Below are positions 1 through 64,000 of a stretch of 64,000 nt of DNA, in pieces. The DNA is from Microbacterium forte. GTDB lineage: Bacteria > Actinomycetota > Actinomycetes > Actinomycetales > Microbacteriaceae. The translations under genes and the position numbers were made by a program. The first letter of the stretch is position 1, and every line of letters begins with the position of its first letter. The notes below the pieces were generated by a model, which did no database searches, had not been told where the DNA came from, and was given only the letters and a program-made list of their open reading frames with translations. Where the stretch lies: the NCBI RefSeq assembly GCF_031885415.1, contig NZ_CP116871.1, forward strand, positions 3,038,001 through 3,102,000, read 5' to 3'.

Positions 1-1307
1 GCGGTCTCGGAGAGGAAGAAGTCGGCGACGACGAGCAGGTCGAGCCGGCCGAGGGCCTCTCGCACCGTCGAGACGTCGGGTGCAGACACGAAGACGTTGG
101 AGCCGTGCACGAGCAGGGCGCGCACGCCGCCTGGCAGGCCGGCGGTCTGCAGCAGCTCGACGGCCGGCACACCGGCGCCGGGGAGATCGTCGGGGGCGAC
201 ACCCCACACCGCCGCGACGGATGCGCGCGCCACCGGGTCCGTGATCGACTGATACCCGGGCAGCTGGTCGGCCTTCTGCCCGTGCTCGCGTCCGCCCTGC
301 CCGTTGCCCTGCCCGGTGAGGGTGCCGTAGCCGCACCCCGGAGTGCCCGGCAGTCCGAGCAGCAGCGCCAGGTTGATGGCAGCGGTCGCGGTGTCGGTGC
401 CGTCGACGTGTTGCTCGACCCCGCGGCCGGTGAGGATGTACGTCGAGCCGGGTTCGGCCAGCCGGCGGGCGAGATCCCGGATGCTGCGCGCGGGCACCCC
501 GGTGACGGTCTCGGCGCGCTCGGGCCACCACGCCGACACCGACTGCCGGAGCGCATCGATGCCCGAGGTGCGCTGCCGCACGTAGCCCGAGTCGTACAGC
601 TCTTCGGCGATCACGACGTGGGTCAGTGCCAGCAGCAGAGCGAGGTCGGTGCCCGGCACCGGCTGCAGATGGATGCCGGCCCCGTCGGCGCACAGCCGGG
701 CCGTCGAGCTGCGGCGAGGATCGACGACGATGAGGCCACCGCGTGCCCTGGCGCCCTGCAGGTGCGACACGAACGGGGGCATGGTGTCGCCGACGTTCGA
801 GCCGAGCAGGAGAACCGTCTCGGCGGTGTCGAGGTCGGTCAGCGGGAAGGGGAGACCCCGGTCGATCCCGAAGGCGCGGTTGGCGGCGGCCGCGGCGGAC
901 GACATGCAGAAGCGGCCGTTGTAGTCGATGCGCGAGGTGCGCAGCGCGATGCGGGCGAACTTGCCGAGCTGGTAGGCCTTCTCGTTCGTGAGGCCGCCGC
1001 CGCCGAAGACGCCGATCGCATCGTGGCCGTCCTCCGCGGCGATCCCCTCCAGCTGAGCGGCGATCAGGTCGAGGGTGGAGTCCCACTCCGCCGGATGCAG
1101 CTCGCCGTCGTCGCCCCGCACCAGGGGAGTGGTGAGGCGCCCGGTGTCGGCGAGCAGCTCCGCCGACGTCCATCCCTTCTTGCACAGACCGCCGCGGTTG
1201 GTCGGGAAGTCGCGGCCCGTGACGGTCACCGGCAGGGCTTCTCCCGCGGTGGGAGTCAGCGTCATCGCGCACTGCAGCGCGCAGTAGGGGCAGTGGGTGT
1301 CGGTCAT
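1..1307 (-). CDS. Assimilatory nitrate reductase catalytic subunit (molybdopterin oxidoreductase), 5' part only
   Basis: This gene reads leftward off the window, so only about the first 435 residues are present. The N-terminus has the four-cysteine [4Fe-4S] motif of NasC/NarB/NapA-type enzymes (CPYCALQC at residues 6-13, then GGLCKKGW near 40), followed by molybdopterin-oxidoreductase sequence (VFGGGGLTNEKAYQLGKFA; GSNVGDTMPPF; VDPRRSSTA). There is no Tat signal, which fits a cytoplasmic assimilatory enzyme reducing nitrate to nitrite. Its ATG overlaps the stop of the upstream FAD protein gene (ATGA), so the two are translationally coupled. NarK lies upstream and Mo-cofactor genes are adjacent. 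A formate dehydrogenase-like enzyme is the alternative but is less likely next to NarK. Confidence 0.85.
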   Translation of the reverse strand, partial: MTDTHCPYCALQCAMTLTPTAGEALPVTVTGRDFPTNRGGLCKKGWTSAELLADTGRLTTPLVRGDDGELHPAEWDSTLDLIAAQLEGIAAEDGHDAIGVFGGGGLTNEKAYQLGKFARIALRTSRIDYNGRFCMSSAAAAANRAFGIDRGLPFPLTDLDTAETVLLLGSNVGDTMPPFVSHLQGARARGGLIVVDPRRSSTARLCADGAGIHLQPVPGTDLALLLALTHVVIAEELYDSGYVRQRTSGIDALRQSVSAWWPERAETVTGVPARSIRDLARRLAEPGSTYILTGRGVEQHVDGTDTATAAINLALLLGLPGTPGCGYGTLTGQGNGQGGREHGQKADQLPGYQSITDPVARASVAAVWGVAPDDLPGAGVPAVELLQTAGLPGGVRALLVHGSNVFVSAPDVSTVREALGRLDLLVVADFFLSET

Positions 1308-2845
1308 GCGACGGCCTCCGCGCGGTCGTGCAGCAGTTCGGTGATCCTGGCTCGGCATCCGCCGCATCCGGTGCCGGCGCGCGTGCAGTCCCCGATCGCG
1401 GCGACCGAGCTGCAGCCGTCATCGATCGCATCCTCGATCTGCCCGACGGTGACGGCGTTGCAGATGCAGAGCGTCGCGTCACGACCGGCAGGCGCCACCA
1501 CGTCGGCATCGGGATCGTCGAGGCGCAGCAGCAGCGATCGGTCTGCGGGCAGCTCGCCGCCGCGCAGATACAGCACGCTCAGCTCCGCGGCGGCCCGCGG
1601 CATCCCGACCGCCACGAAACCGGTGAGGATGCCGTCGCGCGTCGCCATCTTGACGTAGGTGCCGTGCTCGGGGTCGGCCCACACCGCGATGCCCGGCGCA
1701 TCCTCGCCCACAGGGACCGGCGCGAACGGGTCGGCCGAGACGTCGCCGGCCGAGGCGATGTCGACCAGCTCGCCCTTCAGCACGACGACCCCCGGATGCT
1801 CGTCCGTGAACTCGGCCGCGTCGCCGATGCCGTCCAGCTCGGCAGCGATGGTCGCGGCCAGCCAGCTCGCCTGCCGCCACCCTGGGCCGATGAGGCCGTG
1901 CGGTCCGCCGGGCACCTGGCGCTCGTGCAGGTGCTCGGCGGGGTCGGCGAGGTGGGCGCAGTCGCCGATCGCATGGATGCGGGGATCCGACCACGATCGC
2001 AGCGAGCTGTCGACGAGCACGCCGTTGCCGATGCGCAGTCCTGCCGCCTCGGCGAGCTCGGTGCGCGCCCTCACCCCGCACGACAGCACGAGCAGGTCGC
2101 CTTCGATGCGCTTGCCGTCGGAGCTGGCCAGCGCGCGGAACCGGCGGATGCCGTCGTCGCCCTCGACGCCGATGACGCCCTCGGCGCGCGTGTGCGGCAC
2201 GAGCGTGACGCCGGCGGAGGCGAGGGCGGTCGAGAGGATGCTCGCCGATCCGCGGTCGAGCTGACGCGGCATCGGCATCGGGCCGAAGTGGGCGACCGAG
2301 GGCACGGCACCCGCATCGGCGAGCAGCATCGCGAGCTCGATTCCGAGCACGCCGGCCCCGAGCACCACCACCCGGCCGCCGCGCTCGACCACGGCCCGCA
2401 CCTGCTCGGCATCCGCCAGGTCGCGCAGCACGCAGACGCCCGCGGTGAGGCGGGTGTCGAGGCCCGTGCCGTCCGGCCCCAGCGTGTCGAGTCCGTCGAG
2501 TGTCGGGACGATCGATCGCGCGCCGGTCGCGAGCACCAGCCGGTCATAGCCGACGTCCGAGCCGTCGGCGAGCTCGACGAGCTGCGCCCCGCGGTCGATG
2601 CGCACCGCTCGCGCTCCGAGACGCAGATCGATCCCCGGAAGGCCCGCTGCGGTGGCCAGGGTGAGTTCGTCGGCCGAGGCCTCGCCGACCGCGAGCTCCG
2701 CGAGGAGGACCCTGTTGTAGGGGTTCGCCGTCTCCGCACCCAGCACGGTCACCGTCGCCCGGCCCTCGGAGACGAGGGGCAGGAGCTCCTCGGCGAAGCG
2801 GATGCCGACGGGCCCCGCGCCGATGACGACGATGCGCTCGGTCAT
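1304..2845 (-). CDS. NasB/NirB-like FAD-dependent oxidoreductase with C-terminal BFD [2Fe-2S] domain
   Basis: A 513-residue flavoprotein that probably passes electrons from NAD(P)H to the neighbouring nitrate reductase. The N-terminal FAD-binding motif is VVIGAGPVGIRFAEE (residues 5-20), and the NAD-binding motif VVVLGAGVLGIELAMLL lies near 160. A C-terminal BFD-like domain carries LCICNAVTVGQIEDAI and CTRAGTGCGGC, the C-x-C ... C-x-C-x2-C pattern expected for a [2Fe-2S] cluster. It lacks the sirohaem domains of full NirB, so it is not itself a nitrite reductase; no nitrite reductase gene is seen in the window. It lies 2 bp downstream of narK and overlaps the reductase start, giving a narK-nasB-nasC operon. 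Confidence 0.85.
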   Translation of the reverse strand: MTERIVVIGAGPVGIRFAEELLPLVSEGRATVTVLGAETANPYNRVLLAELAVGEASADELTLATAAGLPGIDLRLGARAVRIDRGAQLVELADGSDVGYDRLVLATGARSIVPTLDGLDTLGPDGTGLDTRLTAGVCVLRDLADAEQVRAVVERGGRVVVLGAGVLGIELAMLLADAGAVPSVAHFGPMPMPRQLDRGSASILSTALASAGVTLVPHTRAEGVIGVEGDDGIRRFRALASSDGKRIEGDLLVLSCGVRARTELAEAAGLRIGNGVLVDSSLRSWSDPRIHAIGDCAHLADPAEHLHERQVPGGPHGLIGPGWRQASWLAATIAAELDGIGDAAEFTDEHPGVVVLKGELVDIASAGDVSADPFAPVPVGEDAPGIAVWADPEHGTYVKMATRDGILTGFVAVGMPRAAAELSVLYLRGGELPADRSLLLRLDDPDADVVAPAGRDATLCICNAVTVGQIEDAIDDGCSSVAAIGDCTRAGTGCGGCRARITELLHDRAEAVA

Positions 2846-2847
2846 GA

Positions 2848-4239
2848 TCAGATCCGGTGTCCGGCGAGGGAGGCCCGGGGGATCAGGTAGACGAAGATCG
2901 TGATCAGGAGCAGCGCGACGTAGCCGGCGACGAAACCGCCGAACGCCGGTGCGTACGACCCTGTGCCGCTCTTCGCCGCGGCGAGCACCTGGGGGATCAC
3001 GAATCCGCCATAGGCGCCGATCGCCGAGATCAGGCCCAGGGCGGCCGCACCCTTGCGCTGGGTGCTGACCGCGAGTGCATCACCCGCGGTCGCGGCTCCT
3101 CGCGCGGCGAAGACGTTGGGGATCATCCGGTAGGTCGCGCCGTTGCCGACCCCCGCGGCGACGAACAGCAGCAGGAAGCATCCGAGGAAGAGCGCGAAGC
3201 TGTCCGCTTCGAGGGTGACGAGCAGCGAAAGGGCCCCGACGATCATGAGCGAGAAGGCGGCGATCGTCATCGGCGCACCGCCGAAGCGGTCGGCGAGCTT
3301 TCCGCCGTAAGGGCGGGCGAGCGAACCGACCAGCGCGCCGAGGAACGCCAGTGTGATCGAGGCGCTGCCGATCTGGAAGGTCGAGAACTCGGGGAAGGTG
3401 TCGGCGATGAGCTTCGGGAAGACGCTGGCGAAGCCGATGAACGATCCGAACGTGCCGATGTAGAGCAGCGAGAGCACCCACAGGTGCGGTTCGCGCAGGG
3501 CGGCGGCGGCTCCGGCGAAGTCGGCCTTGGCGGACGAGAGGTTGTCCATGTGGCGCCAGGCGCCCCAGACGGCTACGAGGATCAGCGGCACCCACATCCA
3601 CCCGGCGAGCGAGAGGTTGAACGTGAAGGCGGCGGTCATCGAGACGACGATCGGCACCGCGAGCTGCGCCACGGACGTGCCGAGGTTGCCGCCGGCGGCG
3701 TTGAGGCCGAGCGCCCAGCCTTTCTCCTTCTGCGGGAAGAAGTAGGTGATGTTCGCCATCGAGCTGGCGAAGTTGCCGCCGCCGAAGCCGGCGAGGGCGG
3801 CCACGGCGAGCAGCACGCCGAACGGGGTCTCGGGGTCTTGCACGACGATGCCGAGCAGCACAGCCGGGATCAGCAGCAGGAGGGCCGAGACCATCGTCCA
3901 GTTGCGTCCGCCGAAGCGGGCGACGAGGAACGTGTAAGGGAATCGCAGGGTCGCGCCGACGAGGCTCGGCAGCGAGATCAGCCAGAACGACTCGGTGGTG
4001 CTGAGCGTGAAGCCGGCGGCCGGGAGCAGCACGACGACGATGCTCCAGAGCTGCCAGATGATGAACCCCAGGAACTCGGCGAAGATCGACCAGCCCAGGT
4101 TGCGGCGGGCGATCGCCTTGCCCTCGGCGGCCCAGAACGTCGGATCCTCGGGGTTCCACCCGTCGATCCAGCGACCGGGTCGATGGGTGAGCGTGACGGC
4201 GGGGGCATCGACGCTGCGTGTTCCGGTGGTCTGTGACAT
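2848..4239 (-). CDS. narK: Nitrate/nitrite transporter, NarK family MFS
   Basis: A 463-residue major facilitator protein with about 12 hydrophobic segments. NarK-family signatures include GFGGGNFASSMANITYFFPQ (near 150-170), with the glycine-rich nitrate signature, and GVGNGATYRMIPNVF near 365. The N-terminus WNPEDPTFWAAEGKAIARRNL is typical of actinobacterial NarK. The ATG at 4239 has AGGAG nearby upstream. It leads the nitrate-assimilation operon and would import nitrate, possibly with nitrite exchange. The upstream region contains a possible GlnR half-site. Confidence 0.9.
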   Translation of the reverse strand: MSQTTGTRSVDAPAVTLTHRPGRWIDGWNPEDPTFWAAEGKAIARRNLGWSIFAEFLGFIIWQLWSIVVVLLPAAGFTLSTTESFWLISLPSLVGATLRFPYTFLVARFGGRNWTMVSALLLLIPAVLLGIVVQDPETPFGVLLAVAALAGFGGGNFASSMANITYFFPQKEKGWALGLNAAGGNLGTSVAQLAVPIVVSMTAAFTFNLSLAGWMWVPLILVAVWGAWRHMDNLSSAKADFAGAAAALREPHLWVLSLLYIGTFGSFIGFASVFPKLIADTFPEFSTFQIGSASITLAFLGALVGSLARPYGGKLADRFGGAPMTIAAFSLMIVGALSLLVTLEADSFALFLGCFLLLFVAAGVGNGATYRMIPNVFAARGAATAGDALAVSTQRKGAAALGLISAIGAYGGFVIPQVLAAAKSGTGSYAPAFGGFVAGYVALLLITIFVYLIPRASLAGHRI

Positions 4240-4312
4240 CGCGGCTCCTGGCGTTCGAGAGGGTGAATGCTCTGAACGTAGGCGGCGGATGTTGCAGGGC
4301 CGCGCGCATGCC

Positions 4313-4340
4313 GTTTCGGTGTGATTACTTCTCGATCACA
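4313..4340 (-). promoter_or_regulatory. Possible nitrogen-control site upstream of narK
   Basis: Read toward narK, the sequence contains GTAAT-CACACC-GAAAC, close to one a/b pair of an actinobacterial GlnR box (GTnAC-N6-GAAAC). It overlaps an inverted repeat TGTGAT-N9-ATCACA (4320-4340). It lies about 75-100 bp upstream of the narK start. Only one GlnR pair is visible and its first half is imperfect. Confidence 0.3.
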
Positions 4341-4366
4341 TCGGGGAGGGCGGCGATGAGAGAACT

Positions 4367-4651
4367 TCAGGAATCGTGGTCGTCGGCGCGCCAGGATGCC
4401 GCCAGCGCGGTGATCGCTGCGACCGCCGCGGCCGTGTCCTCGCGGCCGCCGCCCGCGCGACCTGCGGCGAGGCCGGCGAGGTAGGCACTGAGCGGGGCGG
4501 CGGGGCGCGCGACGCCGTGCGCGACGTCGCGGGCGAGATCGAGGAGCAGCCCGATGTCGACGGACGCCCGGTCGATCCCGAGGGCGGCGCAGGCGGCGGA
4601 GGTCCAGTCGTCGAGGGCCTCGACCGGAAGATGCTGCGGCTGGTCGGTCAT
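4367..4651 (-). CDS. DUF6457 family small protein
   Basis: A 94-residue, mostly helical protein (LPVEALDDWTSAACAALGID ... VDIGLLLDLARDVAHGVARP ... YLAGLAAGRAGG). It resembles DUF6457 proteins, which I know as recurrent neighbours of molybdenum-cofactor genes in actinobacteria. The start ATG overlaps the mobA stop (ATGA), making it the third gene of a moeA-mobA-DUF6457 operon. No catalytic motif is visible. A role in Mo-cofactor handling or in maturing the adjacent nitrate reductase is inferred from position only. Confidence 0.75.
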   Translation of the reverse strand: MTDQPQHLPVEALDDWTSAACAALGIDRASVDIGLLLDLARDVAHGVARPAAPLSAYLAGLAAGRAGGGREDTAAAVAAITALAASWRADDHDS

Positions 4652-5343
4652 GTCGTCTCCTGGTTCGGTGCGCTGCCACGCAGGGCGTCTGTGCCGTTGT
4701 CGTGGTCGGCGTCTGTGCCGTTGCGGGTGGGTGCCTGCACGGTGGCGCGGGCTCGTTCGAGATCGTCCCACGTGTCGACGTCGGCCGCCAGGGCTCCCGC
4801 CGGCAGAGCGCTGATGGTGAGGCCCGCGAGCAGTGAACGGATGGATGCGTCTCGGCCGCCGTCGGGGAGGGTGGCGACAGCTCGGCGCAGCGCGTCGGTG
4901 CGATAGAGCCCGATCAGCCACTGCATCCGCCCGGAGTCGTCGGTCAGGCAGACGCCGTCTTCGCCGCCGGCGAGGGGCGGATGCCGACGCAGCAGCGCGA
5001 CCGCCTCTTCGGCGTTCGGCAGGTCGGCCGCCAGCACGAACACGTCAGCGCTCTCGGTGCGTGCGAGTCCGGCCGCGACGCCGGCGACCGGGCCGCCGAA
5101 CTCGGGGGTCTCGCGAGTCCAGACGACCTCGCCCTGCACGGGCGCGGGCGGGCCGACGACGATGATCGGGTCGCAGCCTGCGACGGCCGCGACCGCCCGA
5201 TCGAGCAGCGTGCGACCGCCCACGTCGAGCAGCGGCTTGGCGGCACCGTCGAGCCGAGACGCCCGCCCGCCCGCAAGGACGATCGCCGCGGTTGCGCCGC
5301 TCGTGTCGGCGGCGCTCGCGTCGGCGGCGCTTGCTGCGGTCAC
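4648..5343 (-). CDS. mobA: Molybdenum cofactor guanylyltransferase
   Basis: This 231-residue nucleotidyltransferase would attach GMP to molybdopterin, forming the MGD cofactor required by nitrate reductase. The family motif AIVLAGGRASRLDGAAKPLL (LAGGxxxRxGxxK type) is near residue 20, and a metal-binding VLAADLP lies near 100. I chose GTG at 5343, which overlaps the moeA stop as GTGA; a longer upstream reading runs through moeA and gives arginine-rich nonsense. An alanine/serine-rich stretch of about 15 residues precedes the first strand. Confidence 0.88.
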   Translation of the reverse strand: MTAASAADASAADTSGATAAIVLAGGRASRLDGAAKPLLDVGGRTLLDRAVAAVAGCDPIIVVGPPAPVQGEVVWTRETPEFGGPVAGVAAGLARTESADVFVLAADLPNAEEAVALLRRHPPLAGGEDGVCLTDDSGRMQWLIGLYRTDALRRAVATLPDGGRDASIRSLLAGLTISALPAGALAADVDTWDDLERARATVQAPTRNGTDADHDNGTDALRGSAPNQETT

Positions 5344-6605
5344 GAGAGCAGCATCACGTCGACGAGGTCGCCGGCGGCCACCGCCGATACCTCGGCGGGC
5401 ACGACGGCGTAGGCATCCGCTCTGGCGAGTCCTGCGGCGAGGTGCGCGCCGGACGACCCGTCGGCGGCTGCCGGGTGCACCGCCCAGGCGGCGGGGTCGG
5501 ATCGGTCGAGAGTCACCGGCACATACTGCTGTCGTCCTGCCGGGCTGCGCCACCCGGCGGTGGTCGTGAGACGGATCATCGGGCGCTGCAGCGGCTCACG
5601 CCCCTGGAGAGCGAGCAGTGCCGGGCGCACGAACGCCTCGAACGAGGCGGCGACGCTGGCGGGGTTGCCAGGCAGGCCGAAGATCAGCGCGTCGTCTATT
5701 CGTCCGAAGGCCTGCGGTCTGCCGGGCTGCATGGCGACCGCGACGAACTCGATGCGATCGCGCAGCACGTTCTTGACGACCTCGTGGGCGCCGGCGCTGA
5801 CGCCGCCCGAGGTGACCACGACATCGACGCGGCCGGCGTGCAGCGCACGGTCGACGAGGGCTGTGAAGGCGGCATCTTCGTCGGTCACCGTGTCGACCGA
5901 GATGACGTCGGCGCCCGCCTCGGCGCACATCGACGCGAGCAGCACCGAGTTCGACTCGGGGATCTGCCCTCGGTCGAGGTCTGCCCCGGGGGCGGCGAGC
6001 TCGGTGCCCGTCGAGATCACGGCGACCCGGGGGCGACGACGCACCTGCACGGTGTCGATGCCCGTGGCCGCGATGGCCGTCAGCTGCAGCGGCCCGAGCA
6101 CGGTGCCCGCCGGCGCGACGACCTCGCCGGCGCGCAGTTCCTCTGCACGGCGGCGGATGTGAGCGCCCTCGCGGGCAGGAGCCGTGGTCACGATGGCCGG
6201 GGCATCCCAGGCCTGCAGCCCGTCACGGGTGTGCTCGAAGGGCACGACGACGGTCGCCGTACGCGGCACGGGAGCGCCGGTCATGATCCGAGCGGCCAGC
6301 CCTGGACGCAGCTCGGGCTCCTCGGACGACCCCGCCGGCAGGTCGGCGATGACGCGTAGTTCGGCAGGGTGCTCGGCCGTCGCTGCCTCGACGTCGGCGA
6401 AGATGACGGCGTATCCGTCCATCGCGGAGTTGTCGAACAGCGGCACATCGACCCGGGCGCGCACGTCGTCCGCGAGGGTGCGACCGGCTGCCAGCGCGAT
6501 CGGCACCGCCTCTGCGCGGAGCGGCCGGGCGGCGGCCGACACCTTCGCCTGCTGCTCCTCGACCGTCAGCATGGCACGAGGAGCGAGGGAGGTGGCGTGG
6601 TGCAT
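5340..6605 (-). CDS. moeA: Molybdopterin molybdenumtransferase
   Basis: A 421-residue MoeA-type protein that inserts molybdate into adenylated molybdopterin. Family landmarks are DNSAMDGYA (near 60-70), the GTEL-type STGTELAAPG and SNSVLLASM in the central domain, VVTSGGVSAGAHEVVKNVL, and FGLPGNPASVAASFEAFV. The ATG at 6605 gives a normal family length; an internal ATG at 6572 is also possible because no strong ribosome-binding site separates them. It is the first gene of the moeA-mobA-DUF6457 operon. Confidence 0.92.
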   Translation of the reverse strand: MHHATSLAPRAMLTVEEQQAKVSAAARPLRAEAVPIALAAGRTLADDVRARVDVPLFDNSAMDGYAVIFADVEAATAEHPAELRVIADLPAGSSEEPELRPGLAARIMTGAPVPRTATVVVPFEHTRDGLQAWDAPAIVTTAPAREGAHIRRRAEELRAGEVVAPAGTVLGPLQLTAIAATGIDTVQVRRRPRVAVISTGTELAAPGADLDRGQIPESNSVLLASMCAEAGADVISVDTVTDEDAAFTALVDRALHAGRVDVVVTSGGVSAGAHEVVKNVLRDRIEFVAVAMQPGRPQAFGRIDDALIFGLPGNPASVAASFEAFVRPALLALQGREPLQRPMIRLTTTAGWRSPAGRQQYVPVTLDRSDPAAWAVHPAAADGSSGAHLAAGLARADAYAVVPAEVSAVAAGDLVDVMLLS

Positions 6606-6620
6606 GCAGTCAGCGTACGA

Positions 6621-6646
6621 CGGTCGCGGGGGTGTCCCCGCGACCG
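6621..6646 (-). terminator. Hairpin terminator downstream of the small gene at 6697-6909
   Basis: Perfect 11-bp stem CGGTCGCGGGG / CCCCGCGACCG with a 4-nt loop, placed just after the small upstream gene and before moeA on the minus strand. Confidence 0.7.
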
Positions 6647-6696
6647 CGTCGCCCCTCTTCCCCTTGTTTCCCCGTTCTCGTGTCAGCGCTCTCGAG

Positions 6697-6909
6697 TCAG
6701 TGCTCGCGGAACATCGGCCAGCCGCTGCCCGGCAGCATGTGCGAATGCAGCGCACCCTTGGCCGATTCCAGGGTCGGATACGTGCCCGTCGCGGCATCCG
6801 CTCCGGCCATGACGACGGTGTATCCCCCGTCATCGTGTCGGATGCTGCCGACGACGCCGTTCGTGCCGTACGCCACCCAGAGGGCCAGAGTCTTGGTCGT
6901 GCTCATCAT
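6697..6909 (-). CDS. Small conserved hypothetical protein (70 aa)
   Basis: A 70-residue protein beginning MMSTTKTLALWVAYGTNGVV and ending GSGWPMFREH. It is soluble, glycine-rich in the middle (RHDDGGYTVVMAGADAATG), and has no recognised catalytic motif. The start at 6909 is supported by GGAAGGGG a few bases upstream. It resembles short actinobacterial proteins often left as hypothetical or mislabelled methyltransferases; I assign no function. It is followed by a strong hairpin, so it is probably monocistronic. Confidence 0.65.
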   Translation of the reverse strand: MMSTTKTLALWVAYGTNGVVGSIRHDDGGYTVVMAGADAATGTYPTLESAKGALHSHMLPGSGWPMFREH

Positions 6910-7000
6910 CGAACCCCTTCCGTTGCTGGTGAGGGTACGCCCCGGCGCACCGGAATACCAGCCCCTGTCGGAGGGTGCGCGGGTGCCGGTGCGGCGGCGC

Positions 7001-7080
7001 GTGGTCAAAAGCGCAGCGTTCAGTCGGTGGGTGGTCGAAAAGGCACGGCTACGGGCCGGTGGGGATGCGTTATTGACCAC
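7001..7080. repeat. Three-motif intergenic repeat, copy 1
   Basis: Contains GTGGTCAAAAGCGCA (7001), GTGGTCGAAAAGGCA (7031) and, inverted, TGCGTTATTGACCAC (7066). The same three-motif arrangement with identical offsets (0, 30 and 65 bp) recurs at 8249-8328 while the spacers differ. The rest of the 6910-7179 gap holds only low-complexity DNA. Confidence 0.75.
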
Positions 7081-7130
7081 TCAGCGCGTCGGTCGTGCGG
7101 GCGGTCGTGCGCACGTAGGGAGAGCGGTGG

Positions 7131-7170
<40 letters not shown>

Positions 7171-7179
7171 GGGGGTGTG

Positions 7180-8101
7180 TCAGGAGCGCGACGCGATCGC
7201 ACGGCGGATGCGGTCGAGCAGCATCCGTCCTCCGTCGTCGAGGTCTAGTTGCGTCACTCGGATGACGATCCAGCCGATGTCCTCGAGTTCTCGCTGCCGC
7301 TGAATGTCACGGCGCCACTGGTCGCGGTCGGTTCGGTGTCCGTCGCCCTCGTATTCGACGGCGATTCGGAGCTCGGGATACGCGAGGTCGCTTCTCGCGA
7401 TGATCACGCCGTCGCGACGGATCTCGTGCTGGACCACGGGCTCGGGAAGGCCTGCCGCGACGAGCAGCAGACGCGTCTCGGTCTCCTTCGGGGACTCGAC
7501 GGACGCCCGCACCGCGGGCAGCGCAGCTCGCACGCGCGCACCCGGCGAAGCGCCCCCAGTGGCGCAGGCGTTGATCGATCTCCTCGACCGTGTGCAGGGG
7601 GCGGTCGGCGCGCAGCCCCGGGTAGTTGTCTGCGGTCGTGACGAGAGCGTCGAGGGCCACCACGAGCTCGTCGTCGGTGAACGACGCGACGCAGAGGAAG
7701 AGGGCGGCCAGAGGGTCGACGACGGGGACGCGGCCGATCCACCACAGCTGTGCTCTGCCGGTTGCGAGCCTTCGACTCCTCACACCCCGCGTGCGCGGCC
7801 GGACGGCATCCGTCGCCACGACGACGTCGATGTCGTCGGTGACCTTCCACGAGCCCGGAACGGGATAGCCCCACACGCGCATCGCGGTCGCGCCCCCGAT
7901 CAGCTGTCCCGGTCTCAGTCGCGAGGCGAGCGCGAACACTCTGTGCAGAGGTGTCGTCTGAGGCGTGAGCGATCGCACACCGTGGAAGGGGCGGTGCAGG
8001 TCGGCGGCTGCCGCACGGCCGCGTCCCACCCCCGCTGCCGCTGCCGCTCGAACGGTGAAGGTGGCTCCGAGTGTGGGCGGCAGCACAGATCGACGACGCA
8101 T
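7180..8101 (-). pseudogene. DUF559 (Vsr/PD-(D/E)XK-like) protein, split by a frameshift
   Basis: Two minus-strand frames together make one typical actinobacterial protein of about 305 residues. The N-terminal part (8101 to about 7550) reads LPPTLGATFTVRAAAAAGVG ... GQLIGGATAMRVWGYPVP, the AbiEi-antitoxin-like N-domain found in this family. The C-terminal part (about 7535 to 7180) carries the Vsr-like nuclease core ARSDLAYPELRIAVEYEGDG followed by HRTDRDQWRRDIQRQREL. The frames join only if one base is removed near 7545 (HWGRFAG to ARVRAALPAV). The break may be a real mutation or a sequencing error. The gene is flanked by two copies of the 80-bp repeat. Confidence 0.75.
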
Positions 8102-8248
8102 CTCCCCAGCATCCGCGTCCGGGGAGCGCCATTCGGAGAGCTGCGCGTTGCGGGCCGGGAGCTGTGCATAAGTCGGTCTCCCCGCCGCCGTGGTGGAGGA
8201 GTGATTCAGGCCGTCGTCGCGTCAGCGACGTCGCCCGTACGCCGATGG

Positions 8249-8328
8249 ATGGTCGAAAGCGCATCGGAGCGGAGGAGCGTGGTCAAAAACGCATCCCACG
8301 CGGCCCTCAGGCGTGCGCTTTTGACCAT
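8249..8328. repeat. Three-motif intergenic repeat, copy 2
   Basis: Contains ATGGTCGAAAGCGCA (8249), GTGGTCAAAAACGCA (8279) and the inverted TGCGCTTTTGACCAT (8314). Motif order, orientation and spacing are identical to the copy at 7001-7080, in the same direct orientation. The remainder of the 8102-8362 gap shows no gene. Confidence 0.75.
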
Positions 8329-8362
8329 CCACGCCCGCGGGCGGGACGCGCGGGGACCGCGA

Positions 8363-9403
8363 CTAGAGAGCGGCGGCGATGAGCTCGAGCGTCTGCGCGC
8401 GGCCGGCGGCGGCGTCGCGCGGCTCGGACTCGTAGGCTCCGGCGACGGGCGAGAGCATGACCTCGTCGACGCCGTACTTCGTCGCGAACGCACGCACCTC
8501 TTCGGCGACGGACTCTCCCGTGCCGACGAACCACCGCGAGCGGGCTGCTTCGACGACCTGGTCGGTCGCGGGATCCGACTCGGCGGCGAGCGCCTCTTCG
8601 ACGGTCTCGAGCGCGATGAGCGGCTTGTTCAGCCGCAGGCGCGACATCATGCGCAGCTGCGGCAGGGCACGGGCCTCGGCCTCCTCCTGCGTCGGCGAGG
8701 CGACGACGTTGACCGTGAGGAACGTGCGGGGCTCGGGGTGCTCTTCGCTCGGCTGGTAGCCGGTGCGGTAGAGGTCGAGTGCTCGTTCGAGACCCTGGCC
8801 CGAGAAGTGGTTCGCGAAGACATAGGGCAGCCCGTGCGATGCGGCGAGCTGCGCCGAGTAGTCGCTCGACCCGAGCAGCCAGACCTCGGGGCTTCCGCCG
8901 GCGGCGGGCGTCGCGTGCACCGTGTACTCGCCACCCGACGTGAAGCGCACGGTGGCGCCGTCGCTCGAGAGGAGCGCAGCGATGTCCTGCACGTTGCGGG
9001 GGAACTGCTCGACGTCGCTCGTCGTGCCCGATCCGCGCAGCAGCTGGGTGATGACCGGGTCGCTGCCGGGAGCGCGGCCGAGGCCGAGGTCGATGCGTCC
9101 TGGCGCGATCGCCTCGAGCGCGGCGAACTGCTCGGCGACGATGAGCGGGGCGTGGTTGGGCAGCATGACGCCGCCGGATCCCAGACGGATCTTCGTCGTG
9201 CGCATCGCGGCGGCGGCGATCAGCACCGGGGGAGTGGTGGACGCCACGGCCGGCATGTTGTGGTGCTCGGCGAACCAGTAGCGGCGATAGCCGAGGCGGT
9301 CGGCGGTCGCGGCGAGATCGAGGGAGGAGGAGATCGCCTCGGCACTGGTCTGGCCGGTGCGAACGGGGACGAGGTCGAGGACGGAGAGCGCGGTGGAAGT
9401 CAT
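8363..9403 (-). CDS. LLM-class flavin-dependent oxidoreductase (luciferase-like)
   Basis: A 346-residue protein with the luciferase-like TIM-barrel pattern: SVLDLVPVRTGQTSAEAI at the N-terminus, YWFAEHHNMPAVASTTPPVL (near 45) and LGLGRAPGSDP (near 105), the last two being hallmarks of the MsnO8/YhbW-type subgroup. The substrate cannot be read from sequence; the FMN/F420 preference is also uncertain. I chose ATG at 9403 over an upstream in-frame start because the extra residues come from the GC-rich terminator region. It is monocistronic between a repeat block and a terminator. Confidence 0.85.
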   Translation of the reverse strand: MTSTALSVLDLVPVRTGQTSAEAISSSLDLAATADRLGYRRYWFAEHHNMPAVASTTPPVLIAAAAMRTTKIRLGSGGVMLPNHAPLIVAEQFAALEAIAPGRIDLGLGRAPGSDPVITQLLRGSGTTSDVEQFPRNVQDIAALLSSDGATVRFTSGGEYTVHATPAAGGSPEVWLLGSSDYSAQLAASHGLPYVFANHFSGQGLERALDLYRTGYQPSEEHPEPRTFLTVNVVASPTQEEAEARALPQLRMMSRLRLNKPLIALETVEEALAAESDPATDQVVEAARSRWFVGTGESVAEEVRAFATKYGVDEVMLSPVAGAYESEPRDAAAGRAQTLELIAAAL

Positions 9404-9420
9404 CCCCGAATGCAACGGCG

Positions 9421-9449
9421 GGGGCGGGCGGGGAATTCCCGCCCGCCCC
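9421..9449. terminator. Strong GC hairpin terminator
   Basis: Perfect 12-bp stem GGGGCGGGCGGG / CCCGCCCGCCCC with loop GAATT. It follows the hsp20-DUF2795 unit on the minus strand and precedes the LLM gene. Confidence 0.75.
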
Positions 9450-9467
9450 ATCGTCGCCGGTGGGTCG

Positions 9468-9704
9468 TCACGCTGCGGCGAGGGCGGAGGATGCCGACGG
9501 TGAGAACTCCTCGGCCAGAGCGTGGCGCGCGAGGTGGTAGCGGATGTGCCAGGCCGCGCTGAAGCTCTGCTCGGGAAGCCGAGCGAGCACCGCTCGATCG
9601 TCGGAGTCGAGACCGTCGCGGGCTGCTTCGCGCAACAGGTCGTCGCGCGTCGCCGGGTACTCCATCCCGCGCAGGAAGCGGTCGAGTGCAGCGGAGTCGT
9701 GCAT
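9468..9704 (-). CDS. DUF2795 family protein
   Basis: A 78-residue protein with the DUF2795 pattern: LDRFLRGMEYPATRDDLLREA (short helix-turn-helix-like region) and a second helix pair after DRAVLARLPEQSF. DUF2795 proteins are small, abundant in actinobacteria and of unknown function, often linked to stress. It lies 57 bp downstream of hsp20 on the same strand, with a GC-rich hairpin between, suggesting co-transcription with partial attenuation. Confidence 0.75.
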   Translation of the reverse strand: MHDSAALDRFLRGMEYPATRDDLLREAARDGLDSDDRAVLARLPEQSFSAAWHIRYHLARHALAEEFSPSASSALAAA

Positions 9705-9761
9705 GGGTCGTCCTTTCCAGAGGAGGAAGCGGGGGGCGGGTGCGCCCCGGCCCCCGTGCTG

Positions 9762-10184
9762 TCAGGCAGCGATCGACTGTCGGCTGTCGCTCGACTCGAC
9801 CTCGATCTTGCGCGGCTTCGCCCTCTCGCTGACGGGGATGATCACCGAGAGCACGCCGCTCTCGTACGAGGCGCTGATCGCGTCGAGGTCCACTCCGTCG
9901 CCGAGCGAGAACTGACGGAGGAACGAGCCTGCTCCGCGTTCGCGGGCGAGCCAGCGGACGCCTTCGCGGCCGTCGGCCGTGCGCTGCGCGCGGATCGTGA
10001 GCTGGCCGCCGTCGAGGTCGACGTCGATGGACCCCGGATCGATGCCGGGAAGATCGGCGTGCAGGACGTACTTGTCGCCGTCGCGGTAGAGGTCCACCGG
10101 CATGAGACGCGGTGCGCGGACGGAGTCCAGCACGCTCGCAGCGAAGCGGTCGAGCTGACTGAACGGATCGAAGGACATGGCCAT
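9762..10184 (-). CDS. Hsp20/alpha-crystallin small heat-shock protein
   Basis: A 140-residue small heat-shock chaperone that would hold unfolded proteins in an ATP-independent way. The alpha-crystallin domain runs from PVDLYRDGDKYVLHADLPG (about 29-47) to the conserved ASYESGVLSVIIPVSE (A-x-x-x-x-G-V-L motif) and a short basic/acidic tail. ATG at 10184 has AAGGAG 6-9 bases upstream. It is divergent from a MerR/HspR-like regulator, with a palindrome in the shared promoter region. Confidence 0.92.
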   Translation of the reverse strand: MAMSFDPFSQLDRFAASVLDSVRAPRLMPVDLYRDGDKYVLHADLPGIDPGSIDVDLDGGQLTIRAQRTADGREGVRWLARERGAGSFLRQFSLGDGVDLDAISASYESGVLSVIIPVSERAKPRKIEVESSDSRQSIAA

Positions 10185-10221
10185 GAGTGTCTCCTTTCGT
10201 GTGGCCCGGGTGGGCGTTGTG

Positions 10222-10263
10222 GATGCAGATTATCTGCATCTGTTGCTATAGATTTGTTATAGA
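10222..10263. promoter_or_regulatory. Operator candidates between hsp20 and the MerR gene
   Basis: GATGCAGAT-T-ATCTGCATC (10222-10240) is a perfect 9-bp inverted repeat. Immediately after it, TTGCTATAGA (10243) and TTGTTATAGA (10254) are direct repeats 11 bp apart, one helical turn. This AT-rich stretch contrasts with the surrounding GC-rich DNA. No classical HAIR site is visible. Confidence 0.6.
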
Positions 10264-10306
10264 ACAACATCGAATAGAATGCAAGTGCCACGAGAAGGAG
10301 CTGCCG

Positions 10307-10591
10307 ATGGATGAGCGTGATCCGAGCATGCCGGTGTACGGCATCGCCGTCGCCGCCCAGCTCAGCGGCGTCCCCGAAGCGAGTCTGCGGCTCTTCGAGG
10401 CGAAGGGCCTGGTCACGCCTGCGCGCAGCGACGGAGGCACGCGCCGATACAGCGACGACGATCTCGCCCGCATCCGTCGGGTGACGGGCCTGCGTGTCGA
10501 GGGCATCAACATCGTCGGCATCCGACGAGTCCTCGATCTGGAGGACGAGAACGCCGGACTCCGCGACGAACTCAGGGACGATCGTCCCTGA
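10307..10591 (+). CDS. MerR-family regulator, HspR-like
   Basis: A 94-residue protein consisting almost only of the MerR DNA-binding domain: YGIAVAAQLSGVPEASLRLF (helix-turn-helix), then FEAKGLVTPARSDGGTRRYS and VEGINIVGIRRVLDLE, which closely parallels HspR repressors. It has no ligand-binding domain. The ATG at 10307 follows GAAGGAG; an in-frame upstream start would read through the operator region and is rejected. The divergent hsp20 suggests it represses that gene, as HspR does in other actinobacteria. Confidence 0.82.
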   Translation: MDERDPSMPVYGIAVAAQLSGVPEASLRLFEAKGLVTPARSDGGTRRYSDDDLARIRRVTGLRVEGINIVGIRRVLDLEDENAGLRDELRDDRP

Positions 10592-10628
10592 CCCCGTCGG
10601 AACCGCCCGATCCCGTCGGAACCGCCCG
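10573..10628. repeat. Palindrome over the merR stop plus 17-bp tandem repeat
   Basis: CAGGGACGATCGTCCCTG (10573-10590) is a perfect palindrome overlapping the merR stop codon. CCCGTCGGAACCGCCCG occurs twice, at 10593-10609 and 10612-10628. The stretch may act as a terminator. Confidence 0.5.
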
Positions 10629-10660
10629 GCGGCGGCGCGGCAGGGCAGTACTTTAGGGGC

Positions 10661-12391
10661 ATGGATGCCGAGATCTTCTACGTGCTCGTCGGTGCTGTGG
10701 TCGTGGCGGCGATCGCCCGATGGCGCGGATGGCCGGCTCCGCTGCTCGTCACGGTGGTCGCGCTCGCGGCATCCTTCCTGCCGTTCGTTCCCGAGGTCGA
10801 GATCGACGGGCACCTGCTGCTGAACCTCGTGCTGCCGCCGCTGCTGTATTCGGCGGCGCTCGACGTGTCGTTCGTGGGTTTCAAGCGCAGCCTGCCGCAG
10901 ATCCGGCGCCTCGGCGTCACCCTCGTGCTGCTCACGGCTGTCGCCGTGGGACTGGTGGCGTGGTGGATCCTGCCGTCGCTGACCCTGCCGGGCGCGCTGC
11001 TGCTCGGTGCCATCGTGGCACCGCCCGATGCGGTCTCGGCCGCGGCCATCGGCCGCAAGCTCGGGCTTCCGCGCCGCATCATGACGGTGCTGTCGGGGGA
11101 GAGCCTGATCAACGATGCGACCTCGCTGACCCTCTATCGCGTGTGCGCGGCGATCATCGCGGGGGCGACCCTGACCGTCTGGGACGGCATCTGGCAGTTC
11201 CTGCTCGCGGTCGGCGTCGGCGTCGCGGTCGGACTCGTCTTCGGCATCGTGCTGCACCAGCTGCGCATGCGCATCAGCGACCCGGTCGTGATCGGCACCT
11301 TCGGGCTGCTCGCACCGTTCGGCGCATATGCGATCGCCGAGCACCTGCTCGGCTCGGGCGTGCTCGCGGTCGTCGCGATGGGACTGTATGTCGGATACAA
11401 CTCGCCTCGCACCGACTACACGACCCGTCAGCAGGAGGCGCCCCTCTGGCTCTCGGCCGACCTGCTGCTCGAGAGCTTCGTGTTCGCCTACATCGGCCTG
11501 CAGTTCCCGCGCGTGCTCAGCGACCTCGGGGGCGAGGAGGTCGGTCGCATCCTGATGCTGTCGGGTGTCGTGCTGCTCGTCGTCTTGTTCGTGCGGCCGC
11601 TCTACGTGTACCCGACGAATCTCTGGGCGAACTTCCAAGACCGCAAACGGTTGGAACGCTGGGATCGAACGGTCGAATCCGGAGCCTTCGACGAGCGCCG
11701 CCGCGACTCGAAACGCTGGAAGCAGTACAGCGCAGAAGAGCTGCGCTCCAAGATCGTGCGCGACCGCATGGCGGGGCTGCAGCTGACCTGGAAGGACAAC
11801 GCCGTCATCTCGTGGGCGGGCATGCGCGGTGTGGTGACGCTGGCGACCGCGCTCGCCGCAGCCGATCTCGCTGCTCTCGACACCGAGCCGTCGCACGCGA
11901 TCGTCGTCGTCGCCTACGTCGTGACCCTCGGCACGCTGCTGCTGCAGGGCCTGACCCTGCCGCTGCTGATCCGCAGTCTCGGCATCGCCAGCGACGTCGA
12001 TGACGAAGAGGACGAGCGCGCGATCGCCGACGTCAAGGCGAAGAGCCGCGAGGCGGGCAAGGCCTTCCTCGCCGAGAAGCGCGACGAGTGGGTCGACAAG
12101 TACGGCAGCGTCGACATCGGCGTCTTCGATGCCTTCACCAAGCGCATGACCAGGGTCGAGAAGGCCGCAGACGAGGCGCAGGAGGTCGAGGAGGCGGTGA
12201 CCCGCCCCTCGTACGAAGACCTCGCAGCGCTCACCCGCGGGTGGCTGCAGGTGCGCCGTGACATCCTCCTCGCAGAGCGAGACGCCGGCAACCTCGACGA
12301 GGAGGTCATGCGCGAGCTGATGGCCGCGATGGATGCTGAGGAGCTCGCCCTCGACACCCGCGCCGCCACGCGTCTGCAGGGTCGCGCGTAG
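10661..12391 (+). CDS. Na+/H+ antiporter, CPA1/NhaP type
   Basis: A 576-residue cation:proton antiporter. About 12 membrane segments occupy residues 1-420. The CPA1 transport motif is visible as GAIVAPPDAVSAAAIGRKLG with LSGESLINDATSLTLY (near 125-165), including the family Asn-Asp. A cytoplasmic C-terminal tail of about 135 residues, rich in charged residues (RRDSKRWKQYSAEELRSKIV belongs to the preceding cytoplasmic loop), probably regulates activity. It would exchange Na+ or K+ for H+ at the membrane. It is monocistronic, with a terminator immediately after. Confidence 0.9.
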   Translation: MDAEIFYVLVGAVVVAAIARWRGWPAPLLVTVVALAASFLPFVPEVEIDGHLLLNLVLPPLLYSAALDVSFVGFKRSLPQIRRLGVTLVLLTAVAVGLVAWWILPSLTLPGALLLGAIVAPPDAVSAAAIGRKLGLPRRIMTVLSGESLINDATSLTLYRVCAAIIAGATLTVWDGIWQFLLAVGVGVAVGLVFGIVLHQLRMRISDPVVIGTFGLLAPFGAYAIAEHLLGSGVLAVVAMGLYVGYNSPRTDYTTRQQEAPLWLSADLLLESFVFAYIGLQFPRVLSDLGGEEVGRILMLSGVVLLVVLFVRPLYVYPTNLWANFQDRKRLERWDRTVESGAFDERRRDSKRWKQYSAEELRSKIVRDRMAGLQLTWKDNAVISWAGMRGVVTLATALAAADLAALDTEPSHAIVVVAYVVTLGTLLLQGLTLPLLIRSLGIASDVDDEEDERAIADVKAKSREAGKAFLAEKRDEWVDKYGSVDIGVFDAFTKRMTRVEKAADEAQEVEEAVTRPSYEDLAALTRGWLQVRRDILLAERDAGNLDEEVMRELMAAMDAEELALDTRAATRLQGRA

Positions 12392-12403
12392 CGGGAGACA
12401 GAC

Positions 12404-12436
12404 GAGCGCCCCGCCCCTGAGTGGGGCGAGGCGCTC
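12404..12436. terminator. Bidirectional terminator between convergent genes
   Basis: Inverted repeat GAGCGCCCCGCCCC / GGGGCG-A-GGCGCTC around loop TGAGT, placed between the antiporter and the convergent symporter gene. Confidence 0.75.
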
Positions 12437-12454
12437 GGTCGGTGCGGCGAAGGG

Positions 12455-13882
12455 TCAGCGGGTGCCGGCCGGCTCCTTCTCGGATGCTGCGGCATCCGCC
12501 TCGGGTGCCTCGTCGTCGGCCGAGTCGTCGGCGAACGGCAGGCCCTCGCGCGGTGCGTTGTAGAGCTCCTCGTCGAGGATGCCCTCGCGCTTCGCGACGA
12601 TGGTCGGCACGAGCGCCTGGCCCGCGACGTTGACCGCGGTGCGGCCCATGTCGAGGATCGGGTCGATGGCGAGCAGCAGTCCGACGCCCTCGAGCGGCAG
12701 GCCCAGCGTCGACAGCGTCAGCGTGAGCATGACGGTCGCTCCGGTGGTGCCGGCGGTGGCGGCGGAGCCGACGACCGAGACGAGCACGATCAGCAGGTAC
12801 TGCACGAGGTTCAGTTCGATGCCGAAGAACTGTGCGACGAAGATCGCGGCGATGGCGGGGTAGATCGCGGCGCAGCCGTCCATCTTCGTGGTCGCACCGA
12901 ACGGCACGGCGAACGAGGCGTACGAGCGGGGCACGCCGAGGTTGCGCTCGGTCACGCGCTCGGTGAGGGGCAGGGTGCCGATCGACGAGCGGCTGACGAA
13001 CGCCAGCTGCACGGCGGGCCAGACGCCCGAGAAATACTGCTTGATCGAGAGTCCGTGCGTCTTCACCAGGATCGGGTAGACGACGAAGAGCACGAGAGCC
13101 AGGCCGACGTAGACGGCGATCGCGAACCAGCCGAGCGACGCCAGCTTCTCCCAGCCGTATTTGACCACCGCGGCGCCGATGAGGCCGAAGGTGCCGAGGG
13201 GGGCGATGCGGATGATCCACCACAGCACGCGCTGGATGACCTTCAGAAGCGACTCGGTGAACGCGAGGAACGGCTCGGCCTTCTTGCCGGCCTTGAGAGC
13301 GGCGATGCCGACGGCGACCGCGATCACGATGACCTGCAGGATGTTGAAGTTCACGCTCGACGAGAACGTGCCGTCGGTGGCTCCCGGGTTCGTGCTGACG
13401 CTGAGCCCGAGGAAGTTCTGCGGGATCAGACCCAGCAGGAAGTTCCACCACGTGCCGACCGTGTACGGGTCGCCGGGCTCGAGGCCCTCACCGGCGCGGT
13501 TTCCCGGCTGGATGACCAGGCCGAGCGTGATTCCGACGATCACGGCGATGAATGCGGTGATCGCGAACCACAGCAGGGTCTGGCCCGCGAGGCGCGCGGC
13601 GTTCTGCACTCGGCGCAGATTCGAGATGCTGGCGACGATCGCGGTGAAGATCAGCGGCACGACGGCGGCGCGCAGCAGTGTCACGTACGAGCTGCCGATC
13701 GTGTCGAGGGTGGCCGAGAGGCCGTTCGGGCTGTCGGCGGTGGCGCCCAGCTGGCGGGCGATCAGGCCGGCGGCGATGCCGAGGACGAGGGCCGCGAGGA
13801 TCTGGAAGCCGAACGAGGTCAGCAGCTTCCGGACGGGACCGCGGGTGTCAGGCGCCTTCGTGGGGCGGGCGGTGGTGCTCAT
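12455..13882 (-). CDS. Dicarboxylate/amino acid:cation symporter (DAACS family)
   Basis: A 475-residue symporter of the GltP/DctA family. Family motifs are AFVSRSSIGTLPLTERVTE (serine-rich hairpin), PFGATTKMDGCAAIYPAIAA and GSAATAGTTGATVMLTLTL, the last near the second hairpin. Hydrophobic segments occupy residues about 20-430, and an acidic tail DDSADDEAPEADAAASEKE ends the protein. Substrates of this family are glutamate, aspartate or C4-dicarboxylates; which one is not decidable here. The start at 13882 gives normal family length. Confidence 0.88.
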   Translation of the reverse strand: MSTTARPTKAPDTRGPVRKLLTSFGFQILAALVLGIAAGLIARQLGATADSPNGLSATLDTIGSSYVTLLRAAVVPLIFTAIVASISNLRRVQNAARLAGQTLLWFAITAFIAVIVGITLGLVIQPGNRAGEGLEPGDPYTVGTWWNFLLGLIPQNFLGLSVSTNPGATDGTFSSSVNFNILQVIVIAVAVGIAALKAGKKAEPFLAFTESLLKVIQRVLWWIIRIAPLGTFGLIGAAVVKYGWEKLASLGWFAIAVYVGLALVLFVVYPILVKTHGLSIKQYFSGVWPAVQLAFVSRSSIGTLPLTERVTERNLGVPRSYASFAVPFGATTKMDGCAAIYPAIAAIFVAQFFGIELNLVQYLLIVLVSVVGSAATAGTTGATVMLTLTLSTLGLPLEGVGLLLAIDPILDMGRTAVNVAGQALVPTIVAKREGILDEELYNAPREGLPFADDSADDEAPEADAAASEKEPAGTR

Positions 13883-13978
13883 TGGATTGGGGACTCCAGA
13901 ATCGGTGCGCGCCGTGTGCGCGCTATAACGCCCAACGCTATGAGGGCGAGTGAATTCCGAGGCTGAGATGACGAAGGA

Positions 13979-14012
13979 TGACGAGGGCCGCGGCATCCGT
14001 CATCCCTCGTCA
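13979..14012 (-). terminator. Hairpin downstream of a gene remnant
   Basis: TGACGAGGG (13979-13987) pairs with CCCTCGTCA (14004-14012). It lies 15 bp downstream of the stop codon of the fragment at 14027. Confidence 0.5.
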
Positions 14013-14026
14013 GGCGACCTGGCGGG

Positions 14027-14140
14027 TCAGGCCGCGCACTTCTCGAGGTTGTCGGTCAGGATCTGCGTGGTCAGAGCCTTGTCCTCTTCGCTCGACTGCT
14101 TATCCTCGCCGCCTGGTCGCGTCGGCTGTGTTCTGCCACG
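14027..14140 (-). pseudogene. Possible 3' remnant of an unidentified gene
   Basis: The minus strand is open for about 36 codons before a TGA at 14027-14029 and ends EEDKALTTQILTDNLEKCAA. The residues look like a natural C-terminus and a terminator-like hairpin follows, but no start codon exists in frame. It may be the tail of a gene whose 5' part was lost, or a chance open frame. The family is not recognised. Confidence 0.25.
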
Positions 14141-14148
14141 ATGGCCTC

Positions 14149-14502
14149 ATGTTCATGGTGACCACGAACGACATCCCCGGCTACCGCATCACCCAGGTGC
14201 TGGGGGAGGTCATGGGTCTGACGGTGCGATCGACCGACTTCGGGCAGGGTTTCGCCGCCGGGTTCCGCTCGCTCGGCGGTGGCGAGATCCCCGAATACAC
14301 GCAAGTGATGTACGAGGCGCGGCAGGTCGTGATGGGCCGCATGTGGGCCGAGGCGCAGCAGCGCGGTGGCAATGCGATAGTCGCGATGCGCTTCGATGCC
14401 GGCTCGATCCAGAACTTCACCGAGATCTGCGCCTACGGCACCGCCGTGGTCGTCGAACCTCTCGCGCCGGTCCCGCAGGCCCCGCAGCCGCCGCAGGCCT
14501 GA
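14149..14502 (+). CDS. YbjQ family (heavy-metal-binding domain DUF74) protein
   Basis: A 117-residue protein of the YbjQ family, recognised from MVTTNDIPGYRITQVLGEVM, the glycine-rich GFRSLGGGEIPEYTQVMYEA, and RMWAEAQQRGGNAIVAMRF. These proteins form pentameric barrels; the metal-binding role is only presumed. The tail is proline/alanine-rich. ATG at 14149 or 14155 could start translation; neither has a clear ribosome-binding site. It is convergent with the XRE gene, whose stop is 2 bp away. Confidence 0.82.
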   Translation: MFMVTTNDIPGYRITQVLGEVMGLTVRSTDFGQGFAAGFRSLGGGEIPEYTQVMYEARQVVMGRMWAEAQQRGGNAIVAMRFDAGSIQNFTEICAYGTAVVVEPLAPVPQAPQPPQA

Positions 14503-14503
14503 C

Positions 14504-14734
14504 CTACGCCAGCACCAGCAGGTCGCCGACCTCGCACCCGAGGGCGTCGCAGATCGCCCGCAACGTCGAGTACCTGATCGCTCGCGCCCGGTCGTTCTTC
14601 AGCACCGACAGGTTGACGATGCTCACGCCGACGCGCGCGCTCAGCTCGGTCAGAGTCATGCCGCGCTCCGCGAGCAGCTCGTCGAGGCGGCAGTGGATGC
14701 CGGTGAGTTCGTCGTCGTTCTCGGCCGGGGTCAT
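14504..14734 (-). CDS. XRE-family helix-turn-helix regulator (YozG-like)
   Basis: A 76-residue DNA-binding protein made of one Cro/C1-type domain: LDELLAERGMTLTELSARVG, VSIVNLSVLKNDRARAIRYS, and LRAICDALGCEVGDLLVLA. It is the last gene of a three-gene operon; its ATG overlaps the stop of the membrane-protein gene before it (ATGA). The pairing of a small XRE regulator with DUF2975-like membrane proteins is common in actinobacteria and firmicutes. It probably binds the large inverted repeat at 15997-16047 and autoregulates the operon (inference). Confidence 0.82.
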   Translation of the reverse strand: MTPAENDDELTGIHCRLDELLAERGMTLTELSARVGVSIVNLSVLKNDRARAIRYSTLRAICDALGCEVGDLLVLA

Positions 14735-15366
14735 ACGAGTCCCCTCGTCTCGTCCTCGAGGGCCGCGTTCGTGCGCTGCAGGCGGATGCCCTGCCGGAAC
14801 GCTGCTGCGATGAGTCCCACCGCGACGCCGGTCGCGAAGATCGGGACGATCGACCAGAACTCGATCGGATGCACGGGCTCGCCGGAGCCGAGGCCCACCG
14901 CAGCGGACACCCCGTTCAGCCCCAGCTTCTCGAGCAGCACGATGAACATCGGAGCGAGCACGAGAGTCCAGCCGATCGCGTCGAAGGCCCGCGCGTTGCT
15001 CCGCACGAAGAAGCGTCCGCGGAGGAAGTTCCAGGCGACGAGCATCACGCCGACGATGACGATCAACGGGGCGAGCGCCCACAGCACGAGCGAGCCGATG
15101 ATCGCCGCGGTCGCGGCGGCATCCACTCCGGTGGCGAACACCATCGCCTCCTGAGCGATCCCCTCGACCGACGCGGCTCCTGAGCCGACGGTCGCGTCGA
15201 TCGGCTGCTCGTCGATGGGGATGGACCACGCGATGCCCTGGTCTCGGAAGGTTCCGAGCACGCGCAGGACGGTGCTGATCGCGGTCACCACCAGAGCGGC
15301 GGCGCCGAAGAGGATCACGGTGATCGCATCGGCGGTCTGGGAACGTGTCGCGGTCACGGTGCTCAT
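14731..15366 (-). CDS. DUF2975-like membrane protein (second of pair)
   Basis: A 211-residue membrane protein with four predicted hydrophobic segments (about 16-38, 90-115, 145-165, 175-200) and an extracytoplasmic loop between the first two (EQPIDATVGSGAASVEGIAQ). Layout matches DUF2975 proteins, whose function is unknown. NFLRGRFFVRSNARAFDAIG, between membrane segments, is shared in form with the preceding paralogue (VLTDRVFSRRNTALVATAGI). ATG at 15366 overlaps the stop of that paralogue by one base. Confidence 0.75.
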   Translation of the reverse strand: MSTVTATRSQTADAITVILFGAAALVVTAISTVLRVLGTFRDQGIAWSIPIDEQPIDATVGSGAASVEGIAQEAMVFATGVDAAATAAIIGSLVLWALAPLIVIVGVMLVAWNFLRGRFFVRSNARAFDAIGWTLVLAPMFIVLLEKLGLNGVSAAVGLGSGEPVHPIEFWSIVPIFATGVAVGLIAAAFRQGIRLQRTNAALEDETRGLV

Positions 15367-15989
15367 CAGACGAGCCCGTCCGTGTCGCGCTGCAGGCGGT
15401 CGCCGATGGAGAACACCGTGCAGATGAGGGCGATGACGAACGCCCCGAGGATGAAGGTGAACGGTTCGACGCTGATCACGGCGTTGTCGATGCCGTTGTC
15501 GGTGATCTGTGCCACCGTGGCATTCGCGAGCATGTTGTCGAAGAAGCGCACAGTGGCGAAACCGACGAGTCCGGCGATGCCGGCTGTCGCGACGAGAGCG
15601 GTGTTGCGTCGGCTGAACACGCGGTCGGTCAGCACGCTCCGTGCCAGCAGGATCAGGCATCCGATCACGATGACGATCGTGAGGATCTGCGCCACTTGGC
15701 CGATGATGCCCGGCACTGCGGCGATCGCCGGCAGCTGAGGCGCGGTGATCACAGCGCTGTCGACGCCGACGGAGATGCTGGTGCCGTTGCTCAGCGGCAG
15801 GTCGACCGGCGTCTGCGAGCCGATGAGCTCGATCAGCACCGGCACGTCGACGCCCCGGGCGAGTTCGATGATCCGCATGACCGAGAAGACGGTGATGTAG
15901 GCGGCGATCAGCACGCCCGAGATGCAGAAGCCGACCAGGGCTCCGCGGTCGCCTCGGGAGATCGTCCGGTTCTTCGTCGAGGTCATCAT
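15366..15989 (-). CDS. DUF2975-like membrane protein (first of pair)
   Basis: A 207-residue four-segment membrane protein, paralogous to the next gene: segments near 18-40, 95-115, 130-150 and 175-195, with the family-like LTDRVFSRRNTALVATAGIA in between. Two ATG codons in tandem start the gene, with AAGGAG upstream inside the left arm of the operator-like inverted repeat. It leads an operon of two membrane proteins and an XRE regulator. Function is unknown; a membrane-stress or signalling role is only a guess. Confidence 0.75.
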   Translation of the reverse strand: MMTSTKNRTISRGDRGALVGFCISGVLIAAYITVFSVMRIIELARGVDVPVLIELIGSQTPVDLPLSNGTSISVGVDSAVITAPQLPAIAAVPGIIGQVAQILTIVIVIGCLILLARSVLTDRVFSRRNTALVATAGIAGLVGFATVRFFDNMLANATVAQITDNGIDNAVISVEPFTFILGAFVIALICTVFSIGDRLQRDTDGLV

Positions 15990-15996
15990 CCACTCC

Positions 15997-16047
15997 TTAT
16001 CGAGAGTCGTTATTACCGATAATCGTTAACATAACGACTGTCGATAA
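15997..16047. promoter_or_regulatory. Nested inverted-repeat operator upstream of the XRE operon
   Basis: Left arm TTATCGAGAGTCGTTAT (15997-16013) and right arm ATAACGACTGTCGATAA (16031-16047) match in 16 of 17 positions. The 17-bp spacer contains a second inverted repeat centred on CGATAATCG. The left arm covers the ribosome-binding site of the first gene. The stretch is AT-rich in GC-rich surroundings. Confidence 0.7.
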
Positions 16048-16184
16048 GTGAGTCAACCCCGGCCGCACGAGAGCGCCGTCACCGACCGTCACGGCGCTAT
16101 GCCGACGGCGAACACGGGCATACAGCATCCGCACGGTGGTTACTCTCGATGTACAGGCGCGGAGACCCGTCGAGGACTCAGCGC

Positions 16185-16199
16185 TTCGCCCCGTGCGAA
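16185..16199 (+). promoter_or_regulatory. Possible ClgR-type box upstream of clpC
   Basis: TTCGC-CCCGT-GCGAA is a perfect 5-5-5 inverted repeat resembling ClgR sites (GTTCGC-N5-GCG) that activate clp genes in actinobacteria. It is unusually close to the ATG (15 bp upstream), next to the AAGGAG at 16201, so the role may instead be in mRNA structure. Confidence 0.4.
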
Positions 16200-16213
16200 T
16201 AAGGAGTCACAGC

Positions 16214-18739
16214 ATGTTCGAGAGATTCACGGACCGAGCCCGTCGAGTGGTCGTCCTCGCCCAAGAAGAGGCGAAGATGCTCAACCACAACTACATCGGC
16301 ACTGAGCACATCCTGCTCGGCCTCATCCACGAGGGTGAGGGTGTCGCAGCCAAGGCGCTCGAAAGCCTCGGTATCTCCCTTGACGCCGTCCGCGAGCAAG
16401 TGCAGGACATCATCGGTCAGGGCCAGCAGCAGCCCACCGGTCACATCCCGTTCACGCCGCGCGCCAAGAAGGTGCTCGAGCTCAGCCTCCGTGAGGCTCT
16501 GCAGCTCGGCCACAACTACATCGGAACCGAGCACATCCTGCTCGGCCTCATCCGCGAGGGCGAGGGTGTCGCAGCCCAGGTGCTCGTCAAGCTCGGCGCC
16601 GACCTCAACAAGGTCCGCCAGCAGGTCATCCAGCTCCTGTCGGGTGCTCCCGGACGCGAGCCGGCAGCCGTCGGCGCGCAGTCGAACGACACCCCGAGCG
16701 CCCAGGGCGGCTCGCAGGTGCTCGACCAGTTCGGTCGCAACCTGACGCAGGCCGCGCGCGACAACAAGCTCGACCCGGTCATCGGGCGCGAGAAGGAGAT
16801 CGAGCGGGTCATGCAGATCCTGTCTCGCCGCTCCAAGAACAACCCCGTGCTGATCGGTGAGCCCGGCGTCGGCAAGACCGCCGTCGTCGAGGGCCTCGCC
16901 CAGGCGATCGTCAAGGGCGATGTGCCCGAGACGCTGAAGGACAAGCAGCTCTACTCGCTCGACCTCGGCTCTCTCATCGCCGGCTCCCGCTACCGCGGTG
17001 ACTTCGAGGAGCGCCTGAAGAAGGTCACCAAGGAGATCCGCACGCGCGGCGACATCATCGTCTTCATCGACGAGATCCACACCCTCGTGGGTGCGGGTGC
17101 CGCCGAGGGCGCGATCGACGCGGCCAGCATCCTGAAGCCCCTCCTCGCTCGTGGAGAGCTCCAGACCATCGGTGCCACCACGCTCGACGAGTACCGCAAG
17201 CACTTCGAGAAGGATGCCGCTCTCGAGCGTCGCTTCCAGTCGATCCAGGTGAACGAGCCGAGCCTCCCTCACACGATCAACATCCTCAAGGGACTCCGCG
17301 ACCGGTACGAAGCGCACCACAAGGTGCAGATCACCGACGGCGCGATCGTCGCGGCATCGAACCTCGCCGACCGCTATGTCTCCGACCGGTTCCTACCCGA
17401 CAAGGCCATCGACCTGATCGACGAGGCCGGTGCACGCCTGCGCCTCAGCATCCTGTCGAGCCCGCCCGAGCTGCGCGAGTTCGACGAGAAGATCGCCAAG
17501 GTGCGCGAGCAGAAGGAAGTCGCGTCCGAGGACCAGGACTTCGAGAAGGCCGCATCGCTGCGCGACGAGGAGAAGAGCCTCCTCGCCGAGCGCCTGCGCC
17601 TCGAGAAGCAGTGGCGTTCGGGTGACGTCGCGACCCAGGCGGTCGTCGACGAGGGCCTGATCGCCGAGGTGCTCGCACAGGCCACCGGCATCCCGGTCTT
17701 CAAGCTGACGGAAGAGGAGTCCTCGCGACTCGTCTTCATGGAGAAGGCTCTGCACCAGCGCGTCATCGGTCAGGAGGAGGCCATCGCGGCGCTCTCCAAG
17801 ACGATCCGTCGTCAGCGTGCCGGCCTCAAGGACCCGAAGCGTCCCTCCGGTTCGTTCATCTTCGCCGGCCCCACGGGTGTCGGAAAGACCGAGCTGGCCA
17901 AGGCGCTCGCCGAGTTCCTGTTCGACGACGAAGCTGCTCTCATCTCGCTCGACATGAGCGAGTTCGGTGAGAAGCACACCGTCTCGCGTCTGTTCGGTGC
18001 TCCTCCCGGATTCGTCGGATTCGAAGAGGGCGGCCAGCTCACCGAGAAGGTGCGCCGCAAGCCGTTCAGCGTGGTGCTGTTCGACGAGATCGAGAAGGCC
18101 CACCCGGACATCTTCAACTCGCTGCTGCAGATCCTCGAAGAGGGTCGGCTGACCGATGGTCAGGGCCGCGTGATCGACTTCAAGAACACCGTCATCATCA
18201 TGACCACCAACCTCGGTGCTCGTGACATCGCCGGTGGTCCGGTCGGATTCCAGATCGAGGGCGTCAACTCGACGAACTACGAGCGGATGAAGGGCAAGGT
18301 CAACGAAGAGCTCAAGCGCAACTTCAAGCCCGAGTTCCTCAACCGCGTCGACGACATCATCGTGTTCCCGCAGCTGTCGAAGGAGGAGCTCGTGCAGATC
18401 GTCGATCTGTTCACCAAGCGCCTCGGCGAGCGTCTGCTCGACCGCGACATGACGATCGAGCTGTCTCAGGCCGCCAAGGAGCGTCTCATCGAGATCGGGT
18501 TCGACCCGGCACTCGGTGCCCGCCCCTTGCGTCGCGCGATGCAGCACGAGGTCGAGGACCGTCTGTCCGAGAAGATCCTGCACGGCGAGCTCAACCCGGG
18601 CGACCACGTGAAGGTCGACTCGAAGGACGGCGAGTTCCTCTTCGAGCACGGCCCCCGCGGCGAGAAGGTCGCGGTCGGCGTGAACACCGGCGGAGCGATC
18701 TCCGGCACCCCTGACCTGGCGGTCGCCAGCGGGGAGTGA
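16214..18739 (+). CDS. clpC: ATP-dependent Clp protease ATP-binding subunit ClpC
   Basis: An 841-residue Hsp100 unfoldase that would feed proteins to ClpP. Two N-domain repeats carry [13 protein letters not shown] (near 21 and 97). The first ATPase module has Walker A GEPGVGKT (about 215) and [15 protein letters not shown]-type middle region (near 430-460) distinguishes ClpC from ClpA/ClpB. The second module has GPTGVGKTE (about 552) and the [11 protein letters not shown]alker B. The start ATG has AAGGAG 8 bases upstream. The transcript ends at a very strong terminator. Confidence 0.97.
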
Positions 18740-18747
18740 CCTGATCA

Positions 18748-18783
18748 CAGAAGGGGCGGATGCTGCGGCATCCGCCCCTTCTG
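18748..18783 (+). terminator. clpC terminator
   Basis: Perfect 16-bp stem CAGAAGGGGCGGATGC / GCATCCGCCCCTTCTG with loop TGCG, nine bases after the clpC stop. Confidence 0.9.
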
Positions 18784-18861
18784 CGTGTCCGGGTGGTCCA
18801 GCACTCCGGCATTCCGCGTCCGCTCAGGGTCTCGGGAGGTGACGGGTTCTAGGCTTGACGT

Positions 18862-19365
18862 GTGAGCGAGTACATCGTCCGGCCGGCGCGCAGCGCTGAC
18901 ATCATCGGCATCCGCAACCTGCTGCAGCCGATGGTCGAGCAGCGCATCCTGCTCGGCAAAGACCTGGCAGTGCTCTATGGCGCGGTGCAGGAGTTCGTCG
19001 TCGCCGAAGCCGACGGCGAGCTGATCGGATGCGGCGCGCTTCACGTGTTCTGGGAGGACCTCGGCGAGGTGCGCACCCTCATGGTCCGCGGTGACTGGCT
19101 GCACCATGGCGTGGGCGGTGCCATCGTCGGCGCGCTCGAAGAGCAGGCGCGCGAGCTCGGCCTCAGCCGACTGTTCTGCCTCACCTTCGAAGTCGACTTC
19201 TTCGGCCGGCGCGGCTATTCGATCATCGGCGAACAGGTCGTCGACCCTGACGTGTACTCGCAGCTGCTGCGCAGCGGCGACGCGGGTGTCGAGGAGTTCC
19301 TCGATCTCGCGCACGTCAAGCCGAACACGCTCGGCAACACCAGGATGCTGAAGAGCCTCAACTAA
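18862..19365 (+). CDS. Amino-acid N-acetyltransferase (N-acetylglutamate synthase-like GNAT)
   Basis: A 167-residue GNAT protein of the short, kinase-domain-free ArgA type used in actinobacteria for the first step of arginine synthesis. Features: IVRPARSADIIGIRNLLQPM at the N-terminus, VAEADGELIGCGALHVFWED, the acetyl-CoA loop VRGDWLHHGVGGAIVGALEE (R-x-x-x-x-x-G-x-G), and FEVDFFGRRGYSIIGEQV. GTG at 18862 is the start. It stands alone between the clpC terminator and a hypothetical gene. Confidence 0.82.
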   Translation: MSEYIVRPARSADIIGIRNLLQPMVEQRILLGKDLAVLYGAVQEFVVAEADGELIGCGALHVFWEDLGEVRTLMVRGDWLHHGVGGAIVGALEEQARELGLSRLFCLTFEVDFFGRRGYSIIGEQVVDPDVYSQLLRSGDAGVEEFLDLAHVKPNTLGNTRMLKSLN

Positions 19366-19374
19366 CCTGAACTA

Positions 19375-20040
19375 ATGCCTCGTCACTCCGCCGCCGTGTA
19401 TCGTCGCCGGAGATTGGTGACCCTCGTCGCGGCGATCCTCGTGGCCGCGGTCGTCGGCGTGGCGGTATGGCTGCTCGTGGCTCGTCCGTGGGCGAATGCC
19501 GCCGAGGCGACGCCATCGCCCAGCGCATCGGCGTCTGCGCCGGAGTCGCCGACACCCGATCCCACGGCGGGCGAGTCGCCCGCAGCCGAGTCGCCCGCGC
19601 CTGAGTCGTCGGCCGAGGAGACTCCGGGGATCGTCGCGTGCGAAGCCAGAGACGTCGAGGTGGCTGCTGTCACCGATGCTGACGCATACGACCCCGGGGT
19701 CATGCCGCAGCTGTCGATCTCGCTGACCAACCGCGGTTCGACCGACTGTGCGATCGACGTGGGGTCGACGACCCAGAGGCTCACGGTGTCGAGCGGATCC
19801 GACGTCTGGTGGACGTCGACCGACTGCCAGGAGAATCCGAGCAGCATGGTCGCCACGCTTCCGGCCGGCGCGACCGTGACGAGCAAGGTGCCGGTCACCT
19901 GGGATCGCACCCGCTCGAGCGTCGAGACCTGCGCCGACGAGAATCGTCCGCGTGCACCCGGGGGCGGAGCGTCGTACCACGTCGCCGTCGAGATCGGCGG
20001 CTTCAAGGGCACGACCACGAAGCAGATCCTGCTCTATTGA
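19375..20040 (+). CDS. Membrane-anchored hypothetical protein, DUF4232-like ectodomain
   Basis: A 221-residue protein with a basic start, one transmembrane helix (about 15-36), a Pro/Ala/Ser/Glu-rich linker (about 44-82, SPAAESPAPESSAEETPG), and an exported beta domain with four cysteines (VACEA, TDCAI, TDCQE, ETCAD), enough for two disulfides. The form resembles DUF4232-type actinobacterial surface proteins. It starts 9 bp after the GNAT gene. Function unknown. Confidence 0.65.
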   Translation: MPRHSAAVYRRRRLVTLVAAILVAAVVGVAVWLLVARPWANAAEATPSPSASASAPESPTPDPTAGESPAAESPAPESSAEETPGIVACEARDVEVAAVTDADAYDPGVMPQLSISLTNRGSTDCAIDVGSTTQRLTVSSGSDVWWTSTDCQENPSSMVATLPAGATVTSKVPVTWDRTRSSVETCADENRPRAPGGGASYHVAVEIGGFKGTTTKQILLY

Positions 20041-20089
20041 CGCCGAAACTGGCCAAACGTCTCGAATACAGTCCTGCACTCAGTTTCGG

Positions 20090-20118
20090 GTGACACTGGT
20101 CGTTCTTTGGGATACCAT
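20090..20118 (+). promoter_or_regulatory. Sigma-70-type promoter for a small RNA
   Basis: GTGACA (20090-20095), a 17-bp spacer and TACCAT (20113-20118) form a good housekeeping promoter with predicted start near 20125, in an intergenic region with no gene directly downstream. Confidence 0.55.
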
Positions 20119-20124
20119 TGAAGT

Positions 20125-20265
20125 GACCCTTGCAGACTTGCGGCGCATGCCATCCCCAGTGGCGTCGAGCACAGCGTCCCCAGCGCTTCGACATGCCGCC
20201 CGAGGGTCCGAGGGCCCTCTCGAGTACCCCAGTCCCCAATGGATGACTCGAGAGGGCCCCTTTCC
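20125..20265 (+). ncRNA. Candidate C-rich-loop small RNA (6C-like)
   Basis: The stretch between promoter and terminator has no convincing reading frame but folds well by eye. Hairpin 1 is CCA-TCCCCAG-TGG (20150-20162). Hairpin 2 is AGCG-TCCCCAG-CGCT (20173-20187) inside GTCGA/TCGAC. GCGGCGCATG and CATGCCGC close a larger domain. The same 7-nt loop TCCCCAG occurs twice, and the final hairpin loop has ACCCCAG and GTCCCCA. Repeated C-rich loops are the hallmark of actinobacterial 6C-type RNAs, which target G-rich ribosome-binding sites. This one has fewer Cs per loop than the 6C consensus, so it may be a new family or a variant. Confidence 0.5.
20212..20259 (+). terminator. Rho-independent terminator of the candidate small RNA
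   Basis: GGGCCCTCTCGAGT (20212-20225) pairs perfectly with ACTCGAGAGGGCCC (20246-20259); the tail CTTTCC follows. Confidence 0.8.
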
Positions 20266-20319
20266 ATCTCTCCTCCCGTTTCGGGACGCGCATCGCCATC
20301 CGCTCAATATGCTGGATGC

Positions 20320-20730
20320 ATGGCAGCGAAGAAGTCGAGATCAGCGAAGAGCGCACCCGCACCCGAGGATTTCCGGTCGGATGCCCTCGCTCAGGCGCTG
20401 GAGAAGCAGGACATCGCTGCGGTCGCTCTGGCTCTGCGCCACGGCACCACGGTCGTGCCGCTCGTGAAGCCCGGTGCTCGCGACAATCCGCTCGACAGCG
20501 GAGAGGTCTGGACCTATCGCGACCCGAAGTCGGGCGATCTGGCGCTGCTGCTGTTCAGCGACGCCAAGAACAAGCCGGCGAACCTGCCCCCGGGGGTGGG
20601 GATCTACACCGCGGACTGGCTGCGCAAGTTCCTCGCCGCGCACCCGATCACGACCGTCTTCCTCGACATCGCCGGGCCGCATCCGATGCAGGCCGCGCCC
20701 GACGAGCTGCTCAAGGCGCTCGACGCCTGA
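20320..20730 (+). CDS. SseB-like hypothetical protein
   Basis: A 136-residue protein with a lysine-rich start (MAAKKSRSAKSAPAPEDF) and a domain that resembles the SseB N-terminal fold: ALAQALEKQDIAAVALALRH, VPLVKPGARDNPLDSGEVWT, LALLLFSDAKNKPANLPPGV, and TVFLDIAGPHPMQAAPDELL. The family role is unknown in actinobacteria. ATG at 20320 was chosen because the in-frame start at 20239 lies inside the terminator hairpin upstream. Confidence 0.6.
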   Translation: MAAKKSRSAKSAPAPEDFRSDALAQALEKQDIAAVALALRHGTTVVPLVKPGARDNPLDSGEVWTYRDPKSGDLALLLFSDAKNKPANLPPGVGIYTADWLRKFLAAHPITTVFLDIAGPHPMQAAPDELLKALDA

Positions 20731-20761
20731 GACCCGGCCGCGCTGCGGCGGGATCGCGCGC

Positions 20762-22129
20762 TCAGAACGGCGGGATGTCTGCGTCGCTGCGCCGGGTGGT
20801 GTTGCGGGCGCGCACGTCGTTCAGCGCCGCGCGCAGAGTCTTCGAGCGATCGTCGACCACCTGGTCGTAGCCGAGCCGCGCGGCCTCCGACCGGCGCTGC
20901 GCCGACTGGGTCACCGGGCGGATCTCGCCCGCGAGGCTGAGCTCCCCGACGGCGGCGACCGTGCGCGGCACCGAGATCTGCTGGATGGACCCCGCCACGG
21001 CGATCGCGATCGCCAGGTCGGCGGCCGGTTCGGTGAAGCGCACCCCGCCCACGGTCGAGACGTAGACGTCGAGGGTGCTGGTCTTGATTCCCGCTCGGCG
21101 TTCGAGGATCGCTAACACCATCGCCACGCGGGAGGAGTCGAGTCCGTGCACGACACGACGGGGGTTGGGTGCGGTCGTGTTGATGGTGAGTGCCTGCACC
21201 TCGACGGGCAGCGCCCGTCGACCTTCGAGCGAGATGGCGACGCACGTGCCCGGCTCCGTCGCGCCCTGCGAGAGGAAGAGGCCCGAGGGGTCGGGCACCT
21301 CGGAGATGCCCGCACCCGTCATCTCGAAGCAGCCGACCTCGTCGGTGGGCCCGAAGCGGTTCTTCAGCGCTCGAATGAAGCGCAGTGAGGTCTGTCGGTC
21401 GCCCTCGAAGTGGCAGACGACGTCGACCAGGTGCTCGAGCACTCGGGGGCCGGCGACCGTGCCGTCTTTCGTGACATGGCCGACCAGGATGATGGGCAGG
21501 CTGCGGTCTTTCGCGACGCGGATGAGAGTCGCCGCCACCTCGCGCACCTGACTCGGCTGGCCCGCTGCGCCGTCGATGAGCGACGACGACACCGTCTGCA
21601 CCGAGTCGACGATGACGAGCTGCGGTGCCACTTCGTCGATGTGGCCGAGGATCGTCGCGAGATCGGTCTCGCTCGCCAGGTAGAGCTCGTCGTGCAGGGC
21701 ACCGGTGCGCTCCGCGCGCAGGCGCACCTGGGCGGGAGACTCCTCGGCGCTCGCGTAGAGCACGCGACGCCCCGCGCGAGCCGCCTGCGCTGCGACCTCG
21801 AGCAGCAGCGTCGACTTGCCGACACCCGGTTCGCCGCTGAGCAGGATCGCCGCACCGGGCACGATTCCCCCGCCGAGGACGCGGTCGAACTCGCCGACAC
21901 CGCTCGTGCGGCGCGGGGCGTCTTCGGTGGTGATCTGCGTGATCGGGCGGGCGGCCTTCGCCGCCGTCGGCGCGAGCGGGGTGATGCGGCTCAGGATGCC
22001 GGTCTGTGCGCCCTGCTCCTGCACGGTGCCCCACTGCTGGCACTCGGCGCACCGACCCACCCACTTGGCCGTCGTCCACCCGCATTCGGTGCAGACGTAC
22101 GCGGGAGGGGCAGGTTTTCGGGTGGCCAT
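20762..22129 (-). CDS. radA: DNA repair protein RadA
   Basis: A 455-residue RecA-like branch-migration ATPase. The N-terminal zinc finger is CTECGWTTAKWVGRCAECQQ (residues 14-33). Walker A GEPGVGKST is near 100, the RadA-specific KNRFG motif follows (RALKNRFGPTDEVGCFEMT, near 255), and a Lon-like C-terminal domain ends the protein (VYVSTVGGVRFTEPAADLAI). The gene is complete, with ATG at 22129. It is convergent with the SseB-like gene and divergent from the regulator at 22230. Confidence 0.95.
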   Translation of the reverse strand: MATRKPAPPAYVCTECGWTTAKWVGRCAECQQWGTVQEQGAQTGILSRITPLAPTAAKAARPITQITTEDAPRRTSGVGEFDRVLGGGIVPGAAILLSGEPGVGKSTLLLEVAAQAARAGRRVLYASAEESPAQVRLRAERTGALHDELYLASETDLATILGHIDEVAPQLVIVDSVQTVSSSLIDGAAGQPSQVREVAATLIRVAKDRSLPIILVGHVTKDGTVAGPRVLEHLVDVVCHFEGDRQTSLRFIRALKNRFGPTDEVGCFEMTGAGISEVPDPSGLFLSQGATEPGTCVAISLEGRRALPVEVQALTINTTAPNPRRVVHGLDSSRVAMVLAILERRAGIKTSTLDVYVSTVGGVRFTEPAADLAIAIAVAGSIQQISVPRTVAAVGELSLAGEIRPVTQSAQRRSEAARLGYDQVVDDRSKTLRAALNDVRARNTTRRSDADIPPF

Positions 22130-22175
22130 GCAGCCAGGCTATCGCCGGGATCAGACATCCCTATCGGTTCGGGCA

Positions 22176-22185
22176 TTATTCACGG
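22176..22185 (+). promoter_or_regulatory. Motif TTATTCACGG upstream of the regulator gene
   Basis: The 10-mer TTATTCACGG followed by C-C occurs 45 bp before the regulator start. The same 10-mer stands upstream of cydA at 22921. Confidence 0.4.
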
Positions 22186-22229
22186 CCCAACCCCTCGATG
22201 TCGCGCAGCAGCCACGGAATACTGGAGTC

Positions 22230-22907
22230 ATGGCCAACGGCGGGCCCGTCTGCGGGCCGATCTCGACCTTCTCGCGAGTGCGGATCCTGCACGCGCTGTT
22301 CGAGGGCGGCTCGGCGCAGAACGACGGCACGCGGACGCGCGCGGAGCGAACGATCGGCGAGCTCTGCGAGGCGACCGGGCTGCACCCCAACACGGTGCGC
22401 GAGCACCTGCAGCGTCTGATCGAGGGCGGCTACGTCATCCAGGCCAGCGAGCACCGCACCACCCGCGGTCGCCCGCGCACGCTCTACAGTGCGGTGACGG
22501 GCGCAGCGGATGCCTCCAGCCCCATCGCCCGCAACAAGGCGAAGGCGGCCGCCCTCCGCGGCGATCTGCTGCGCCGAGTCCTTCCTGCTTCGGCATCCGC
22601 TCTGGGTCGCGATGCGACCTATCAGCTGGATGCCCTGATCGAACACTTGGAGGAGAGCGGCTTCGAGCCCGTCGTCGATGACGAGCAGCTCACCGTCGAT
22701 CTCAGCCCGTGCCCGCACGCCGCGGGTCGCGCCGAAGACCGTCCGATGCTGTGCTCCGTGCACCTCGGCCTCATGCAGGGGGTGCTCACCGAAGCCGGTG
22801 GACCGCTCGCTGCCGAGGCCGTGCGCACCCCCGCCCTCGCGGCGGACTGCGCTGTGCCTGCTGAGTGCGTGGTGCAGCTGCGCCTGACGGAGATGACCGC
22901 CGCCTAG
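22230..22907 (+). CDS. Winged-helix regulator with C-terminal cysteines (SufR-like), probable cyd regulator
   Basis: A 225-residue regulator. Residues about 10-75 are an ArsR/DeoR-type winged helix (RTIGELCEATGLHPNTVREH, LQRLIEGGYVIQASEHRTTR). The C-terminal third has four cysteines at 161 (PCPHAAG), 175 (MLCSVHLGLMQG), 207 (ADCAVP) and 213 (AECVVQL), in the region where SufR-type COG2345 regulators bind an Fe-S cluster. The gene lies about 110 bp upstream of cydABDC on the same strand and shares a promoter motif with it. I infer an oxygen- or redox-sensing regulator of cytochrome bd. The start follows GGAGTC. Confidence 0.75.
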   Translation: MANGGPVCGPISTFSRVRILHALFEGGSAQNDGTRTRAERTIGELCEATGLHPNTVREHLQRLIEGGYVIQASEHRTTRGRPRTLYSAVTGAADASSPIARNKAKAAALRGDLLRRVLPASASALGRDATYQLDALIEHLEESGFEPVVDDEQLTVDLSPCPHAAGRAEDRPMLCSVHLGLMQGVLTEAGGPLAAEAVRTPALAADCAVPAECVVQLRLTEMTAA

Positions 22908-22920
22908 GCGAGCATCTGTC

Positions 22921-22930
22921 TTATTCACGG
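22921..22930 (+). promoter_or_regulatory. Motif TTATTCACGG upstream of cydA
   Basis: Second copy of the 10-mer found upstream of the neighbouring regulator gene, 87 bp before the cydA start. Confidence 0.4.
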
Positions 22931-23016
22931 TCTGCGGCCCCGCGGGGGCAGCGGGCACGTCGTTAGCGTGGCACCCGGGGCACGGAAGAACACGGGCACG
23001 GAAGAAGGAGTGGCTC

Positions 23017-24432
23017 ATGGAATGGCTCGACCCGCTGGTCCTGTCTCGATGGCAGTTCGGTCTGACGACCGTCTACCACTACCTGTTCGTGCCGCTGACG
23101 ATCGGCATGGCGCTCGTTGCAGCCATCTTCCAGACCGCGTGGGTGCGCACCGGCAAGGTGCAGTACCTGCACCTCACGCGGTTCTTCGGCAAGATCTTCC
23201 TGATCAACTTCGCCATGGGTGTCGTGACCGGCATCGTGCAGGAGTTCCAGTTCGGCATGAACTGGTCGGACTACTCCCGCTTCGTCGGTGACGTCTTCGG
23301 CGCCCCGCTGGCCTTCGAGGGGCTGCTCGCGTTCTTCTTCGAGGCGACGTTCATCGGCCTCTGGATCTTCGGATGGGACAAGCTCCCGCAGAAGCTGCAC
23401 CTCGCCACGATCTGGTGCGTCTCGATCGGCAGCATCCTCTCGGCGTACTTCATCATCGCCGCGAACGCGTTCATGCAGAATCCGGTCGGCTACGTCTTCA
23501 ACCCCGAGACCAACCGCGCCGAGCTCACCGACTTCTGGGCGCTGCTGACGAACCCCGTCGCGCTCGCCGCCTTCCCCCACACGATCTTCGGTGCGCTGAT
23601 GTTCGCCGCCGGCGTCGTGATCTCGGTCTCGGCCTGGCACCTCGCACGGGGCCAGCACTTCGACACCATGCGCATCTCGCTCAAGTTCGGGCTCTGGGCG
23701 ATGATCGTCTCGACCGCCGGCGTCGTGCTCACCGGCGACCAGCTGGGCCTCGCGATGTACGCCGCGCAGCCGATGAAGATGGCCGCGGCCGAAGCCACGT
23801 TCAACACGGTCTGCGGGCCCGATGCCTCGTTCAGCCTGTTCACGCTCGGCACCCCCGACGGCAGCTCCGAGCTGTTCTCGATCCGTGTTCCGTACCTGCT
23901 GTCACTGCTGTCGACGCACACCTTCGACGCCTGCGTGCACGGCATCAATGACCTCAACGCCGAATACGCCACGACGTTCGCCGACACCGGCCTCACCGAG
24001 TTCGCCCCGATCCTGTGGGTCACGTACTGGGCGTTCCGCTGGATGATCGGCCTCGGCATGGCCGCAGCCCTCGTCGCCGTGGTCGGCCTCTGGGTCACCC
24101 GCAAGGGCGCCAAGAACCCGCCGGCGCCGTGGATGTGGAAGCTCGCGATCTGGTCGTTCCCGCTCGCGCTCGTCGCCAACATCATGGGCTGGGTCTTCAC
24201 CGAGATGGGCAGGCAGCCCTGGATCGTGTTCGGCCTGATGACCACGCAGGACGGCGTCTCGCCCGGTGTGAGCGGCGTCGAGGTCCTCATCTCGCTGATC
24301 GCCTTCACCGCGATCTACGCCGCGCTCGCCGTGGTCGAGATCCGCCTCATCATCCGCGCGGCCCAGAAGGGCCCGGACACCGAAGAGCAGCCCCACGAGG
24401 AGACGGCCCAGCTGCCGTCCGTCGTGTACTGA
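23017..24432 (+). CDS. cydA: Cytochrome bd oxidase subunit I
   Basis: A 471-residue quinol oxidase subunit. Typical landmarks: RWQFGLTTVYHYLFVPLTIG (His ligand to the haem at residue about 19), GIVQEFQFGMNWSDYSRFVG, FEATFIGLWIFGWDKL, and EMGRQPWIVFGLMTTQDGVS (the GRQPW motif). The Q-loop is short, as in the actinobacterial type. ATG at 23017 has GAAGGAG upstream. First gene of cydABDC; it would serve respiration at low oxygen. Confidence 0.97.
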   Translation: MEWLDPLVLSRWQFGLTTVYHYLFVPLTIGMALVAAIFQTAWVRTGKVQYLHLTRFFGKIFLINFAMGVVTGIVQEFQFGMNWSDYSRFVGDVFGAPLAFEGLLAFFFEATFIGLWIFGWDKLPQKLHLATIWCVSIGSILSAYFIIAANAFMQNPVGYVFNPETNRAELTDFWALLTNPVALAAFPHTIFGALMFAAGVVISVSAWHLARGQHFDTMRISLKFGLWAMIVSTAGVVLTGDQLGLAMYAAQPMKMAAAEATFNTVCGPDASFSLFTLGTPDGSSELFSIRVPYLLSLLSTHTFDACVHGINDLNAEYATTFADTGLTEFAPILWVTYWAFRWMIGLGMAAALVAVVGLWVTRKGAKNPPAPWMWKLAIWSFPLALVANIMGWVFTEMGRQPWIVFGLMTTQDGVSPGVSGVEVLISLIAFTAIYAALAVVEIRLIIRAAQKGPDTEEQPHEETAQLPSVVY

Positions 24433-24446
24433 GAAAGGGATCAGTC

Positions 24447-25469
24447 ATGGAATACATGTGGTTCTGGATCGTCGCCTTCCTCTTCGTCGGCTACTTCGTG
24501 CTCGACGGGTTCGACTTCGGCGTGGGCATGTCGCTGCCGTTCCTCGGCAAGAACGACGTCTCTCGTCGCCAGGTGATCAACACGATCGGCCCGATCTGGG
24601 ATCTCAACGAGACCTGGGTCATCGTCGCCGGCGCCTGCCTGTTCGCGTCGTTCCCCGAGTGGTACGCGACGCTGTTCAGCGGGTTCTACCTGCCGCTGCT
24701 GCTGATCCTGCTCGCGCTCATCCTGCGAGGCGTGTCGTTCGAGTACCGGCACCAGCGCGAGAGCGCGGCCTGGAAGCGCGGCTTCGACCGGATGATCGTG
24801 ATCGGCTCGGCCGTGCCCGCGCTGCTGTGGGGCGTCGCCTTCGGCAACATCGTGCAGGGGGTGGCGATCGACGAGAACCACATCTACGTCGGCGGCTTCT
24901 TCGCCCTGTTGAACCCGTACTCGCTGCTGGTCGGCGTCACGACGCTGCTGCTGTTCTTCCTGCACGGAGTGCTGTTCGTCTCGCTCAAGACCGACGGACA
25001 GGTGCACGCGGATGCTCGTCGACTGGTGAAGCTCGCCGCCGGCCCGACGGTGCTCGCCGCCGCGGGAACCGTGATCTGGACCATCGGCATCGCCTGGGGG
25101 CGCCAGTCTCCACTGATGCTCATGGTGGTCGGCTGCGGGCTCCTTGCAGCGCTGGCGCTCATCGCCTCGGTCCTGTTCTCGCTGCGCGGACGTGACGGGC
25201 GGGCATTCACGGCGGGCGCCGTCACCGTGGCATCCGCTGTCGTGATGCTGTTCGCGGCGCTGTTCCCCTACGTCATGCCGTCGACGATCGACCCGGCCTT
25301 CAGCCTCACGATCGAGAACGCATCGAGCACCCCGTATACGCTGACCATCATGAGCTGGACCGCCCTGATCGCCCTGCCGCTCGTGCTGGCGTACCAGACG
25401 TGGACCTACTGGATCTTCCGCAAGCGCGTCACCCGCAGCTCGATCGAGGGGGCTCCGGCGCACGCGTGA
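24447..25469 (+). CDS. cydB: Cytochrome bd oxidase subunit II
   Basis: A 340-residue membrane subunit with the family start MWFWIVAFLFVGYFVLDGFD and FGVGMSLPFLGKND, then PIWDLNETWVIVAGACLFAS and LRGVSFEYRHQ. About eight hydrophobic segments are visible. It follows cydA by 14 bp with GAAAGGG before the ATG. A strong palindrome separates it from cydD. Confidence 0.96.
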   Translation: MEYMWFWIVAFLFVGYFVLDGFDFGVGMSLPFLGKNDVSRRQVINTIGPIWDLNETWVIVAGACLFASFPEWYATLFSGFYLPLLLILLALILRGVSFEYRHQRESAAWKRGFDRMIVIGSAVPALLWGVAFGNIVQGVAIDENHIYVGGFFALLNPYSLLVGVTTLLLFFLHGVLFVSLKTDGQVHADARRLVKLAAGPTVLAAAGTVIWTIGIAWGRQSPLMLMVVGCGLLAALALIASVLFSLRGRDGRAFTAGAVTVASAVVMLFAALFPYVMPSTIDPAFSLTIENASSTPYTLTIMSWTALIALPLVLAYQTWTYWIFRKRVTRSSIEGAPAHA

Positions 25470-25483
25470 GAGCTGACTCCTGT

Positions 25484-25540
25484 TCCGATCGCAGTTCGTG
25501 CCGCATCCCTGTTCGGGGCGCGGCACGAACTGCGATCGGA
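25484..25540. repeat. Long perfect palindrome between cydB and cydD
   Basis: Two 21-bp arms (25484-25504 and 25520-25540) are perfect inverted copies around a 15-nt loop; the arms begin TCCGATCGCAG and end GTTCGTGCCGC. There is no T-run, so it may be an RNA stability element or a mobile palindromic repeat rather than a terminator. Confidence 0.75.
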
Positions 25541-25578
25541 GTGTCTTCGCTCGTGTCTGTGGCGCGGGAGGTGCGCTC

Positions 25579-27246
25579 GTGAAGCCGGTCGACGTCCGCC
25601 TGCTGCGGTATGCGAGTGCCGCGCGCGGATTCCTACTGCTGTCGGGCGCGATCGGGGTCGTGCAGACGGCGGTCACGGTGGCGTTCGCGTGGATGCTGAC
25701 GCAGGCCGTCACCGGCGTGCTCGCGGGGCGCGATGTCACGGCATCTCTCCTGTGGCTGCTCGGCTTGGCAGCGCTGCGGGGCGTGCTGATCGCCGCCTCG
25801 GATGCCGCCGGCACCCGTGCCGCGGCGAAGACGGGCATGCAGCTGCGCGCTGCGCTGATCGCCGCGGTCGGCCGGCTCGGACCGGGCTGGCTCGCGCAGC
25901 GCAATCAGGCGGGGCTCGCCGTCACGGCGGGGCATGGGCTCGAGGCACTCGACGCGTACTTCGCGCGATACATCCCGCAGCTGGTGCTCACGGTCATCGC
26001 GACGCCGGTGCTGGTGGCGGTCATGTGGTGGCAGGACTGGCCGAGCGGACTCACCGCGATCATCACGCTCCCGCTGATCCCGCTCTTCCTGATCCTGATC
26101 GGCATCGCGACCCGCACGGTGCAGCGCACGCAGTGGCAGACGCTGCAGCGACTCGCGGCCCGGTTCGCCGACACGGTGCAGGGTCTCTCGACGCTGCGCC
26201 TGTTCGGTCGCGAGCGGCGGGCCGCCGCCCAGATCGAGGCCACGGCCGACGAGTACCGCCGCGAGACCATGAAGGTGCTGCGGTTCTCGTTCCTGTCCGG
26301 TTTCGCGATGGAGCTGCTGGCGTCACTCGCCGTGGCGCTCATCGCGGTGGCCGTCGGATTCCGGCTGCTGTCCGGCGACCTGTCGCTCGAGGTCGGGCTG
26401 TTCGTGCTGCTGCTCGCCCCCGAGGCCTTCCTGCCGATCCGCCAGGTCGGCGTGCAGTTCCATGCCGCGTCCGAGGGGGTCGCGGCGACGGAAGACGTGT
26501 TCGAGGTGCTCGACGCGGCCGAGGCTCGCGTCGTCGGCGTTCACAATTCAGCACGGAACCGTGGCACGGTGCCGGAAGAAGAGCTGAGCGCTGGTTTCGG
26601 CCGTGTTCATGCTGAATTGCGAACGGGTAACGCGCGAGACCTCGTCGTCTCGGATCTGCGCGTGCGCGATCTGCCGCCGGTCTCGTTCACAGCCGTTCCT
26701 GGAACCATCACGCTGATCGAAGGACCGAGCGGCGCGGGCAAGTCGAGTCTGCTCGCGGCTCTGCGCGGTGCGGTCGAGTTCGAGGGTTCGGCTGCGATCG
26801 GCGGTGTCGATGTGCGCGAGCTCGCGCCGTCGGAGTGGCTGGCGTGGAGCGGGCAGCGCCCTCAGCTGAGCCGAGGCACGATCGCGGCGAACGTGGCGCT
26901 GGGGGATGCGGACCCGGATGCCGACCGCATCCGCCGCGCACTCGACGATGCGTGCGCGCAGGAACTGGATCCGACGTTCGACCTCGGCGTGCAGGGCAGC
27001 GGGCTGTCGGGTGGCCAGGCGCAGCGGGTCGCGGTCGCACGGGCGCTGTATCGGCAGGCCGGTCGCCCCGACGCGGTGCTGGCGCTCGACGAGCCGTCCA
27101 GCGCGCTGGATCCCGAGACCGAAGCGCGGCTCTGGGCGTCGCTGCGTGCGCGCGCGGATGCCGGCGCGACGGTGCTGCTCGTCTCGCACCGCCGATCGGC
27201 GAGAGTCATCTCCGACCACGTCGTGGAGCTGGGGGTGAGCGCATGA
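25579..27246 (+). CDS. cydD: ABC transporter CydD (thiol exporter for cytochrome bd assembly)
   Basis: A 555-residue half-transporter: membrane domain 1-310, ATPase domain from about 350. Walker A GPSGAGKSS is near 383, the signature LSGGQAQRVAVARALYR near 474, and Walker B VLALDEPSSALDPET near 500. With CydC it exports glutathione- or cysteine-type thiols needed for bd oxidase assembly. GTG at 25579 has GGAGGT upstream. Residues about 320-349 are encoded by an imperfect palindrome of unusual composition that sits in the linker between the two domains. Confidence 0.93.
   Translation: MKPVDVRLLRYASAARGFLLLSGAIGVVQTAVTVAFAWMLTQAVTGVLAGRDVTASLLWLLGLAALRGVLIAASDAAGTRAAAKTGMQLRAALIAAVGRLGPGWLAQRNQAGLAVTAGHGLEALDAYFARYIPQLVLTVIATPVLVAVMWWQDWPSGLTAIITLPLIPLFLILIGIATRTVQRTQWQTLQRLAARFADTVQGLSTLRLFGRERRAAAQIEATADEYRRETMKVLRFSFLSGFAMELLASLAVALIAVAVGFRLLSGDLSLEVGLFVLLLAPEAFLPIRQVGVQFHAASEGVAATEDVFEVLDAAEARVVGVHNSARNRGTVPEEELSAGFGRVHAELRTGNARDLVVSDLRVRDLPPVSFTAVPGTITLIEGPSGAGKSSLLAALRGAVEFEGSAAIGGVDVRELAPSEWLAWSGQRPQLSRGTIAANVALGDADPDADRIRRALDDACAQELDPTFDLGVQGSGLSGGQAQRVAVARALYRQAGRPDAVLALDEPSSALDPETEARLWASLRARADAGATVLLVSHRRSARVISDHVVELGVSA
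26538..26625. repeat. In-frame palindromic element inside cydD
   Basis: Left arm 26538-26559 and right arm 26603-26625 are imperfect inverted copies sharing CAATTCAGCA / TGCTGAATTG and CGTTC / GAACG. The 88-bp stretch encodes about 29 residues (HNSARNRGTVPEEELSAGFG and onward) in the linker between the CydD membrane and ATPase domains, is relatively AT-rich, and leaves the frame open. Confidence 0.65.
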
Positions 27247-28910
27247 GCGCCGACTCCGCTCGCATCCGCGGCATCCTTCGCCTGGCGCAGCCGCCTGTTC
27301 GTCGCTTCCTCCCCGGCCTGATCTGGGGCTTCCTCTCGGCTGGTGCTGCCGTGAGCCTGCTCGCGGTCAGCGGCTGGCTGATCGTCAGCGCGTCGATCGT
27401 GGACTCGCTCGTGCCGCTGTCGATCGCTGTGGTCGGCGTGCGGTTCTTCGCGGTGTCGCGGGCCGTGACGCGCTACCTCGAGCGTCTGAGCGGACACGAT
27501 GCGGCGCTGCGTCAGCTCGCGTCGACCCGCGCCGACATGGTGCGGCGGCTGACTCCGCTGTCGCCTGCGGGGCTCGGGCGCACCGACCACGGCCGGGTGC
27601 TGTCGGCCCTGGTCGACGATGTCGAGAACCTGCAGAACCTGCCGTTGCGGGTGGTGCAGCCGCTGGCCGTGTCGGGGCTCGTGGCGCTCGGCGCCGTCGG
27701 ATTCCTCGCGTTCGTCTCGGTGCCCGCGGCTCTCACCCTCGCAGCATGTCTGGTCATCGCTGCCGCTGCGGCGATCGGTCTCGGCTGGTTGCTCGGCTCC
27801 CGCGCCGAGGCAGCCGTGTCGAGTCGCCGCGGAGATCTGTCCGCCGCGCTCATCGACTACTTCGGCTCGCTCGACGTGCTGCTCGCCTATGGAGCTGAGC
27901 CGCAGGCCCGCGAGCGCGTGCGACAGGCGGATGCCGAGCTGCGTCGCGCCGTGAGCACCGCCTCGCTCGCGCAGGCGATCGCCGCCGGGGTCGTGTCTGC
28001 GGTGGCGGGTGCTGCATCGGTGTGGGCACTGGCGGTGGCCGCGCCGGGTCTGCAGACCGGTGCGATCGACGGGCCCTGGTTGGCTGTCGCTGTGCTGGTG
28101 CCCATGGTCGTGTTCGAGGTCTTCGGCGCGGTGCCGATCGCGGCGGCATCCTGGCGGAGCGTGCGGTCGAGTGCCGAGCGCATCGTCGACGTGCTGCCCT
28201 CCGCGGTGCCGGGCGAACTGCGGTCGGACGACGGCGAGGACGCCGAGATCGACGGCGTCCCGGCGCTGCGGCTGCGGGGCGTGCGGGCGTGGTGGCCCGG
28301 TGGGGCACCGGCGTTGCGTGGAGTGGATCTCGATCTGCGTCCGGGCGAGCGCGTGCTCGTGTCGGGGCCGAGTGGGGCGGGCAAGAGCTCTCTGGCTGCC
28401 GCGCTCGTCGGATTCCTGCGGGTCGAGGGCGAGTATTCCGTGGGTGGCATGGATGCTGCGGCGCTGTCGGGTCCCGCGCTCCGCCGCACGATCGGGCTGT
28501 GCGAGCAGAGTCCGCAGCTGTTCGACGAGGACATCCGGCAGAACCTGCTGTTCGCCCGCGACGATGCGACCGATGATGAGCTGCTCGCCGTGCTCGACCG
28601 GGTCGGACTCGGGCCGTGGGTGCGAGAGCGCGGGGGACTGGATGCACGGGTCGGCGACCGGGGCGGCCTCGTGTCGGGCGGTCAGGCGCAGCGCATCGCC
28701 CTGGCTCGAGCGCTCCTGCGGGGATTCCCGGTGCTCGTGCTCGACGAGCCGACCGCGGGGGTCGATCCCGACGCATCCGATGCCCTGCTGCGCGATCTGC
28801 TGCAGGCGGCGGGGGAGCAGTCGGTGCTGCTGATCTCGCACGTCGCCCCTCCGGCCGGAACCGTCGACCGGGTCGTCAGGCTGGAAGAGGGGCGCACCGT
28901 ATCGGGGTAG
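27243..28910 (+). CDS. cydC: ABC transporter CydC (partner of CydD)
   Basis: A 555-residue half-transporter whose ATG overlaps the cydD stop (ATGA). Membrane segments occupy about 20-300 (FLPGLIWGFLSAGAAVSLLA; VVGVRFFAVSRAVTRYLERL is a CydC-type motif). The ATPase domain has Walker A GPSGAGKSS (near 378), signature VSGGQAQRIALARALLR (near 478) and Walker B VLVLDEPTAGVDPDA. Last gene of cydABDC, followed by a terminator hairpin. Confidence 0.94.
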   Translation: MSADSARIRGILRLAQPPVRRFLPGLIWGFLSAGAAVSLLAVSGWLIVSASIVDSLVPLSIAVVGVRFFAVSRAVTRYLERLSGHDAALRQLASTRADMVRRLTPLSPAGLGRTDHGRVLSALVDDVENLQNLPLRVVQPLAVSGLVALGAVGFLAFVSVPAALTLAACLVIAAAAAIGLGWLLGSRAEAAVSSRRGDLSAALIDYFGSLDVLLAYGAEPQARERVRQADAELRRAVSTASLAQAIAAGVVSAVAGAASVWALAVAAPGLQTGAIDGPWLAVAVLVPMVVFEVFGAVPIAAASWRSVRSSAERIVDVLPSAVPGELRSDDGEDAEIDGVPALRLRGVRAWWPGGAPALRGVDLDLRPGERVLVSGPSGAGKSSLAAALVGFLRVEGEYSVGGMDAAALSGPALRRTIGLCEQSPQLFDEDIRQNLLFARDDATDDELLAVLDRVGLGPWVRERGGLDARVGDRGGLVSGGQAQRIALARALLRGFPVLVLDEPTAGVDPDASDALLRDLLQAAGEQSVLLISHVAPPAGTVDRVVRLEEGRTVSG

Positions 28911-28923
28911 CCGGCGGTCATCC

Positions 28924-28950
28924 GTGTCCGCGGGGGCGGCCCGCGGGCAC
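28924..28950 (+). terminator. cydABDC terminator
   Basis: GTGTCCGCGGG / CCCGCGGGCAC, an 11-bp stem with one G-U pair and loop GGCGG, 14 bp after the cydC stop. Confidence 0.7.
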
Positions 28951-29229
28951 AGCGTCGCATGACGGGCGCGGCGCCGTGGCATCCGTCGTCTCGTGCGGTG
29001 TGTCGGTCTCTGCATCCCAAGGTGTGCTCGCTGGCGCGGTGACGATCTCCGTACCTCGTGTCCGTGTGCAGGACGCAGGCACGGATGCCCTCTCGAGACC
29101 CGGCCTCTGATCCTGCAGATGTGCCTCGGTCCTGCGATCGGTACGTGTGGACGGTCCCCGGTGTGACGGTGCGGCTCGGTCGGTGAGCGAGGAGCGCAGC
29201 GACGAGACGAAACGCGGTGAGCGTCCCCG
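28951..29229. other. Gene-free interval with a generic actinobacterial repeat
   Basis: I see no credible gene here. A stretch at 29183-29215 (GTGAGCGAGGAGCGCAGCGA, then CGAGACGAAACGC) resembles the GAGCGCAGCGAGACGAAAC-type string that recurs between genes in many actinobacterial genomes. Confidence 0.5.
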
Positions 29230-30006
29230 TCAGATGCTCAGGTCGGCCCGGGGCTCCATCACGATGCCCTGGGCTTCGAAGACGCGGCGGCGCTCTTCGA
29301 TGCGGCGGTGCAGCTCGACCTGCGCGTCGTCGACGAGCTGCGGGTCGAGCTCGACCGTCGCGGGGTGCGGGTCGCCGTGGTTCGCCTCGATGTAGGCATC
29401 GAGCTCGGGGCCGGACGTCCACGACGTGATCAGGGCGTAGCGCGGAGTCGTGCCGCGGTGCCAGACCGCATGCCAGAAGCGCTGCGTGTCGACGATGATG
29501 CGCGAGCCCTCGCGCAGCGGCAGGCGGATCTCGGTCGCCGGGTCGAACCGATCGGAGCGCAGGAGCAGCAGCGAGTCGGTGTCGTCGGAGAGGTTGTAGT
29601 AGCCGCGCACGACCCAGCCGGTGCCGTCTTCGTTGAGGCGGTTGTTGTCGTCCTGGTGCAGGTTGTAGACGGCGTCGGCGTATTCGTTGGGCTGCAGCTC
29701 GATGACGCGGCAGCGGCCGACTCCGGCACCGGGTTCGAGGGCGCGGCGCTGCAGGGTCGGCGCGATAGCGACCTGCGACTCGACCCACACGCCGTCTCTA
29801 TCGGTGCGAGGAGGGGTGTGGTTCCAGAATCCGTTGCATTCGATCGCGCCGGCATAGCTCGCGAGCGGGGCGAAGCGCGTGACGCCCGACGAGCGCCACC
29901 CGATGTACTCGAGATCGAGCCACTCGGCGGGGTCGGATGCCTGGTCGTGGTCGTCGAGCACGACGTAGCCGGTCTCTGCCAGCGCCTCTGACCTGATGAA
30001 GCCCAT
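29230..30006 (-). CDS. Hypothetical protein, possible Fe(II)-dependent oxygenase fold
   Basis: A 258-residue soluble protein. Residues about 115-190 suggest a jelly-roll oxygenase: YNLHQDDNNRLN offers an H-x-D metal motif, and TQRFWHAVWHRGTTPRYALI a distal His with a following Arg, as in Fe(II)/2-oxoglutarate enzymes. The overall sequence is not close to any family I can name, so the substrate and even the fold are uncertain. ATG at 30006. It is monocistronic, with a TTAGG/CCTAA inverted repeat upstream that might be an iron-regulator site. Confidence 0.55.
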   Translation of the reverse strand: MGFIRSEALAETGYVVLDDHDQASDPAEWLDLEYIGWRSSGVTRFAPLASYAGAIECNGFWNHTPPRTDRDGVWVESQVAIAPTLQRRALEPGAGVGRCRVIELQPNEYADAVYNLHQDDNNRLNEDGTGWVVRGYYNLSDDTDSLLLLRSDRFDPATEIRLPLREGSRIIVDTQRFWHAVWHRGTTPRYALITSWTSGPELDAYIEANHGDPHPATVELDPQLVDDAQVELHRRIEERRRVFEAQGIVMEPRADLSI

Positions 30007-30030
30007 TGCGTCCCCTCCGTGCCTGATTCC

Positions 30031-30044
30031 TTAGGCCATCCTAA
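30031..30044. promoter_or_regulatory. Possible DtxR/IdeR-like half box
   Basis: TTAGG-CCAT-CCTAA, 25 bp upstream of the oxygenase-like gene, partly matches the iron-box consensus TTAGGTTAG-C-TAACCTAA. Short and imperfect. Confidence 0.3.
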
Positions 30045-30131
30045 CCAGGGGAGATGGCGGCCGACCGAGGCGCGGCCGGGGAAAACCCCGTCGATTCGCG
30101 CCGTGGCCCGGGTTGTCGTAAGCTAGTCCGC

Positions 30132-30222
30132 GGTGACGTGTCCGAGCGGCCGAAGGTGCAACTCTCGAAAAGTTGTGTAGGGTAACCCCCTACCGTGGGT
30201 TCAAATCCCACCGTCACCGCCA
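30132..30222 (+). tRNA. tRNA-Ser (anticodon CGA)
   Basis: Acceptor stem GGTGACG / CGTCACC. The anticodon arm is CAACT-CTCGAAA-AGTTG, giving anticodon CGA (reads UCG). A long variable arm (TGTAGGGTAACCCCCTACCG) marks it as class II serine tRNA, and the T-arm is GTGGGTTCAAATCCCAC. The discriminator G and CCA are encoded (30219-30222). Confidence 0.95.
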
Positions 30223-30225
30223 CCA

Positions 30226-30270
30226 CGAAGGCCCCGACTCCCTGGAAGCACAGGGATTGCGGGGCCTTCG
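30226..30270 (+). terminator. tRNA-Ser terminator
   Basis: CGAAGGCCCCG (30226-30236) pairs with CGGGGCCTTCG (30260-30270); an inner CCCTG/CAGGG stem lies inside the loop. Confidence 0.85.
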
Positions 30271-30326
30271 TCATGTGCGGAGTGCTGGCAGCGGTAACCC
30301 AGCGATGGCCGTCTTGCTGCGCACGC

Positions 30327-30497
30327 TCAGACGGCTGATCGAGTGGTGAACAGCTTGATCCGATGCTGATACGGATCGCGGAGGTACAGGAACAGCGCAT
30401 TGCTGATGCCGTGCCGGCCGAGGTCACGATCGATCTCGTCTCCGAAGCCGAGATCTTCGGCGACGTCGGCCGCGTGCAGAAGAGCCGTCCCTCGGCG
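30327..30497 (-). pseudogene. 3' remnant of an extradiol (homoprotocatechuate 2,3-) dioxygenase gene
   Basis: Directly after the LacI stop and in the same frame, the minus strand encodes LLHAADVAEDLGFGDEIDRD, then GRHGISNALFLYLRDPYQHR and IKLFTTRSAV before TGA. GRHGxSNAxFLYLRDPxxHR is the C-terminal signature of HpaD-type extradiol dioxygenases. No start codon and no N-terminal domains remain. In the intact family HR-I-E supplies the iron-ligand Glu; here it is HRIK, so even this part could not bind iron normally. It marks a deletion at the left edge of the glycoside island. Confidence 0.7.
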
Positions 30498-31454
30498 TCA
30501 GGCGGAGTCCCCCGGTACGACGGTGAGGACGACTGGGTCGGTCGGGCGGGCAGGACGAGCGGATCCGGAGACTCGGCTCACGACGTCCCGGATCATTCTG
30601 TCCATGGCGGGCGCTGCCTCGACCTTGATCGTGGTGAGGCGTGGCGCCACGAGCGTCCCGATCCGCGTCGCGTCCATGCCCATCAGCGCGACATCTTCGG
30701 GAACCCGACGGCCGAGTTCGCGCGCTGCGCCGAGAAGGGCGATGGCCACGTCGTCGTTGTAGCAGGCGATGGCTGTTCCGAGAGGCAGAGTCCGAAGCAG
30801 GGAGACCGCCTCGTCGAGCTCGAGCGGAAGCCGGATCGACGTCGGCGCGTCGATTCCGTGCGCGAGGCAGTAGTCGGCGAGCCCCTGTTCCCGAGCGTCG
30901 CCGAAGACATCGAGGCGGGCATCTCGGAGGTGCGCGTAGACGAGGTGCCTGTGTCCTTTCGATGCCAGGTACTCGCCCTGGAGCTGGCCGATGCGGTGGT
31001 TCTCATCGCGACCGCCCTCCGCGTGCAGGTCGATGAGGGTGATTCCGGCGGCATCGATGGATTCACGCTCCGCGGCTGTGGGAGCGACGAACGGCGCGAT
31101 GACGGCGCGCGGTCGCACGGTGGTGATGAAGTGCTCGAGCAGCTCCACCGGCGAGCTTGCGAAGCGCAGCACGAGGATCAGTCCCGCGCGAGCGAGCTCT
31201 TCGGTGAGAAAGTCGACGAAGTCCTGCAGGTTGGTGCCGAAGGTGGTGTTCGGGACCAGGGCGATGACGACATCGCTCGTGCCTGTCGCGAGAGTGCGAG
31301 CCGCCGCCGAGGGGTGATAGTTCATGGCCGCGGCGGTCTCCTCGACCCGTCGGATGGTATCCGCTGAGAAGCGACCGCGACCGTTGAGGATCTGACTGAC
31401 AGCGGGGCGGGAGACCCCCGCTGCGCGCGCGACGTCGTCGCTGGTCACTGTCAT
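30498..31454 (-). CDS. LacI-family transcriptional regulator 1
   Basis: A 318-residue repressor: helix-turn-helix SDDVARAAGVSRPAVSQILN at 5-24, hinge YHPSAAARTLATG, and a periplasmic-binding-like sugar domain (residues about 60-300). It is divergent from the MFS transporter and GH2 gene and likely controls them. TAACGCGCGTTA-type sites lie in the shared promoter region. The effector is presumably a sugar released by the GH2 enzyme. Confidence 0.9.
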   Translation of the reverse strand: MTVTSDDVARAAGVSRPAVSQILNGRGRFSADTIRRVEETAAAMNYHPSAAARTLATGTSDVVIALVPNTTFGTNLQDFVDFLTEELARAGLILVLRFASSPVELLEHFITTVRPRAVIAPFVAPTAAERESIDAAGITLIDLHAEGGRDENHRIGQLQGEYLASKGHRHLVYAHLRDARLDVFGDAREQGLADYCLAHGIDAPTSIRLPLELDEAVSLLRTLPLGTAIACYNDDVAIALLGAARELGRRVPEDVALMGMDATRIGTLVAPRLTTIKVEAAPAMDRMIRDVVSRVSGSARPARPTDPVVLTVVPGDSA

Positions 31455-31489
31455 CGGGGCCCCTCCGGTGTCGTCTGCACCAGTCTAGT

Positions 31490-31535
31490 TGACGCGCGTA
31501 ATCAGATGGTGTTCACTCGGTGATAACGCGCGTTA
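31490..31535. promoter_or_regulatory. Two operator candidates for LacI regulator 1
   Basis: TAACGCGCGTTA (31524-31535) is a perfect 12-bp palindrome with the central CG typical of LacI sites. TGACGCGCGTAA (31490-31501) is a near copy 34 bp away (centre to centre). They lie between the divergent lacI and MFS starts. Confidence 0.65.
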
Positions 31536-31566
31536 GCGCAGTCCCTCACAATGACGTGGAGATCAA

Positions 31567-32886
31567 ATGACCAGCAACATCCATCCGGAAACCGGCCCCT
31601 TCGAAGCAACCGTTCCCGGAGCTGCCGTCCGCCCCGATGCCCTCCTCGAGCCGTCGGAAGGCCCGCAGCGGATGAGCCGGTGGCTGTGGGTCATCTACCC
31701 CCTTGCACTGATCAGCGTCAACGTCGTGTGGGGTGGAGTGCTCCAGGTCATGCTGGGCAGACAGGTCGCGGAGCTCCTCGGGGAGACGACCGCGGCGGCA
31801 GGCGTGCTGGGTCTCGTGATCAGCGCAGGGGCCATCTCGAGTCTGGTCGCGCAGCCGCTTCTCGGACTGCTCTCCGACAAGACGAGCAGCCGCTTCCTGG
31901 GGCGTCGCAACATCTGGATTCTCGGATCCGCCATCGCTGCGACCATCGCCCTACTGGTGACGGCCAGCAGCCCGAGCCCGGTTGTGCTCGCCATCACCTG
32001 GGCGATCGCAATGTGGCCCCTCAGCGGGTTGCAGGCCGCGCTGACCGCCGTGCTGCCCGAGCGCGTGCCCGTCCGCAATCGCGGCACCATGTCGGGGCTG
32101 GTCGGCGCCTCTTCGATCCTCGGCGCCTTCGGCGGTATCGCGATCGCCGGCCTGACGACGAGTCTGTTCGTCGGATATGTAGGCATCGCCGCCGTCATGC
32201 TCGTCTTCGGAACCATCTTCGCGCTCACGACCAAGGATTACGTGCCGTCCCTCGCGGGCTCCGGTGCATCCAAGGCGGAGCGTCGCGCCGCCTCCCGTTT
32301 CCCCAGCTTCCGCAGCGCACCGGACTTCTGGTGGACATTCGTCGGGCGGTTCCTCATCGTCTTCGGGTACAACTTCATGTCCGGCATGCAGCTCTACATC
32401 CTTGCCGACTACATCGGCGTCGGCACGGTCACCGAGGCGGCCGCGGTTCTCGTCGCCGTCCAGGGTGTGAGCACCCTCGCTTTGCTGGTGTTCTCGATCG
32501 TCGGCGGGTGGCTGTCGGACCGATTCGGACGAGTCCGGGTGTTCGTCGCGCTGTCGAGCCTGCTCTTCGCACCGGGCGCACTCGTCTACCTCCTGGCTCC
32601 CACGCTGACCGGCGCGTTCGTCGCGAGCGGGATCCTTGGTGTCGCGTTCGGTGTGTACCTCGCAGTCGACCAGGCCCTGATCACGCGCGTTCTGCCGAAC
32701 ATGAACAACGCCGCACGCGACCTGGGCGTGATGAACGTCGCCAACGCGGGACCGCAGGTGATCGCCCCTGCCCTCGCCGGGGCGCTCGTCGCCGCGACAG
32801 GGCTCTATCAGCCGCTGTTCATCGTGACCATCGTCGCCGTGATCCTCGGGGCGATCAGCGTCCGCTTCATCAAGGGTGCCCGGTGA
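31567..32886 (+). CDS. MFS transporter 1 of the glycoside island
   Basis: A 439-residue 12-segment transporter with a soluble N-terminal extension of about 45 residues. LLSDKTSSRFLGRRNIWILG is the loop 2-3 MFS motif. APDFWWTFVGRFLIVFGYNF is shared in form with the other two MFS proteins of this island (PDFAWNWVGR, PDFAWNWLGR), so the three are paralogues. It is the first gene downstream of the LacI 1 operators and is followed by the GH2 gene after 52 bp. It probably imports a galactoside or related glycoside by proton symport. Confidence 0.85.
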   Translation: MTSNIHPETGPFEATVPGAAVRPDALLEPSEGPQRMSRWLWVIYPLALISVNVVWGGVLQVMLGRQVAELLGETTAAAGVLGLVISAGAISSLVAQPLLGLLSDKTSSRFLGRRNIWILGSAIAATIALLVTASSPSPVVLAITWAIAMWPLSGLQAALTAVLPERVPVRNRGTMSGLVGASSILGAFGGIAIAGLTTSLFVGYVGIAAVMLVFGTIFALTTKDYVPSLAGSGASKAERRAASRFPSFRSAPDFWWTFVGRFLIVFGYNFMSGMQLYILADYIGVGTVTEAAAVLVAVQGVSTLALLVFSIVGGWLSDRFGRVRVFVALSSLLFAPGALVYLLAPTLTGAFVASGILGVAFGVYLAVDQALITRVLPNMNNAARDLGVMNVANAGPQVIAPALAGALVAATGLYQPLFIVTIVAVILGAISVRFIKGAR

Positions 32887-32938
32887 CGACCGACACGCGC
32901 TCTTCTCAATCCCTGGCACACAATCAGAAAGCACCGGC

Positions 32939-35371
32939 ATGATACGCACACCCTTCAACAACGACTGGACCGTCGGGCCCAAGGGCTCGATCTTCGACGC
33001 CTTCACCGGTGGGGCTGCCAAGACGGCGGTGACCCTGCCGCACGACGGTCTCCGCGATATGCCGCGTTCGGCGAGCAGCCCCAACGGAAGCCACACCGGG
33101 TATCACCCCAGTGCACATCTGGAATACAGCAAGACCTTCGACGTGCCCGCAGAGTGGCGTGACAAAAGCGTGGTCCTCGATATCGAAGGGGCATATCGCG
33201 ACGCCGTCGTCTACGTCAACGGCGACTTTGCCGCCCAGCGCCCGAACGGGTATGCAGGTTTCGCCGTCTCGCTCGATCCTTTTCTCCGTTTCGGCGAGTC
33301 GAACACGATCAGCGTGGAGGTCCGCACTCACGAAGACAGCCGCTGGTACACCGGGGCCGGCTTGTATCGCGACGTCTGGCTCGTCGCCACCGCCCCTGTG
33401 CACATCCCGCTCGACGGCGTGCGGATCACCACTCCTGTGATCGACCCCGACCTCGCATCCGTGGTCACGACCGTCGAGGTCGTCAACAAGACCCGCCACA
33501 CCCGCACCGTGCGGGTGGAGACGGAGATCCACGGCGATTCCGGTGATCTGCTCAGCCTGCAGACGGCACCCCTCACCGTGCTTCCCGGCACGACGGGGCT
33601 GGTGCACCTGCGCCACTACCTCGCGGAGCCGGTGCTGTGGGACGTCGACGGTCCTCGCCTTCATGTCGCGCGCACCCGGATTCATGAGAGGGGCGCAGTT
33701 CTCGATGAGGACGAGTCGGTGTTCGGCATCCGTTCCGTGACCGTCGACCCCATTCACGGACTGCGGATCAACGGGCGCTCTGTGAAGCTCCGCGGGGGGT
33801 GCATTCATCACGACAACGGGCCGCTCGGCAGCGCCGCACACCCGCGCGCAGAAGAACGCCGCGTCGAGCTGCTCAAGGCCGCTGGCTACAACGCGATCCG
33901 CAGCTCTCACAACAGCATCAGCCGTGCGTTCCTCGACGCCTGCGATCGCCACGGCCTCCTCGTCTGGGACGAGACCTCCGACGTGTGGACGAAGACCAAG
34001 ACAGCGTTCGACTACTCGCTCGATTTCCCCGAGTGGTGGGAACGGGATGTCGAATCGATGGTCGCGAAGGACTTCAACCACCCGAGCGTCATCATGTACT
34101 CGATCGGCAACGAGATCTTCGAGACCGGCAGTCCGATCGGATCCACCTGGGGTCGCGCTCTCGCCGAGAAGGTCCGTTCTCTCGACAGCACCCGGCTCGT
34201 CACGAACGCCATCAATGGCATGGTCTCGGCAATCGACGTCCTTGCAGCACATGCCGCCTCGGGCGACGGTGATACCGCCTCGACGAGCGTCAACGCATTC
34301 ATGGCTTCGATGGAGGACATGGGGAACACTCTCGGTGCATCAGAGCTGGTCTCCGAGCGAATCGAGGAGGCGCAGTCCCAGCTCGATGTCAGCGGTGTCA
34401 ACTACGCCGAAGCTCGCTATGTCATCGACGCGGAGCGGCACCCCAACCGGATCGTGGTCGGGTCTGAGACCTACCCCCGCGCTCTCGACAGGATCTGGCC
34501 GCTCGTCGAGCAGCACCCGACCGTGATCGGGGACTTCGCATGGACGGCCTGGGACTATATCGGCGAGGCGGGTCTCGGGAGAGCGATCTACGCGGATGAC
34601 CCCGATGCGCCGCAAGGGCCGAGCTCGCCCTTTCCTTGGCTTCTCGCCCAGTCCGGAACCATCGACATCCTCGGGAACAGGCGCCCCATCTCGTTCTGGC
34701 GAGAGACGGTCTGGGGGCTGCGAAGCGAGCCGTACATCGCGGTTCATCGTCCTGAGAACCACGACCGTGAGGTGTTCATCGGCGGTTGGTCCTGGGACGA
34801 TGTCGTCAGCAGCTGGAGCTGGGACGTGCCCGCCGGATTCCCGGTCGTGGTCGATGTGTACAGCGATGCGGAGGAGATCGTACTCCAGCGCGACGGAATC
34901 ACGGTCGGCCGTGCGCAGGTAGGCGTGCACAAAGCCTTCATCGCAAGGTTCGAGACCGAGTATCGCCCAGGGGAGCTCACGGCGATCGCCATTCGAGATG
35001 GGCAGGATGTCGGCGTCAGCAGTCTGCGCACGCGCCAAGACGACGTCCGTCTCGCTCTCGCTGCCGATCGTGCAGACCTGCGCGCCGACGGTTCCGATCT
35101 CGCGTACATAGCCATCGAGCTCGCCGATCGCGGAGGAACCCTGGCGACCGACGCCGCTGCCGTCGTCTCGGTGGAGATCGAGGGGCCGGCGGTCCTCGCG
35201 GCATTCGCGAACGCGCAGCCGGACTCGATCGAAGAGTTCAGGGCCGTGACCCGCACCACCTATGACGGACGGGCGTTGGCGATCATCCGTCCGATCGGTC
35301 CAGGATCGATCACCGTTCGCGCCACCGCGGCGGGTCTCGACGCGCAGCAGGTGGATCTCGTAGCGCGCTGA
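32939..35371 (+). CDS. Glycoside hydrolase family 2 (beta-galactosidase-like)
   Basis: An 810-residue cytoplasmic GH2 enzyme without signal peptide. Jelly-roll and immunoglobulin-like N-terminal domains (GAYRDAVVYVNGDFAAQRPN; SRWYTGAGLYRDVWL) precede the TIM barrel with SSHNSISRAFLDACDRHGLL. The acid/base is Glu392 in MYSIGNEIFE and the nucleophile Glu510 in VVGSETYP. C-terminal DUF4982-like and big domains follow. Length and motifs fit the DUF4982 group of GH2 beta-galactosidases; exact sugar specificity is uncertain. ATG at 32939; a terminator follows the gene. Confidence 0.87.
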   Translation: MIRTPFNNDWTVGPKGSIFDAFTGGAAKTAVTLPHDGLRDMPRSASSPNGSHTGYHPSAHLEYSKTFDVPAEWRDKSVVLDIEGAYRDAVVYVNGDFAAQRPNGYAGFAVSLDPFLRFGESNTISVEVRTHEDSRWYTGAGLYRDVWLVATAPVHIPLDGVRITTPVIDPDLASVVTTVEVVNKTRHTRTVRVETEIHGDSGDLLSLQTAPLTVLPGTTGLVHLRHYLAEPVLWDVDGPRLHVARTRIHERGAVLDEDESVFGIRSVTVDPIHGLRINGRSVKLRGGCIHHDNGPLGSAAHPRAEERRVELLKAAGYNAIRSSHNSISRAFLDACDRHGLLVWDETSDVWTKTKTAFDYSLDFPEWWERDVESMVAKDFNHPSVIMYSIGNEIFETGSPIGSTWGRALAEKVRSLDSTRLVTNAINGMVSAIDVLAAHAASGDGDTASTSVNAFMASMEDMGNTLGASELVSERIEEAQSQLDVSGVNYAEARYVIDAERHPNRIVVGSETYPRALDRIWPLVEQHPTVIGDFAWTAWDYIGEAGLGRAIYADDPDAPQGPSSPFPWLLAQSGTIDILGNRRPISFWRETVWGLRSEPYIAVHRPENHDREVFIGGWSWDDVVSSWSWDVPAGFPVVVDVYSDAEEIVLQRDGITVGRAQVGVHKAFIARFETEYRPGELTAIAIRDGQDVGVSSLRTRQDDVRLALAADRADLRADGSDLAYIAIELADRGGTLATDAAAVVSVEIEGPAVLAAFANAQPDSIEEFRAVTRTTYDGRALAIIRPIGPGSITVRATAAGLDAQQVDLVAR

Positions 35372-35374
35372 CCG

Positions 35375-35408
35375 GGGTGGCGGTCGGCGGAGGAGCCGAC
35401 CGCCACCC
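35375..35408 (+). terminator. Terminator after the GH2 gene
   Basis: Perfect 14-bp stem GGGTGGCGGTCGGC / GCCGACCGCCACCC with loop GGAGGA. Confidence 0.85.
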
Positions 35409-35498
35409 AGGACGGGGTGGGCGAGTTGACCCTCTCGAAGCGGTGATGCTCACACCGCCGCAGCTCTCCATCGAGTCGTCCGGCGCGTCGGCAGAACC

Positions 35499-36128
35499 TC
35501 ACGATAGCGAGGAAGCGGCGGCTGGAGGCTGAGCGGCCACCAGCCGCATGAACGTGGTGAGCAGGCCGAGGGCGTCGCGGGAAGGATCGAGCAGAGCCTG
35601 GATGCGCAGTCCGTCGACCATCGCGAGCACGAGCGTCACCTTCTCGTCGGCCGTGAGGAGCTCGCTGTCGCTGGTGGGCAGGGGGCCGTCTGTGAAGCGC
35701 GACCGCATGCGTTCGCGGCGGCCGAGGAAGAACTCGTGTGCAGGGTGCTCCGGGTTCGTCGCGGCGACGGCGAGGGCGAGCCAGTTGCGCTGGAACTCCG
35801 AGTTCGAGAACTCGTCGGCGAGTACCGCACTCAGGATCTGCTCACCTGGAACGTTCGCGGTCATGATGCGTGAGGCGAGGTCTTCCTCGTGCTCCTCGCG
35901 CTGCGCGAGCGCGGCGGGGAGGAGTTCCTCTTTTCCGGAGAAGTGCCGCAACAGGGCGGCATGGGTGAGTCCGGCCCTGCTGGCGATGTCACGGAGAGAC
36001 GCCCGCTCATAACCGTGTTCAGCGAAGCTGGCGAGTGCCGCTTCGACGATCTCGGCCCGTCTCGCCGGTGTGGATGCGCTCTTGCCTCGTCGGCGAGGTG
36101 ATGGCGTTGCGGTCGGCGGTGACGTCAT
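35499..36128 (-). CDS. TetR-family regulator 1
   Basis: A 209-residue repressor with helix-turn-helix ASLRDIASRAGLTHAALLRH at about residues 42-61 and a helical ligand-binding domain. A basic/proline N-terminal tail precedes it. It is divergent from MFS 2; the palindrome GTAACCA-AAG-TGGTTAC in between is its likely operator. It closely resembles the second TetR gene of this island (ASMAEIARRAGISHTGLLHH). Confidence 0.88.
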   Translation of the reverse strand: MTSPPTATPSPRRRGKSASTPARRAEIVEAALASFAEHGYERASLRDIASRAGLTHAALLRHFSGKEELLPAALAQREEHEEDLASRIMTANVPGEQILSAVLADEFSNSEFQRNWLALAVAATNPEHPAHEFFLGRRERMRSRFTDGPLPTSDSELLTADEKVTLVLAMVDGLRIQALLDPSRDALGLLTTFMRLVAAQPPAAASSLS

Positions 36129-36155
36129 GTGTCCACTTTCTCACTTTTGCCTTCT

Positions 36156-36172
36156 GTAACCAAAGTGGTTAC
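36156..36172. promoter_or_regulatory. Operator candidate for TetR regulator 1
   Basis: GTAACCA-AAG-TGGTTAC, a perfect 7-bp inverted repeat with 3-bp spacer, 28 bp upstream of the tetR start and upstream of MFS 2. Confidence 0.7.
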
Positions 36173-36186
36173 TATCGCTCAGGATC

Positions 36187-36200
36187 GACAATCGGTTGCC
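36187..36200. promoter_or_regulatory. LacI-type operator, site 1 (before MFS 2)
   Basis: GACAATCGGTTGCC, one of six matches to the island consensus GGCAANCGNTTGCC; next to the TetR palindrome, so MFS 2-GH78 may be doubly controlled. Confidence 0.7.
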
Positions 36201-36277
36201 AAACGGATTTCGACCACATCTCGCGAAGGACGCCCATCGACGGGCGCCGCGGATCACTGAACGATGAAGGAGTCCAG

Positions 36278-37630
36278 GTGACCAAGAGTGAATACGACCG
36301 CAGCGACACGATCGACTCGATCGCCGCGGCCCAGCCGGTAGGCGGGAACACCCCGGACGGCACCCCGCTCGAGACGACCGTCGTCGGCTCCGAGCCGACG
36401 GCCAAGGTCAGTGGCGGCTACATCTTCTGGCTGATGCTGGCCAACTTCGGTGCATCCATCGCGATGATGGTGCCGCTCGCGTACGGCCTGGCACTGCGCA
36501 TCACCGAGCTCGCCCCCGGGCATGAGGAGGTGCTCGGTTACGTCACCGGAACCGCGCAGCTGATCTTCCTGGTGCTGAGCCCCATGATCGGCATCTGGAG
36601 CGACCGCACCCGGTCGCGCTTCGGTCGACGCACGCCGTTCCTGTTCCTCGGCGCTGCCCTCGGCCTCGTCGGAGCGGTCATCATCGGCTTCGCCCCGAAC
36701 CTCCTCCTCGTGGGTGCAGGCTGGGTGGTCGCGATGACCGGATGGTCGACCGCGGGCGCCGCCATCCAGACGCTGCAGGCCGACAAGCTCCCCGAAGAAC
36801 AGCGCGGCAAGGTGTCGGCGCTCACAGGGCTCATGACGCAGGTGGCGCCGGTGCTCGGTATCGGCATCGCCTACGCCGTGTCGTACAGCACCTTCCTCGT
36901 GTTCTTCGTCCCCGCGGTGATCGGTGTCGTCCTGCTCGTGCTGCTCCCGACGTTCAAGAGGGAAGGCAGCTCGAAGGATCTCGTCGTCGACTCGACGGTG
37001 ACTCTCAAGAAGGTCATCGCCGGCTACGGCTTCAACGCCCGCAAGTACCCGGACTTCGCCTGGAACTGGGTCGGCCGGATGGTGTTCTTCATCGGTCTGT
37101 ACTTCAACACCACGTTCGGCACGTTCTTCTACGCCCAGCGTCTCGACCTGCCGGTGCGCGAGGTGGCCGGTGTCGTCGCCACCGTCGGGATGCTCGGGGT
37201 CGTCGCCGCTGCCGGCGGCGCACTGCTCGGCGGCTTCCTCTCGGACAAGCTCAAGCGCCGCCGTCTGTTCGTGCTCGCGGCCGCATTCATCTTCATCGGA
37301 GGCGCGCTCGCCGAGGCGTTCGCCTGGTCGCTGCCGCAGCTGATCATCGGCGCCGTGCTCATGCAGCTCGCGATCGCCGTGTTCGCCACAGTGGATCAGG
37401 CCATCGTCTACGCGATCATCCCCGACCGCGCCGAGTCCGGTCGATACATGGCCGTCGTCGCCTTCGCGCAGAAGATCCCCAGTGCGATCGCCCCGCTGAT
37501 CGCGCCGCTCATCATCACGATCGGTGCCGTCGGCGCGGAGAAGAACTACACGCTGCTGTACCTCATCGGCGCGGTGTTCGCTCTCATCGGTGGTCTGATC
37601 ATCATGTTCAAGGTCAAGGGAGTGCGTTGA
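36278..37630 (+). CDS. MFS transporter 2 of the glycoside island
   Basis: A 450-residue transporter with a 45-residue soluble N-terminus and 12 hydrophobic segments. SDRTRSRFGRRTPFLFLGAA (loop 2-3) and ARKYPDFAWNWVGRMVFFIG are family markers shared with MFS 3. GTG at 36278 is preceded by AAGGAG; upstream in-frame codons would run through the operators. GH78 follows 1 bp after the stop, so it probably imports a rhamnose-containing glycoside. Confidence 0.87.
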   Translation: MTKSEYDRSDTIDSIAAAQPVGGNTPDGTPLETTVVGSEPTAKVSGGYIFWLMLANFGASIAMMVPLAYGLALRITELAPGHEEVLGYVTGTAQLIFLVLSPMIGIWSDRTRSRFGRRTPFLFLGAALGLVGAVIIGFAPNLLLVGAGWVVAMTGWSTAGAAIQTLQADKLPEEQRGKVSALTGLMTQVAPVLGIGIAYAVSYSTFLVFFVPAVIGVVLLVLLPTFKREGSSKDLVVDSTVTLKKVIAGYGFNARKYPDFAWNWVGRMVFFIGLYFNTTFGTFFYAQRLDLPVREVAGVVATVGMLGVVAAAGGALLGGFLSDKLKRRRLFVLAAAFIFIGGALAEAFAWSLPQLIIGAVLMQLAIAVFATVDQAIVYAIIPDRAESGRYMAVVAFAQKIPSAIAPLIAPLIITIGAVGAEKNYTLLYLIGAVFALIGGLIIMFKVKGVR

Positions 37631-37631
37631 G

Positions 37632-40313
37632 ATGATGCTCGAGTCGACCGCGGCATCCGTGCCTGCTGCACCGTACGACCTGCGGATCGACAGCGGCGGA
37701 GACGACTTCACCGTGTCGGAAGCCACACCGCGACTGTCGTTCACCGTGCCCGTCGAGGCGGAGACATCGAACGGTTTCGAGCTCGAGGCGATCGTCGACG
37801 GCGAGAGCCGGGCGCGCGTGCCGCTCGATGCCGGCTCTCATCTCTTCGTCGAGTGGCCCTGGGTTCCGCTGACGAGTGGGCAGCGCGTGCGGTGGCGGGC
37901 GCGGGTGCAAGCCGGGGACGCCCCGTCGGAGTGGTCCGACTGGTCGACCTTAGAGTGCGGTCTGCTCGACGCCGACTGGTCGGCGGAGTGGATCAGCCCG
38001 GTCGAGCACGATGACCCTGGCTACGGAGCTCGCGGCGCCCACACACTGTCCCGCGCGTTCGAGGCGGACGACGTCGTCGCGGCTCGTCTCTACTCGACGG
38101 CGCTCGGGGTCTACGAGGCCAGGGTCAACGGACAGCGGGTCGGCACCGCCGAGCTCGCTCCGGGTTCCACGTCGTACGACCGCACGGTCTACGCGCAGGC
38201 GGCCGATGTGACCTCCCTGCTCCAGGGCGGTCGCAACGCACTCGAGATCGAGCTCTCCGACGGCTGGTATCGAGGTCAGGTCGGTGCCTTCCGCCTGCCG
38301 GCGGGATGGGGTACGACGCTCGCGGCTCGGGCGGAACTGCACCTCGAACTCGCCGACGGATCGCGGCGTGTGATCCGCACCGACGGCGAATGGACCAGCG
38401 CTCAGTCGACGATCGTCCGGGCCGACCTGATGGACGGGCAGACGACCGACTTCCGCGCGGAGAGCGGATCCGCGGTGCCCGTGATCGTCGGCGCGGTCGA
38501 GGGGCCGCCCATCTCCTGGTCGCCCGCCCCGCCGGTGCGCGTGGTCGAGACGCGCGACGCGGTGAATGCGAACCGAATCGCAGAAGACACCTGGGTGCTC
38601 GACTTCGGTCAGAACGCCTCGGGATGGATCCGGCTGACGGACCTCGGCCCCGCCGGCACACGCACGGTGATCGACTACGGCGAGCACGTCGGTCAGGATG
38701 GCGATCTCGACACCTCACACCTCGACTCGACCAAGCCGGGCGAACCGTCCGTCGTGTTCGTCCAGCACGACGAGGTGGTATCCGCCGGAGGAGGCGAGGT
38801 CTTCGAGCCGCGCCACACGGTGCACGGGTTCCAGTACGCACGGATCACGCGCGAAGGCTCGCCCTTCGAGGCGTCCACGGCGCAGATGCGCATCGTGCAG
38901 ACGGACCTCCGCCGCACCGCATCGTTCGGGTCGAGTGATCCCTCGCTCAACCGCCTGCACGAGATCGCCGACTGGAGCTTCCGCGGCAACGCGGTGGACG
39001 TGCCGACCGACTGCCCGACGCGCGAGCGCCTGGCGTGGACGGGCGACTACCAGGTCTTCGCTCCCACGGCGGCGCGGCTGTACGACGTGCTCGGCTTCAC
39101 TCGCAAGTGGCTGCAGTCGGTGCGCGATGATCAGCTCGATGACGGGCGGATCGCGAACTTCTCGCCCGATGGGCGGCGCATCAAGCAGAAGCTCGACGAT
39201 CAGTTCGCGATGATGACCGGATCCTCCGGGTGGGGCGACGCGATCACCTTCGTGCCGTGGGAGATGTACACCGCGTACGGCGACTCCCTGGTCCTGGAGG
39301 AGAACTGGGGCGCGATGGTCCGCTGGGTCGAGTGGGCCCTCGGGGCTGCGCGCACGACCAGGCATCATTCCCGCGTGGAGCGGTCGGGGGAGCCGCAGTC
39401 GCACGAGGAATATGTGTGGGACGGCACCTTCCATTGGGGGGAGTGGACCGAGCCCGTCCCCAAGGCGGAGGACGGCTCGCGCCTCGACCCGATTAAGTCC
39501 AACCCCATGGCCTGGTTCATGGCCGACAAGGGAGAGGTCGGCACGGCCTACCTCTACCGTTCGACGCGGATCCTCGCGGACGCGGCGACGGTGCTCGGGC
39601 GGGACGAGGACGCCGAGCGGTACGCCGTGCTGGCCGACCGCATCCTCGACGCCTGGCGCACCGAGTTCCTCGCCGGCGACGGACGCACAGTGCAGGACAC
39701 GCAGGCCGCCTACGTGCGGGCGCTGACCTTCGGCCTCATCCCGGAGTCGCAGCGCGCTGCGGCGGCGGAGCGGCTCGTCGACCTCATCCGCGCTGCCGGC
39801 ACCCATCTCGGCACCGGATTCCTCGCCACCGGCGACCTGCTGCCCGTGCTCGCCGACACCGGCCATGCCGGCGTCGCCTACGAGCTGCTGTTCCAGCGGA
39901 GCGCACCGTCGTGGCTGCACATGATCAACAAGGGTGCGACCACGATCTGGGAGGACTGGGAAGGCATAGACGACGACGGCGCTGCCCACGAATCGCTGAA
40001 CCACTACAGCAAGGGCGCGGTCATCCGCTTCCTGCACACCCACACCCTCGGTCTTCGTCAGGACCCGGATTCGATCGCTTGGCAGTCGTTCACGATCGCC
40101 CCCATCCCGGGCGGCGGACTCACCTGGGCGACCGGGCATCTCGACACTCCGCGAGGGCGGATCCGCGTCGAGTGGCGGATCGAGGGTGACGAACTCCGGA
40201 TCGACGCGGAGATCCCGGCCGGGGCGAGCGCGACGGTTGTCTTCCCCGACGGCTCGACGCGCACCGCGCCCCCCGGAGCGTTCACCGGTCTCGGGCGTCT
40301 CGCCGTCCGCTGA
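37632..40313 (+). CDS. Alpha-L-rhamnosidase, glycoside hydrolase family 78
   Basis: An 893-residue enzyme removing terminal alpha-L-rhamnose. Domain order: Fn3-like beta domain (PYDLRIDSGGDDFTVSEATP), the Bac_rhamnosid N domain (LYSTALGVYEARVNGQRVG), then an (alpha/alpha)6 barrel with the GH78 core VPTDCPTRERLAWTGDYQVF (near 457-476) and WGDAITFVPWEMY, ending in a beta domain (GHLDTPRGRIRVEWRIEGDE). No signal peptide, so it acts in the cytoplasm on imported substrate. It is nearly fused in translation to MFS 2 (stop at 37630, ATG at 37632). Confidence 0.93.
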   Translation: MMLESTAASVPAAPYDLRIDSGGDDFTVSEATPRLSFTVPVEAETSNGFELEAIVDGESRARVPLDAGSHLFVEWPWVPLTSGQRVRWRARVQAGDAPSEWSDWSTLECGLLDADWSAEWISPVEHDDPGYGARGAHTLSRAFEADDVVAARLYSTALGVYEARVNGQRVGTAELAPGSTSYDRTVYAQAADVTSLLQGGRNALEIELSDGWYRGQVGAFRLPAGWGTTLAARAELHLELADGSRRVIRTDGEWTSAQSTIVRADLMDGQTTDFRAESGSAVPVIVGAVEGPPISWSPAPPVRVVETRDAVNANRIAEDTWVLDFGQNASGWIRLTDLGPAGTRTVIDYGEHVGQDGDLDTSHLDSTKPGEPSVVFVQHDEVVSAGGGEVFEPRHTVHGFQYARITREGSPFEASTAQMRIVQTDLRRTASFGSSDPSLNRLHEIADWSFRGNAVDVPTDCPTRERLAWTGDYQVFAPTAARLYDVLGFTRKWLQSVRDDQLDDGRIANFSPDGRRIKQKLDDQFAMMTGSSGWGDAITFVPWEMYTAYGDSLVLEENWGAMVRWVEWALGAARTTRHHSRVERSGEPQSHEEYVWDGTFHWGEWTEPVPKAEDGSRLDPIKSNPMAWFMADKGEVGTAYLYRSTRILADAATVLGRDEDAERYAVLADRILDAWRTEFLAGDGRTVQDTQAAYVRALTFGLIPESQRAAAAERLVDLIRAAGTHLGTGFLATGDLLPVLADTGHAGVAYELLFQRSAPSWLHMINKGATTIWEDWEGIDDDGAAHESLNHYSKGAVIRFLHTHTLGLRQDPDSIAWQSFTIAPIPGGGLTWATGHLDTPRGRIRVEWRIEGDELRIDAEIPAGASATVVFPDGSTRTAPPGAFTGLGRLAVR

Positions 40314-40336
40314 GTGCGACGGCTGTGTATGGCGAC

Positions 40337-40364
40337 GGGTGCGCAGATCCAGGGCTGCGCACCC
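40337..40364. terminator. Bidirectional terminator between GH78 and marR
   Basis: GGGTGCGCA (40337-40345) pairs with TGCGCACCC (40356-40364), 10-nt loop. Confidence 0.75.
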
Positions 40365-40370
40365 GCCGCC

Positions 40371-40832
40371 TCAGCGGCCGTCGGAACTCGCGGCATGCAG
40401 CTCGCGGCTGATGGCTCGCAGGCCGACGGCCAGCGATTCGAGTTCGTCGAGGGAGAGGCCGTCGAGGATGTCGGCACCCATCTCCGGGCGTGCCGCCATG
40501 ATCTTCCCGATCACGTCGCGACCGAGCAGGGTGGGATGCAGCCGGCGGACTCGGTGATCGTCGGCATCCGTCATCCTCTCGACGAGTCCCTGCTCGACGA
40601 GACGTTCGATCAGCTTCGACATCGTCGCGAGGGACACCTCGAAGGTCGAGGCCAGCTCGCTCGCGCTGCTCTGCTCGGACACGACGATCGCCGTCAGCAC
40701 CTTGAGCTGCTGGATCGTCAGCTGGGTGCTGAGCAGGGATCCCACCATGCGGGGGAGCGAACGCACCGAGATCGCGAGGGTGAGCGCATCGATGTTCTCG
40801 AGCGCGGCGGTTCGTCTCAGTTCGTCTCCCAC
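40371..40832 (-). CDS. MarR-family regulator
   Basis: A 153-residue winged-helix protein: LTIQQLKVLTAIVVSEQSSA, SELASTFEVSLATMSKLIER, and the wing LVERMTDADDHRVRRLHPT, which is the canonical D-x-R-x-x-R/L MarR wing. GTG at 40832 starts it. Divergent from the Baeyer-Villiger monooxygenase gene, with a perfect TTAGCTT/AAGCTAA inverted repeat between, so it probably represses that operon until a hydrophobic or lactone ligand binds. Confidence 0.88.
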   Translation of the reverse strand: MGDELRRTAALENIDALTLAISVRSLPRMVGSLLSTQLTIQQLKVLTAIVVSEQSSASELASTFEVSLATMSKLIERLVEQGLVERMTDADDHRVRRLHPTLLGRDVIGKIMAARPEMGADILDGLSLDELESLAVGLRAISRELHAASSDGR

Positions 40833-40877
40833 GTCTGTACCGTAGTGCCTTCATAGCGTCTTCCCAGTGAGATTTAC

Positions 40878-40892
40878 TTAGCTTCAAGCTAA
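40878..40892. promoter_or_regulatory. MarR operator candidate
   Basis: TTAGCTT-C-AAGCTAA, a perfect 7-bp inverted repeat with 1-bp centre, 46 bp upstream of marR and 108 bp upstream of the monooxygenase gene. Confidence 0.7.
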
Positions 40893-40999
40893 CCTTTTGT
40901 CGAAGGAACCGATCCGGGGTCGTGTCGGGCCCAGGCTCGTGCGCCATCCCCGACGTCGGCCTCCTGTGCCCGCACCCCCGAAGACAGGAGGGTGGAACG

Positions 41000-42853
41000 A
41001 TGGCGTATCAGGTGCAGCAGACCCGGAGTGGGCAGGAGCGGGAGCGCTCCCTGCAGGAGATCCGAGAGAAGTATGCGTACGAGCGCGATCGGAGGATCCG
41101 CCCGGACGGCGCGACGCAGTACCGCTCGGCGCTGGGCGAGTACGGCTACTACGCGAAGGATCCCTACACGGTGCGTGTCGAGCGGGAGCCGCTGCACGAT
41201 CGCGTGGACGCGCTGATCATCGGCGCCGGATTCGGCGGGCTGCTCGCGGGGGCAGGTCTGCGCGACACGGGACTCTCGTCGATCCGCCTGATGGACGAGG
41301 CGGGAGACGTGGGTGGCACCTGGTATTGGAACCGTTATCCCGGCATCCGCTGCGACATCGAGTCGTACGTCTACATGCCCCTCCTGGAAGAGACGGGATA
41401 CGTGCCCACCGAGCGCTACTCGACGGGGGAGGAGATCCGCCAGCATGCCGTGCGCATCGCCGAGCACTACGACCTGCGGCGCGACTTCGTCGGGCACACC
41501 CGCGCGACGGGTCTCACGTGGGACGAGGGCGCGTCGGAGTGGCAGGTCGAGACGGACCGGGGTGACGTCTTCCGTGCCCGCTACGTCATCACCTCGTCGG
41601 GAACCCTGACGCAGCCGAAGCTTCCGGGCATCCCGGGCATCGAGCGCTTCGCCGGCCACACGTTCCACACGAGCCGTTGGGACTACGGATACACCGGCGG
41701 ATCGCCGGACGGCGATCTCTCCGGTCTGGCAGACAAGCGGGTTGCGGCTGTCGGCACGGGAGCGACCGGGCTGCAGGTGATCCCGCACCTCGCCGAGCAC
41801 GCGAAGCAGCTGCTCGTCTTCCAGCGCACGCCGTCGACGGTCGACGTGAGGGACAACCGCCCGACCGATCCGGAGTGGGCGGCATCCCTCGCGCCCGGAT
41901 GGCAGCGCGAGCGGATGGACAACTTCCTCGCCGTGCTCGCGGGGGAGGTCGAGGAATCGCTCGTGCAGGACGGGTGGACGGCGACGCACGCGCTGCAGCG
42001 CAGCATCCTCTCCGGTGCCGTCGACGAGGGCGTCTCCGAGGAGGAGCGGCAGCATCGCGAGGAGCTGGAAGACGCCGCGACGATGGACAGGATCCGAGCG
42101 CGTGTCGACGAGATCGTCGAGGATCCGGCCACCGCGGAGGTGCTGAAGCCCTGGTACCGGTACATGTGCAAGAGGCCCGGGTTCAGCGATCTCTACCTGC
42201 AGGCGTTCAATCGGTCGAACGTTGTACTCGTCGACACGGCGGACACCCACGGTGTCACGGCGCTCACCGAGACGTCGATCGTGGTCGGCGACGCGGAGTA
42301 CGAGGTGGACTGCCTCATCTTCGCCACCGGATTCGACGTGGGCGTTTCGGGTGTGGTCTCGGGAACGCTCCCCGTCGTCGGTCGAGGCGGGCGTTCGCTG
42401 CTCGAGGCCTGGGGGTACGGACCGCGCACGCTCCACGGGTTCAGCACGCACGGGTTCCCCAACCTCTTCCAGCTCGGCCCCATGCAGAACGCGAACTCGG
42501 TGAACTTCGTGCACATCCTCCAGGAGCAGGCGACGCACATCGGAGCGGTCATCGCACGCGCCGAGCAGGTCGGGGCTCGCCGTATCGAGCCCACGGCGGA
42601 GGCGGAGGATGCGTGGTGCCGCACCGTGGCCGAGACTGCGAGAGACGTCTCGGACTTCCAAGCTCAGTGCACTCCCGGGTACTACAACGGCGAGGGATCC
42701 CGATCGATCGGCGGCCTTACATTCTCGCCGGGGCCGGTGGTCTTCCACCGTCTTTTGCGTGAGTGGCGGAGCGGGGACATGGCCGACGTTCTCGTCGTCT
42801 CGGATGCCGATGATCACATCCGCGTGACGGCCGCGGTCGGGGTGCCCGCATGA
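41000..42853 (+). CDS. Type I Baeyer-Villiger / FAD-containing monooxygenase
   Basis: A 617-residue flavoprotein that would insert oxygen next to a ketone, using NADPH and O2, to give an ester or lactone. Evidence: FAD motif LIIGAGFGGLLAGAGL (near 73), BVMO signature GGTWYWNRYPGIRCD (near 105-119), second fingerprint FAGHTFHTSRWDYGY (near 217-231), and NADPH motif AVGTGATGLQVIPHL. The long N-terminus is like cyclohexanone/steroid/cyclopentadecanone-type enzymes. ATG at 41000 with GGAGGG upstream. The stop overlaps the next gene (ATGA), so the lactonase-like protein is made with it. Confidence 0.88.
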   Translation: MAYQVQQTRSGQERERSLQEIREKYAYERDRRIRPDGATQYRSALGEYGYYAKDPYTVRVEREPLHDRVDALIIGAGFGGLLAGAGLRDTGLSSIRLMDEAGDVGGTWYWNRYPGIRCDIESYVYMPLLEETGYVPTERYSTGEEIRQHAVRIAEHYDLRRDFVGHTRATGLTWDEGASEWQVETDRGDVFRARYVITSSGTLTQPKLPGIPGIERFAGHTFHTSRWDYGYTGGSPDGDLSGLADKRVAAVGTGATGLQVIPHLAEHAKQLLVFQRTPSTVDVRDNRPTDPEWAASLAPGWQRERMDNFLAVLAGEVEESLVQDGWTATHALQRSILSGAVDEGVSEEERQHREELEDAATMDRIRARVDEIVEDPATAEVLKPWYRYMCKRPGFSDLYLQAFNRSNVVLVDTADTHGVTALTETSIVVGDAEYEVDCLIFATGFDVGVSGVVSGTLPVVGRGGRSLLEAWGYGPRTLHGFSTHGFPNLFQLGPMQNANSVNFVHILQEQATHIGAVIARAEQVGARRIEPTAEAEDAWCRTVAETARDVSDFQAQCTPGYYNGEGSRSIGGLTFSPGPVVFHRLLREWRSGDMADVLVVSDADDHIRVTAAVGVPA

Positions 42854-43863
42854 GGGTGCCGATCGTGACGGTCGCGACGGTCGTCGGCGCGACGGTCGTG
42901 CTCGCCGGATGCGCGCCCGCGGCGGACGATGGCGGGTCGGTGTGCGAGGCCGCGGGGCCGGCACTCGAGCAGACCTCGACGGAACTCCTGCAGGTCACCG
43001 AGCCGCATGAGCTCACCGGGGGGACACTGCTCGAAGGGCCGACCTTCCACGACGACGGCTCTCTGTTCGTGGTCGACGTGATGGCACCCGCGGGCGAAGC
43101 CAAGGTGCTGCGAATCGATGTCGAGGAGGCCTCGGCGGAGCAGGTCTTCACGGATGAGACGAGCGCATTCACCTCGGCGCAGTTCCATCCGAGCGACGGG
43201 CGTCTGTATCTGACCGACTTCCTCGGAGGCGACGTGCTGAGCATCACGCCCGATGGCGAAGACCCGCAGGCCCACTTCACGGGTGCGGTCGAGGGCGTCG
43301 CGATGCTGCCCGACGACATCGCCTTCGCCCCCGACGGGACGATGTTCGTGACCGACACCCGCGGCATGGACGGGCCCGGGTGGGAGACGCCGGGCAGGGT
43401 GGTCAGGATCGGCGTCGACGGGTCGGCGAGCGTGCTGGCCGACGATCTGCCCTCGCCGAACGGCATCGTGTTCGACGAGGAGGACGCCGGGCTCTGGGTC
43501 GCCCAGTACAACGCGAACCGCATCGACTACTTCGCCCTCGACGAGGAGCGCACGCGTGTCGTCTCGGCGTACCCGGCGATCCATGTCGACGGCGGGATCG
43601 GACGCATCGACTCGACCGCGGTGGATGCCGAAGGGAACATCTACCAGGCGTTCCACGAGAAGGCGGAGATCGTGGTGATCGCCAAGACCGGCGAGCAGAT
43701 CGGGGTGATCCGCGTGCCCGGGGAGGGGCTCGAATCCGCGACGAACATCGCCATCGCGCCGGGGACCACTGACGGCTATCTGGTGGTCAGTGGGCCCGCG
43801 GGCGGGTTCGTGCACACCTTCGAGGCGTACGGCGAGGGCATCAGGCAGTCGAACGGGGGATGA
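42850..43863 (+). CDS. SMP-30/gluconolactonase-like lipoprotein
   Basis: A 337-residue secreted lipoprotein: signal peptide with lipobox VLAGCA (Cys near 21) and a six-bladed propeller of the SMP-30/lactonase type (LLEGPTFHDDGSLFVVDVMA; FHPSDGRLYLTDFLGGDVLS; LPDDIAFAPDGTMFVTDTRG; LPSPNGIVFDEEDAGLWVAQ; PNG-Asn is a metal-site region). Translationally coupled to the Baeyer-Villiger monooxygenase, which makes lactones or esters, so a lactonase role fits. It is odd that the hydrolase is outside the membrane while the oxygenase is inside. Confidence 0.78.
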   Translation: MRVPIVTVATVVGATVVLAGCAPAADDGGSVCEAAGPALEQTSTELLQVTEPHELTGGTLLEGPTFHDDGSLFVVDVMAPAGEAKVLRIDVEEASAEQVFTDETSAFTSAQFHPSDGRLYLTDFLGGDVLSITPDGEDPQAHFTGAVEGVAMLPDDIAFAPDGTMFVTDTRGMDGPGWETPGRVVRIGVDGSASVLADDLPSPNGIVFDEEDAGLWVAQYNANRIDYFALDEERTRVVSAYPAIHVDGGIGRIDSTAVDAEGNIYQAFHEKAEIVVIAKTGEQIGVIRVPGEGLESATNIAIAPGTTDGYLVVSGPAGGFVHTFEAYGEGIRQSNGG

Positions 43864-43868
43864 TGCCC

Positions 43869-43912
43869 GGACGCGACCCGTACCGGCAATCGCTCGGCTG
43901 CGGGTCGCGTCC
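43869..43912. terminator. Bidirectional terminator between lactonase and lacI 2
   Basis: GGACGCGACCCG (43869-43880) pairs with CGGGTCGCGTCC (43901-43912). Confidence 0.8.
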
Positions 43913-43922
43913 TCTCAAGGCG

Positions 43923-44957
43923 TCACCTCGTCGGTGCCGCCGTGGACTCCCGCACGACGAGCTCGAGCGGCAGGACGACCTTCGTCGGTGTCCTGCTCCG
44001 CTCAGGGTCGATGAGTGTCTCCATCGCGCGGGTGCCGATCTCGCGGAGCGGAGAGCGCAGAGTCGTGAGCGCGGGAACGGCCAGCTCGGCGCTGAAGATG
44101 TCGTCGAAGCCGATCACGCTGAAGGCCTCGGGCAGCTGCAGACCGCCGCTGCGCGCGGCCCGAAGGAGTCCGTGCGCGACGAGGTCGTTGTAGGCGAGGA
44201 CGGCGGTGACGCCGCTGGCCCGGACGCGTCGGAGGGACTCAGCGCCGCCCGCGACCGTCGGCTCGTCCACGGTGATCTCCACCACCCCCAGGCCTCGTGC
44301 GGCCGCGAGATCGAGAGTGAGCTCCCATCGTGCCCGGTTGATCCGGGCGCCGCCGAGACCGAGGTACGCGACGGAACGGTGTCCGAGGTCGCGCAGATGG
44401 TCGAGTGCGTCGGTGAGGCCGGACTCGAGGTCTGGGGTGACGCTCGGCAACGACGGTGTGGAGTGATTGGCTCCGACGATCGGCTTGCTCGCAGCCAGCG
44501 CTGCCAGCGAGTCGTCGTCGAGGCGAGAGGCGACGACGAGGAGGCCGTCCACGGACGGCTGCAGCGTCTCGATCGTCTCGAGCTCGATCTCGGCAGCACC
44601 CTCGGTCTCAGAGACGATCAGAGTGAAGCCGCTCCTCCGCGCGACCTGCTCCGCGCCACGGATCAGCTCGAAGTGCACGGGGTTGGTGATGTCGGGGAGG
44701 ACGATCGCATATGTCCCCGAGAGCCCTGTGGGAAGCGCCCGAGCCATGGGGTTCACCCGATAGCCGAGTTCTGCAGCAGCCGCGCGGATCTTCTCCTCGG
44801 TGGCGACGTTCGTGCGACCGGGCTTGTTCAGGGCGCGCGACACGGTCGACGGATTGAGTCCGACCCGCTGGGCGATGTCGTAGATCGTGGGGCGTCGGCC
44901 GATGCGACCGTCGATCGCGGCCGCATCCTGCGAGGCGTTCGGCTCGTCTGTCGACAT
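43923..44957 (-). CDS. LacI-family transcriptional regulator 2, probable master repressor of the island
   Basis: A 344-residue repressor: helix-turn-helix PTIYDIAQRVGLNPSTVSRA (near 25-45), hinge YRVNPMARALPTG, and a sugar-binding domain (IVLPDITNPVHFELIRGAEQ; VIGFDDIFSAELAVPALTTL). ATG at 44957 is preceded by GGGGAAG; an in-frame upstream start would place coding sequence over the operator. It is divergent from beta-glucuronidase 1, with the best palindromic operator copy between them. Five more copies of that site lie before other island operons. Effector is probably glucuronate or a glucuronide (inference). Confidence 0.9.
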   Translation of the reverse strand: MSTDEPNASQDAAAIDGRIGRRPTIYDIAQRVGLNPSTVSRALNKPGRTNVATEEKIRAAAAELGYRVNPMARALPTGLSGTYAIVLPDITNPVHFELIRGAEQVARRSGFTLIVSETEGAAEIELETIETLQPSVDGLLVVASRLDDDSLAALAASKPIVGANHSTPSLPSVTPDLESGLTDALDHLRDLGHRSVAYLGLGGARINRARWELTLDLAAARGLGVVEITVDEPTVAGGAESLRRVRASGVTAVLAYNDLVAHGLLRAARSGGLQLPEAFSVIGFDDIFSAELAVPALTTLRSPLREIGTRAMETLIDPERSRTPTKVVLPLELVVRESTAAPTR

Positions 44958-45035
44958 CGTGCTGTCTTCCCCTCGTCGCGACGGCATCCGGTTCCCCGAT
45001 CGTACGGCAGAAGTCATCCGTCCGATCGAGACGCG

Positions 45036-45057
45036 TTTTGGCAACCGCTTGCCAAAA
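45036..45057. promoter_or_regulatory. LacI-type operator, site 2 (lacI 2 / beta-glucuronidase 1)
   Basis: Arms TTTTGGCAA and TTGCCAAAA around CCGC: a perfect 9-bp inverted repeat and the most symmetric of the six sites. TTGCCA at its right half is followed, after 17 bp, by TTGTCT, a possible -10. Confidence 0.8.
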
Positions 45058-45123
45058 CGGGTCGATCATGGTTGTCTGGTCTGACGATGTCGGGGCGGGG
45101 CGCCCGGAGAGGATTGAGCGACG

Positions 45124-46896
45124 ATGCTTCGACCCCAGTGGTCCCCGACGCGGGAACTGGTCTCCCTCGACGGCCTGTGGAGATTCGCGGCGGATGACGA
45201 CGCGGTGCCCGAGCCGTGGTCGGATCGCCTCCGCACCGAACTCGAGGCGCCGGTCCCGTCGAGCTACGACGACCTGTTCGCCGACCAGGAGATCCGCGAC
45301 CACGTGGGCTGGGTCTGGTATCAGCGCACGGTCCGCGTGCCGCGCGGATGGGACGGCTCCCGGATCCTCGTGCGGGTCGAAGCGGCATCGCACCGAGCCC
45401 GCGTCTATGCCGGACATTCCCTCGTCGCCACCCACGACGGCGGGTTCACTCCGTTCGACGCCGATGTGACCGATCATGCGATCCCCGGCGAGGAGTTCCG
45501 CCTGACGATCGGCGTCGACAACGAGCTGACGAAGGCCACGCTCCCACCCGGCTTCGTGACCGTGGCCGACGACGGCCGCAGACAGCAGCGGTACCTGCAC
45601 GACTTCTACAACTACGGCGGTCTGCCGCGCTCTGTGTGGCTCGCGGCTGTTCCGCCCGTGCGGATCGAGGACATCACGGCGGTCCCCGACGTCGACGGCG
45701 CCGACGGCATCGTCCGCTACGACATCGTCCTGTCGGACCCGTCCGTCGCCGCCGACCTCTCGATCAGAGTGCTCGACGGCGCCGGACGCCAGGTCGCCGA
45801 GGGGCACGGGCGCACCGGGGAGATCCGGATCCCGGACGCGATCCTGTGGCGTCCGGGGGCGGGCCACCTGTACGACCTCGTCGTCGAAGCGACGACCGAG
45901 ACGGGCGTCCGTGACGTGTACACGTTGCCGGTCGGCATCCGCACCGTCGAAGTGAGAGGAGCCGAGTTCCTCATCAACGGCGAGCCCTTCTACTTCCGCG
46001 GATTCGGCAAGCACGAGGACTCCCCGGTTCGAGGCAAAGGTCACGACCCCGCGTACATGGTGCACGACTTCCACCTGATGCGCTGGGCGGGGGCGAACTC
46101 GTTCCGAACCTCCCACTACCCCTATGCGGAGGACGTCCTGGAGTACGCCGATCGGCACGGAATCGTCGTGATCGACGAGACCGCGGCCGTCGGTCTCAAC
46201 CTCGCGATCGGCGCCGGGATGGGCACGGGAGCGACCAGGGCGACGTTCGGACCGGAGGGCTTCGGAGACGAGACGAGAGCCGCTCACGCTCGCGCGATCC
46301 GCGAGCTGATCGCCCGGGACAAGAACCACCCGAGCGTCGTGATGTGGTGCATCGCCAACGAGCCGGCGTCGTTCGAGGAGGGAGCCCGCCCCTACTTCGA
46401 GCCGCTCGTGGCGCTCACCCGGGAGCTCGACCCGCATCGGCCCGTGACCTTCGCCAACCTCATCCAGGCATCGCATGAGACCGATCGCATCGCTGATCTG
46501 TTCGACGTCATCTGCCTCAACCGCTACTACGGCTGGTATGCCGACGGCGGCGACCTGCGCAGCGCCGAACGACACCTCGAGGCCGAACTCCGCGGGTGGG
46601 AGAGCACATACGGCAAACCTCTCGTCATGACCGAGTACGGAGCCGACACGATCGTCGGGACCCACTCGGTCTACGACCAGCCCTGGACCGAGGAGTATCA
46701 GCTCGCCTTCCTCGAGATGTACCACCGGGTCTTCGACAGGATCCCGGCGGTCGTCGGAGAGCAGGTCTGGAACTTCGCCGACTTCCACACGCCAGGCAGC
46801 GCCTTCCGCGTCGACGGCAACAAGAAGGGTGTGTTCACCCGCGATCGACGGCCCAAGGCCGCCGCTCACGCACTTCGTACCCGCTGGCGCGGCTGA
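45124..46896 (+). CDS. uidA: Beta-glucuronidase 1, GH2
   Basis: A 590-residue cytoplasmic enzyme cleaving beta-D-glucuronides. It aligns with E. coli GUS so well that key residues keep the same numbers: acid/base Glu413 (CIANEPAS), nucleophile Glu504 (VMTEYGADT), and the carboxylate-binding N-x-K motif Asn566/Lys568 (GNKKGVFTRDRRPK), which separates glucuronidases from galactosidases. Residues near 160-170 (YLHDFYNYGGLPRSVWL) and 330-345 also match. It starts the beta-glucuronidase-uxaC-uxuB operon under the perfect LacI operator. Confidence 0.94.
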   Translation: MLRPQWSPTRELVSLDGLWRFAADDDAVPEPWSDRLRTELEAPVPSSYDDLFADQEIRDHVGWVWYQRTVRVPRGWDGSRILVRVEAASHRARVYAGHSLVATHDGGFTPFDADVTDHAIPGEEFRLTIGVDNELTKATLPPGFVTVADDGRRQQRYLHDFYNYGGLPRSVWLAAVPPVRIEDITAVPDVDGADGIVRYDIVLSDPSVAADLSIRVLDGAGRQVAEGHGRTGEIRIPDAILWRPGAGHLYDLVVEATTETGVRDVYTLPVGIRTVEVRGAEFLINGEPFYFRGFGKHEDSPVRGKGHDPAYMVHDFHLMRWAGANSFRTSHYPYAEDVLEYADRHGIVVIDETAAVGLNLAIGAGMGTGATRATFGPEGFGDETRAAHARAIRELIARDKNHPSVVMWCIANEPASFEEGARPYFEPLVALTRELDPHRPVTFANLIQASHETDRIADLFDVICLNRYYGWYADGGDLRSAERHLEAELRGWESTYGKPLVMTEYGADTIVGTHSVYDQPWTEEYQLAFLEMYHRVFDRIPAVVGEQVWNFADFHTPGSAFRVDGNKKGVFTRDRRPKAAAHALRTRWRG

Positions 46897-46908
46897 AAAG
46901 GACCTTCC

Positions 46909-48312
46909 ATGTCACACGCATCACTCGTCCGTCGCGACCGCGACCGACTGCTCCCCGCCGATCCGACGACGCGCTCGGTCGCGCGCGCCCTCTACGAGCG
47001 CGTCGCCGATGCCCCGATCATCTCGCCGCACGGTCACGTGCCGGTGGAATGCCTGGTCGAGGATCGCCCGTTCTCCGACCCGGCATCGCTACTGATCACA
47101 CACGACCACTACGTCACCCGGCTGCTCCACGCGTCCGGGGTCGGCCTCGACGAGCTCGGGGTCGGCGGCAGTGCCGCGGACCCGCGCCAGGTGTGGCGGA
47201 GGTTCGCTGAGCGTTGGCCTCTGTTCGCGGGCACGGCGTCGGGGTACTGGATCTCGGAGTCTCTGCAGAATGTGCTCGACGTCACGGTGCCGCTCTCGGC
47301 GGCGACGGCGGATGAGGCGTACGACCGCATCGCGGATCAGCTCGCCACGCCCGAGCTGCGGCCGCGTGCGCTGTTCGAGCGCTTCGGCATCGAGGTGCTG
47401 GCGACGACCGACGATCCTCTGGACGATCTCGCAGGGCACGCGGCGCTCGCCGCGGAGGGCGCGGTCGGCCGGGTTCTGCCGACGTTCCGCCCCGACCGGT
47501 ACCTGGATCCTGATGCGGCAGGGTTCGCGCAGAACGTCGAGCGGCTCGTCGCCGAGACGGGCAGCCCGGGCACGTTCGCCGGGTACCTCGCCGCCCTCGA
47601 GCAGCGGAGGCGGTACTTCATCGAGCACGGGGCCGTGTCCGCAGATCACGGTGTCGAGGTCCCCGACACGCTCGACCTCGCGCCCGAAGAAGGCGAGGGG
47701 CTCTTCGCCCGCGTCGTCTCCGGTGATGCGGATGCCGGGGAGCGTCACTCGTTCCGGGCGCACATGCTGCTGCAGATGGCCCGGATGAGCGTCGACGACG
47801 GACTCGTCATGACGGTGCACGCCGGCGTCGTGCGCAACCACAGCACGCAGACCTTCCGCCGCTTCGGCCCCGACTCCGGGCATGACATCCCGCGGCGCAC
47901 AGACTTCGTCGGCGGTCTGCGGCCGCTTCTCGAGCGCTTCGGCCTCGAGCGCGATCTGCACCTGGTGCTCTTCGCCGTGGATGAGACCGTCTACTCTCGC
48001 GAGATCGCCCCGCTGGCGGGGTTCTACCCGAGCGTCTACATCGGCGCTCCCTGGTGGTTCCTCGATGCCCCGGATGCCATGGCACGGTTCCGCTCGGCGG
48101 TGACCGAGACGGCCGGGTTCTCGCGCGGGTCGGGGTTCATCGACGACACCCGCGCCTTCCTCTCCATACCGGCCCGACACGACACCGCACGCCGTGCGGA
48201 TGCCGCATTCCTCGCCCGGCTGGTCGTCGAGGGGCGTGTGGACGAGGACGCGGCCGGCGCCGTCATCGACGACATCGTCGGGCCCCAGCCGAAGAGGGTG
48301 TTCAAGCTGTGA
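46909..48312 (+). CDS. uxaC: Glucuronate isomerase
   Basis: A 467-residue amidohydrolase-like isomerase converting D-glucuronate to D-fructuronate. The metal motif ISPHGHVP (His41, His43) and the conserved TVHAGVVRNHSTQTFRRFGP and PSVYIGAPWWFLDAPDAM are typical of UxaC. It begins 12 bp after the glucuronidase and overlaps the next gene by GTGA. It takes the sugar released by the glucuronidases. Confidence 0.95.
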   Translation: MSHASLVRRDRDRLLPADPTTRSVARALYERVADAPIISPHGHVPVECLVEDRPFSDPASLLITHDHYVTRLLHASGVGLDELGVGGSAADPRQVWRRFAERWPLFAGTASGYWISESLQNVLDVTVPLSAATADEAYDRIADQLATPELRPRALFERFGIEVLATTDDPLDDLAGHAALAAEGAVGRVLPTFRPDRYLDPDAAGFAQNVERLVAETGSPGTFAGYLAALEQRRRYFIEHGAVSADHGVEVPDTLDLAPEEGEGLFARVVSGDADAGERHSFRAHMLLQMARMSVDDGLVMTVHAGVVRNHSTQTFRRFGPDSGHDIPRRTDFVGGLRPLLERFGLERDLHLVLFAVDETVYSREIAPLAGFYPSVYIGAPWWFLDAPDAMARFRSAVTETAGFSRGSGFIDDTRAFLSIPARHDTARRADAAFLARLVVEGRVDEDAAGAVIDDIVGPQPKRVFKL

Positions 48313-49607
48313 GCGGTGTGATGCTCGGAGTGCGCGAGTCGCCGGCACCACCGGTGCGGATCATCCATATGGGGCTCGGCGCCTTCCACCGCTCGCATCT
48401 GGCCTGGTACACGGCCCATGCCGGTGACTCGGCGCAGTGGGGGATCGCGGCGTACACCGGAAGGAGTGCCGGGCTCGCGGATGATCTCTCCGCCCAGGAC
48501 GGTCTGTACACACTGATCGTGCGTTCGCCGGCAGGCGACGACGCCGAACGAATCGGGAGCATCGTCCGGGCGCATCCGGGCACGGACATCCCGTCATTCG
48601 TGAATGACGTCGCCGCTCCTGCGACCGCCATCGTCAGCCTGACTATCACCGAGGCCGCCTATGCCGATGATCGGACGGCTCTCGATCGAGCCCTGCTGGC
48701 AGGACTCCTCGACGACGACCTCGTCAGCGTGCGTCCTGTCACCGCCGTCGGTCGCCTCGTGCTCGGTCTGGAGGCGCGCAGGCGTTCGTGTTCCGGAGCT
48801 CTCGCTCTCGTCTCCTGTGACAACCTGGCCGACAACGGGGGAGTGCTGCGCGCCGCCGTCAGCTCTCTCGCGAGGGAGGTGCCGGGGCTCGTCGACTGGA
48901 TCGATGCGCACGTGTCGTTCGTGTCGAGTTCGGTGGATCGGATCACCCCTCGACTCTCGGATGAGGAAACGACCGAGCTCTCGCGGCGCTACGGGGATCG
49001 TGCACCGGTGGTCGCAGAGAGCTTCTCCGACTGGGTCATCGCCGGAGAGTTCCCTGCGGGCCGGCCGCAGTGGGAAGTGGCGGGAGCCCGCCTCACCGAC
49101 GACCTTGAACCGTGGGAGGCGCGGAAGCTCTGGCTGCTGAACGGCGCTCATACGCTTCTCGCGTCGCTCGGTCGGCTTCGTGGTCATCACACGGTCTCCG
49201 AGGCGATCGCCGACATGGTGTGCTTGCGCGCCGTCGACGCGTACTGGGATGAAGTCTGCCGGCATCTTCCGGCGGAGCTCGGACTGCAGGAATACCGGTT
49301 GGCGCTGCTCGACCGCTTCCGAAACCCGCGCATCCGGCATCTCCTCGCGCAGATCGGTCTCGATTCCGACACCAAGATGCGTGTGCGCGTCGCGCCGGTC
49401 GCAGAGCTCGAACGCAGGGCGGGGCGCCCCGCCGACGCGTGCGCAGCTGTCGTCGCGGCGTGGCTGGCGATCGGCGGACAGCGAGGGGATCGTTCATCCG
49501 TCGAATGCGCGGTCGCCGAGCTCAGCCCCGTGCTCGGCGACGACGAGGCGTTCGTCGATGAGGTGCTCGCGAGTCGGCGATCGATCGATGATCTCACACT
49601 TCGATAA
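48309..49607 (+). CDS. Mannitol dehydrogenase-family fructuronate reductase (UxuB-like)
   Basis: A 432-residue long-chain polyol dehydrogenase reducing D-fructuronate to D-mannonate with NADH. Features: nucleotide-binding HMGLGAFHRSHLAWY near 18-32, LVSCDNLADNGGVLR near 172, and catalytic EARKLWLLNGAHTLLASLG (Lys-x5-Asn-x2-His). GTG at 48309 overlaps the uxaC stop; ATG at 48321 is an alternative. UxuB versus UxaB (tagaturonate reductase) cannot be told from sequence alone; UxaC and ManD neighbours favour mannonate formation. Confidence 0.87.
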   Translation: MSGVMLGVRESPAPPVRIIHMGLGAFHRSHLAWYTAHAGDSAQWGIAAYTGRSAGLADDLSAQDGLYTLIVRSPAGDDAERIGSIVRAHPGTDIPSFVNDVAAPATAIVSLTITEAAYADDRTALDRALLAGLLDDDLVSVRPVTAVGRLVLGLEARRRSCSGALALVSCDNLADNGGVLRAAVSSLAREVPGLVDWIDAHVSFVSSSVDRITPRLSDEETTELSRRYGDRAPVVAESFSDWVIAGEFPAGRPQWEVAGARLTDDLEPWEARKLWLLNGAHTLLASLGRLRGHHTVSEAIADMVCLRAVDAYWDEVCRHLPAELGLQEYRLALLDRFRNPRIRHLLAQIGLDSDTKMRVRVAPVAELERRAGRPADACAAVVAAWLAIGGQRGDRSSVECAVAELSPVLGDDEAFVDEVLASRRSIDDLTLR

Positions 49608-49613
49608 CGAGTT

Positions 49614-49651
49614 GGCAATCGGTTGTCATTGACTCGAATCCCTGCTTTACT
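49614..49651 (+). promoter_or_regulatory. LacI-type operator, site 3, with promoter of the ABC operon
   Basis: Operator GGCAATCGGTTGTC (49614-49627). Its right half forms the -35 TTGTCA (49623-49628), followed by a 17-bp spacer and TTTACT (49646-49651). The same layout occurs before beta-glucuronidase 2. Confidence 0.75.
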
Positions 49652-49691
49652 GACATCAGACGCCGCCGTCCTCGTCCGCTAGACCCTTAAT

Positions 49692-49705
49692 GACAAGCGG
49701 TTGCG
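49692..49705. promoter_or_regulatory. LacI-type operator, site 4
   Basis: GACAAGCGGTTGCG, 78 bp downstream of site 3 and before the substrate-binding protein gene; two sites could support looping or block the early transcript. Confidence 0.6.
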
Positions 49706-49738
49706 CATCAAGTCGTTTCATCCAAAGGAGTATGAACA

Positions 49739-51292
49739 ATGTGGAACACCCGTAAGCACCGTCGTGGCGTGGTCCTGCCCGCCGCGATGCTCATCACCGC
49801 ACTCGCGGTGTCCGGCTGCGCGGCCGGAAGCGACCCCGAACCCGCAGGCACGTCGGCCACCGTCGTCGAGAAGGATCTCGCCATCGCGGCTGTCTCGGCG
49901 CCGAACTCGCTCGACCCGGCGCAGCTCGTCGATGGGCAGCAGATGTTCGTGTGGTCATCGATCCTCGACACTCTGCTCCGCAAGGATCCGGCCACGGGGG
50001 AGATCATCCCGGGTGCCGCGGAATCGTGGGAGTACAACGAGGACGGCACGCAGCTCACGCTCGTACTTCGTGAGGGAATGAGCTTCAGTTCGGGAGACCC
50101 GGTGAACGCGGACGCCGTCGTGGCGACCATGCTCCGCTCGCGGGAGACCGCCGGCAACGTGCAGAGTCGTCTGGCTTCGGTCACGGATGTCGTCGCCGAG
50201 GACGACCGGACGGTCGTGGTCTCGTTCGACGGCTTCGACCCGCAGTTCCTCGACAACCTCTCCTCCGGCCCGGGGGCGATCGGCGACCCTGCCACGATCG
50301 ACGAGGAGCGCACCGCCACAGATCCCGTCGGCTCGGGGCCGTTCACACTCGACACCGAAAAGACCGTTCCCGGGAGCAGCTACGTGCTGGTGAAGCGAGA
50401 CGACTACTGGGACGCGGAGAACGTCCCGTTCAAGACGCTGACGGTGAAGGTCCTTCAGGATCAGACGGCGTCGTTCAATGCGCTCCAGGCGGGCGAACTC
50501 AACGCGGCGACAGTGCAGACGCAGGTCGTCGGGCAGCTCGACAAGGAGAAGTTCTCGATCAAACAGAACGATGCGGTCGCGACGAGCTTCCTGAACATCC
50601 TGGACAGAGGCGGGGAGAAGTGGCCCGCTCTCGGAGATGAGAAGGTACGCCAGGCGATCAACCTCGCCATCGATCGGGACGCCGTCCTCAAGGGGCTGTA
50701 CAGCGGAGTCGGAATCGCCACGACGCAGCTGGTGAGCCCATTCGGCGCCATCTACGACGAATCGCTCAACGACGAGTACGAGTACGACCCAGAGAAGGGG
50801 CGTGAGCTCGTCGAGGAGGCGGGCTACGCGGGGGAGAGCTTCCAGATCCCCAGCACCTTCCTGTCGACCACTGTGGAACCCGTTCTCACCCAGGCGTTCG
50901 CCGACATCGGCCTGACGCTGGAATGGGTCACGGTTCCTCCGCAGCAGGCGCAGTCGGCGGCTCGCTCCGGCGACTACGGTCTGTACTTCCAGATCCTCGG
51001 GTTCAATGCGGACAGCGCGGACCTGGCGACGACCTTCGCCCTGGACGGAGTCGGCAACCCGCGCGGCTACACCGATGACACCTTGGACCGGCTGTTCTCG
51101 GAGATCGACTCGACGGTCGCCTTCGACGACCGCGTACCGCTGTATCAGGAACTGAACGAGTACGTCGCCGATCAGGCATTCGTCGCGCCGCTGGTCTACG
51201 TCGGCGCTGTGTGGGCTACCGCCGACGGCATCAGCTACGTCGGAGAGGCGAACACCCTCTCCACGATCCGACAGTTCGACGTCACCGAGTGA
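49739..51292 (+). CDS. ABC transporter substrate-binding lipoprotein (SBP family 5)
   Basis: A 517-residue lipoprotein: signal peptide and lipobox AVSGCAAG (Cys near 28), then a family 5 (Opp/Dpp type) binding fold: NSLDPAQLVDGQQMFVWSSI, LVLREGMSFSSGDPVNADAV, PVGSGPFTL, KVRQAINLAIDRDAVLKGLY. Family 5 proteins bind peptides, nickel or oligosaccharides; the glycoside-island position and LacI operators point to a sugar-containing ligand. ATG at 49739 has AAAGGAG upstream. A hairpin after the gene separates it from the permease. Confidence 0.9.
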   Translation: MWNTRKHRRGVVLPAAMLITALAVSGCAAGSDPEPAGTSATVVEKDLAIAAVSAPNSLDPAQLVDGQQMFVWSSILDTLLRKDPATGEIIPGAAESWEYNEDGTQLTLVLREGMSFSSGDPVNADAVVATMLRSRETAGNVQSRLASVTDVVAEDDRTVVVSFDGFDPQFLDNLSSGPGAIGDPATIDEERTATDPVGSGPFTLDTEKTVPGSSYVLVKRDDYWDAENVPFKTLTVKVLQDQTASFNALQAGELNAATVQTQVVGQLDKEKFSIKQNDAVATSFLNILDRGGEKWPALGDEKVRQAINLAIDRDAVLKGLYSGVGIATTQLVSPFGAIYDESLNDEYEYDPEKGRELVEEAGYAGESFQIPSTFLSTTVEPVLTQAFADIGLTLEWVTVPPQQAQSAARSGDYGLYFQILGFNADSADLATTFALDGVGNPRGYTDDTLDRLFSEIDSTVAFDDRVPLYQELNEYVADQAFVAPLVYVGAVWATADGISYVGEANTLSTIRQFDVTE

Positions 51293-51300
51293 GTGAGGGG

Positions 51301-51326
51301 TGGGGATGCGGTCCGCCGCATCCCCA
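51301..51326 (+). terminator. Attenuating hairpin between binding protein and permease
   Basis: TGGGGATGCGG / CCGCATCCCCA, perfect 11-bp stem, loop TCCG, 9 bp after the stop. This position commonly raises binding-protein mRNA over permease mRNA. Confidence 0.7.
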
Positions 51327-51346
51327 CCCGCACCGGGAGTTCTTTG

Positions 51347-52288
51347 ATGCTCAGTTATATCCTTCGCCGTCTCGGTGCCGGGATCGTGCTCGCGATCCTG
51401 GTGACCCTGATCACCTTCCTGCTGCTCAGCACGTCGTTCGATGACGTCGCGCAGTCGATTCTCGGCACCGGTGCGACGCCGGATGTCGTTGCGGGGCTCA
51501 TCGAGCAGAAGGGGTGGGATCGACCTGTCCTCGTCCAGTACTTCGACTGGCTGATCCACGCGGTTCAGGGCGACTTCGGCGTCTCCGTGTACACGTCGCT
51601 GCCAGTCGGACCGACCGTTCTCCAGCGCCTCGCCGTCACGCTCTCGATCATCGTCCCCGCGCTGATCCTGACCGTCATCATCTCGGTGGTGCTCGGCGTC
51701 TGGTCTGCCTCGCGCGGGGGAATCGTCGACCGCATCGCGCAGGGGATCTCTCTCATCGGGTACATCGTCCCCGGCCTCCTGCTGGCGATCGTGCTGGTGG
51801 TGGTGTTCGCAGTGCAGCTCAAATGGCTTCCCGCCACCGGCTTCACACCGTTCGCCGAGGACCCGGCGGCGTGGGTGCGCAGCATCACGATCCCGGTGAT
51901 CGTGCTGACCATCGGCGGCGTCGCCAACATGGCTGCTCAGGTGCGAGGGCGCATGATCGACGAGCTCCGCCGCGACTACATCCGCACCCTGCGGACGCGC
52001 GGCTCATCGACCACCTCGATCGTCATCAAGCACGCGCTGCGCAACGCTGCGAGCCCGGCGCTCACGGTGATGTCGCTGGAGTTCATCCAGATGTTCGGCG
52101 GCGCGCTCATCATCGAGAACGTCTTCGCTCTGCCGGGCTACGGCAGCTTCGCGTTCAACGCCTCTCTTCAGGGCGACATCCCCGTGATCATGGGCATCAC
52201 CGCCTTCGGTGTGCTGCTGGTCACCGTCGTCAACCTCCTCACCGACCTGGCCAACGGCTGGTTGAACCCGAAAGCGAGAGTCCATTGA
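51347..52288 (+). CDS. ABC transporter permease (DppB type)
   Basis: A 313-residue membrane protein: first segment YILRRLGAGIVLAILVTLIT, then a long loop (QKGWDRPVLVQYFDWL) and the permease EAA-type loop DYIRTLRTRGSSTTSIVIKH. ATG at 51347 with GGGAG upstream; TTG just before it is in frame but less likely. The stop overlaps the TTG start of the fused partner. Confidence 0.9.
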   Translation: MLSYILRRLGAGIVLAILVTLITFLLLSTSFDDVAQSILGTGATPDVVAGLIEQKGWDRPVLVQYFDWLIHAVQGDFGVSVYTSLPVGPTVLQRLAVTLSIIVPALILTVIISVVLGVWSASRGGIVDRIAQGISLIGYIVPGLLLAIVLVVVFAVQLKWLPATGFTPFAEDPAAWVRSITIPVIVLTIGGVANMAAQVRGRMIDELRRDYIRTLRTRGSSTTSIVIKHALRNAASPALTVMSLEFIQMFGGALIIENVFALPGYGSFAFNASLQGDIPVIMGITAFGVLLVTVVNLLTDLANGWLNPKARVH

Positions 52289-54108
52289 GCGACGAACGCC
52301 CACTCCAGACGAACACCGGAACCGTGACGCCGCCCAGCACCGAGCTGCTCGTCACGCTCGAGAACGCGGCGAAGACCCGGACGTCCACCTGGCGTCGAAT
52401 CCTGCGGGATCCTCAGGCCGTCGGGACCCTCGGCATCCTCGCCGTGATCTTCCTCCTCGGACTGCTCACGCCGTGGCTCGCGCCGCACGGTCCGAACGAC
52501 GCCGATCTCGCCATGATCAACGCGCCCGTCGGCACGCCCGGGTACCTGCTCGGCGCCGACGAGGCGGGCCGCGACATCCTGTCTCGGCTGCTCCACTCGA
52601 TCAACACGGCGGCCATCTCTGCTCTGATCGGCGCCGGCGTGGCGCTGGTCGTCGGAGTGATCGCCGGTCTCATCGGCGGGTACTTCGGCACGGTGACGAG
52701 AGCCACCACCGAGTGGCTCTTCAACCTGATCATGACGTTCCCCGGCATCCTGCTGCTGATCATCCTGATGCCGGTCACGGGTGGCGACTACCGCTTCACA
52801 ATGTTGATCTTCGGTGTGCTCCTCTCGCCGGGCATCTATCGCATCGTCCGCAACCTCGTGCTCGGGGTGAAGAACGAGCTCTACGTCGACGCGGCGCGGG
52901 TGTCGGGTCTCGGCAATCTCCGCATTCTCGGCCGCCACGTGCTCTTCGTCGTTCGCGGTCCGATCATCATCGCCGCAGCCTTCCTTGCCGGGTCCGCGAT
53001 CGCCGTGCAGTCCGGGCTCGCCTTCCTCGGCGTCGGCTCGCTGCAGATCCCCAGCTTCGGATCGATGATCTCGTCGGGCTTCCGCAACCTCTACATCGCT
53101 CCGACGCAGTTCCTCTGGCCGAGCCTCCTGCTCGGCGTGATCACGGCGTCACTCGTGCTGCTCGGCAACGCTCTGCGCGACATCCTCGAGGGCTCCATGC
53201 CGAAGCCGGCGAAGGTCGGACGCGGTCAGCGTGTGCTCGACAGCGCCGGAGAGGCGACGGCCGCGCGGACGGGGCTGCTCGAGATCAACGACCTCGCCAT
53301 CGCCTACCCGCGTCCGAGCGGAGGACTGAACGAGGTCGTGCGCGGCGTCGACCTCTCGATCGCCAGAGGGCAGGTCGTCGGACTCGTCGGGGAATCGGGC
53401 TCGGGCAAGTCGCAGACCGCCTTCGCCTCCCTCGGCGTGCTCCCCAACGAGGCGGTGATCACCCGCGGGTCCATCCGTTTCGACGGGCGTGAGCTCGTCG
53501 GTCTCACGGACGCGCAGATGCGGCCCCTCCGCGGCAAGGAGATCGCCTATATTCCGCAGGAGCCCATGTCGAACCTCGACCCCTCCTACAAGGTGGGCGC
53601 TCAACTGGTCGAGGGAGTGCGCTCGGCGCTCGGCGTGACGCGCGCCGAGGCGACCGCTCGTGTGCTCGCGCTCCTCGAGCGGGTCGGCATCGCGGATCCG
53701 AAGCGGACCTTCGACTCGTATCCGCATCAGATCTCGGGCGGCATGGCGCAGCGCGTGCTCATCGCCGGTGCGGTCGCCAGCCGACCGAAGCTCCTGATCG
53801 CCGACGAGCCGACCACGGCGCTCGATGTCACGGTCCAGGCGGAGATCCTCGATCTTCTGCGCGATCTGCAGTCGGAGCTCGATATGGCGATCCTCCTCGT
53901 CACCCACAACTTCGGCGTCGTGGCTGACCTGTGCGATCGCATCGCGGTCATGCAGAACGGCGTGATCGTCGAATCCGGCACCGCCGCGGAGGTGTTCGCC
54001 CACCCGACCCACGAGTACACGAAGATGCTGCTCGGGGCGATCCTCGACGAGAGCACGGTCCGCACGGACCCGCCCGTCGCGATCACTGAAGAAGGGACGC
54101 AGCGATGA
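52285..54108 (+). CDS. Fused ABC permease-ATPase (DppC-DppD type)
   Basis: A 607-residue fusion. Residues about 1-310 are a DppC-like permease ([40 protein letters not shown], the EAA loop). Residues about 330-590 are an ATPase: Walker [10 protein letters not shown] near 369, signature [20 protein letters not shown] near 483, Walker [17 protein letters not shown]. No stop or frame break separates the parts. Translation probably starts at TTG 52285, overlapping the previous stop as TTGA. Such fusions occur in actinobacterial Opp systems. Confidence 0.9.
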
Positions 54109-54929
54109 GTCTTCTCGAGGTCGATGAGCTTCGCGTGTCGTTCCCCGGCAAGGGGTGGCGGAAGAAGCCGGTGGAGGTGCTGCACGGCGTCTCGCTGAGT
54201 GTGGCGCCCGGCGAGACGCTGGGGCTGGTGGGGGAATCCGGATCCGGCAAGACCACCATCGGTCGCGCGGTGCTGGGGCTGGTGACGCCATCCGGAGGCG
54301 ACATCCGCTTCGACGGGACATCCATCGCACGGATCTCGGCGCGCGATCGACGCCGGCTGTCGCGAGACATCCAGGTCGTCTTCCAGGATCCGTACACCTC
54401 GCTGAATCCCTCGATGACGGTGGGCGACATCCTCGCGGAACCGCTCGTCATCCAGGGGGCGACCGCCAAGGACGCGCGCTCGCGCGTCAGAACGCTGCTC
54501 GACCAGGTCGGATTGCCCTCGGATGCGATCGAGCGGCTGCCCCGGGAGTTCTCGGGCGGTCAGCGCCAGCGTGTCGCCATCGCGCGTGCGCTCGCCCCCG
54601 AGCCTCGCCTCATCGTGTGCGACGAGCCGGTGTCGGCGCTCGACCTGTCGACGCAGGCCCGAGTGCTCGATCTGTTCGTCGAGATCCAGCGGGCGACGGG
54701 GGTGGCCTATCTCTTCGTCTCGCACGACCTCTCGGTCGTCAGGCACATCAGCCATCGCGTGGCCGTGCTGTACCGCGGCGACCTCGTCGAGACGGGATCA
54801 GCCGAGCATGTGACGTCGAGCCCCGACCACCCGTACACCCAGAAGCTGCTCCTGGCGGCTCCGGTCGCCGACCCCGCCAGGCAGCGCGAGCGGAGGCTCG
54901 AGCGTCGCCGCCTCATGGAGGCGTCATGA
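54105..54929 (+). CDS. ABC transporter ATPase (DppF/OppF type)
   Basis: A 274-residue ATPase: Walker [10 protein letters not shown] near 43, Q-loop [17 protein letters not shown], signature [19 protein letters not shown] near 149, Walker [17 protein letters not shown], and the OppF tail [20 protein letters not shown]. Its ATG overlaps the fusion gene stop (ATGA), and its stop overlaps the GH43 start. It pairs with the fused ATPase to power the importer. Confidence 0.93.
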
Positions 54930-56392
54930 CTCAGAATCCGATCATCCCCGGCTACCACCCGGACCCCTCGATCTGCCGCGTCGGCGACGATTACTACCTC
55001 GCGAACTCGAGCTTCGAGTACTCGCCGGGCGTCCCGCTGTTCCACTCGCGCGACCTGATCTCATGGACGCAGGTCGGCAATATCCTCGATCGGCCGGAGC
55101 ATCTCGATGTGCGCCCAGGACTCGCGGGCGCCAGCGGAGGGATCTACGCTCCGACGCTGAGGCATCATGACGGCAGGTTCTGGATGATCACGACGAACAT
55201 CCACGAGGTCGGCCGCGGTCACATCCTCGTGCACGCCGAGGATCCCGCCGGCCCGTGGAGCGATCCCGTCTACGTCGCAGGGCTCATCGGCATCGATCCG
55301 GACATCGCGTGGGATGACGACGGCACGTGCTTCGTGACCTGGAGCGATGTGATGCGCGGCGGCATCTCGCAGGCCGTCATCGATCCGGTGTCGGGCGACG
55401 TCCTCTCGGAGCCGCGCCCGCTGTGGGCGGGAACCGGCGGGGCGCACGCCGAAGGGCCGCATCTGATCCGTCGGGGGGAGTGGTGGTACCTGCTCGTCGC
55501 CGAAGGTGGCACGGGCCCCGGACACATGGTGACGATCGCGCGATCCCCAAGCATCCGCGGACCCTTCGAGCCGGCGCCGACGAATCCGATCCTGACCCAC
55601 CGCAGCACGAGTGCGGCCGTGCAGTCGACAGGGCACTCCGATCTCATCGAGCTCGCCGACGGCTCCTGGGCGCTGGTGTTCCTCGCGACACGGCCGCGGG
55701 GAACATTCCCTCGCTGGCACACCAACGGCCGCGAGACGTTCCTCGCGGGAGTCGACTGGGTCGACGACTGGCCCGTCGTCGACGAGGCGCGCTACGACGT
55801 GCCGGTCTCGACGTCATCGTTCGTCGACGAGTTCAGAGGCGAGGTACTGCATCCGCGGTGGATCGCGCCGGGCACCGCACCATCGACCTTCGCCCGCACG
55901 AGCGCGGATGGTCTGCGCCTCGACCCGGGTCGGGACGCGCTCACCGCGAGCGCCGAGCGGCTGCTCGCGGTGCGCGCCGAAGACGAGTTGTGGTCGGCTC
56001 GCCTGCACGCCACGGGTGACGTGGCGCTCTCGGTCCGTATGGATGACGCGCACCAGCTGCTGGTCGAGCGCATCGGTGAAGAGGTGCGTGCGCGGATCGT
56101 CATCGGTCCGCTGAGCGACGTCGTCGCGAGTGCGACGGTGTCGGCTGACGCGGCGCTCGAGATCAGGGCTGTGGAGTTCGAGGCCGAGCGCGGCGCTCGC
56201 CGCGGGCCGGATCTGCTGCGTGCCGGGGTTGCCGCGGCAGAGGGCTTCGTCGAACTGGCGGCCCTCGACGGTCGGTATCTGTCCACCGAGGTCGCGGGGG
56301 GATTCACCGGACGGGTCATCGGGATCGAGGCGCTCGGAGAGCAGGTCGCCGTCATCCGGTTCGAGTACGAGTCGGGTGCCGCCGCGGGGTGA
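54926..56392 (+). CDS. Glycoside hydrolase family 43 (beta-xylosidase/alpha-L-arabinofuranosidase-like)
   Basis: A 488-residue cytoplasmic enzyme: five-bladed propeller with catalytic base in GYHPDPSICRVGDDYYLANS (Asp13), pKa-modulating Asp in GIDPDIAWDDDG (near 125), and acid in GAHAEGPHLI (near 177). A C-terminal beta-sandwich (from about 300, SFVDEFRGEVLHPRWIAPGT) is of the GH43 C2 type. Translationally coupled to the ABC importer, so its substrate is probably what that system brings in. Xylosidase versus arabinofuranosidase is not decidable. Confidence 0.9.
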   Translation: MTQNPIIPGYHPDPSICRVGDDYYLANSSFEYSPGVPLFHSRDLISWTQVGNILDRPEHLDVRPGLAGASGGIYAPTLRHHDGRFWMITTNIHEVGRGHILVHAEDPAGPWSDPVYVAGLIGIDPDIAWDDDGTCFVTWSDVMRGGISQAVIDPVSGDVLSEPRPLWAGTGGAHAEGPHLIRRGEWWYLLVAEGGTGPGHMVTIARSPSIRGPFEPAPTNPILTHRSTSAAVQSTGHSDLIELADGSWALVFLATRPRGTFPRWHTNGRETFLAGVDWVDDWPVVDEARYDVPVSTSSFVDEFRGEVLHPRWIAPGTAPSTFARTSADGLRLDPGRDALTASAERLLAVRAEDELWSARLHATGDVALSVRMDDAHQLLVERIGEEVRARIVIGPLSDVVASATVSADAALEIRAVEFEAERGARRGPDLLRAGVAAAEGFVELAALDGRYLSTEVAGGFTGRVIGIEALGEQVAVIRFEYESGAAAG

Positions 56393-57007
56393 TCAGCCCT
56401 GCGCCGTGGGCCTCAGCTCCGGCACGAAGGTCGACATGAGCGAGGCGACGCACGCATCGACGTCGATCGTCGAGCGATCGAAGAGCCACTGCGTGTGCAG
56501 GCCGTCCATGGCGGCGATGGTGATCGCTGCCAGATGCCTCGGAGGCAGGTCGGTCGACAGGCGTCCCTCGTCTCGGAGTCGCGTGAAGAGGCGGGTCATG
56601 AACGAGCGGATGTTGCGGTATCGAGTCTCGAAGTAGACGTGCGCCGGGTGGGCCGGCGCTGTGGCCTCACCGGTGAGCACGGCGCTCAGCTCCACCAGGC
56701 CGACTCGTTGATCCCGTTCGATCAATGTCGTGGCCATTCCGCGGAGGACATCGAGCGGGTCGGCGTCGGTGTCGAGCGCGGCATTCCGCGAGAGATAGTC
56801 GGCGCTGCGCTCGTCCTGCAGCTCGAGAACCGCCATGAGCAGATCCTCCTTACGCGGGAAATGATGCAGAAGTCCCGTGTGGCTGATGCCGGCGCGACGC
56901 GCGATCTCCGCCATCGATGCGCCGTGGAACCCGGATTCTCCGAAGATCGTGAGACACGCGTCGAGGATGCCTCGGCGTACGGCCGCGGTCTTGGCGTACT
57001 GCGCCAT
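56393..57007 (-). CDS. TetR-family regulator 2
   Basis: A 204-residue repressor with helix-turn-helix ASMAEIARRAGISHTGLLHH (near 30-49). It resembles TetR 1 of this island in the DNA-binding part (GISHTGLLHHFPRKEDLL versus GLTHAALLRHFSGKEELL). Its stop is directly adjacent to the convergent GH43 stop. It is divergent from the GH1 gene, whose promoter it may control together with LacI 2. Confidence 0.88.
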   Translation of the reverse strand: MAQYAKTAAVRRGILDACLTIFGESGFHGASMAEIARRAGISHTGLLHHFPRKEDLLMAVLELQDERSADYLSRNAALDTDADPLDVLRGMATTLIERDQRVGLVELSAVLTGEATAPAHPAHVYFETRYRNIRSFMTRLFTRLRDEGRLSTDLPPRHLAAITIAAMDGLHTQWLFDRSTIDVDACVASLMSTFVPELRPTAQG

Positions 57008-57063
57008 CAGTCCTCCTCAGATCAAAATAGTGAGTGCTTTCTAATTTTATGTTACCGTGGTGT

Positions 57064-57077
57064 GGCAATCGGTTGTC
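57064..57077. promoter_or_regulatory. LacI-type operator, site 5 (before GH1)
   Basis: GGCAATCGGTTGTC, 30 bp upstream of the GH1 start and downstream of the likely promoter in the AT-rich stretch 57022-57055. Confidence 0.75.
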
Positions 57078-57106
57078 ATGATTGCTCCGATCGAGAGGAT
57101 CCCTCA

Positions 57107-58351
57107 ATGACGAACTTCCCCACCGGCTTCCTCTGGGGTGCCGCCACCGCCGGACACCAGATCGAAGGCAACAACGTCAACAGCGACTGGTGGGAGCGCG
57201 AGCTGACCATGCCCGGCATGGAACCCTCGGGTGACGCGGTCGACAGCTATCACCGGTATCGCGAGGACATCGACCTGCTCGCGGATGCGGGGCTCACGAC
57301 CTACCGGTTCAGCCTCGAGTGGTCGCGCATCGAGCCCGTCGAGGGTCGCTTCTCGCGGGCCGAGCTCGCGCACTACCGACGCGTGATCGACTACTGCTTC
57401 TCGCGTGGAGTCGTTCCCTTCGTCACCCTGCAGCACTTCACGACGCCGCGCTGGTTCGCGAACGACGGCGGGTGGACGTCGCCGAAGGCCAAGGACCGCT
57501 TCCTGAGTTTCGTGACCGAAGCCACGACGATCCTCGACGGCGTCGAGTGGGTGGCGACCATGAATGAGCCCAACATGCAGGCGGCCATCATGACGGCGAT
57601 GCGCCGCATGGCCGAGACTCAGGGCGGGCAGTGGACGAGTCCCACGGTCGAGAGCGACGCCGAGCGCGAGGGCGGCGAGGAGACGAAGCTCGAGAAGAAG
57701 CAGCACGGTGCATTCCTGCAGGACGCCGACCCCGAGATCGGCCGCGCGTTCGTCGAGATCCACCATGCTGCACGCGAGATCGTGCGCGCCCGTACGGACG
57801 CCAAGGTCGGCTGGACCATCGCGGCGGGCGCGCTCACCGCCGCCCCCGGCGGTGAGGAGAAGCTGAAGCAGATCCGCTACGGCAAGGAAGACGTCTACTG
57901 GGAGGGATCCCGGGGCGACGACTTCGTGGGCGTGCAGGCGTACTCGTCGCAGGAGGTCGATGCGGACGGTCTCGTGCCGCACCCGCCGCACCCCGACAAC
58001 ACGCTCGTCGGCACCGCTTTCCGCCCCGACTCGCTCGCCATGGCCGTGCGGCACGCATGGGAGGTCTCCGAGGGCGTCACGGTCATCGTGACCGAGAACG
58101 GCATCGCCACCGGCGATGACACCCAGCGGATCCGCTACACGGATGCCGCGCTGCGCGGCCTCGCAGACACGATCGACGAGGGCATCGACGTGCGCGGCTA
58201 CCTGCACTGGACGCTGCTGGACAACTTCGAGTGGGGTCACTGGGCTCCGACCTTCGGTCTGATCGCCGTGGACCGCGAGACGTTCGTGCGCACGCCCAAG
58301 CCGAGCCTCGGCTGGCTCGGCGAGGTCGCGAAGCGCAACGGTCTGGGCTGA
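57107..58351 (+). CDS. Glycoside hydrolase family 1 (beta-glucosidase-like)
   Basis: A 414-residue cytoplasmic GH1 enzyme: N-terminal signature FLWGAATAGHQIEGNN, FSLEWSRIEPVEG, acid/base Glu154 in ATMNEPNMQ, nucleophile Glu330 in VIVTENGIAT, and the sugar-binding LLDNFEWGHWAPTFGL. A charged insert (about 175-205) replaces part of a usual loop. ATG at 57107 follows GAGAGG. Glucosidase, galactosidase or fucosidase activity is possible; it is followed by MFS 3 and an SDR in the same direction. Confidence 0.9.
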   Translation: MTNFPTGFLWGAATAGHQIEGNNVNSDWWERELTMPGMEPSGDAVDSYHRYREDIDLLADAGLTTYRFSLEWSRIEPVEGRFSRAELAHYRRVIDYCFSRGVVPFVTLQHFTTPRWFANDGGWTSPKAKDRFLSFVTEATTILDGVEWVATMNEPNMQAAIMTAMRRMAETQGGQWTSPTVESDAEREGGEETKLEKKQHGAFLQDADPEIGRAFVEIHHAAREIVRARTDAKVGWTIAAGALTAAPGGEEKLKQIRYGKEDVYWEGSRGDDFVGVQAYSSQEVDADGLVPHPPHPDNTLVGTAFRPDSLAMAVRHAWEVSEGVTVIVTENGIATGDDTQRIRYTDAALRGLADTIDEGIDVRGYLHWTLLDNFEWGHWAPTFGLIAVDRETFVRTPKPSLGWLGEVAKRNGLG

Positions 58352-58378
58352 CCGGCACCACGCACAGAGGCCGAGCAG

Positions 58379-59749
58379 ATGACCGTCGACGTCGACGATC
58401 CCCAGGGCGAGAGCGCTGCGGAGGCTGCGGGGCGCGTTCCGGAGGGCAACCTCGCGCTTCCGCAGCCACCCTCCCTGACCCCCGCGCCCGACGGCGCGGG
58501 GGCCGGGCAGGCAGCCGTCTCGGCGTGGTCGATCGTCCTGCTCGTCGCCGCGACGTTCGGGGCCGGCATGGCGATGATCGTGCCGATGGCTTACTCGCTG
58601 GCGGTGCGTCTCGACCAGTTGGCGCCCGGGCGCACCGAAGCCCTCGGCATCGTCCTGGCCCTCGGCTCGGCAGCCACTCTCGTGCTCGCCCCTCTCACCG
58701 GCATCCTCAGCGATCGTCTGCGCAGTCGCTGGGGGCGACGGCGTCCGTTCACCGTGATCGGTCTGCTGATCGGCGCGGCTTCGGTGCCCGTCATGGCCCT
58801 CGCGCCGAGTCTCGTCGTGCTCACGATCGGATGGACGCTGTCGACCGTCGGCTGGGGAACAGCGGCAGCCTCGCTCGGCAACTGGCAGGCGGACTGTCTG
58901 CCGCCGCATCAGCGCGGACGCGTATCCGGACTCACCGGTGTCACGATGCAGGTCGCGCCCGTCATCGGGATCATCCTCGTCGGATTCTTCCGCGATCAGG
59001 TGCTCGTCGTGTTCGCGCTCCCGGCCGCGATCGGTGTGGTGCTGGTGGTAGCGTTCCTCGCTGTCGTGCGCGACCCCGACAGCCGGGGGATGGTGATCGA
59101 GCGGCGGCTGACCGTCGGTGGACTGCTGCGGAGTTACGGCTTCGATCCGCGCAAAGCGCCGGACTTCGCGTGGAACTGGCTCGGACGCTTCATCTTCTTC
59201 TCCGGGCTGACCCTCACCACCAGCTTCACCGTGTTCTTCGTCGCCCAGCGCCTCGAGCTGCGCGTGCCGGATGTCGCGGGAGTGCTCGCGATCGTCTCGG
59301 CGTCGAGCATCGTCACGGCCACCCTCGGCTCCCTCGGGGGCGGATGGCTGAGCGATCGGGTGGGCAGGCGCAAGCCGTTCATCCTCACGGGTTCCGCTCT
59401 CTTCGCTGCGGGATGCAGCGTCTCGGCGTTCGCCCACGACCTGCCGACGCTCATGGTCGGCACCCTGCTGAACTCCCTCGGCATCGCCACTTTCTCGGCC
59501 GTGGCTCAGGCGCTGCTGCTCGACGTGCTCCCCGATCGCGAGCGCGAAGCGGGTCGTTACATGGCCATCGCCCTGTTCGCGCAGAAGATCCCCGGCGTCT
59601 TCGCGCCGGTGCTGGGCGGGGCGGTGCTGGCCATCGGCGCCGGCGCCGGTGCCGGCGCCGAGAACTTCACCGCGCTGTACCTCCTCGCTGCCGCGCTCGC
59701 CTTCGCCGGCGGTCTCCTCATCACCCTCTCGGTGCGCAGCGTCCGCTGA
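58379..59749 (+). CDS. MFS transporter 3 of the glycoside island
   Basis: A 456-residue transporter paralogous to MFS 2: soluble N-terminus of about 40 residues, loop SDRLRSRWGRRRPFTVIGLL, and PRKAPDFAWNWLGRFIFFSG. Twelve hydrophobic segments. It starts 27 bp after GH1 without a strong ribosome-binding site (GGCCGAG), so coupling to GH1 is likely. Probably imports the GH1 substrate. Confidence 0.86.
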   Translation: MTVDVDDPQGESAAEAAGRVPEGNLALPQPPSLTPAPDGAGAGQAAVSAWSIVLLVAATFGAGMAMIVPMAYSLAVRLDQLAPGRTEALGIVLALGSAATLVLAPLTGILSDRLRSRWGRRRPFTVIGLLIGAASVPVMALAPSLVVLTIGWTLSTVGWGTAAASLGNWQADCLPPHQRGRVSGLTGVTMQVAPVIGIILVGFFRDQVLVVFALPAAIGVVLVVAFLAVVRDPDSRGMVIERRLTVGGLLRSYGFDPRKAPDFAWNWLGRFIFFSGLTLTTSFTVFFVAQRLELRVPDVAGVLAIVSASSIVTATLGSLGGGWLSDRVGRRKPFILTGSALFAAGCSVSAFAHDLPTLMVGTLLNSLGIATFSAVAQALLLDVLPDREREAGRYMAIALFAQKIPGVFAPVLGGAVLAIGAGAGAGAENFTALYLLAAALAFAGGLLITLSVRSVR

Positions 59750-59773
59750 GCATCACCCCTTCGAAACGGAGCA

Positions 59774-60604
59774 ATGATGTCCTTTCCCTTCCCCGATGTC
59801 TCGTCGACCCCCCTCGCCTCGCTGACCGATCTGACAGGACGCACCGCGCTCATCACCGGAGGCGCTCAGGGCCTCGGCCGTGCCATCGCGGATCGGCTCG
59901 CCGAGGCCGGTGCGAGCATCGTGATCGCCGACCTCGACGAGGGTCGCTCTCGCGCGGCGGCGGGCGAGATCGGCGAGCGTTTCTCGGTGCGGACGGTGGG
60001 CGTGCGAATGGATGTGACCGACTCGGCGTCGGTGTCTGCAGCGACCGACGCCGCGGCGGCTGAGGTCGGTGCCCCGGACATCTGGGTGAACAACGCCGGG
60101 ATCTTCCCCAGCCAGTCGCTGCTCGAGATGAGCGACGAGACCTGGGAGCAGGTCTTCGCGGTCAACACCCGAGGTGTGCGCAACGGCGCGCGCGAGGCGG
60201 CCCGTCGGATGCCGCAGGGTGGCGTGATCGTCAACATCGTCTCGACCGCGGGCTTCCGCGGGACTGCGCCCGGCCTGTCGGCCTACGTCTCGTCGAAGCA
60301 TGCGGTGCGGGGGCTCACGAAGCAGCTCGCCCTCGAGCTCGCCCCCCAGGGCATCCGCGTGCTCGGCGTCGCCCCCAGCTACGTGCCCACGGAGGGCAAC
60401 ATGGCGATGGCGGCCGCGGCGATCGAGCAGATGGCTGCCGCGGGCATCGATCCCGCCACCATGCCTGCGGCCATGTCGCAGAGCCTGATCGGTCGCCAGG
60501 GGACGCCCGACGACATCGCACGGGTGGTGCTGTTCTGCGCGAGCGACCTCTCGACGGTGATGACCGGCAGCACCCTTCTGGCTGATGCGGGCGAGACCAT
60601 CTGA
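59774..60604 (+). CDS. Short-chain dehydrogenase/reductase
   Basis: A 276-residue classical SDR: cofactor motif ALITGGAQGLGRAIADRLAE near 24-43, NNAG at WVNNAGIFP, and catalytic YVSSK (Tyr171, Lys175) with upstream Ser in IVSTAGF. The acidic residue in VIADLDEGRS suggests NAD(H). The substrate is unknown; in a hexuronate cluster it may be a second fructuronate reductase or a sugar/alcohol dehydrogenase. A methionine-rich stretch (NMAMAAAAIEQMAAAG) lies in the substrate-binding lid. Confidence 0.86.
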   Translation: MMSFPFPDVSSTPLASLTDLTGRTALITGGAQGLGRAIADRLAEAGASIVIADLDEGRSRAAAGEIGERFSVRTVGVRMDVTDSASVSAATDAAAAEVGAPDIWVNNAGIFPSQSLLEMSDETWEQVFAVNTRGVRNGAREAARRMPQGGVIVNIVSTAGFRGTAPGLSAYVSSKHAVRGLTKQLALELAPQGIRVLGVAPSYVPTEGNMAMAAAAIEQMAAAGIDPATMPAAMSQSLIGRQGTPDDIARVVLFCASDLSTVMTGSTLLADAGETI

Positions 60605-60606
60605 CT

Positions 60607-60644
60607 GGCAATCGGTTGCCATTTACCTCGAACTCTGCTGTACT
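60607..60644 (+). promoter_or_regulatory. LacI-type operator, site 6, with promoter of beta-glucuronidase 2
   Basis: Operator GGCAATCGGTTGCC (60607-60620), a near-perfect palindrome. -35 TTGCCA (60616-60621), 17-bp spacer, -10 TGTACT (60639-60644). The spacer and flanks resemble those at 49614-49651 (both contain CTCGAA and end CTGC). Confidence 0.8.
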
Positions 60645-60682
60645 GAAATCAAGAACGCAAAGAAGCGCACGAAAGGCCCTTG

Positions 60683-62476
60683 ATGCTCAAGCCCATCGCC
60701 ACCGCGACCCGTGACCTCGTCAAGCTCGACGGCGTCTGGAAGTTCGGGATCGACTCCCGCCTCCCGGAGGAGCCCTGGCTCGCCGCTCTCGATACGCCTC
60801 TCGAAGCAGCCGTCCCGGCGAGTTACAACGACCTCTTCACCGATCCGGCGATCCGCGACCACGTCGGCTGGGTCTATTACCAGCGGTCGGTGCAGGTGCC
60901 GCGCGGTTGGGCGGGGGAGCGGATCCTCCTGCGTTTCGACGCCGCCACGCACTCGGCGAAGGTCTACGTCGACGACCGGCTCGTCGGTGGACACGTCGGC
61001 GGGTACACGCCGTTCGACATCGACGTCACCGAAGTCGTGAAGCCGGGCACCGCCTTCCGGCTCACGGTGGCCGTGAGCCCCGACCTCACGAACACCACCA
61101 TCCCGCCGGGCAAGATCGAAGTCGGCATGACCGGCGCCAAGACCCAGACCTACTTCCACGACTTCTACAACTACGCGGGGCTCGCGCGATCGGTGTCGCT
61201 GTACTCACTGCCGCAGGTGCACGTTGACGACGTCACTGTGGTGACGACCTTCGAGGGCACCACCGGTCTCGTCGACTACCGCGTCGAGACCGTCGGCGGT
61301 GCCCACGTGCGCGTCAGCCTGGCGGATGCCGCGGGCAGTGTCGTGGCGACGTCGTCCGGCCCGGAGGGTCGTCTCGAGATCGCAGACGTCGTGCTCTGGA
61401 AGCCGGGCGCCGCGTACCTCTACGAGCTGACGGTCGAGGCCGTCGACGGAGAGGACGTGCTCGACACCTACTCCCTGGCAGTAGGTGTGCGAACGGTCGC
61501 GGTTCGAGGCGAGGAGTTCCTCGTGAACGGCGAGCCGTTCTACTTCACCGGATTCGGCAAGCACGAAGACACGTTCGTGCGTGGCAAGGGTCACGACGAC
61601 GCCTACATGGTGCACGACTTCCAGCTGATGGAGTGGACGGGTGCGAACTCGTTCCGCACCTCGCACTACCCCTACGCCGAGGACGTCCTCGACTTCGCCG
61701 ACCGCCACGGCATCCTCGTGATCGACGAGACCGCGGCCGTGGGTCTCAACATGGGCGTGGTCGGCGGTCTCAGCGGCACCCCGCCGTTCCCCACCTTCTC
61801 GGAGCAGTACGCCGGGGCGGAGACGCAGGCTGCGCACGCACAGCACCTGCGCGAGCTGATCGGGCGTGACAAGAACCACCCGTCGGTGGTGCTGTGGTGC
61901 ATCGCCAACGAGCCGGCCTCGAACGAGGACGGCGCGCGCGAGTACTTCGCTCCCCTGGTGGACCTCGTGCGCGAACTCGACCCGACGCGTCCGATCACCT
62001 ACTCGATGGTCATGTTCGCCACGTTCAAGAACGACCAGATCATCGACCTCTTCGACGTCGTGAGCCTCAACCGTTACTACGGCTGGTACATCAACGCGGG
62101 CGATCTCGCGACGGCGGAGATGTATCTGCAGGGAGACATCCAAGGCTGGATCGATCGCACCGGCAAGCCCATCATGATGCTGGAGTACGGCGCCGACACG
62201 ATGCCGGGTCTGCATTCGGTGTGGGACCAGGTGTGGACCGAGGAGTACCAGACCGATCTCCTCGCCATGTACCACCGGGTGTTCGACCGCTTCCCGCAGT
62301 TCGTGGGCGAGCAGATCTGGAACTTCGCCGACTTCGCCACCACCAACGGATTGCACCGCGTCGGCGGCAACCGCAAGGGCATCTTCACCCGCGAGCGCAA
62401 GCCCAAGGCTGCCGCATTCGCGCTGAGGCAGCGCTGGCGCGGGCTCGACGGACGCAAGCCTGCAACAGACGCCTGA
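60683..62476 (+). CDS. Beta-glucuronidase 2, GH2
   Basis: A 597-residue paralogue of glucuronidase 1: acid/base Glu410 (CIANEPAS), nucleophile Glu501 (MMLEYGADT), and the glucuronate-binding N-x-K motif Asn563/Lys565 (GGNRKGIFTRERKPK). No signal peptide. ATG at 60683 follows GAAAGG; the TTG before it is in frame. It differs from paralogue 1 in the active-site loop after VGLN (MGVVGGLSGTPPFPTF), which in other GUS enzymes decides which aglycones fit. ManD follows 30 bp later. Confidence 0.93.
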   Translation: MLKPIATATRDLVKLDGVWKFGIDSRLPEEPWLAALDTPLEAAVPASYNDLFTDPAIRDHVGWVYYQRSVQVPRGWAGERILLRFDAATHSAKVYVDDRLVGGHVGGYTPFDIDVTEVVKPGTAFRLTVAVSPDLTNTTIPPGKIEVGMTGAKTQTYFHDFYNYAGLARSVSLYSLPQVHVDDVTVVTTFEGTTGLVDYRVETVGGAHVRVSLADAAGSVVATSSGPEGRLEIADVVLWKPGAAYLYELTVEAVDGEDVLDTYSLAVGVRTVAVRGEEFLVNGEPFYFTGFGKHEDTFVRGKGHDDAYMVHDFQLMEWTGANSFRTSHYPYAEDVLDFADRHGILVIDETAAVGLNMGVVGGLSGTPPFPTFSEQYAGAETQAAHAQHLRELIGRDKNHPSVVLWCIANEPASNEDGAREYFAPLVDLVRELDPTRPITYSMVMFATFKNDQIIDLFDVVSLNRYYGWYINAGDLATAEMYLQGDIQGWIDRTGKPIMMLEYGADTMPGLHSVWDQVWTEEYQTDLLAMYHRVFDRFPQFVGEQIWNFADFATTNGLHRVGGNRKGIFTRERKPKAAAFALRQRWRGLDGRKPATDA

Positions 62477-62506
62477 CCTACCGGCTTCACGCAGAGGAGA
62501 AACCAC

Positions 62507-63745
62507 ATGACCATCGACAGAGCCGACGTCATCGTCACGAGTCCCGACCGCAACTTCGTCACGCTCAAGATCACGACCGCTGACGGCGTGACAGGGCTCG
62601 GTGACGCGACACTCAACGGGCGCGAGCTCGCGGTCGTCGCCTACCTGACCGAGCACGTGGTGCCGCTGCTGATCGGCGCGGACGAGTCGCGCATCGAGGA
62701 CACGTGGCAGTTCCTCTACCGCAGCGCCTACTGGCGTCGCGGACCCGTGACCATGGCGGCGATCGCAGCGGTCGACATGGCGCTGTGGGACATCAAGGGC
62801 AAGGTCGCCGGCCTTCCGGTCTACCAGCTGCTGGGCGGTGCCAGCCGCAAGGGGTTGTTGGCCTACGGGCACGCCTCGGGCAAAGAGCTGCCCGAGCTGT
62901 TCGACTCGATCCGAGCCCACCAGGAGCAGGGGTACCGAGCGATCCGGGTGCAGACCGGTGTGCCGACGCTGAAGGCGATCTACGGCATCGCCTCGCAGTC
63001 GGCCGACACCGGAGGAGGAGAGGCTCGATACGACCACGAGCCGGCGCGCCGCGGAGCGAAGCCCGTCGAGGAGGACTGGGACACCCGCGCCTACCTGAAC
63101 CATCTGCCCGGTGTGTTCGAGGCGGTGCGCAACGAGTTCGGCCCCGACATCCCCCTGCTGCATGATGGGCACCACCGCATGACGCCGATCCAGGCCGCAC
63201 GCCTGGGCAAGGACCTCGAGCCGTACGACCTGTTCTGGCTCGAGGACTGCACGCCGGCGGAGAACCAGGAGGCGCTGCGCCTGGTGCGCCAGCACACCAC
63301 CACCCCGCTCGCCATCGGCGAGATCTTCAACACGGTGTGGGATTTCAAGGACATCATCCGCGACCAGCTCATCGACTACGTCCGCGGTGCAGTCACCCAC
63401 ATGGGCGGCATCAGCGCGCTGAAGAAGACGCTCGACTACGCCGCGATGTACCAGATCAAGTCGGGCATGCACGGCCCGACCGACATCTCACCGGTCGGGA
63501 TGGCGGCGGCGATGCACCTCGGGCTCGCGATCCACAACTTCGGAATCCAGGAGTACATGCAGCACGGCGCCCGCACCGATCAGGTCTTCCAGCAGTCGTT
63601 CACCTGGACCGACGGCTACCTGCACCCCGGTGACAAGCCGGGACTCGGTGTCGACCTCGACGTCGACGAGGCGGGCAAGTATCCGTACGAGCAGGCCTAC
63701 CTGCCCTACAACCGGCTGCTCGACGGCACCGTCCACGACTGGTGA
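62507..63745 (+). CDS. manD: D-mannonate dehydratase, enolase superfamily (ManD)
   Basis: A 412-residue enzyme dehydrating D-mannonate to 2-keto-3-deoxy-D-gluconate. It shows the ManD/RspA pattern: [20 protein letters not shown] at the start, [20 protein letters not shown], the ligand-bearing [20 protein letters not shown] and [22 protein letters not shown], and [20 protein letters not shown]. It is downstream of glucuronidase 2 and overlaps the gluconokinase start by GTGA. Low-activity ManD-like gluconate dehydratases exist, but the uxaC/uxuB context supports mannonate. Confidence 0.93.
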
Positions 63746-64000
63746 GCGAGTCGATTCGCCCGTCGGTCGTGGTGATGGGCGTCTCGGCCGCGGGAAAATC
63801 CACCGTGTCCCGTCTGCTCGCGGAGCGCCTCGGCATGGATTTCCTCGATGCGGACGACCTGCACCCCGCGTCCAACCGGGCCAAGATGAGTTCGGGAACA
63901 CCACTGACCGACGAAGACCGGCTGCCGTGGCTCGACCGCGTGGGTGAGGAGCTCGCCCTGCGGTCGGCATCCGGTGCCGTCATCGCCTGTTCCGCGCTGC
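63742..64000 (+). CDS. Gluconokinase (GntK type), 5' part only
   Basis: The first 86 residues are present before the window ends. GTG at 63742 overlaps the manD stop. The P-loop is [13 protein letters not shown] (residues 9-21; the usual GntK form is GVSGSGKST), and [20 protein letters not shown] with [18 protein letters not shown] is the GntK substrate region. It would phosphorylate gluconate; no 2-keto-3-deoxygluconate kinase is seen in the window, so that step must be encoded beyond 64000 or elsewhere. Confidence 0.88.

What the first reader, a model, noticed from the sequence alone, without database searches (positions are those of the whole stretch)
36187..60620. Six dispersed copies of one LacI operator define a regulon across 25 kb
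Near-palindromes matching GGCAANCGNTTGCC stand at 36187, 45036, 49614, 49692, 57064 and 60607, each upstream of a different island unit (MFS 2-GH78, lacI 2/glucuronidase 1, ABC operon twice, GH1, glucuronidase 2-manD). The most symmetric copy lies between lacI 2 and glucuronidase 1. This strongly suggests that the LacI protein at 43923-44957 coordinates the whole locus.
Basis: partly seen in the sequence, partly recalled or inferred. Interest (0 to 1): 0.75.

Follow-up and report, generated by a model that had tools for sequence, protein, structure and literature searches.

The report
Glucuronide regulon with two shared-operator repressors
Seven copies of one short DNA switch site mark a 29-kb set of genes for eating glucuronic-acid-containing sugars in a Microbacterium, and two related repressor proteins, not just one, carry the right recognition residues to bind it.

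Summary
The sites are real. Five of the six match GRCAANCGNTTGYC exactly (0.01 expected in the window). The 3.75-Mb chromosome holds one further exact copy, 1.4 kb past the window end, so all six exact copies lie within 29.2 kb. The remaining listed site (49692) is weak but kept in relatives. They mark a LacI-type glucuronide/hexuronate regulon: 74 of 79 named loci around relatives of the nearby LacI genes hold an exact GNCAANCGNTTGNC; both controls give 0 of 79.

That lacI 2 alone coordinates it is not supported. A second LacI ("LacI3", window 64233-65318) lies just past the window beside the seventh site. Of 36 LacI-family genes in the genome only LacI2 and LacI3 have the PS-TVSR recognition helix. 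In 22 of 23 other Microbacterium loci the family LacI is closer in identity to LacI3. Most likely both share one operator set and differ in inducer.

Operator pairs in relatives keep helical spacing (34, 45, 56, 67, 78 bp), which suggests cooperative binding or looping. New member of a known kind; binding and inducers are untested.

The parts
36187..36200 (.). operator 1, GACAATCGGTTGCC, upstream of MFS transporter - rhamnosidase unit
   Evidence: same in G144; one-mismatch version in G005; matrix score 25.4
45040..45053 (.). operator 2, GGCAACCGCTTGCC, between divergent lacI2 and gusA1; longest symmetric arms
   Evidence: an operator upstream of lacI2 in all 4 orthologues, 12 of 14 columns identical
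49614..49627 (.). operator 3a, GGCAATCGGTTGTC; right half reads by eye as a -35-like TTGTCA 17 bp from TTTACT
   Evidence: 14 of 14 columns identical in 4 genomes
49692..49705 (.). operator 3b, weaker copy GACAAGCGGTTGCG, 78 bp from 3a
   Evidence: matrix score 10.2; same sequence in G005 and G022; in G144 an exact GTCAACCGGTTGCC (promoter strand) 66 bp from its partner
57064..57077 (.). operator 4, GGCAATCGGTTGTC, upstream of GH1
   Evidence: 14 of 14 identical in 4 genomes
60607..60620 (.). operator 5, GGCAATCGGTTGCC, upstream of gusA2-manD; by eye -35-like TTGCCA 17 bp from TGTACT
   Evidence: 14 of 14 identical in 4 genomes
43923..44957 (-). lacI2, LacI-family repressor, 344 aa. Its partner lacI3 (64233-65318, +, L005:4233-5318) and the seventh operator (65366-65379, L005:5366) lie just past the window end and so are not listed as parts
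   Evidence: helix NPSTVSRAL, hinge NPMARALPTG; lacI3; seventh site
36278..37630 (+). MFS transporter, first gene of operator-1 unit (GTG start after GGAG)
   Evidence: NF041573, below curated cut-off
45124..46896 (+). gusA1, beta-glucuronidase
   Evidence: NF007538, above cut-off
46909..48312 (+). uxaC, glucuronate isomerase
   Evidence: NF002794, above cut-off
48309..49607 (+). uxuB-like fructuronate reductase / mannitol dehydrogenase family (start codon not settled; candidates)
   Evidence: below cut-offs
49739..54929 (+). dipeptide/nickel-type ABC transporter operon: SBP_bac_5 49739-51292, permease 51293-52288, permease-ATPase frame 52168-54108, ATPase 54105-54929
57107..58351 (+). GH1 beta-glucosidase-type enzyme
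   Evidence: TIGR03356, below cut-off; start
58379..60604 (+). MFS transporter 58379-59749 and SDR dehydrogenase 59774-60604 downstream of GH1
60683..62476 (+). gusA2, beta-glucuronidase
   Evidence: NF007538, above cut-off
62507..63745 (+). manD, D-mannonate dehydratase
   Evidence: NF043051, above cut-off

Best explanation
The sites are operators (consensus tGGCAAnCGnTTGCCa) of a local LacI-family glucuronide/hexuronate regulon of six predicted transcription units over 29.2 kb. Two paralogous repressors with the same DNA-reading residues, LacI2 (43923-44957) and LacI3 (64233-65318), most likely both bind all of them as dimers. Without substrate they sit on or next to the promoter and block RNA polymerase. 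A glucuronide or an early hexuronate intermediate releases them, and gusA, uxaC, uxuB, manD, the transporters and the accessory glycosidases come on together. LacI2 is probably autoregulated (operator in its divergent promoter), while no operator directly precedes lacI3. Their ligand domains have diverged, so they probably sense different members of the same substrate family and full induction would need both signals. Where operators come in pairs (49614/49692 here) the pairs keep helical phase, which suggests cooperative or looped repression. Shown: the sites, their exclusivity, conservation, association with this LacI subfamily, shared recognition residues, phasing. Inferred: binding, repression, promoter positions, inducers, co-occupancy.
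For: Exact sites genome-wide only in the island (chance). Operators are conserved while some flanks diverge in four Microbacterium genomes. 74 of 79 named loci around family LacI genes hold an exact GNCAANCGNTTGNC; reversed pattern 0 of 79, shuffled 0 of 79. In Microbacterium, loci of 28 of 31 family LacI genes (every hit at 256 bits or more) hold one (counted). 19 of 29 genomes with a hit of 225 bits or more (my cut) have an exact GRCAANCGNTTGYC against 13 of 120 without (Fisher 5e-9), and all 13 genomes with two or more sites have the family. Only LacI2 and LacI3 of 36 LacI helices are PS-TVSR; published rule that TVSR regulators with the same two residues tend to bind alike (PMC2978694, passages). 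In relatives the operators stand by uxaC, uxuB, gusA, manD and the ABC genes. Pair spacing is periodic.
Against: No binding or expression data. Ten of 29 family-positive genomes lack an exact GRCAANCGNTTGYC; 3 of 31 loci (L118, L119, L126) lack an exact GNCAANCGNTTGNC; 5 of 79 named loci lack it. 49692 is weak in this genome. A simple sigma-70 scan finds no promoter-like site in any of the three stretches scanned, so the promoter positions rest on my reading by eye. LacI2 sits on a long branch (1.04 changes per site) and could have lost function or changed role. That both proteins bind every site rests on shared helix and hinge residues only.
Confidence: 0.8

Rival explanations
1. LacI2 alone is the regulator of all seven sites; LacI3 controls something else.
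For: LacI2 is divergent from gusA1 with the most symmetric operator in its promoter; an operator upstream of lacI2 is kept in all four orthologues.
Against: LacI3 has the same helix and hinge and an operator 48 bp past its stop. LacI2 orthologues (84% identity or more, the next hit being 54%) are in 4 of 149 genus genomes, all of which also have LacI3, while the operator is used in many genomes without LacI2; in 22 of 23 other loci the LacI is closer in identity to LacI3, though LacI2's long branch biases that measure.
Confidence: 0.12
2. LacI3 alone is the repressor; LacI2 is a diverged copy that now reads another ligand or no longer represses.
For: In most other Microbacterium loci one LacI, closer in identity to LacI3, sits with the operators; LacI2 has a long stem branch and lacks ligand-domain motifs kept by most members of both subclades.
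Against: LacI2 keeps the invariant PSTVSRA and NP.AR residues and an operator upstream of its own gene in four genomes. G043 has an island of nearly the same genes, with the same operator, under a single LacI of the LacI2 subclade.
Confidence: 0.15
3. Another regulator (not of this LacI subfamily) reads the sites.
For: A second LacI class with helix VSLATASRVL sits near exact sites in five fetched Microbacterium loci (L072, L073, L075, L076, L077).
Against: Four of those five loci also have a family LacI, and G107 (L072) has one on another contig. The VSLATASRVL LacI of the window's own genome (L010) has no copy near it, and 29 of 30 fetched LacI loci of this genome have no copy at one mismatch within 1.5 kb, the exception being LacI3's.
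Confidence: 0.03
4. The sites are chance or compositional repeats.
For: At three mismatches the pattern is at chance level.
Against: Exact counts, genome-wide exclusivity, footprinting and zero controls.
Confidence: 0.01

Closest known systems
LacI-family hexuronate regulators (UxuR, KdgR, UxaR, ExuR groups of RegPrecise; PMC4052901, sections 9 and 10 and passages)
   Same: LacI-type repressor, even palindrome with central CG, glucuronate/galacturonate catabolic targets; local regulon.
   Different: Orthology to any named group was not tested (supplements and RegPrecise not available). Here two subfamily members in one island and a GGCAAnCGnTTGCC operator, with accessory rhamnosidase, GH1 and a dipeptide-type ABC transporter.
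GalR/GalS of E. coli (that they are isorepressors is recalled; GalR parts from passages of PMC5110547)
   Same: Two paralogous LacI-family repressors, several operators of one consensus at several promoters of one pathway; GalR dimers on two operators loop DNA.
   Different: LacI2 and LacI3 fall in separate subclades; all targets are in one 29-kb cluster; binding is untested.
Engineered LacI/GalR chimeras with one DNA-binding domain and different ligand domains (PMC13056197, abstract)
   Same: Several repressors on one operator giving AND logic is what the LacI2/LacI3 pair would do naturally.
   Different: Synthetic; the natural pair's inducers are unknown.
E. coli Lac repressor with paired operators (PMC5081198, passages)
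   Same: Repression by an operator pair oscillates with operator spacing over loops of 6-8 turns.
   Different: LacI2/LacI3 match Lac repressor only to about residue 333 or 328, so its C-terminal end is absent (that the tetramer helix lies there is recalled); spacing as short as 34 bp occurs.

Membership tests
LacI family of repressors | LacI helix-turn-helix domain (PF00356) | tested here: met
   LacI2 48.7 bits, LacI3 57 bits, cut-off 27
LacI family of repressors | LacI/periplasmic-binding-type ligand domain | tested here: met
   long matches to CcpA, LacI, PurR, RbsR chains
LacI family of repressors | even palindromic operator with central CG | tested here: met
   16-bp tGGCAAnCGnTTGCCa; T/A at the outer position 61% without being selected; rule from PMC4052901 section 9
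LacI family of repressors | TVSR helix goes with G at half-site position 6 | tested here: met
   G 72% at position 6 in 207 distinct core-selected sites; rule from PMC2978694 passages
Hexuronate (UxuR/KdgR-type) LacI regulon | targets are glucuronate/mannonate catabolic genes | tested here: met
   gusA, uxaC and manD above curated cut-offs downstream of operators; repeated in relatives
Hexuronate (UxuR/KdgR-type) LacI regulon | orthology to a named UxuR/KdgR group | not tested
   no named equivalog cut-off was reached: LacI2 best 158.9 of 382 bits, LacI3 best 179 of 382
Hexuronate (UxuR/KdgR-type) LacI regulon | released by a hexuronate or derived metabolite | not testable with these tools
   needs binding assays
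Isorepressor pair (GalR/GalS-like) | two paralogues with the same DNA-reading residues in one genome | tested here: met
   only 2 of 36 LacI helices are PS-TVSR; hinge NPMARALPTG in both
Isorepressor pair (GalR/GalS-like) | both proteins bind the same operators | not testable with these tools
   no experiment
LacI tetramer looping repressor | C-terminal tetramerisation helix (recalled as the end of Lac repressor) | tested here: not met
   match to 1jyf/1lbg ends at chain residue 333 (LacI2) and 328 (LacI3) of 349/360

The most novel reading that the evidence does not exclude
The island is a natural two-input gate. Two long-separated LacI repressors that kept one operator specificity but diverged in ligand pocket were brought together in one cluster, so that every promoter is released only when both of two signals (for example an intact plant glucuronide and a glucuronate breakdown product) are present. 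Pairs of operators held in helical phase from 3 to about 8 turns make the repression cooperative even though the proteins lack the C-terminal end of Lac repressor.
Probability: 0.3. Interest if true: 0.6.

Novelty: new member of a known kind. Interest (0 to 1): 0.42.

Why it matters
It gives a well-bounded, testable regulon (six predicted promoters, seven sites, two candidate repressors) for glucuronide use in Microbacterium and, by the same operator, in many other Actinobacteria. If both repressors act on one operator set with different inducers it is a natural version of the multi-input circuits that are otherwise engineered from LacI chimeras. The phased operator pairs offer a comparative-genomic handle on cooperative binding by LacI proteins without the Lac repressor's tetramer end.

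Tried and rejected
Chance or composition as the cause of the sites: rejected. LacI1 (30498-31454) as regulator: helix RP-AVSQ, not PS-TVSR. An 11.0-bp period as a universal value: rejected; Microbacterium alone gives 11.05, the named set (18 of 23 pairs from other genera) 10.45, and 10.1 when pairs up to 130 bp are included, so I claim helical phasing only. The first matrix forced G at position 7; a core-only selection showed position 7 is G in 77% and position 6 G in 72%, so the apparent invariance was built in. The inverted repeat at 36156-36172 as a second regulon of this genome: unique even at two mismatches, so no regulon found. Terminator-like structure at the seventh site is the operator palindrome itself. 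Consensus promoters at the operators: none by the scan. Papers: listings for LacI with Microbacterium glucuronide, saponin, glucuronate isomerase with Arthrobacter and Microbacterium glucuronide clusters showed nothing on this regulon by title and abstract start in the held library.

Scripts that failed or misled: searches stopped on errors (38 after printing L065-L069); the helix-finding patterns matched nothing because of my own pattern errors; the pattern still missed most helices of this genome and was replaced by direct reading; one search failed on a wrong frame; on a bad search term. Rows dropped before the spacing test: overlapping or close pairs at 12-24 bp (six), pairs beyond 130 bp (five), and one of three pairs among overlapping sites in L234.
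Full report
Observation. The six sites are present, the second at 45040 rather than 45036. Two match GGCAANCGNTTGCC exactly; three have one mismatch and 49692 two. With three mismatches allowed the pattern is at chance level (35 against 35.8), so the loose pattern alone proves nothing. With one mismatch there are 5 against 0.16 expected, and as GRCAANCGNTTGYC 5 exact against 0.01.

Whole genome. The window is positions 3038001-3102000 of a 3.753-Mb single-contig genome. Exact GRCAANCGNTTGYC occurs six times: the five strong window sites and 3103366, which is window position 65366, 1.4 kb past the end. With one mismatch there are seven further places, one of them 49692 and six elsewhere; the reversed control pattern has 35 places at the same tolerance and one exact place.

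Island content. From operator to operator the units are: MFS transporter and rhamnosidase; divergent lacI2 and gusA1-uxaC-uxuB-like; a dipeptide-type ABC operon with a GH43 behind it; GH1-MFS-SDR; gusA2-manD; and, past the window, MFS-Gfo/Idh-SDR. GusA1, GusA2, UxaC and ManD pass curated cut-offs; the uxuB-like, rhamnosidase and GH1 matches do not. The six window sites end 29 to 111 bp before plausible starts. By eye, at 49614, 60607 and 65366 the right half of the operator reads as a -35 box (TTGTCA, TTGCCA, TTGCCT) 17 bp before TTTACT, TGTACT and TTTGAT, and at 36187 the operator follows a TTGCCT-17-TACTAT promoter (sequences). Against this, a simple sigma-70 consensus scan found no promoter-like site in the three stretches scanned (L005 3650-5600, window 36000-50000 and 56900-60800). 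There are no transcript data.

A second repressor. The genome has 36 LacI-family genes. One, LacI3, starts just past the window (64233-65318). LacI2 and LacI3 share 40 of 58 residues from TIYD on, including NPSTVSRAL, KPGR and NPMARALPTG. Reading all 36 helices, only these two have PS before TVSR. Camas et al. (PMC2978694, passages) report that TVSR regulators with the same residues at these two positions tend to bind like sites whatever their distance, so the prediction is that both bind this operator. LacI1 (30498-31454) has RP-AVSQ.

Footprinting. Three other genomes of the genus (G005, G022, G144) have orthologues of both LacI2 (81-86% identity) and LacI3 (90-92%). Their promoters keep the operator: 14 of 14 columns identical at 49614, 57064, 60607 and 65366, 12 of 14 at 45040, with left flanks of 0 and 1 of 20 at 45040 and 65366. 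At 49614 and 60607 the left flank is the end of a coding gene and is also well kept (17 and 15 of 20), and right flanks reach 17 of 20 at 57064, where the gene begins, so there the contrast is weaker. In G005 and G144 lacI2 faces uxaC; no gusA1 match appears there. The rhamnosidase promoter has the site in G144 and a one-mismatch version in G005; G022 shows no homologue of that unit in the 11 kb fetched beyond its lacI2. 49692 is kept in G005 and G022, and G144 has an exact copy 66 bp from its partner instead of 78.

Genus and beyond. In 149 genomes of the genus (Microbacterium, by the named contigs) the exact pattern occurs in 32. A LacI2-like protein at 225 bits or more, a cut that I chose, occurs in 29. 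19 of those 29 have a site against 13 of 120 others (Fisher 5.1e-9), and all 13 genomes with two or more sites have the family. The 31 hits at 256 bits or more have helix [NSA]PSTVSRA[LF], 30 of them with hinge NP.AR (L102 has NTAAR). In the stretches held around them (4 to 20 kb; 64 kb for LacI2 itself) 28 of 31 have an exact GNCAANCGNTTGNC (my count; misses L118, L119, L126). Two more distant genes with PSTVSRAL helices but another hinge (L132, L134) have none. Among 79 named loci found with an alignment of the family (many genera of Actinomycetota, with one Sporosarcina and one Acidobacteria MAG), 74 have an exact site, 201 in all; the reversed pattern and a shuffle give 0 of 79 each. With the bare 10-bp core CAANCGNTTG the same loci give 262 places against 30 for the reversed core, so core-only counts carry about one tenth noise. 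Among 207 distinct core-selected sites, T is 61% at half-site position 8, G 77% at 7 and 72% at 6, so symmetry extends beyond what was selected.

Who regulates what. In these loci a family LacI sits with uxaC, uxuB, gusA, manD or the ABC genes in most cases. In 22 of 23 other Microbacterium loci it is closer in identity to LacI3, but LacI2's long branch biases that. In a tree of 63 proteins LacI2 and LacI3 fall in two different subclades (97/84 and 96/88), each set of four orthologues united at 100/100; three of the 23 (L121, L122, L125) group on LacI2's side. LacI2 has a long stem (1.04) and lacks ligand-domain motifs (consensus ESQESGE, TSWISRRRWE) that most members of both subclades keep in some form, while the DNA-reading residues are invariant in the 20 aligned. 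G043 has a comparable island (rhamnosidase, uxaC, uxuB, ABC, GH1, MFS, gusA, manD) with the same operators under one regulator of the LacI2 subclade. A history that fits is that two related regulons whose regulators already shared an operator merged into one island. lacI2 has an operator upstream in four of four genomes; lacI3 has one within 60 bp after its stop in four of four and none directly before it (for this genome), though read-through from gusA2-manD could still autoregulate it.

Paired operators. Within the fetched loci 14 pairs of separate sites lay 34-78 bp apart, where about 0.8 chance partners are expected (0.0104 per strong site, 80 strong sites; three overlapping pairs at 11 bp and one weak partner at 183 bp are left out of this count). 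To test spacing I searched 366 genus genomes for two sites 30-90 bp apart: 25 genomes, 28 promoters, reversed control 0. Spacings were 34 (two), 41, 45, 46, 56 (four), 66 (three), 67 (two), 70, 77 (two), 78 (nine), 79 (two). 26 of 28 lie within 1 bp of 34, 45, 56, 67 or 78; the exceptions are 41 and 70. In genomes outside the 149, 18 of 19 do. In 43 genomes chosen for having the family or pairs, spacing 14-29 gave none and 91-151 one (103 bp). The named set gave 23 pairs in 30-90 bp, 18 from other genera, with best period 10.45; 48, 48, 69, 70 and 87 fall off the 11-bp series. Related promoters are not independent: keeping one per promoter type and spacing, p is 0.0005 to 0.0015 with 15 values; using distinct spacings only, about 0.005 with 17. 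Ravcheev et al. (PMC4052901 section 9) already report LacI-family site pairs peaking at 13, 22 and 32 bp and read the last two as cooperative binding, so this extends a known theme to 3-8 turns in one subfamily. The proteins match Lac repressor only to residue 333 or 328, so how dimers would touch is unknown; GalR dimers do loop (PMC5110547 passages).

Verdict. A real, ordinary-kind LacI regulon, well supported; the single-regulator claim is replaced by a two-repressor model. Binding, inducers and logic remain to be shown. Six LacI groups for glucuronate and galacturonate were listed in 2014 (PMC4052901 section 10); I could not test whether this subfamily is one of them, and four searches of the held papers listed no description of it in Microbacterium or Arthrobacter.

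Noticed in passing
window 36156-36172: Inverted repeat GTAACCAAAGTGGTTAC (7-bp arms) inside the promoter of the MFS-rhamnosidase unit, same in G005 and with one change in G144, but unique in this genome even at two mismatches; perhaps a second, different regulator.
   Followed up: partly
window 40922-43863: Baeyer-Villiger-type flavin monooxygenase (best NCBIfam model neopentalenolactone D synthase, below its cut-off) and an SMP-30/gluconolactonase behind the rhamnosidase: suggests that the glycosides carry a terpenoid-like aglycone that is also oxidised.
   Followed up: no
window 52168-54108: One open frame matches both a DppC-type permease and an OppD/NikD-type ATPase, as if fused.
   Followed up: no
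window 30498-35371: LacI1 and a GH2 (GalB-like) unit next to the island have no copy of the operator at one mismatch, so they look like a separate regulon.
   Followed up: partly
L072, L073, L075, L076, L077: A second LacI class with helix VSLATASRVL lies near exact copies of the same operator in these Microbacterium loci; its counterpart in the window's genome (L010) has none nearby.
   Followed up: no
L079/L102 (G146), L193/L224, L228/L229: Other genomes with two members of this LacI subfamily: a Microbacterium, Phytoactinopolyspora halotolerans, Pseudarthrobacter siccitolerans.
   Followed up: no
L191, L201, L205, L207, L211, L217, L219, L222, L227: In Arthrobacter and relatives operator pairs at a like place in each locus are 117, 116, 68, 87, 67, 69, 68, 78 and 77 bp apart, a natural series of insertions near whole helical turns (orthology not checked).
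   Followed up: partly
G000 chromosome: 36 LacI-family regulators in a 3.75-Mb genome, a high load.
   Followed up: no
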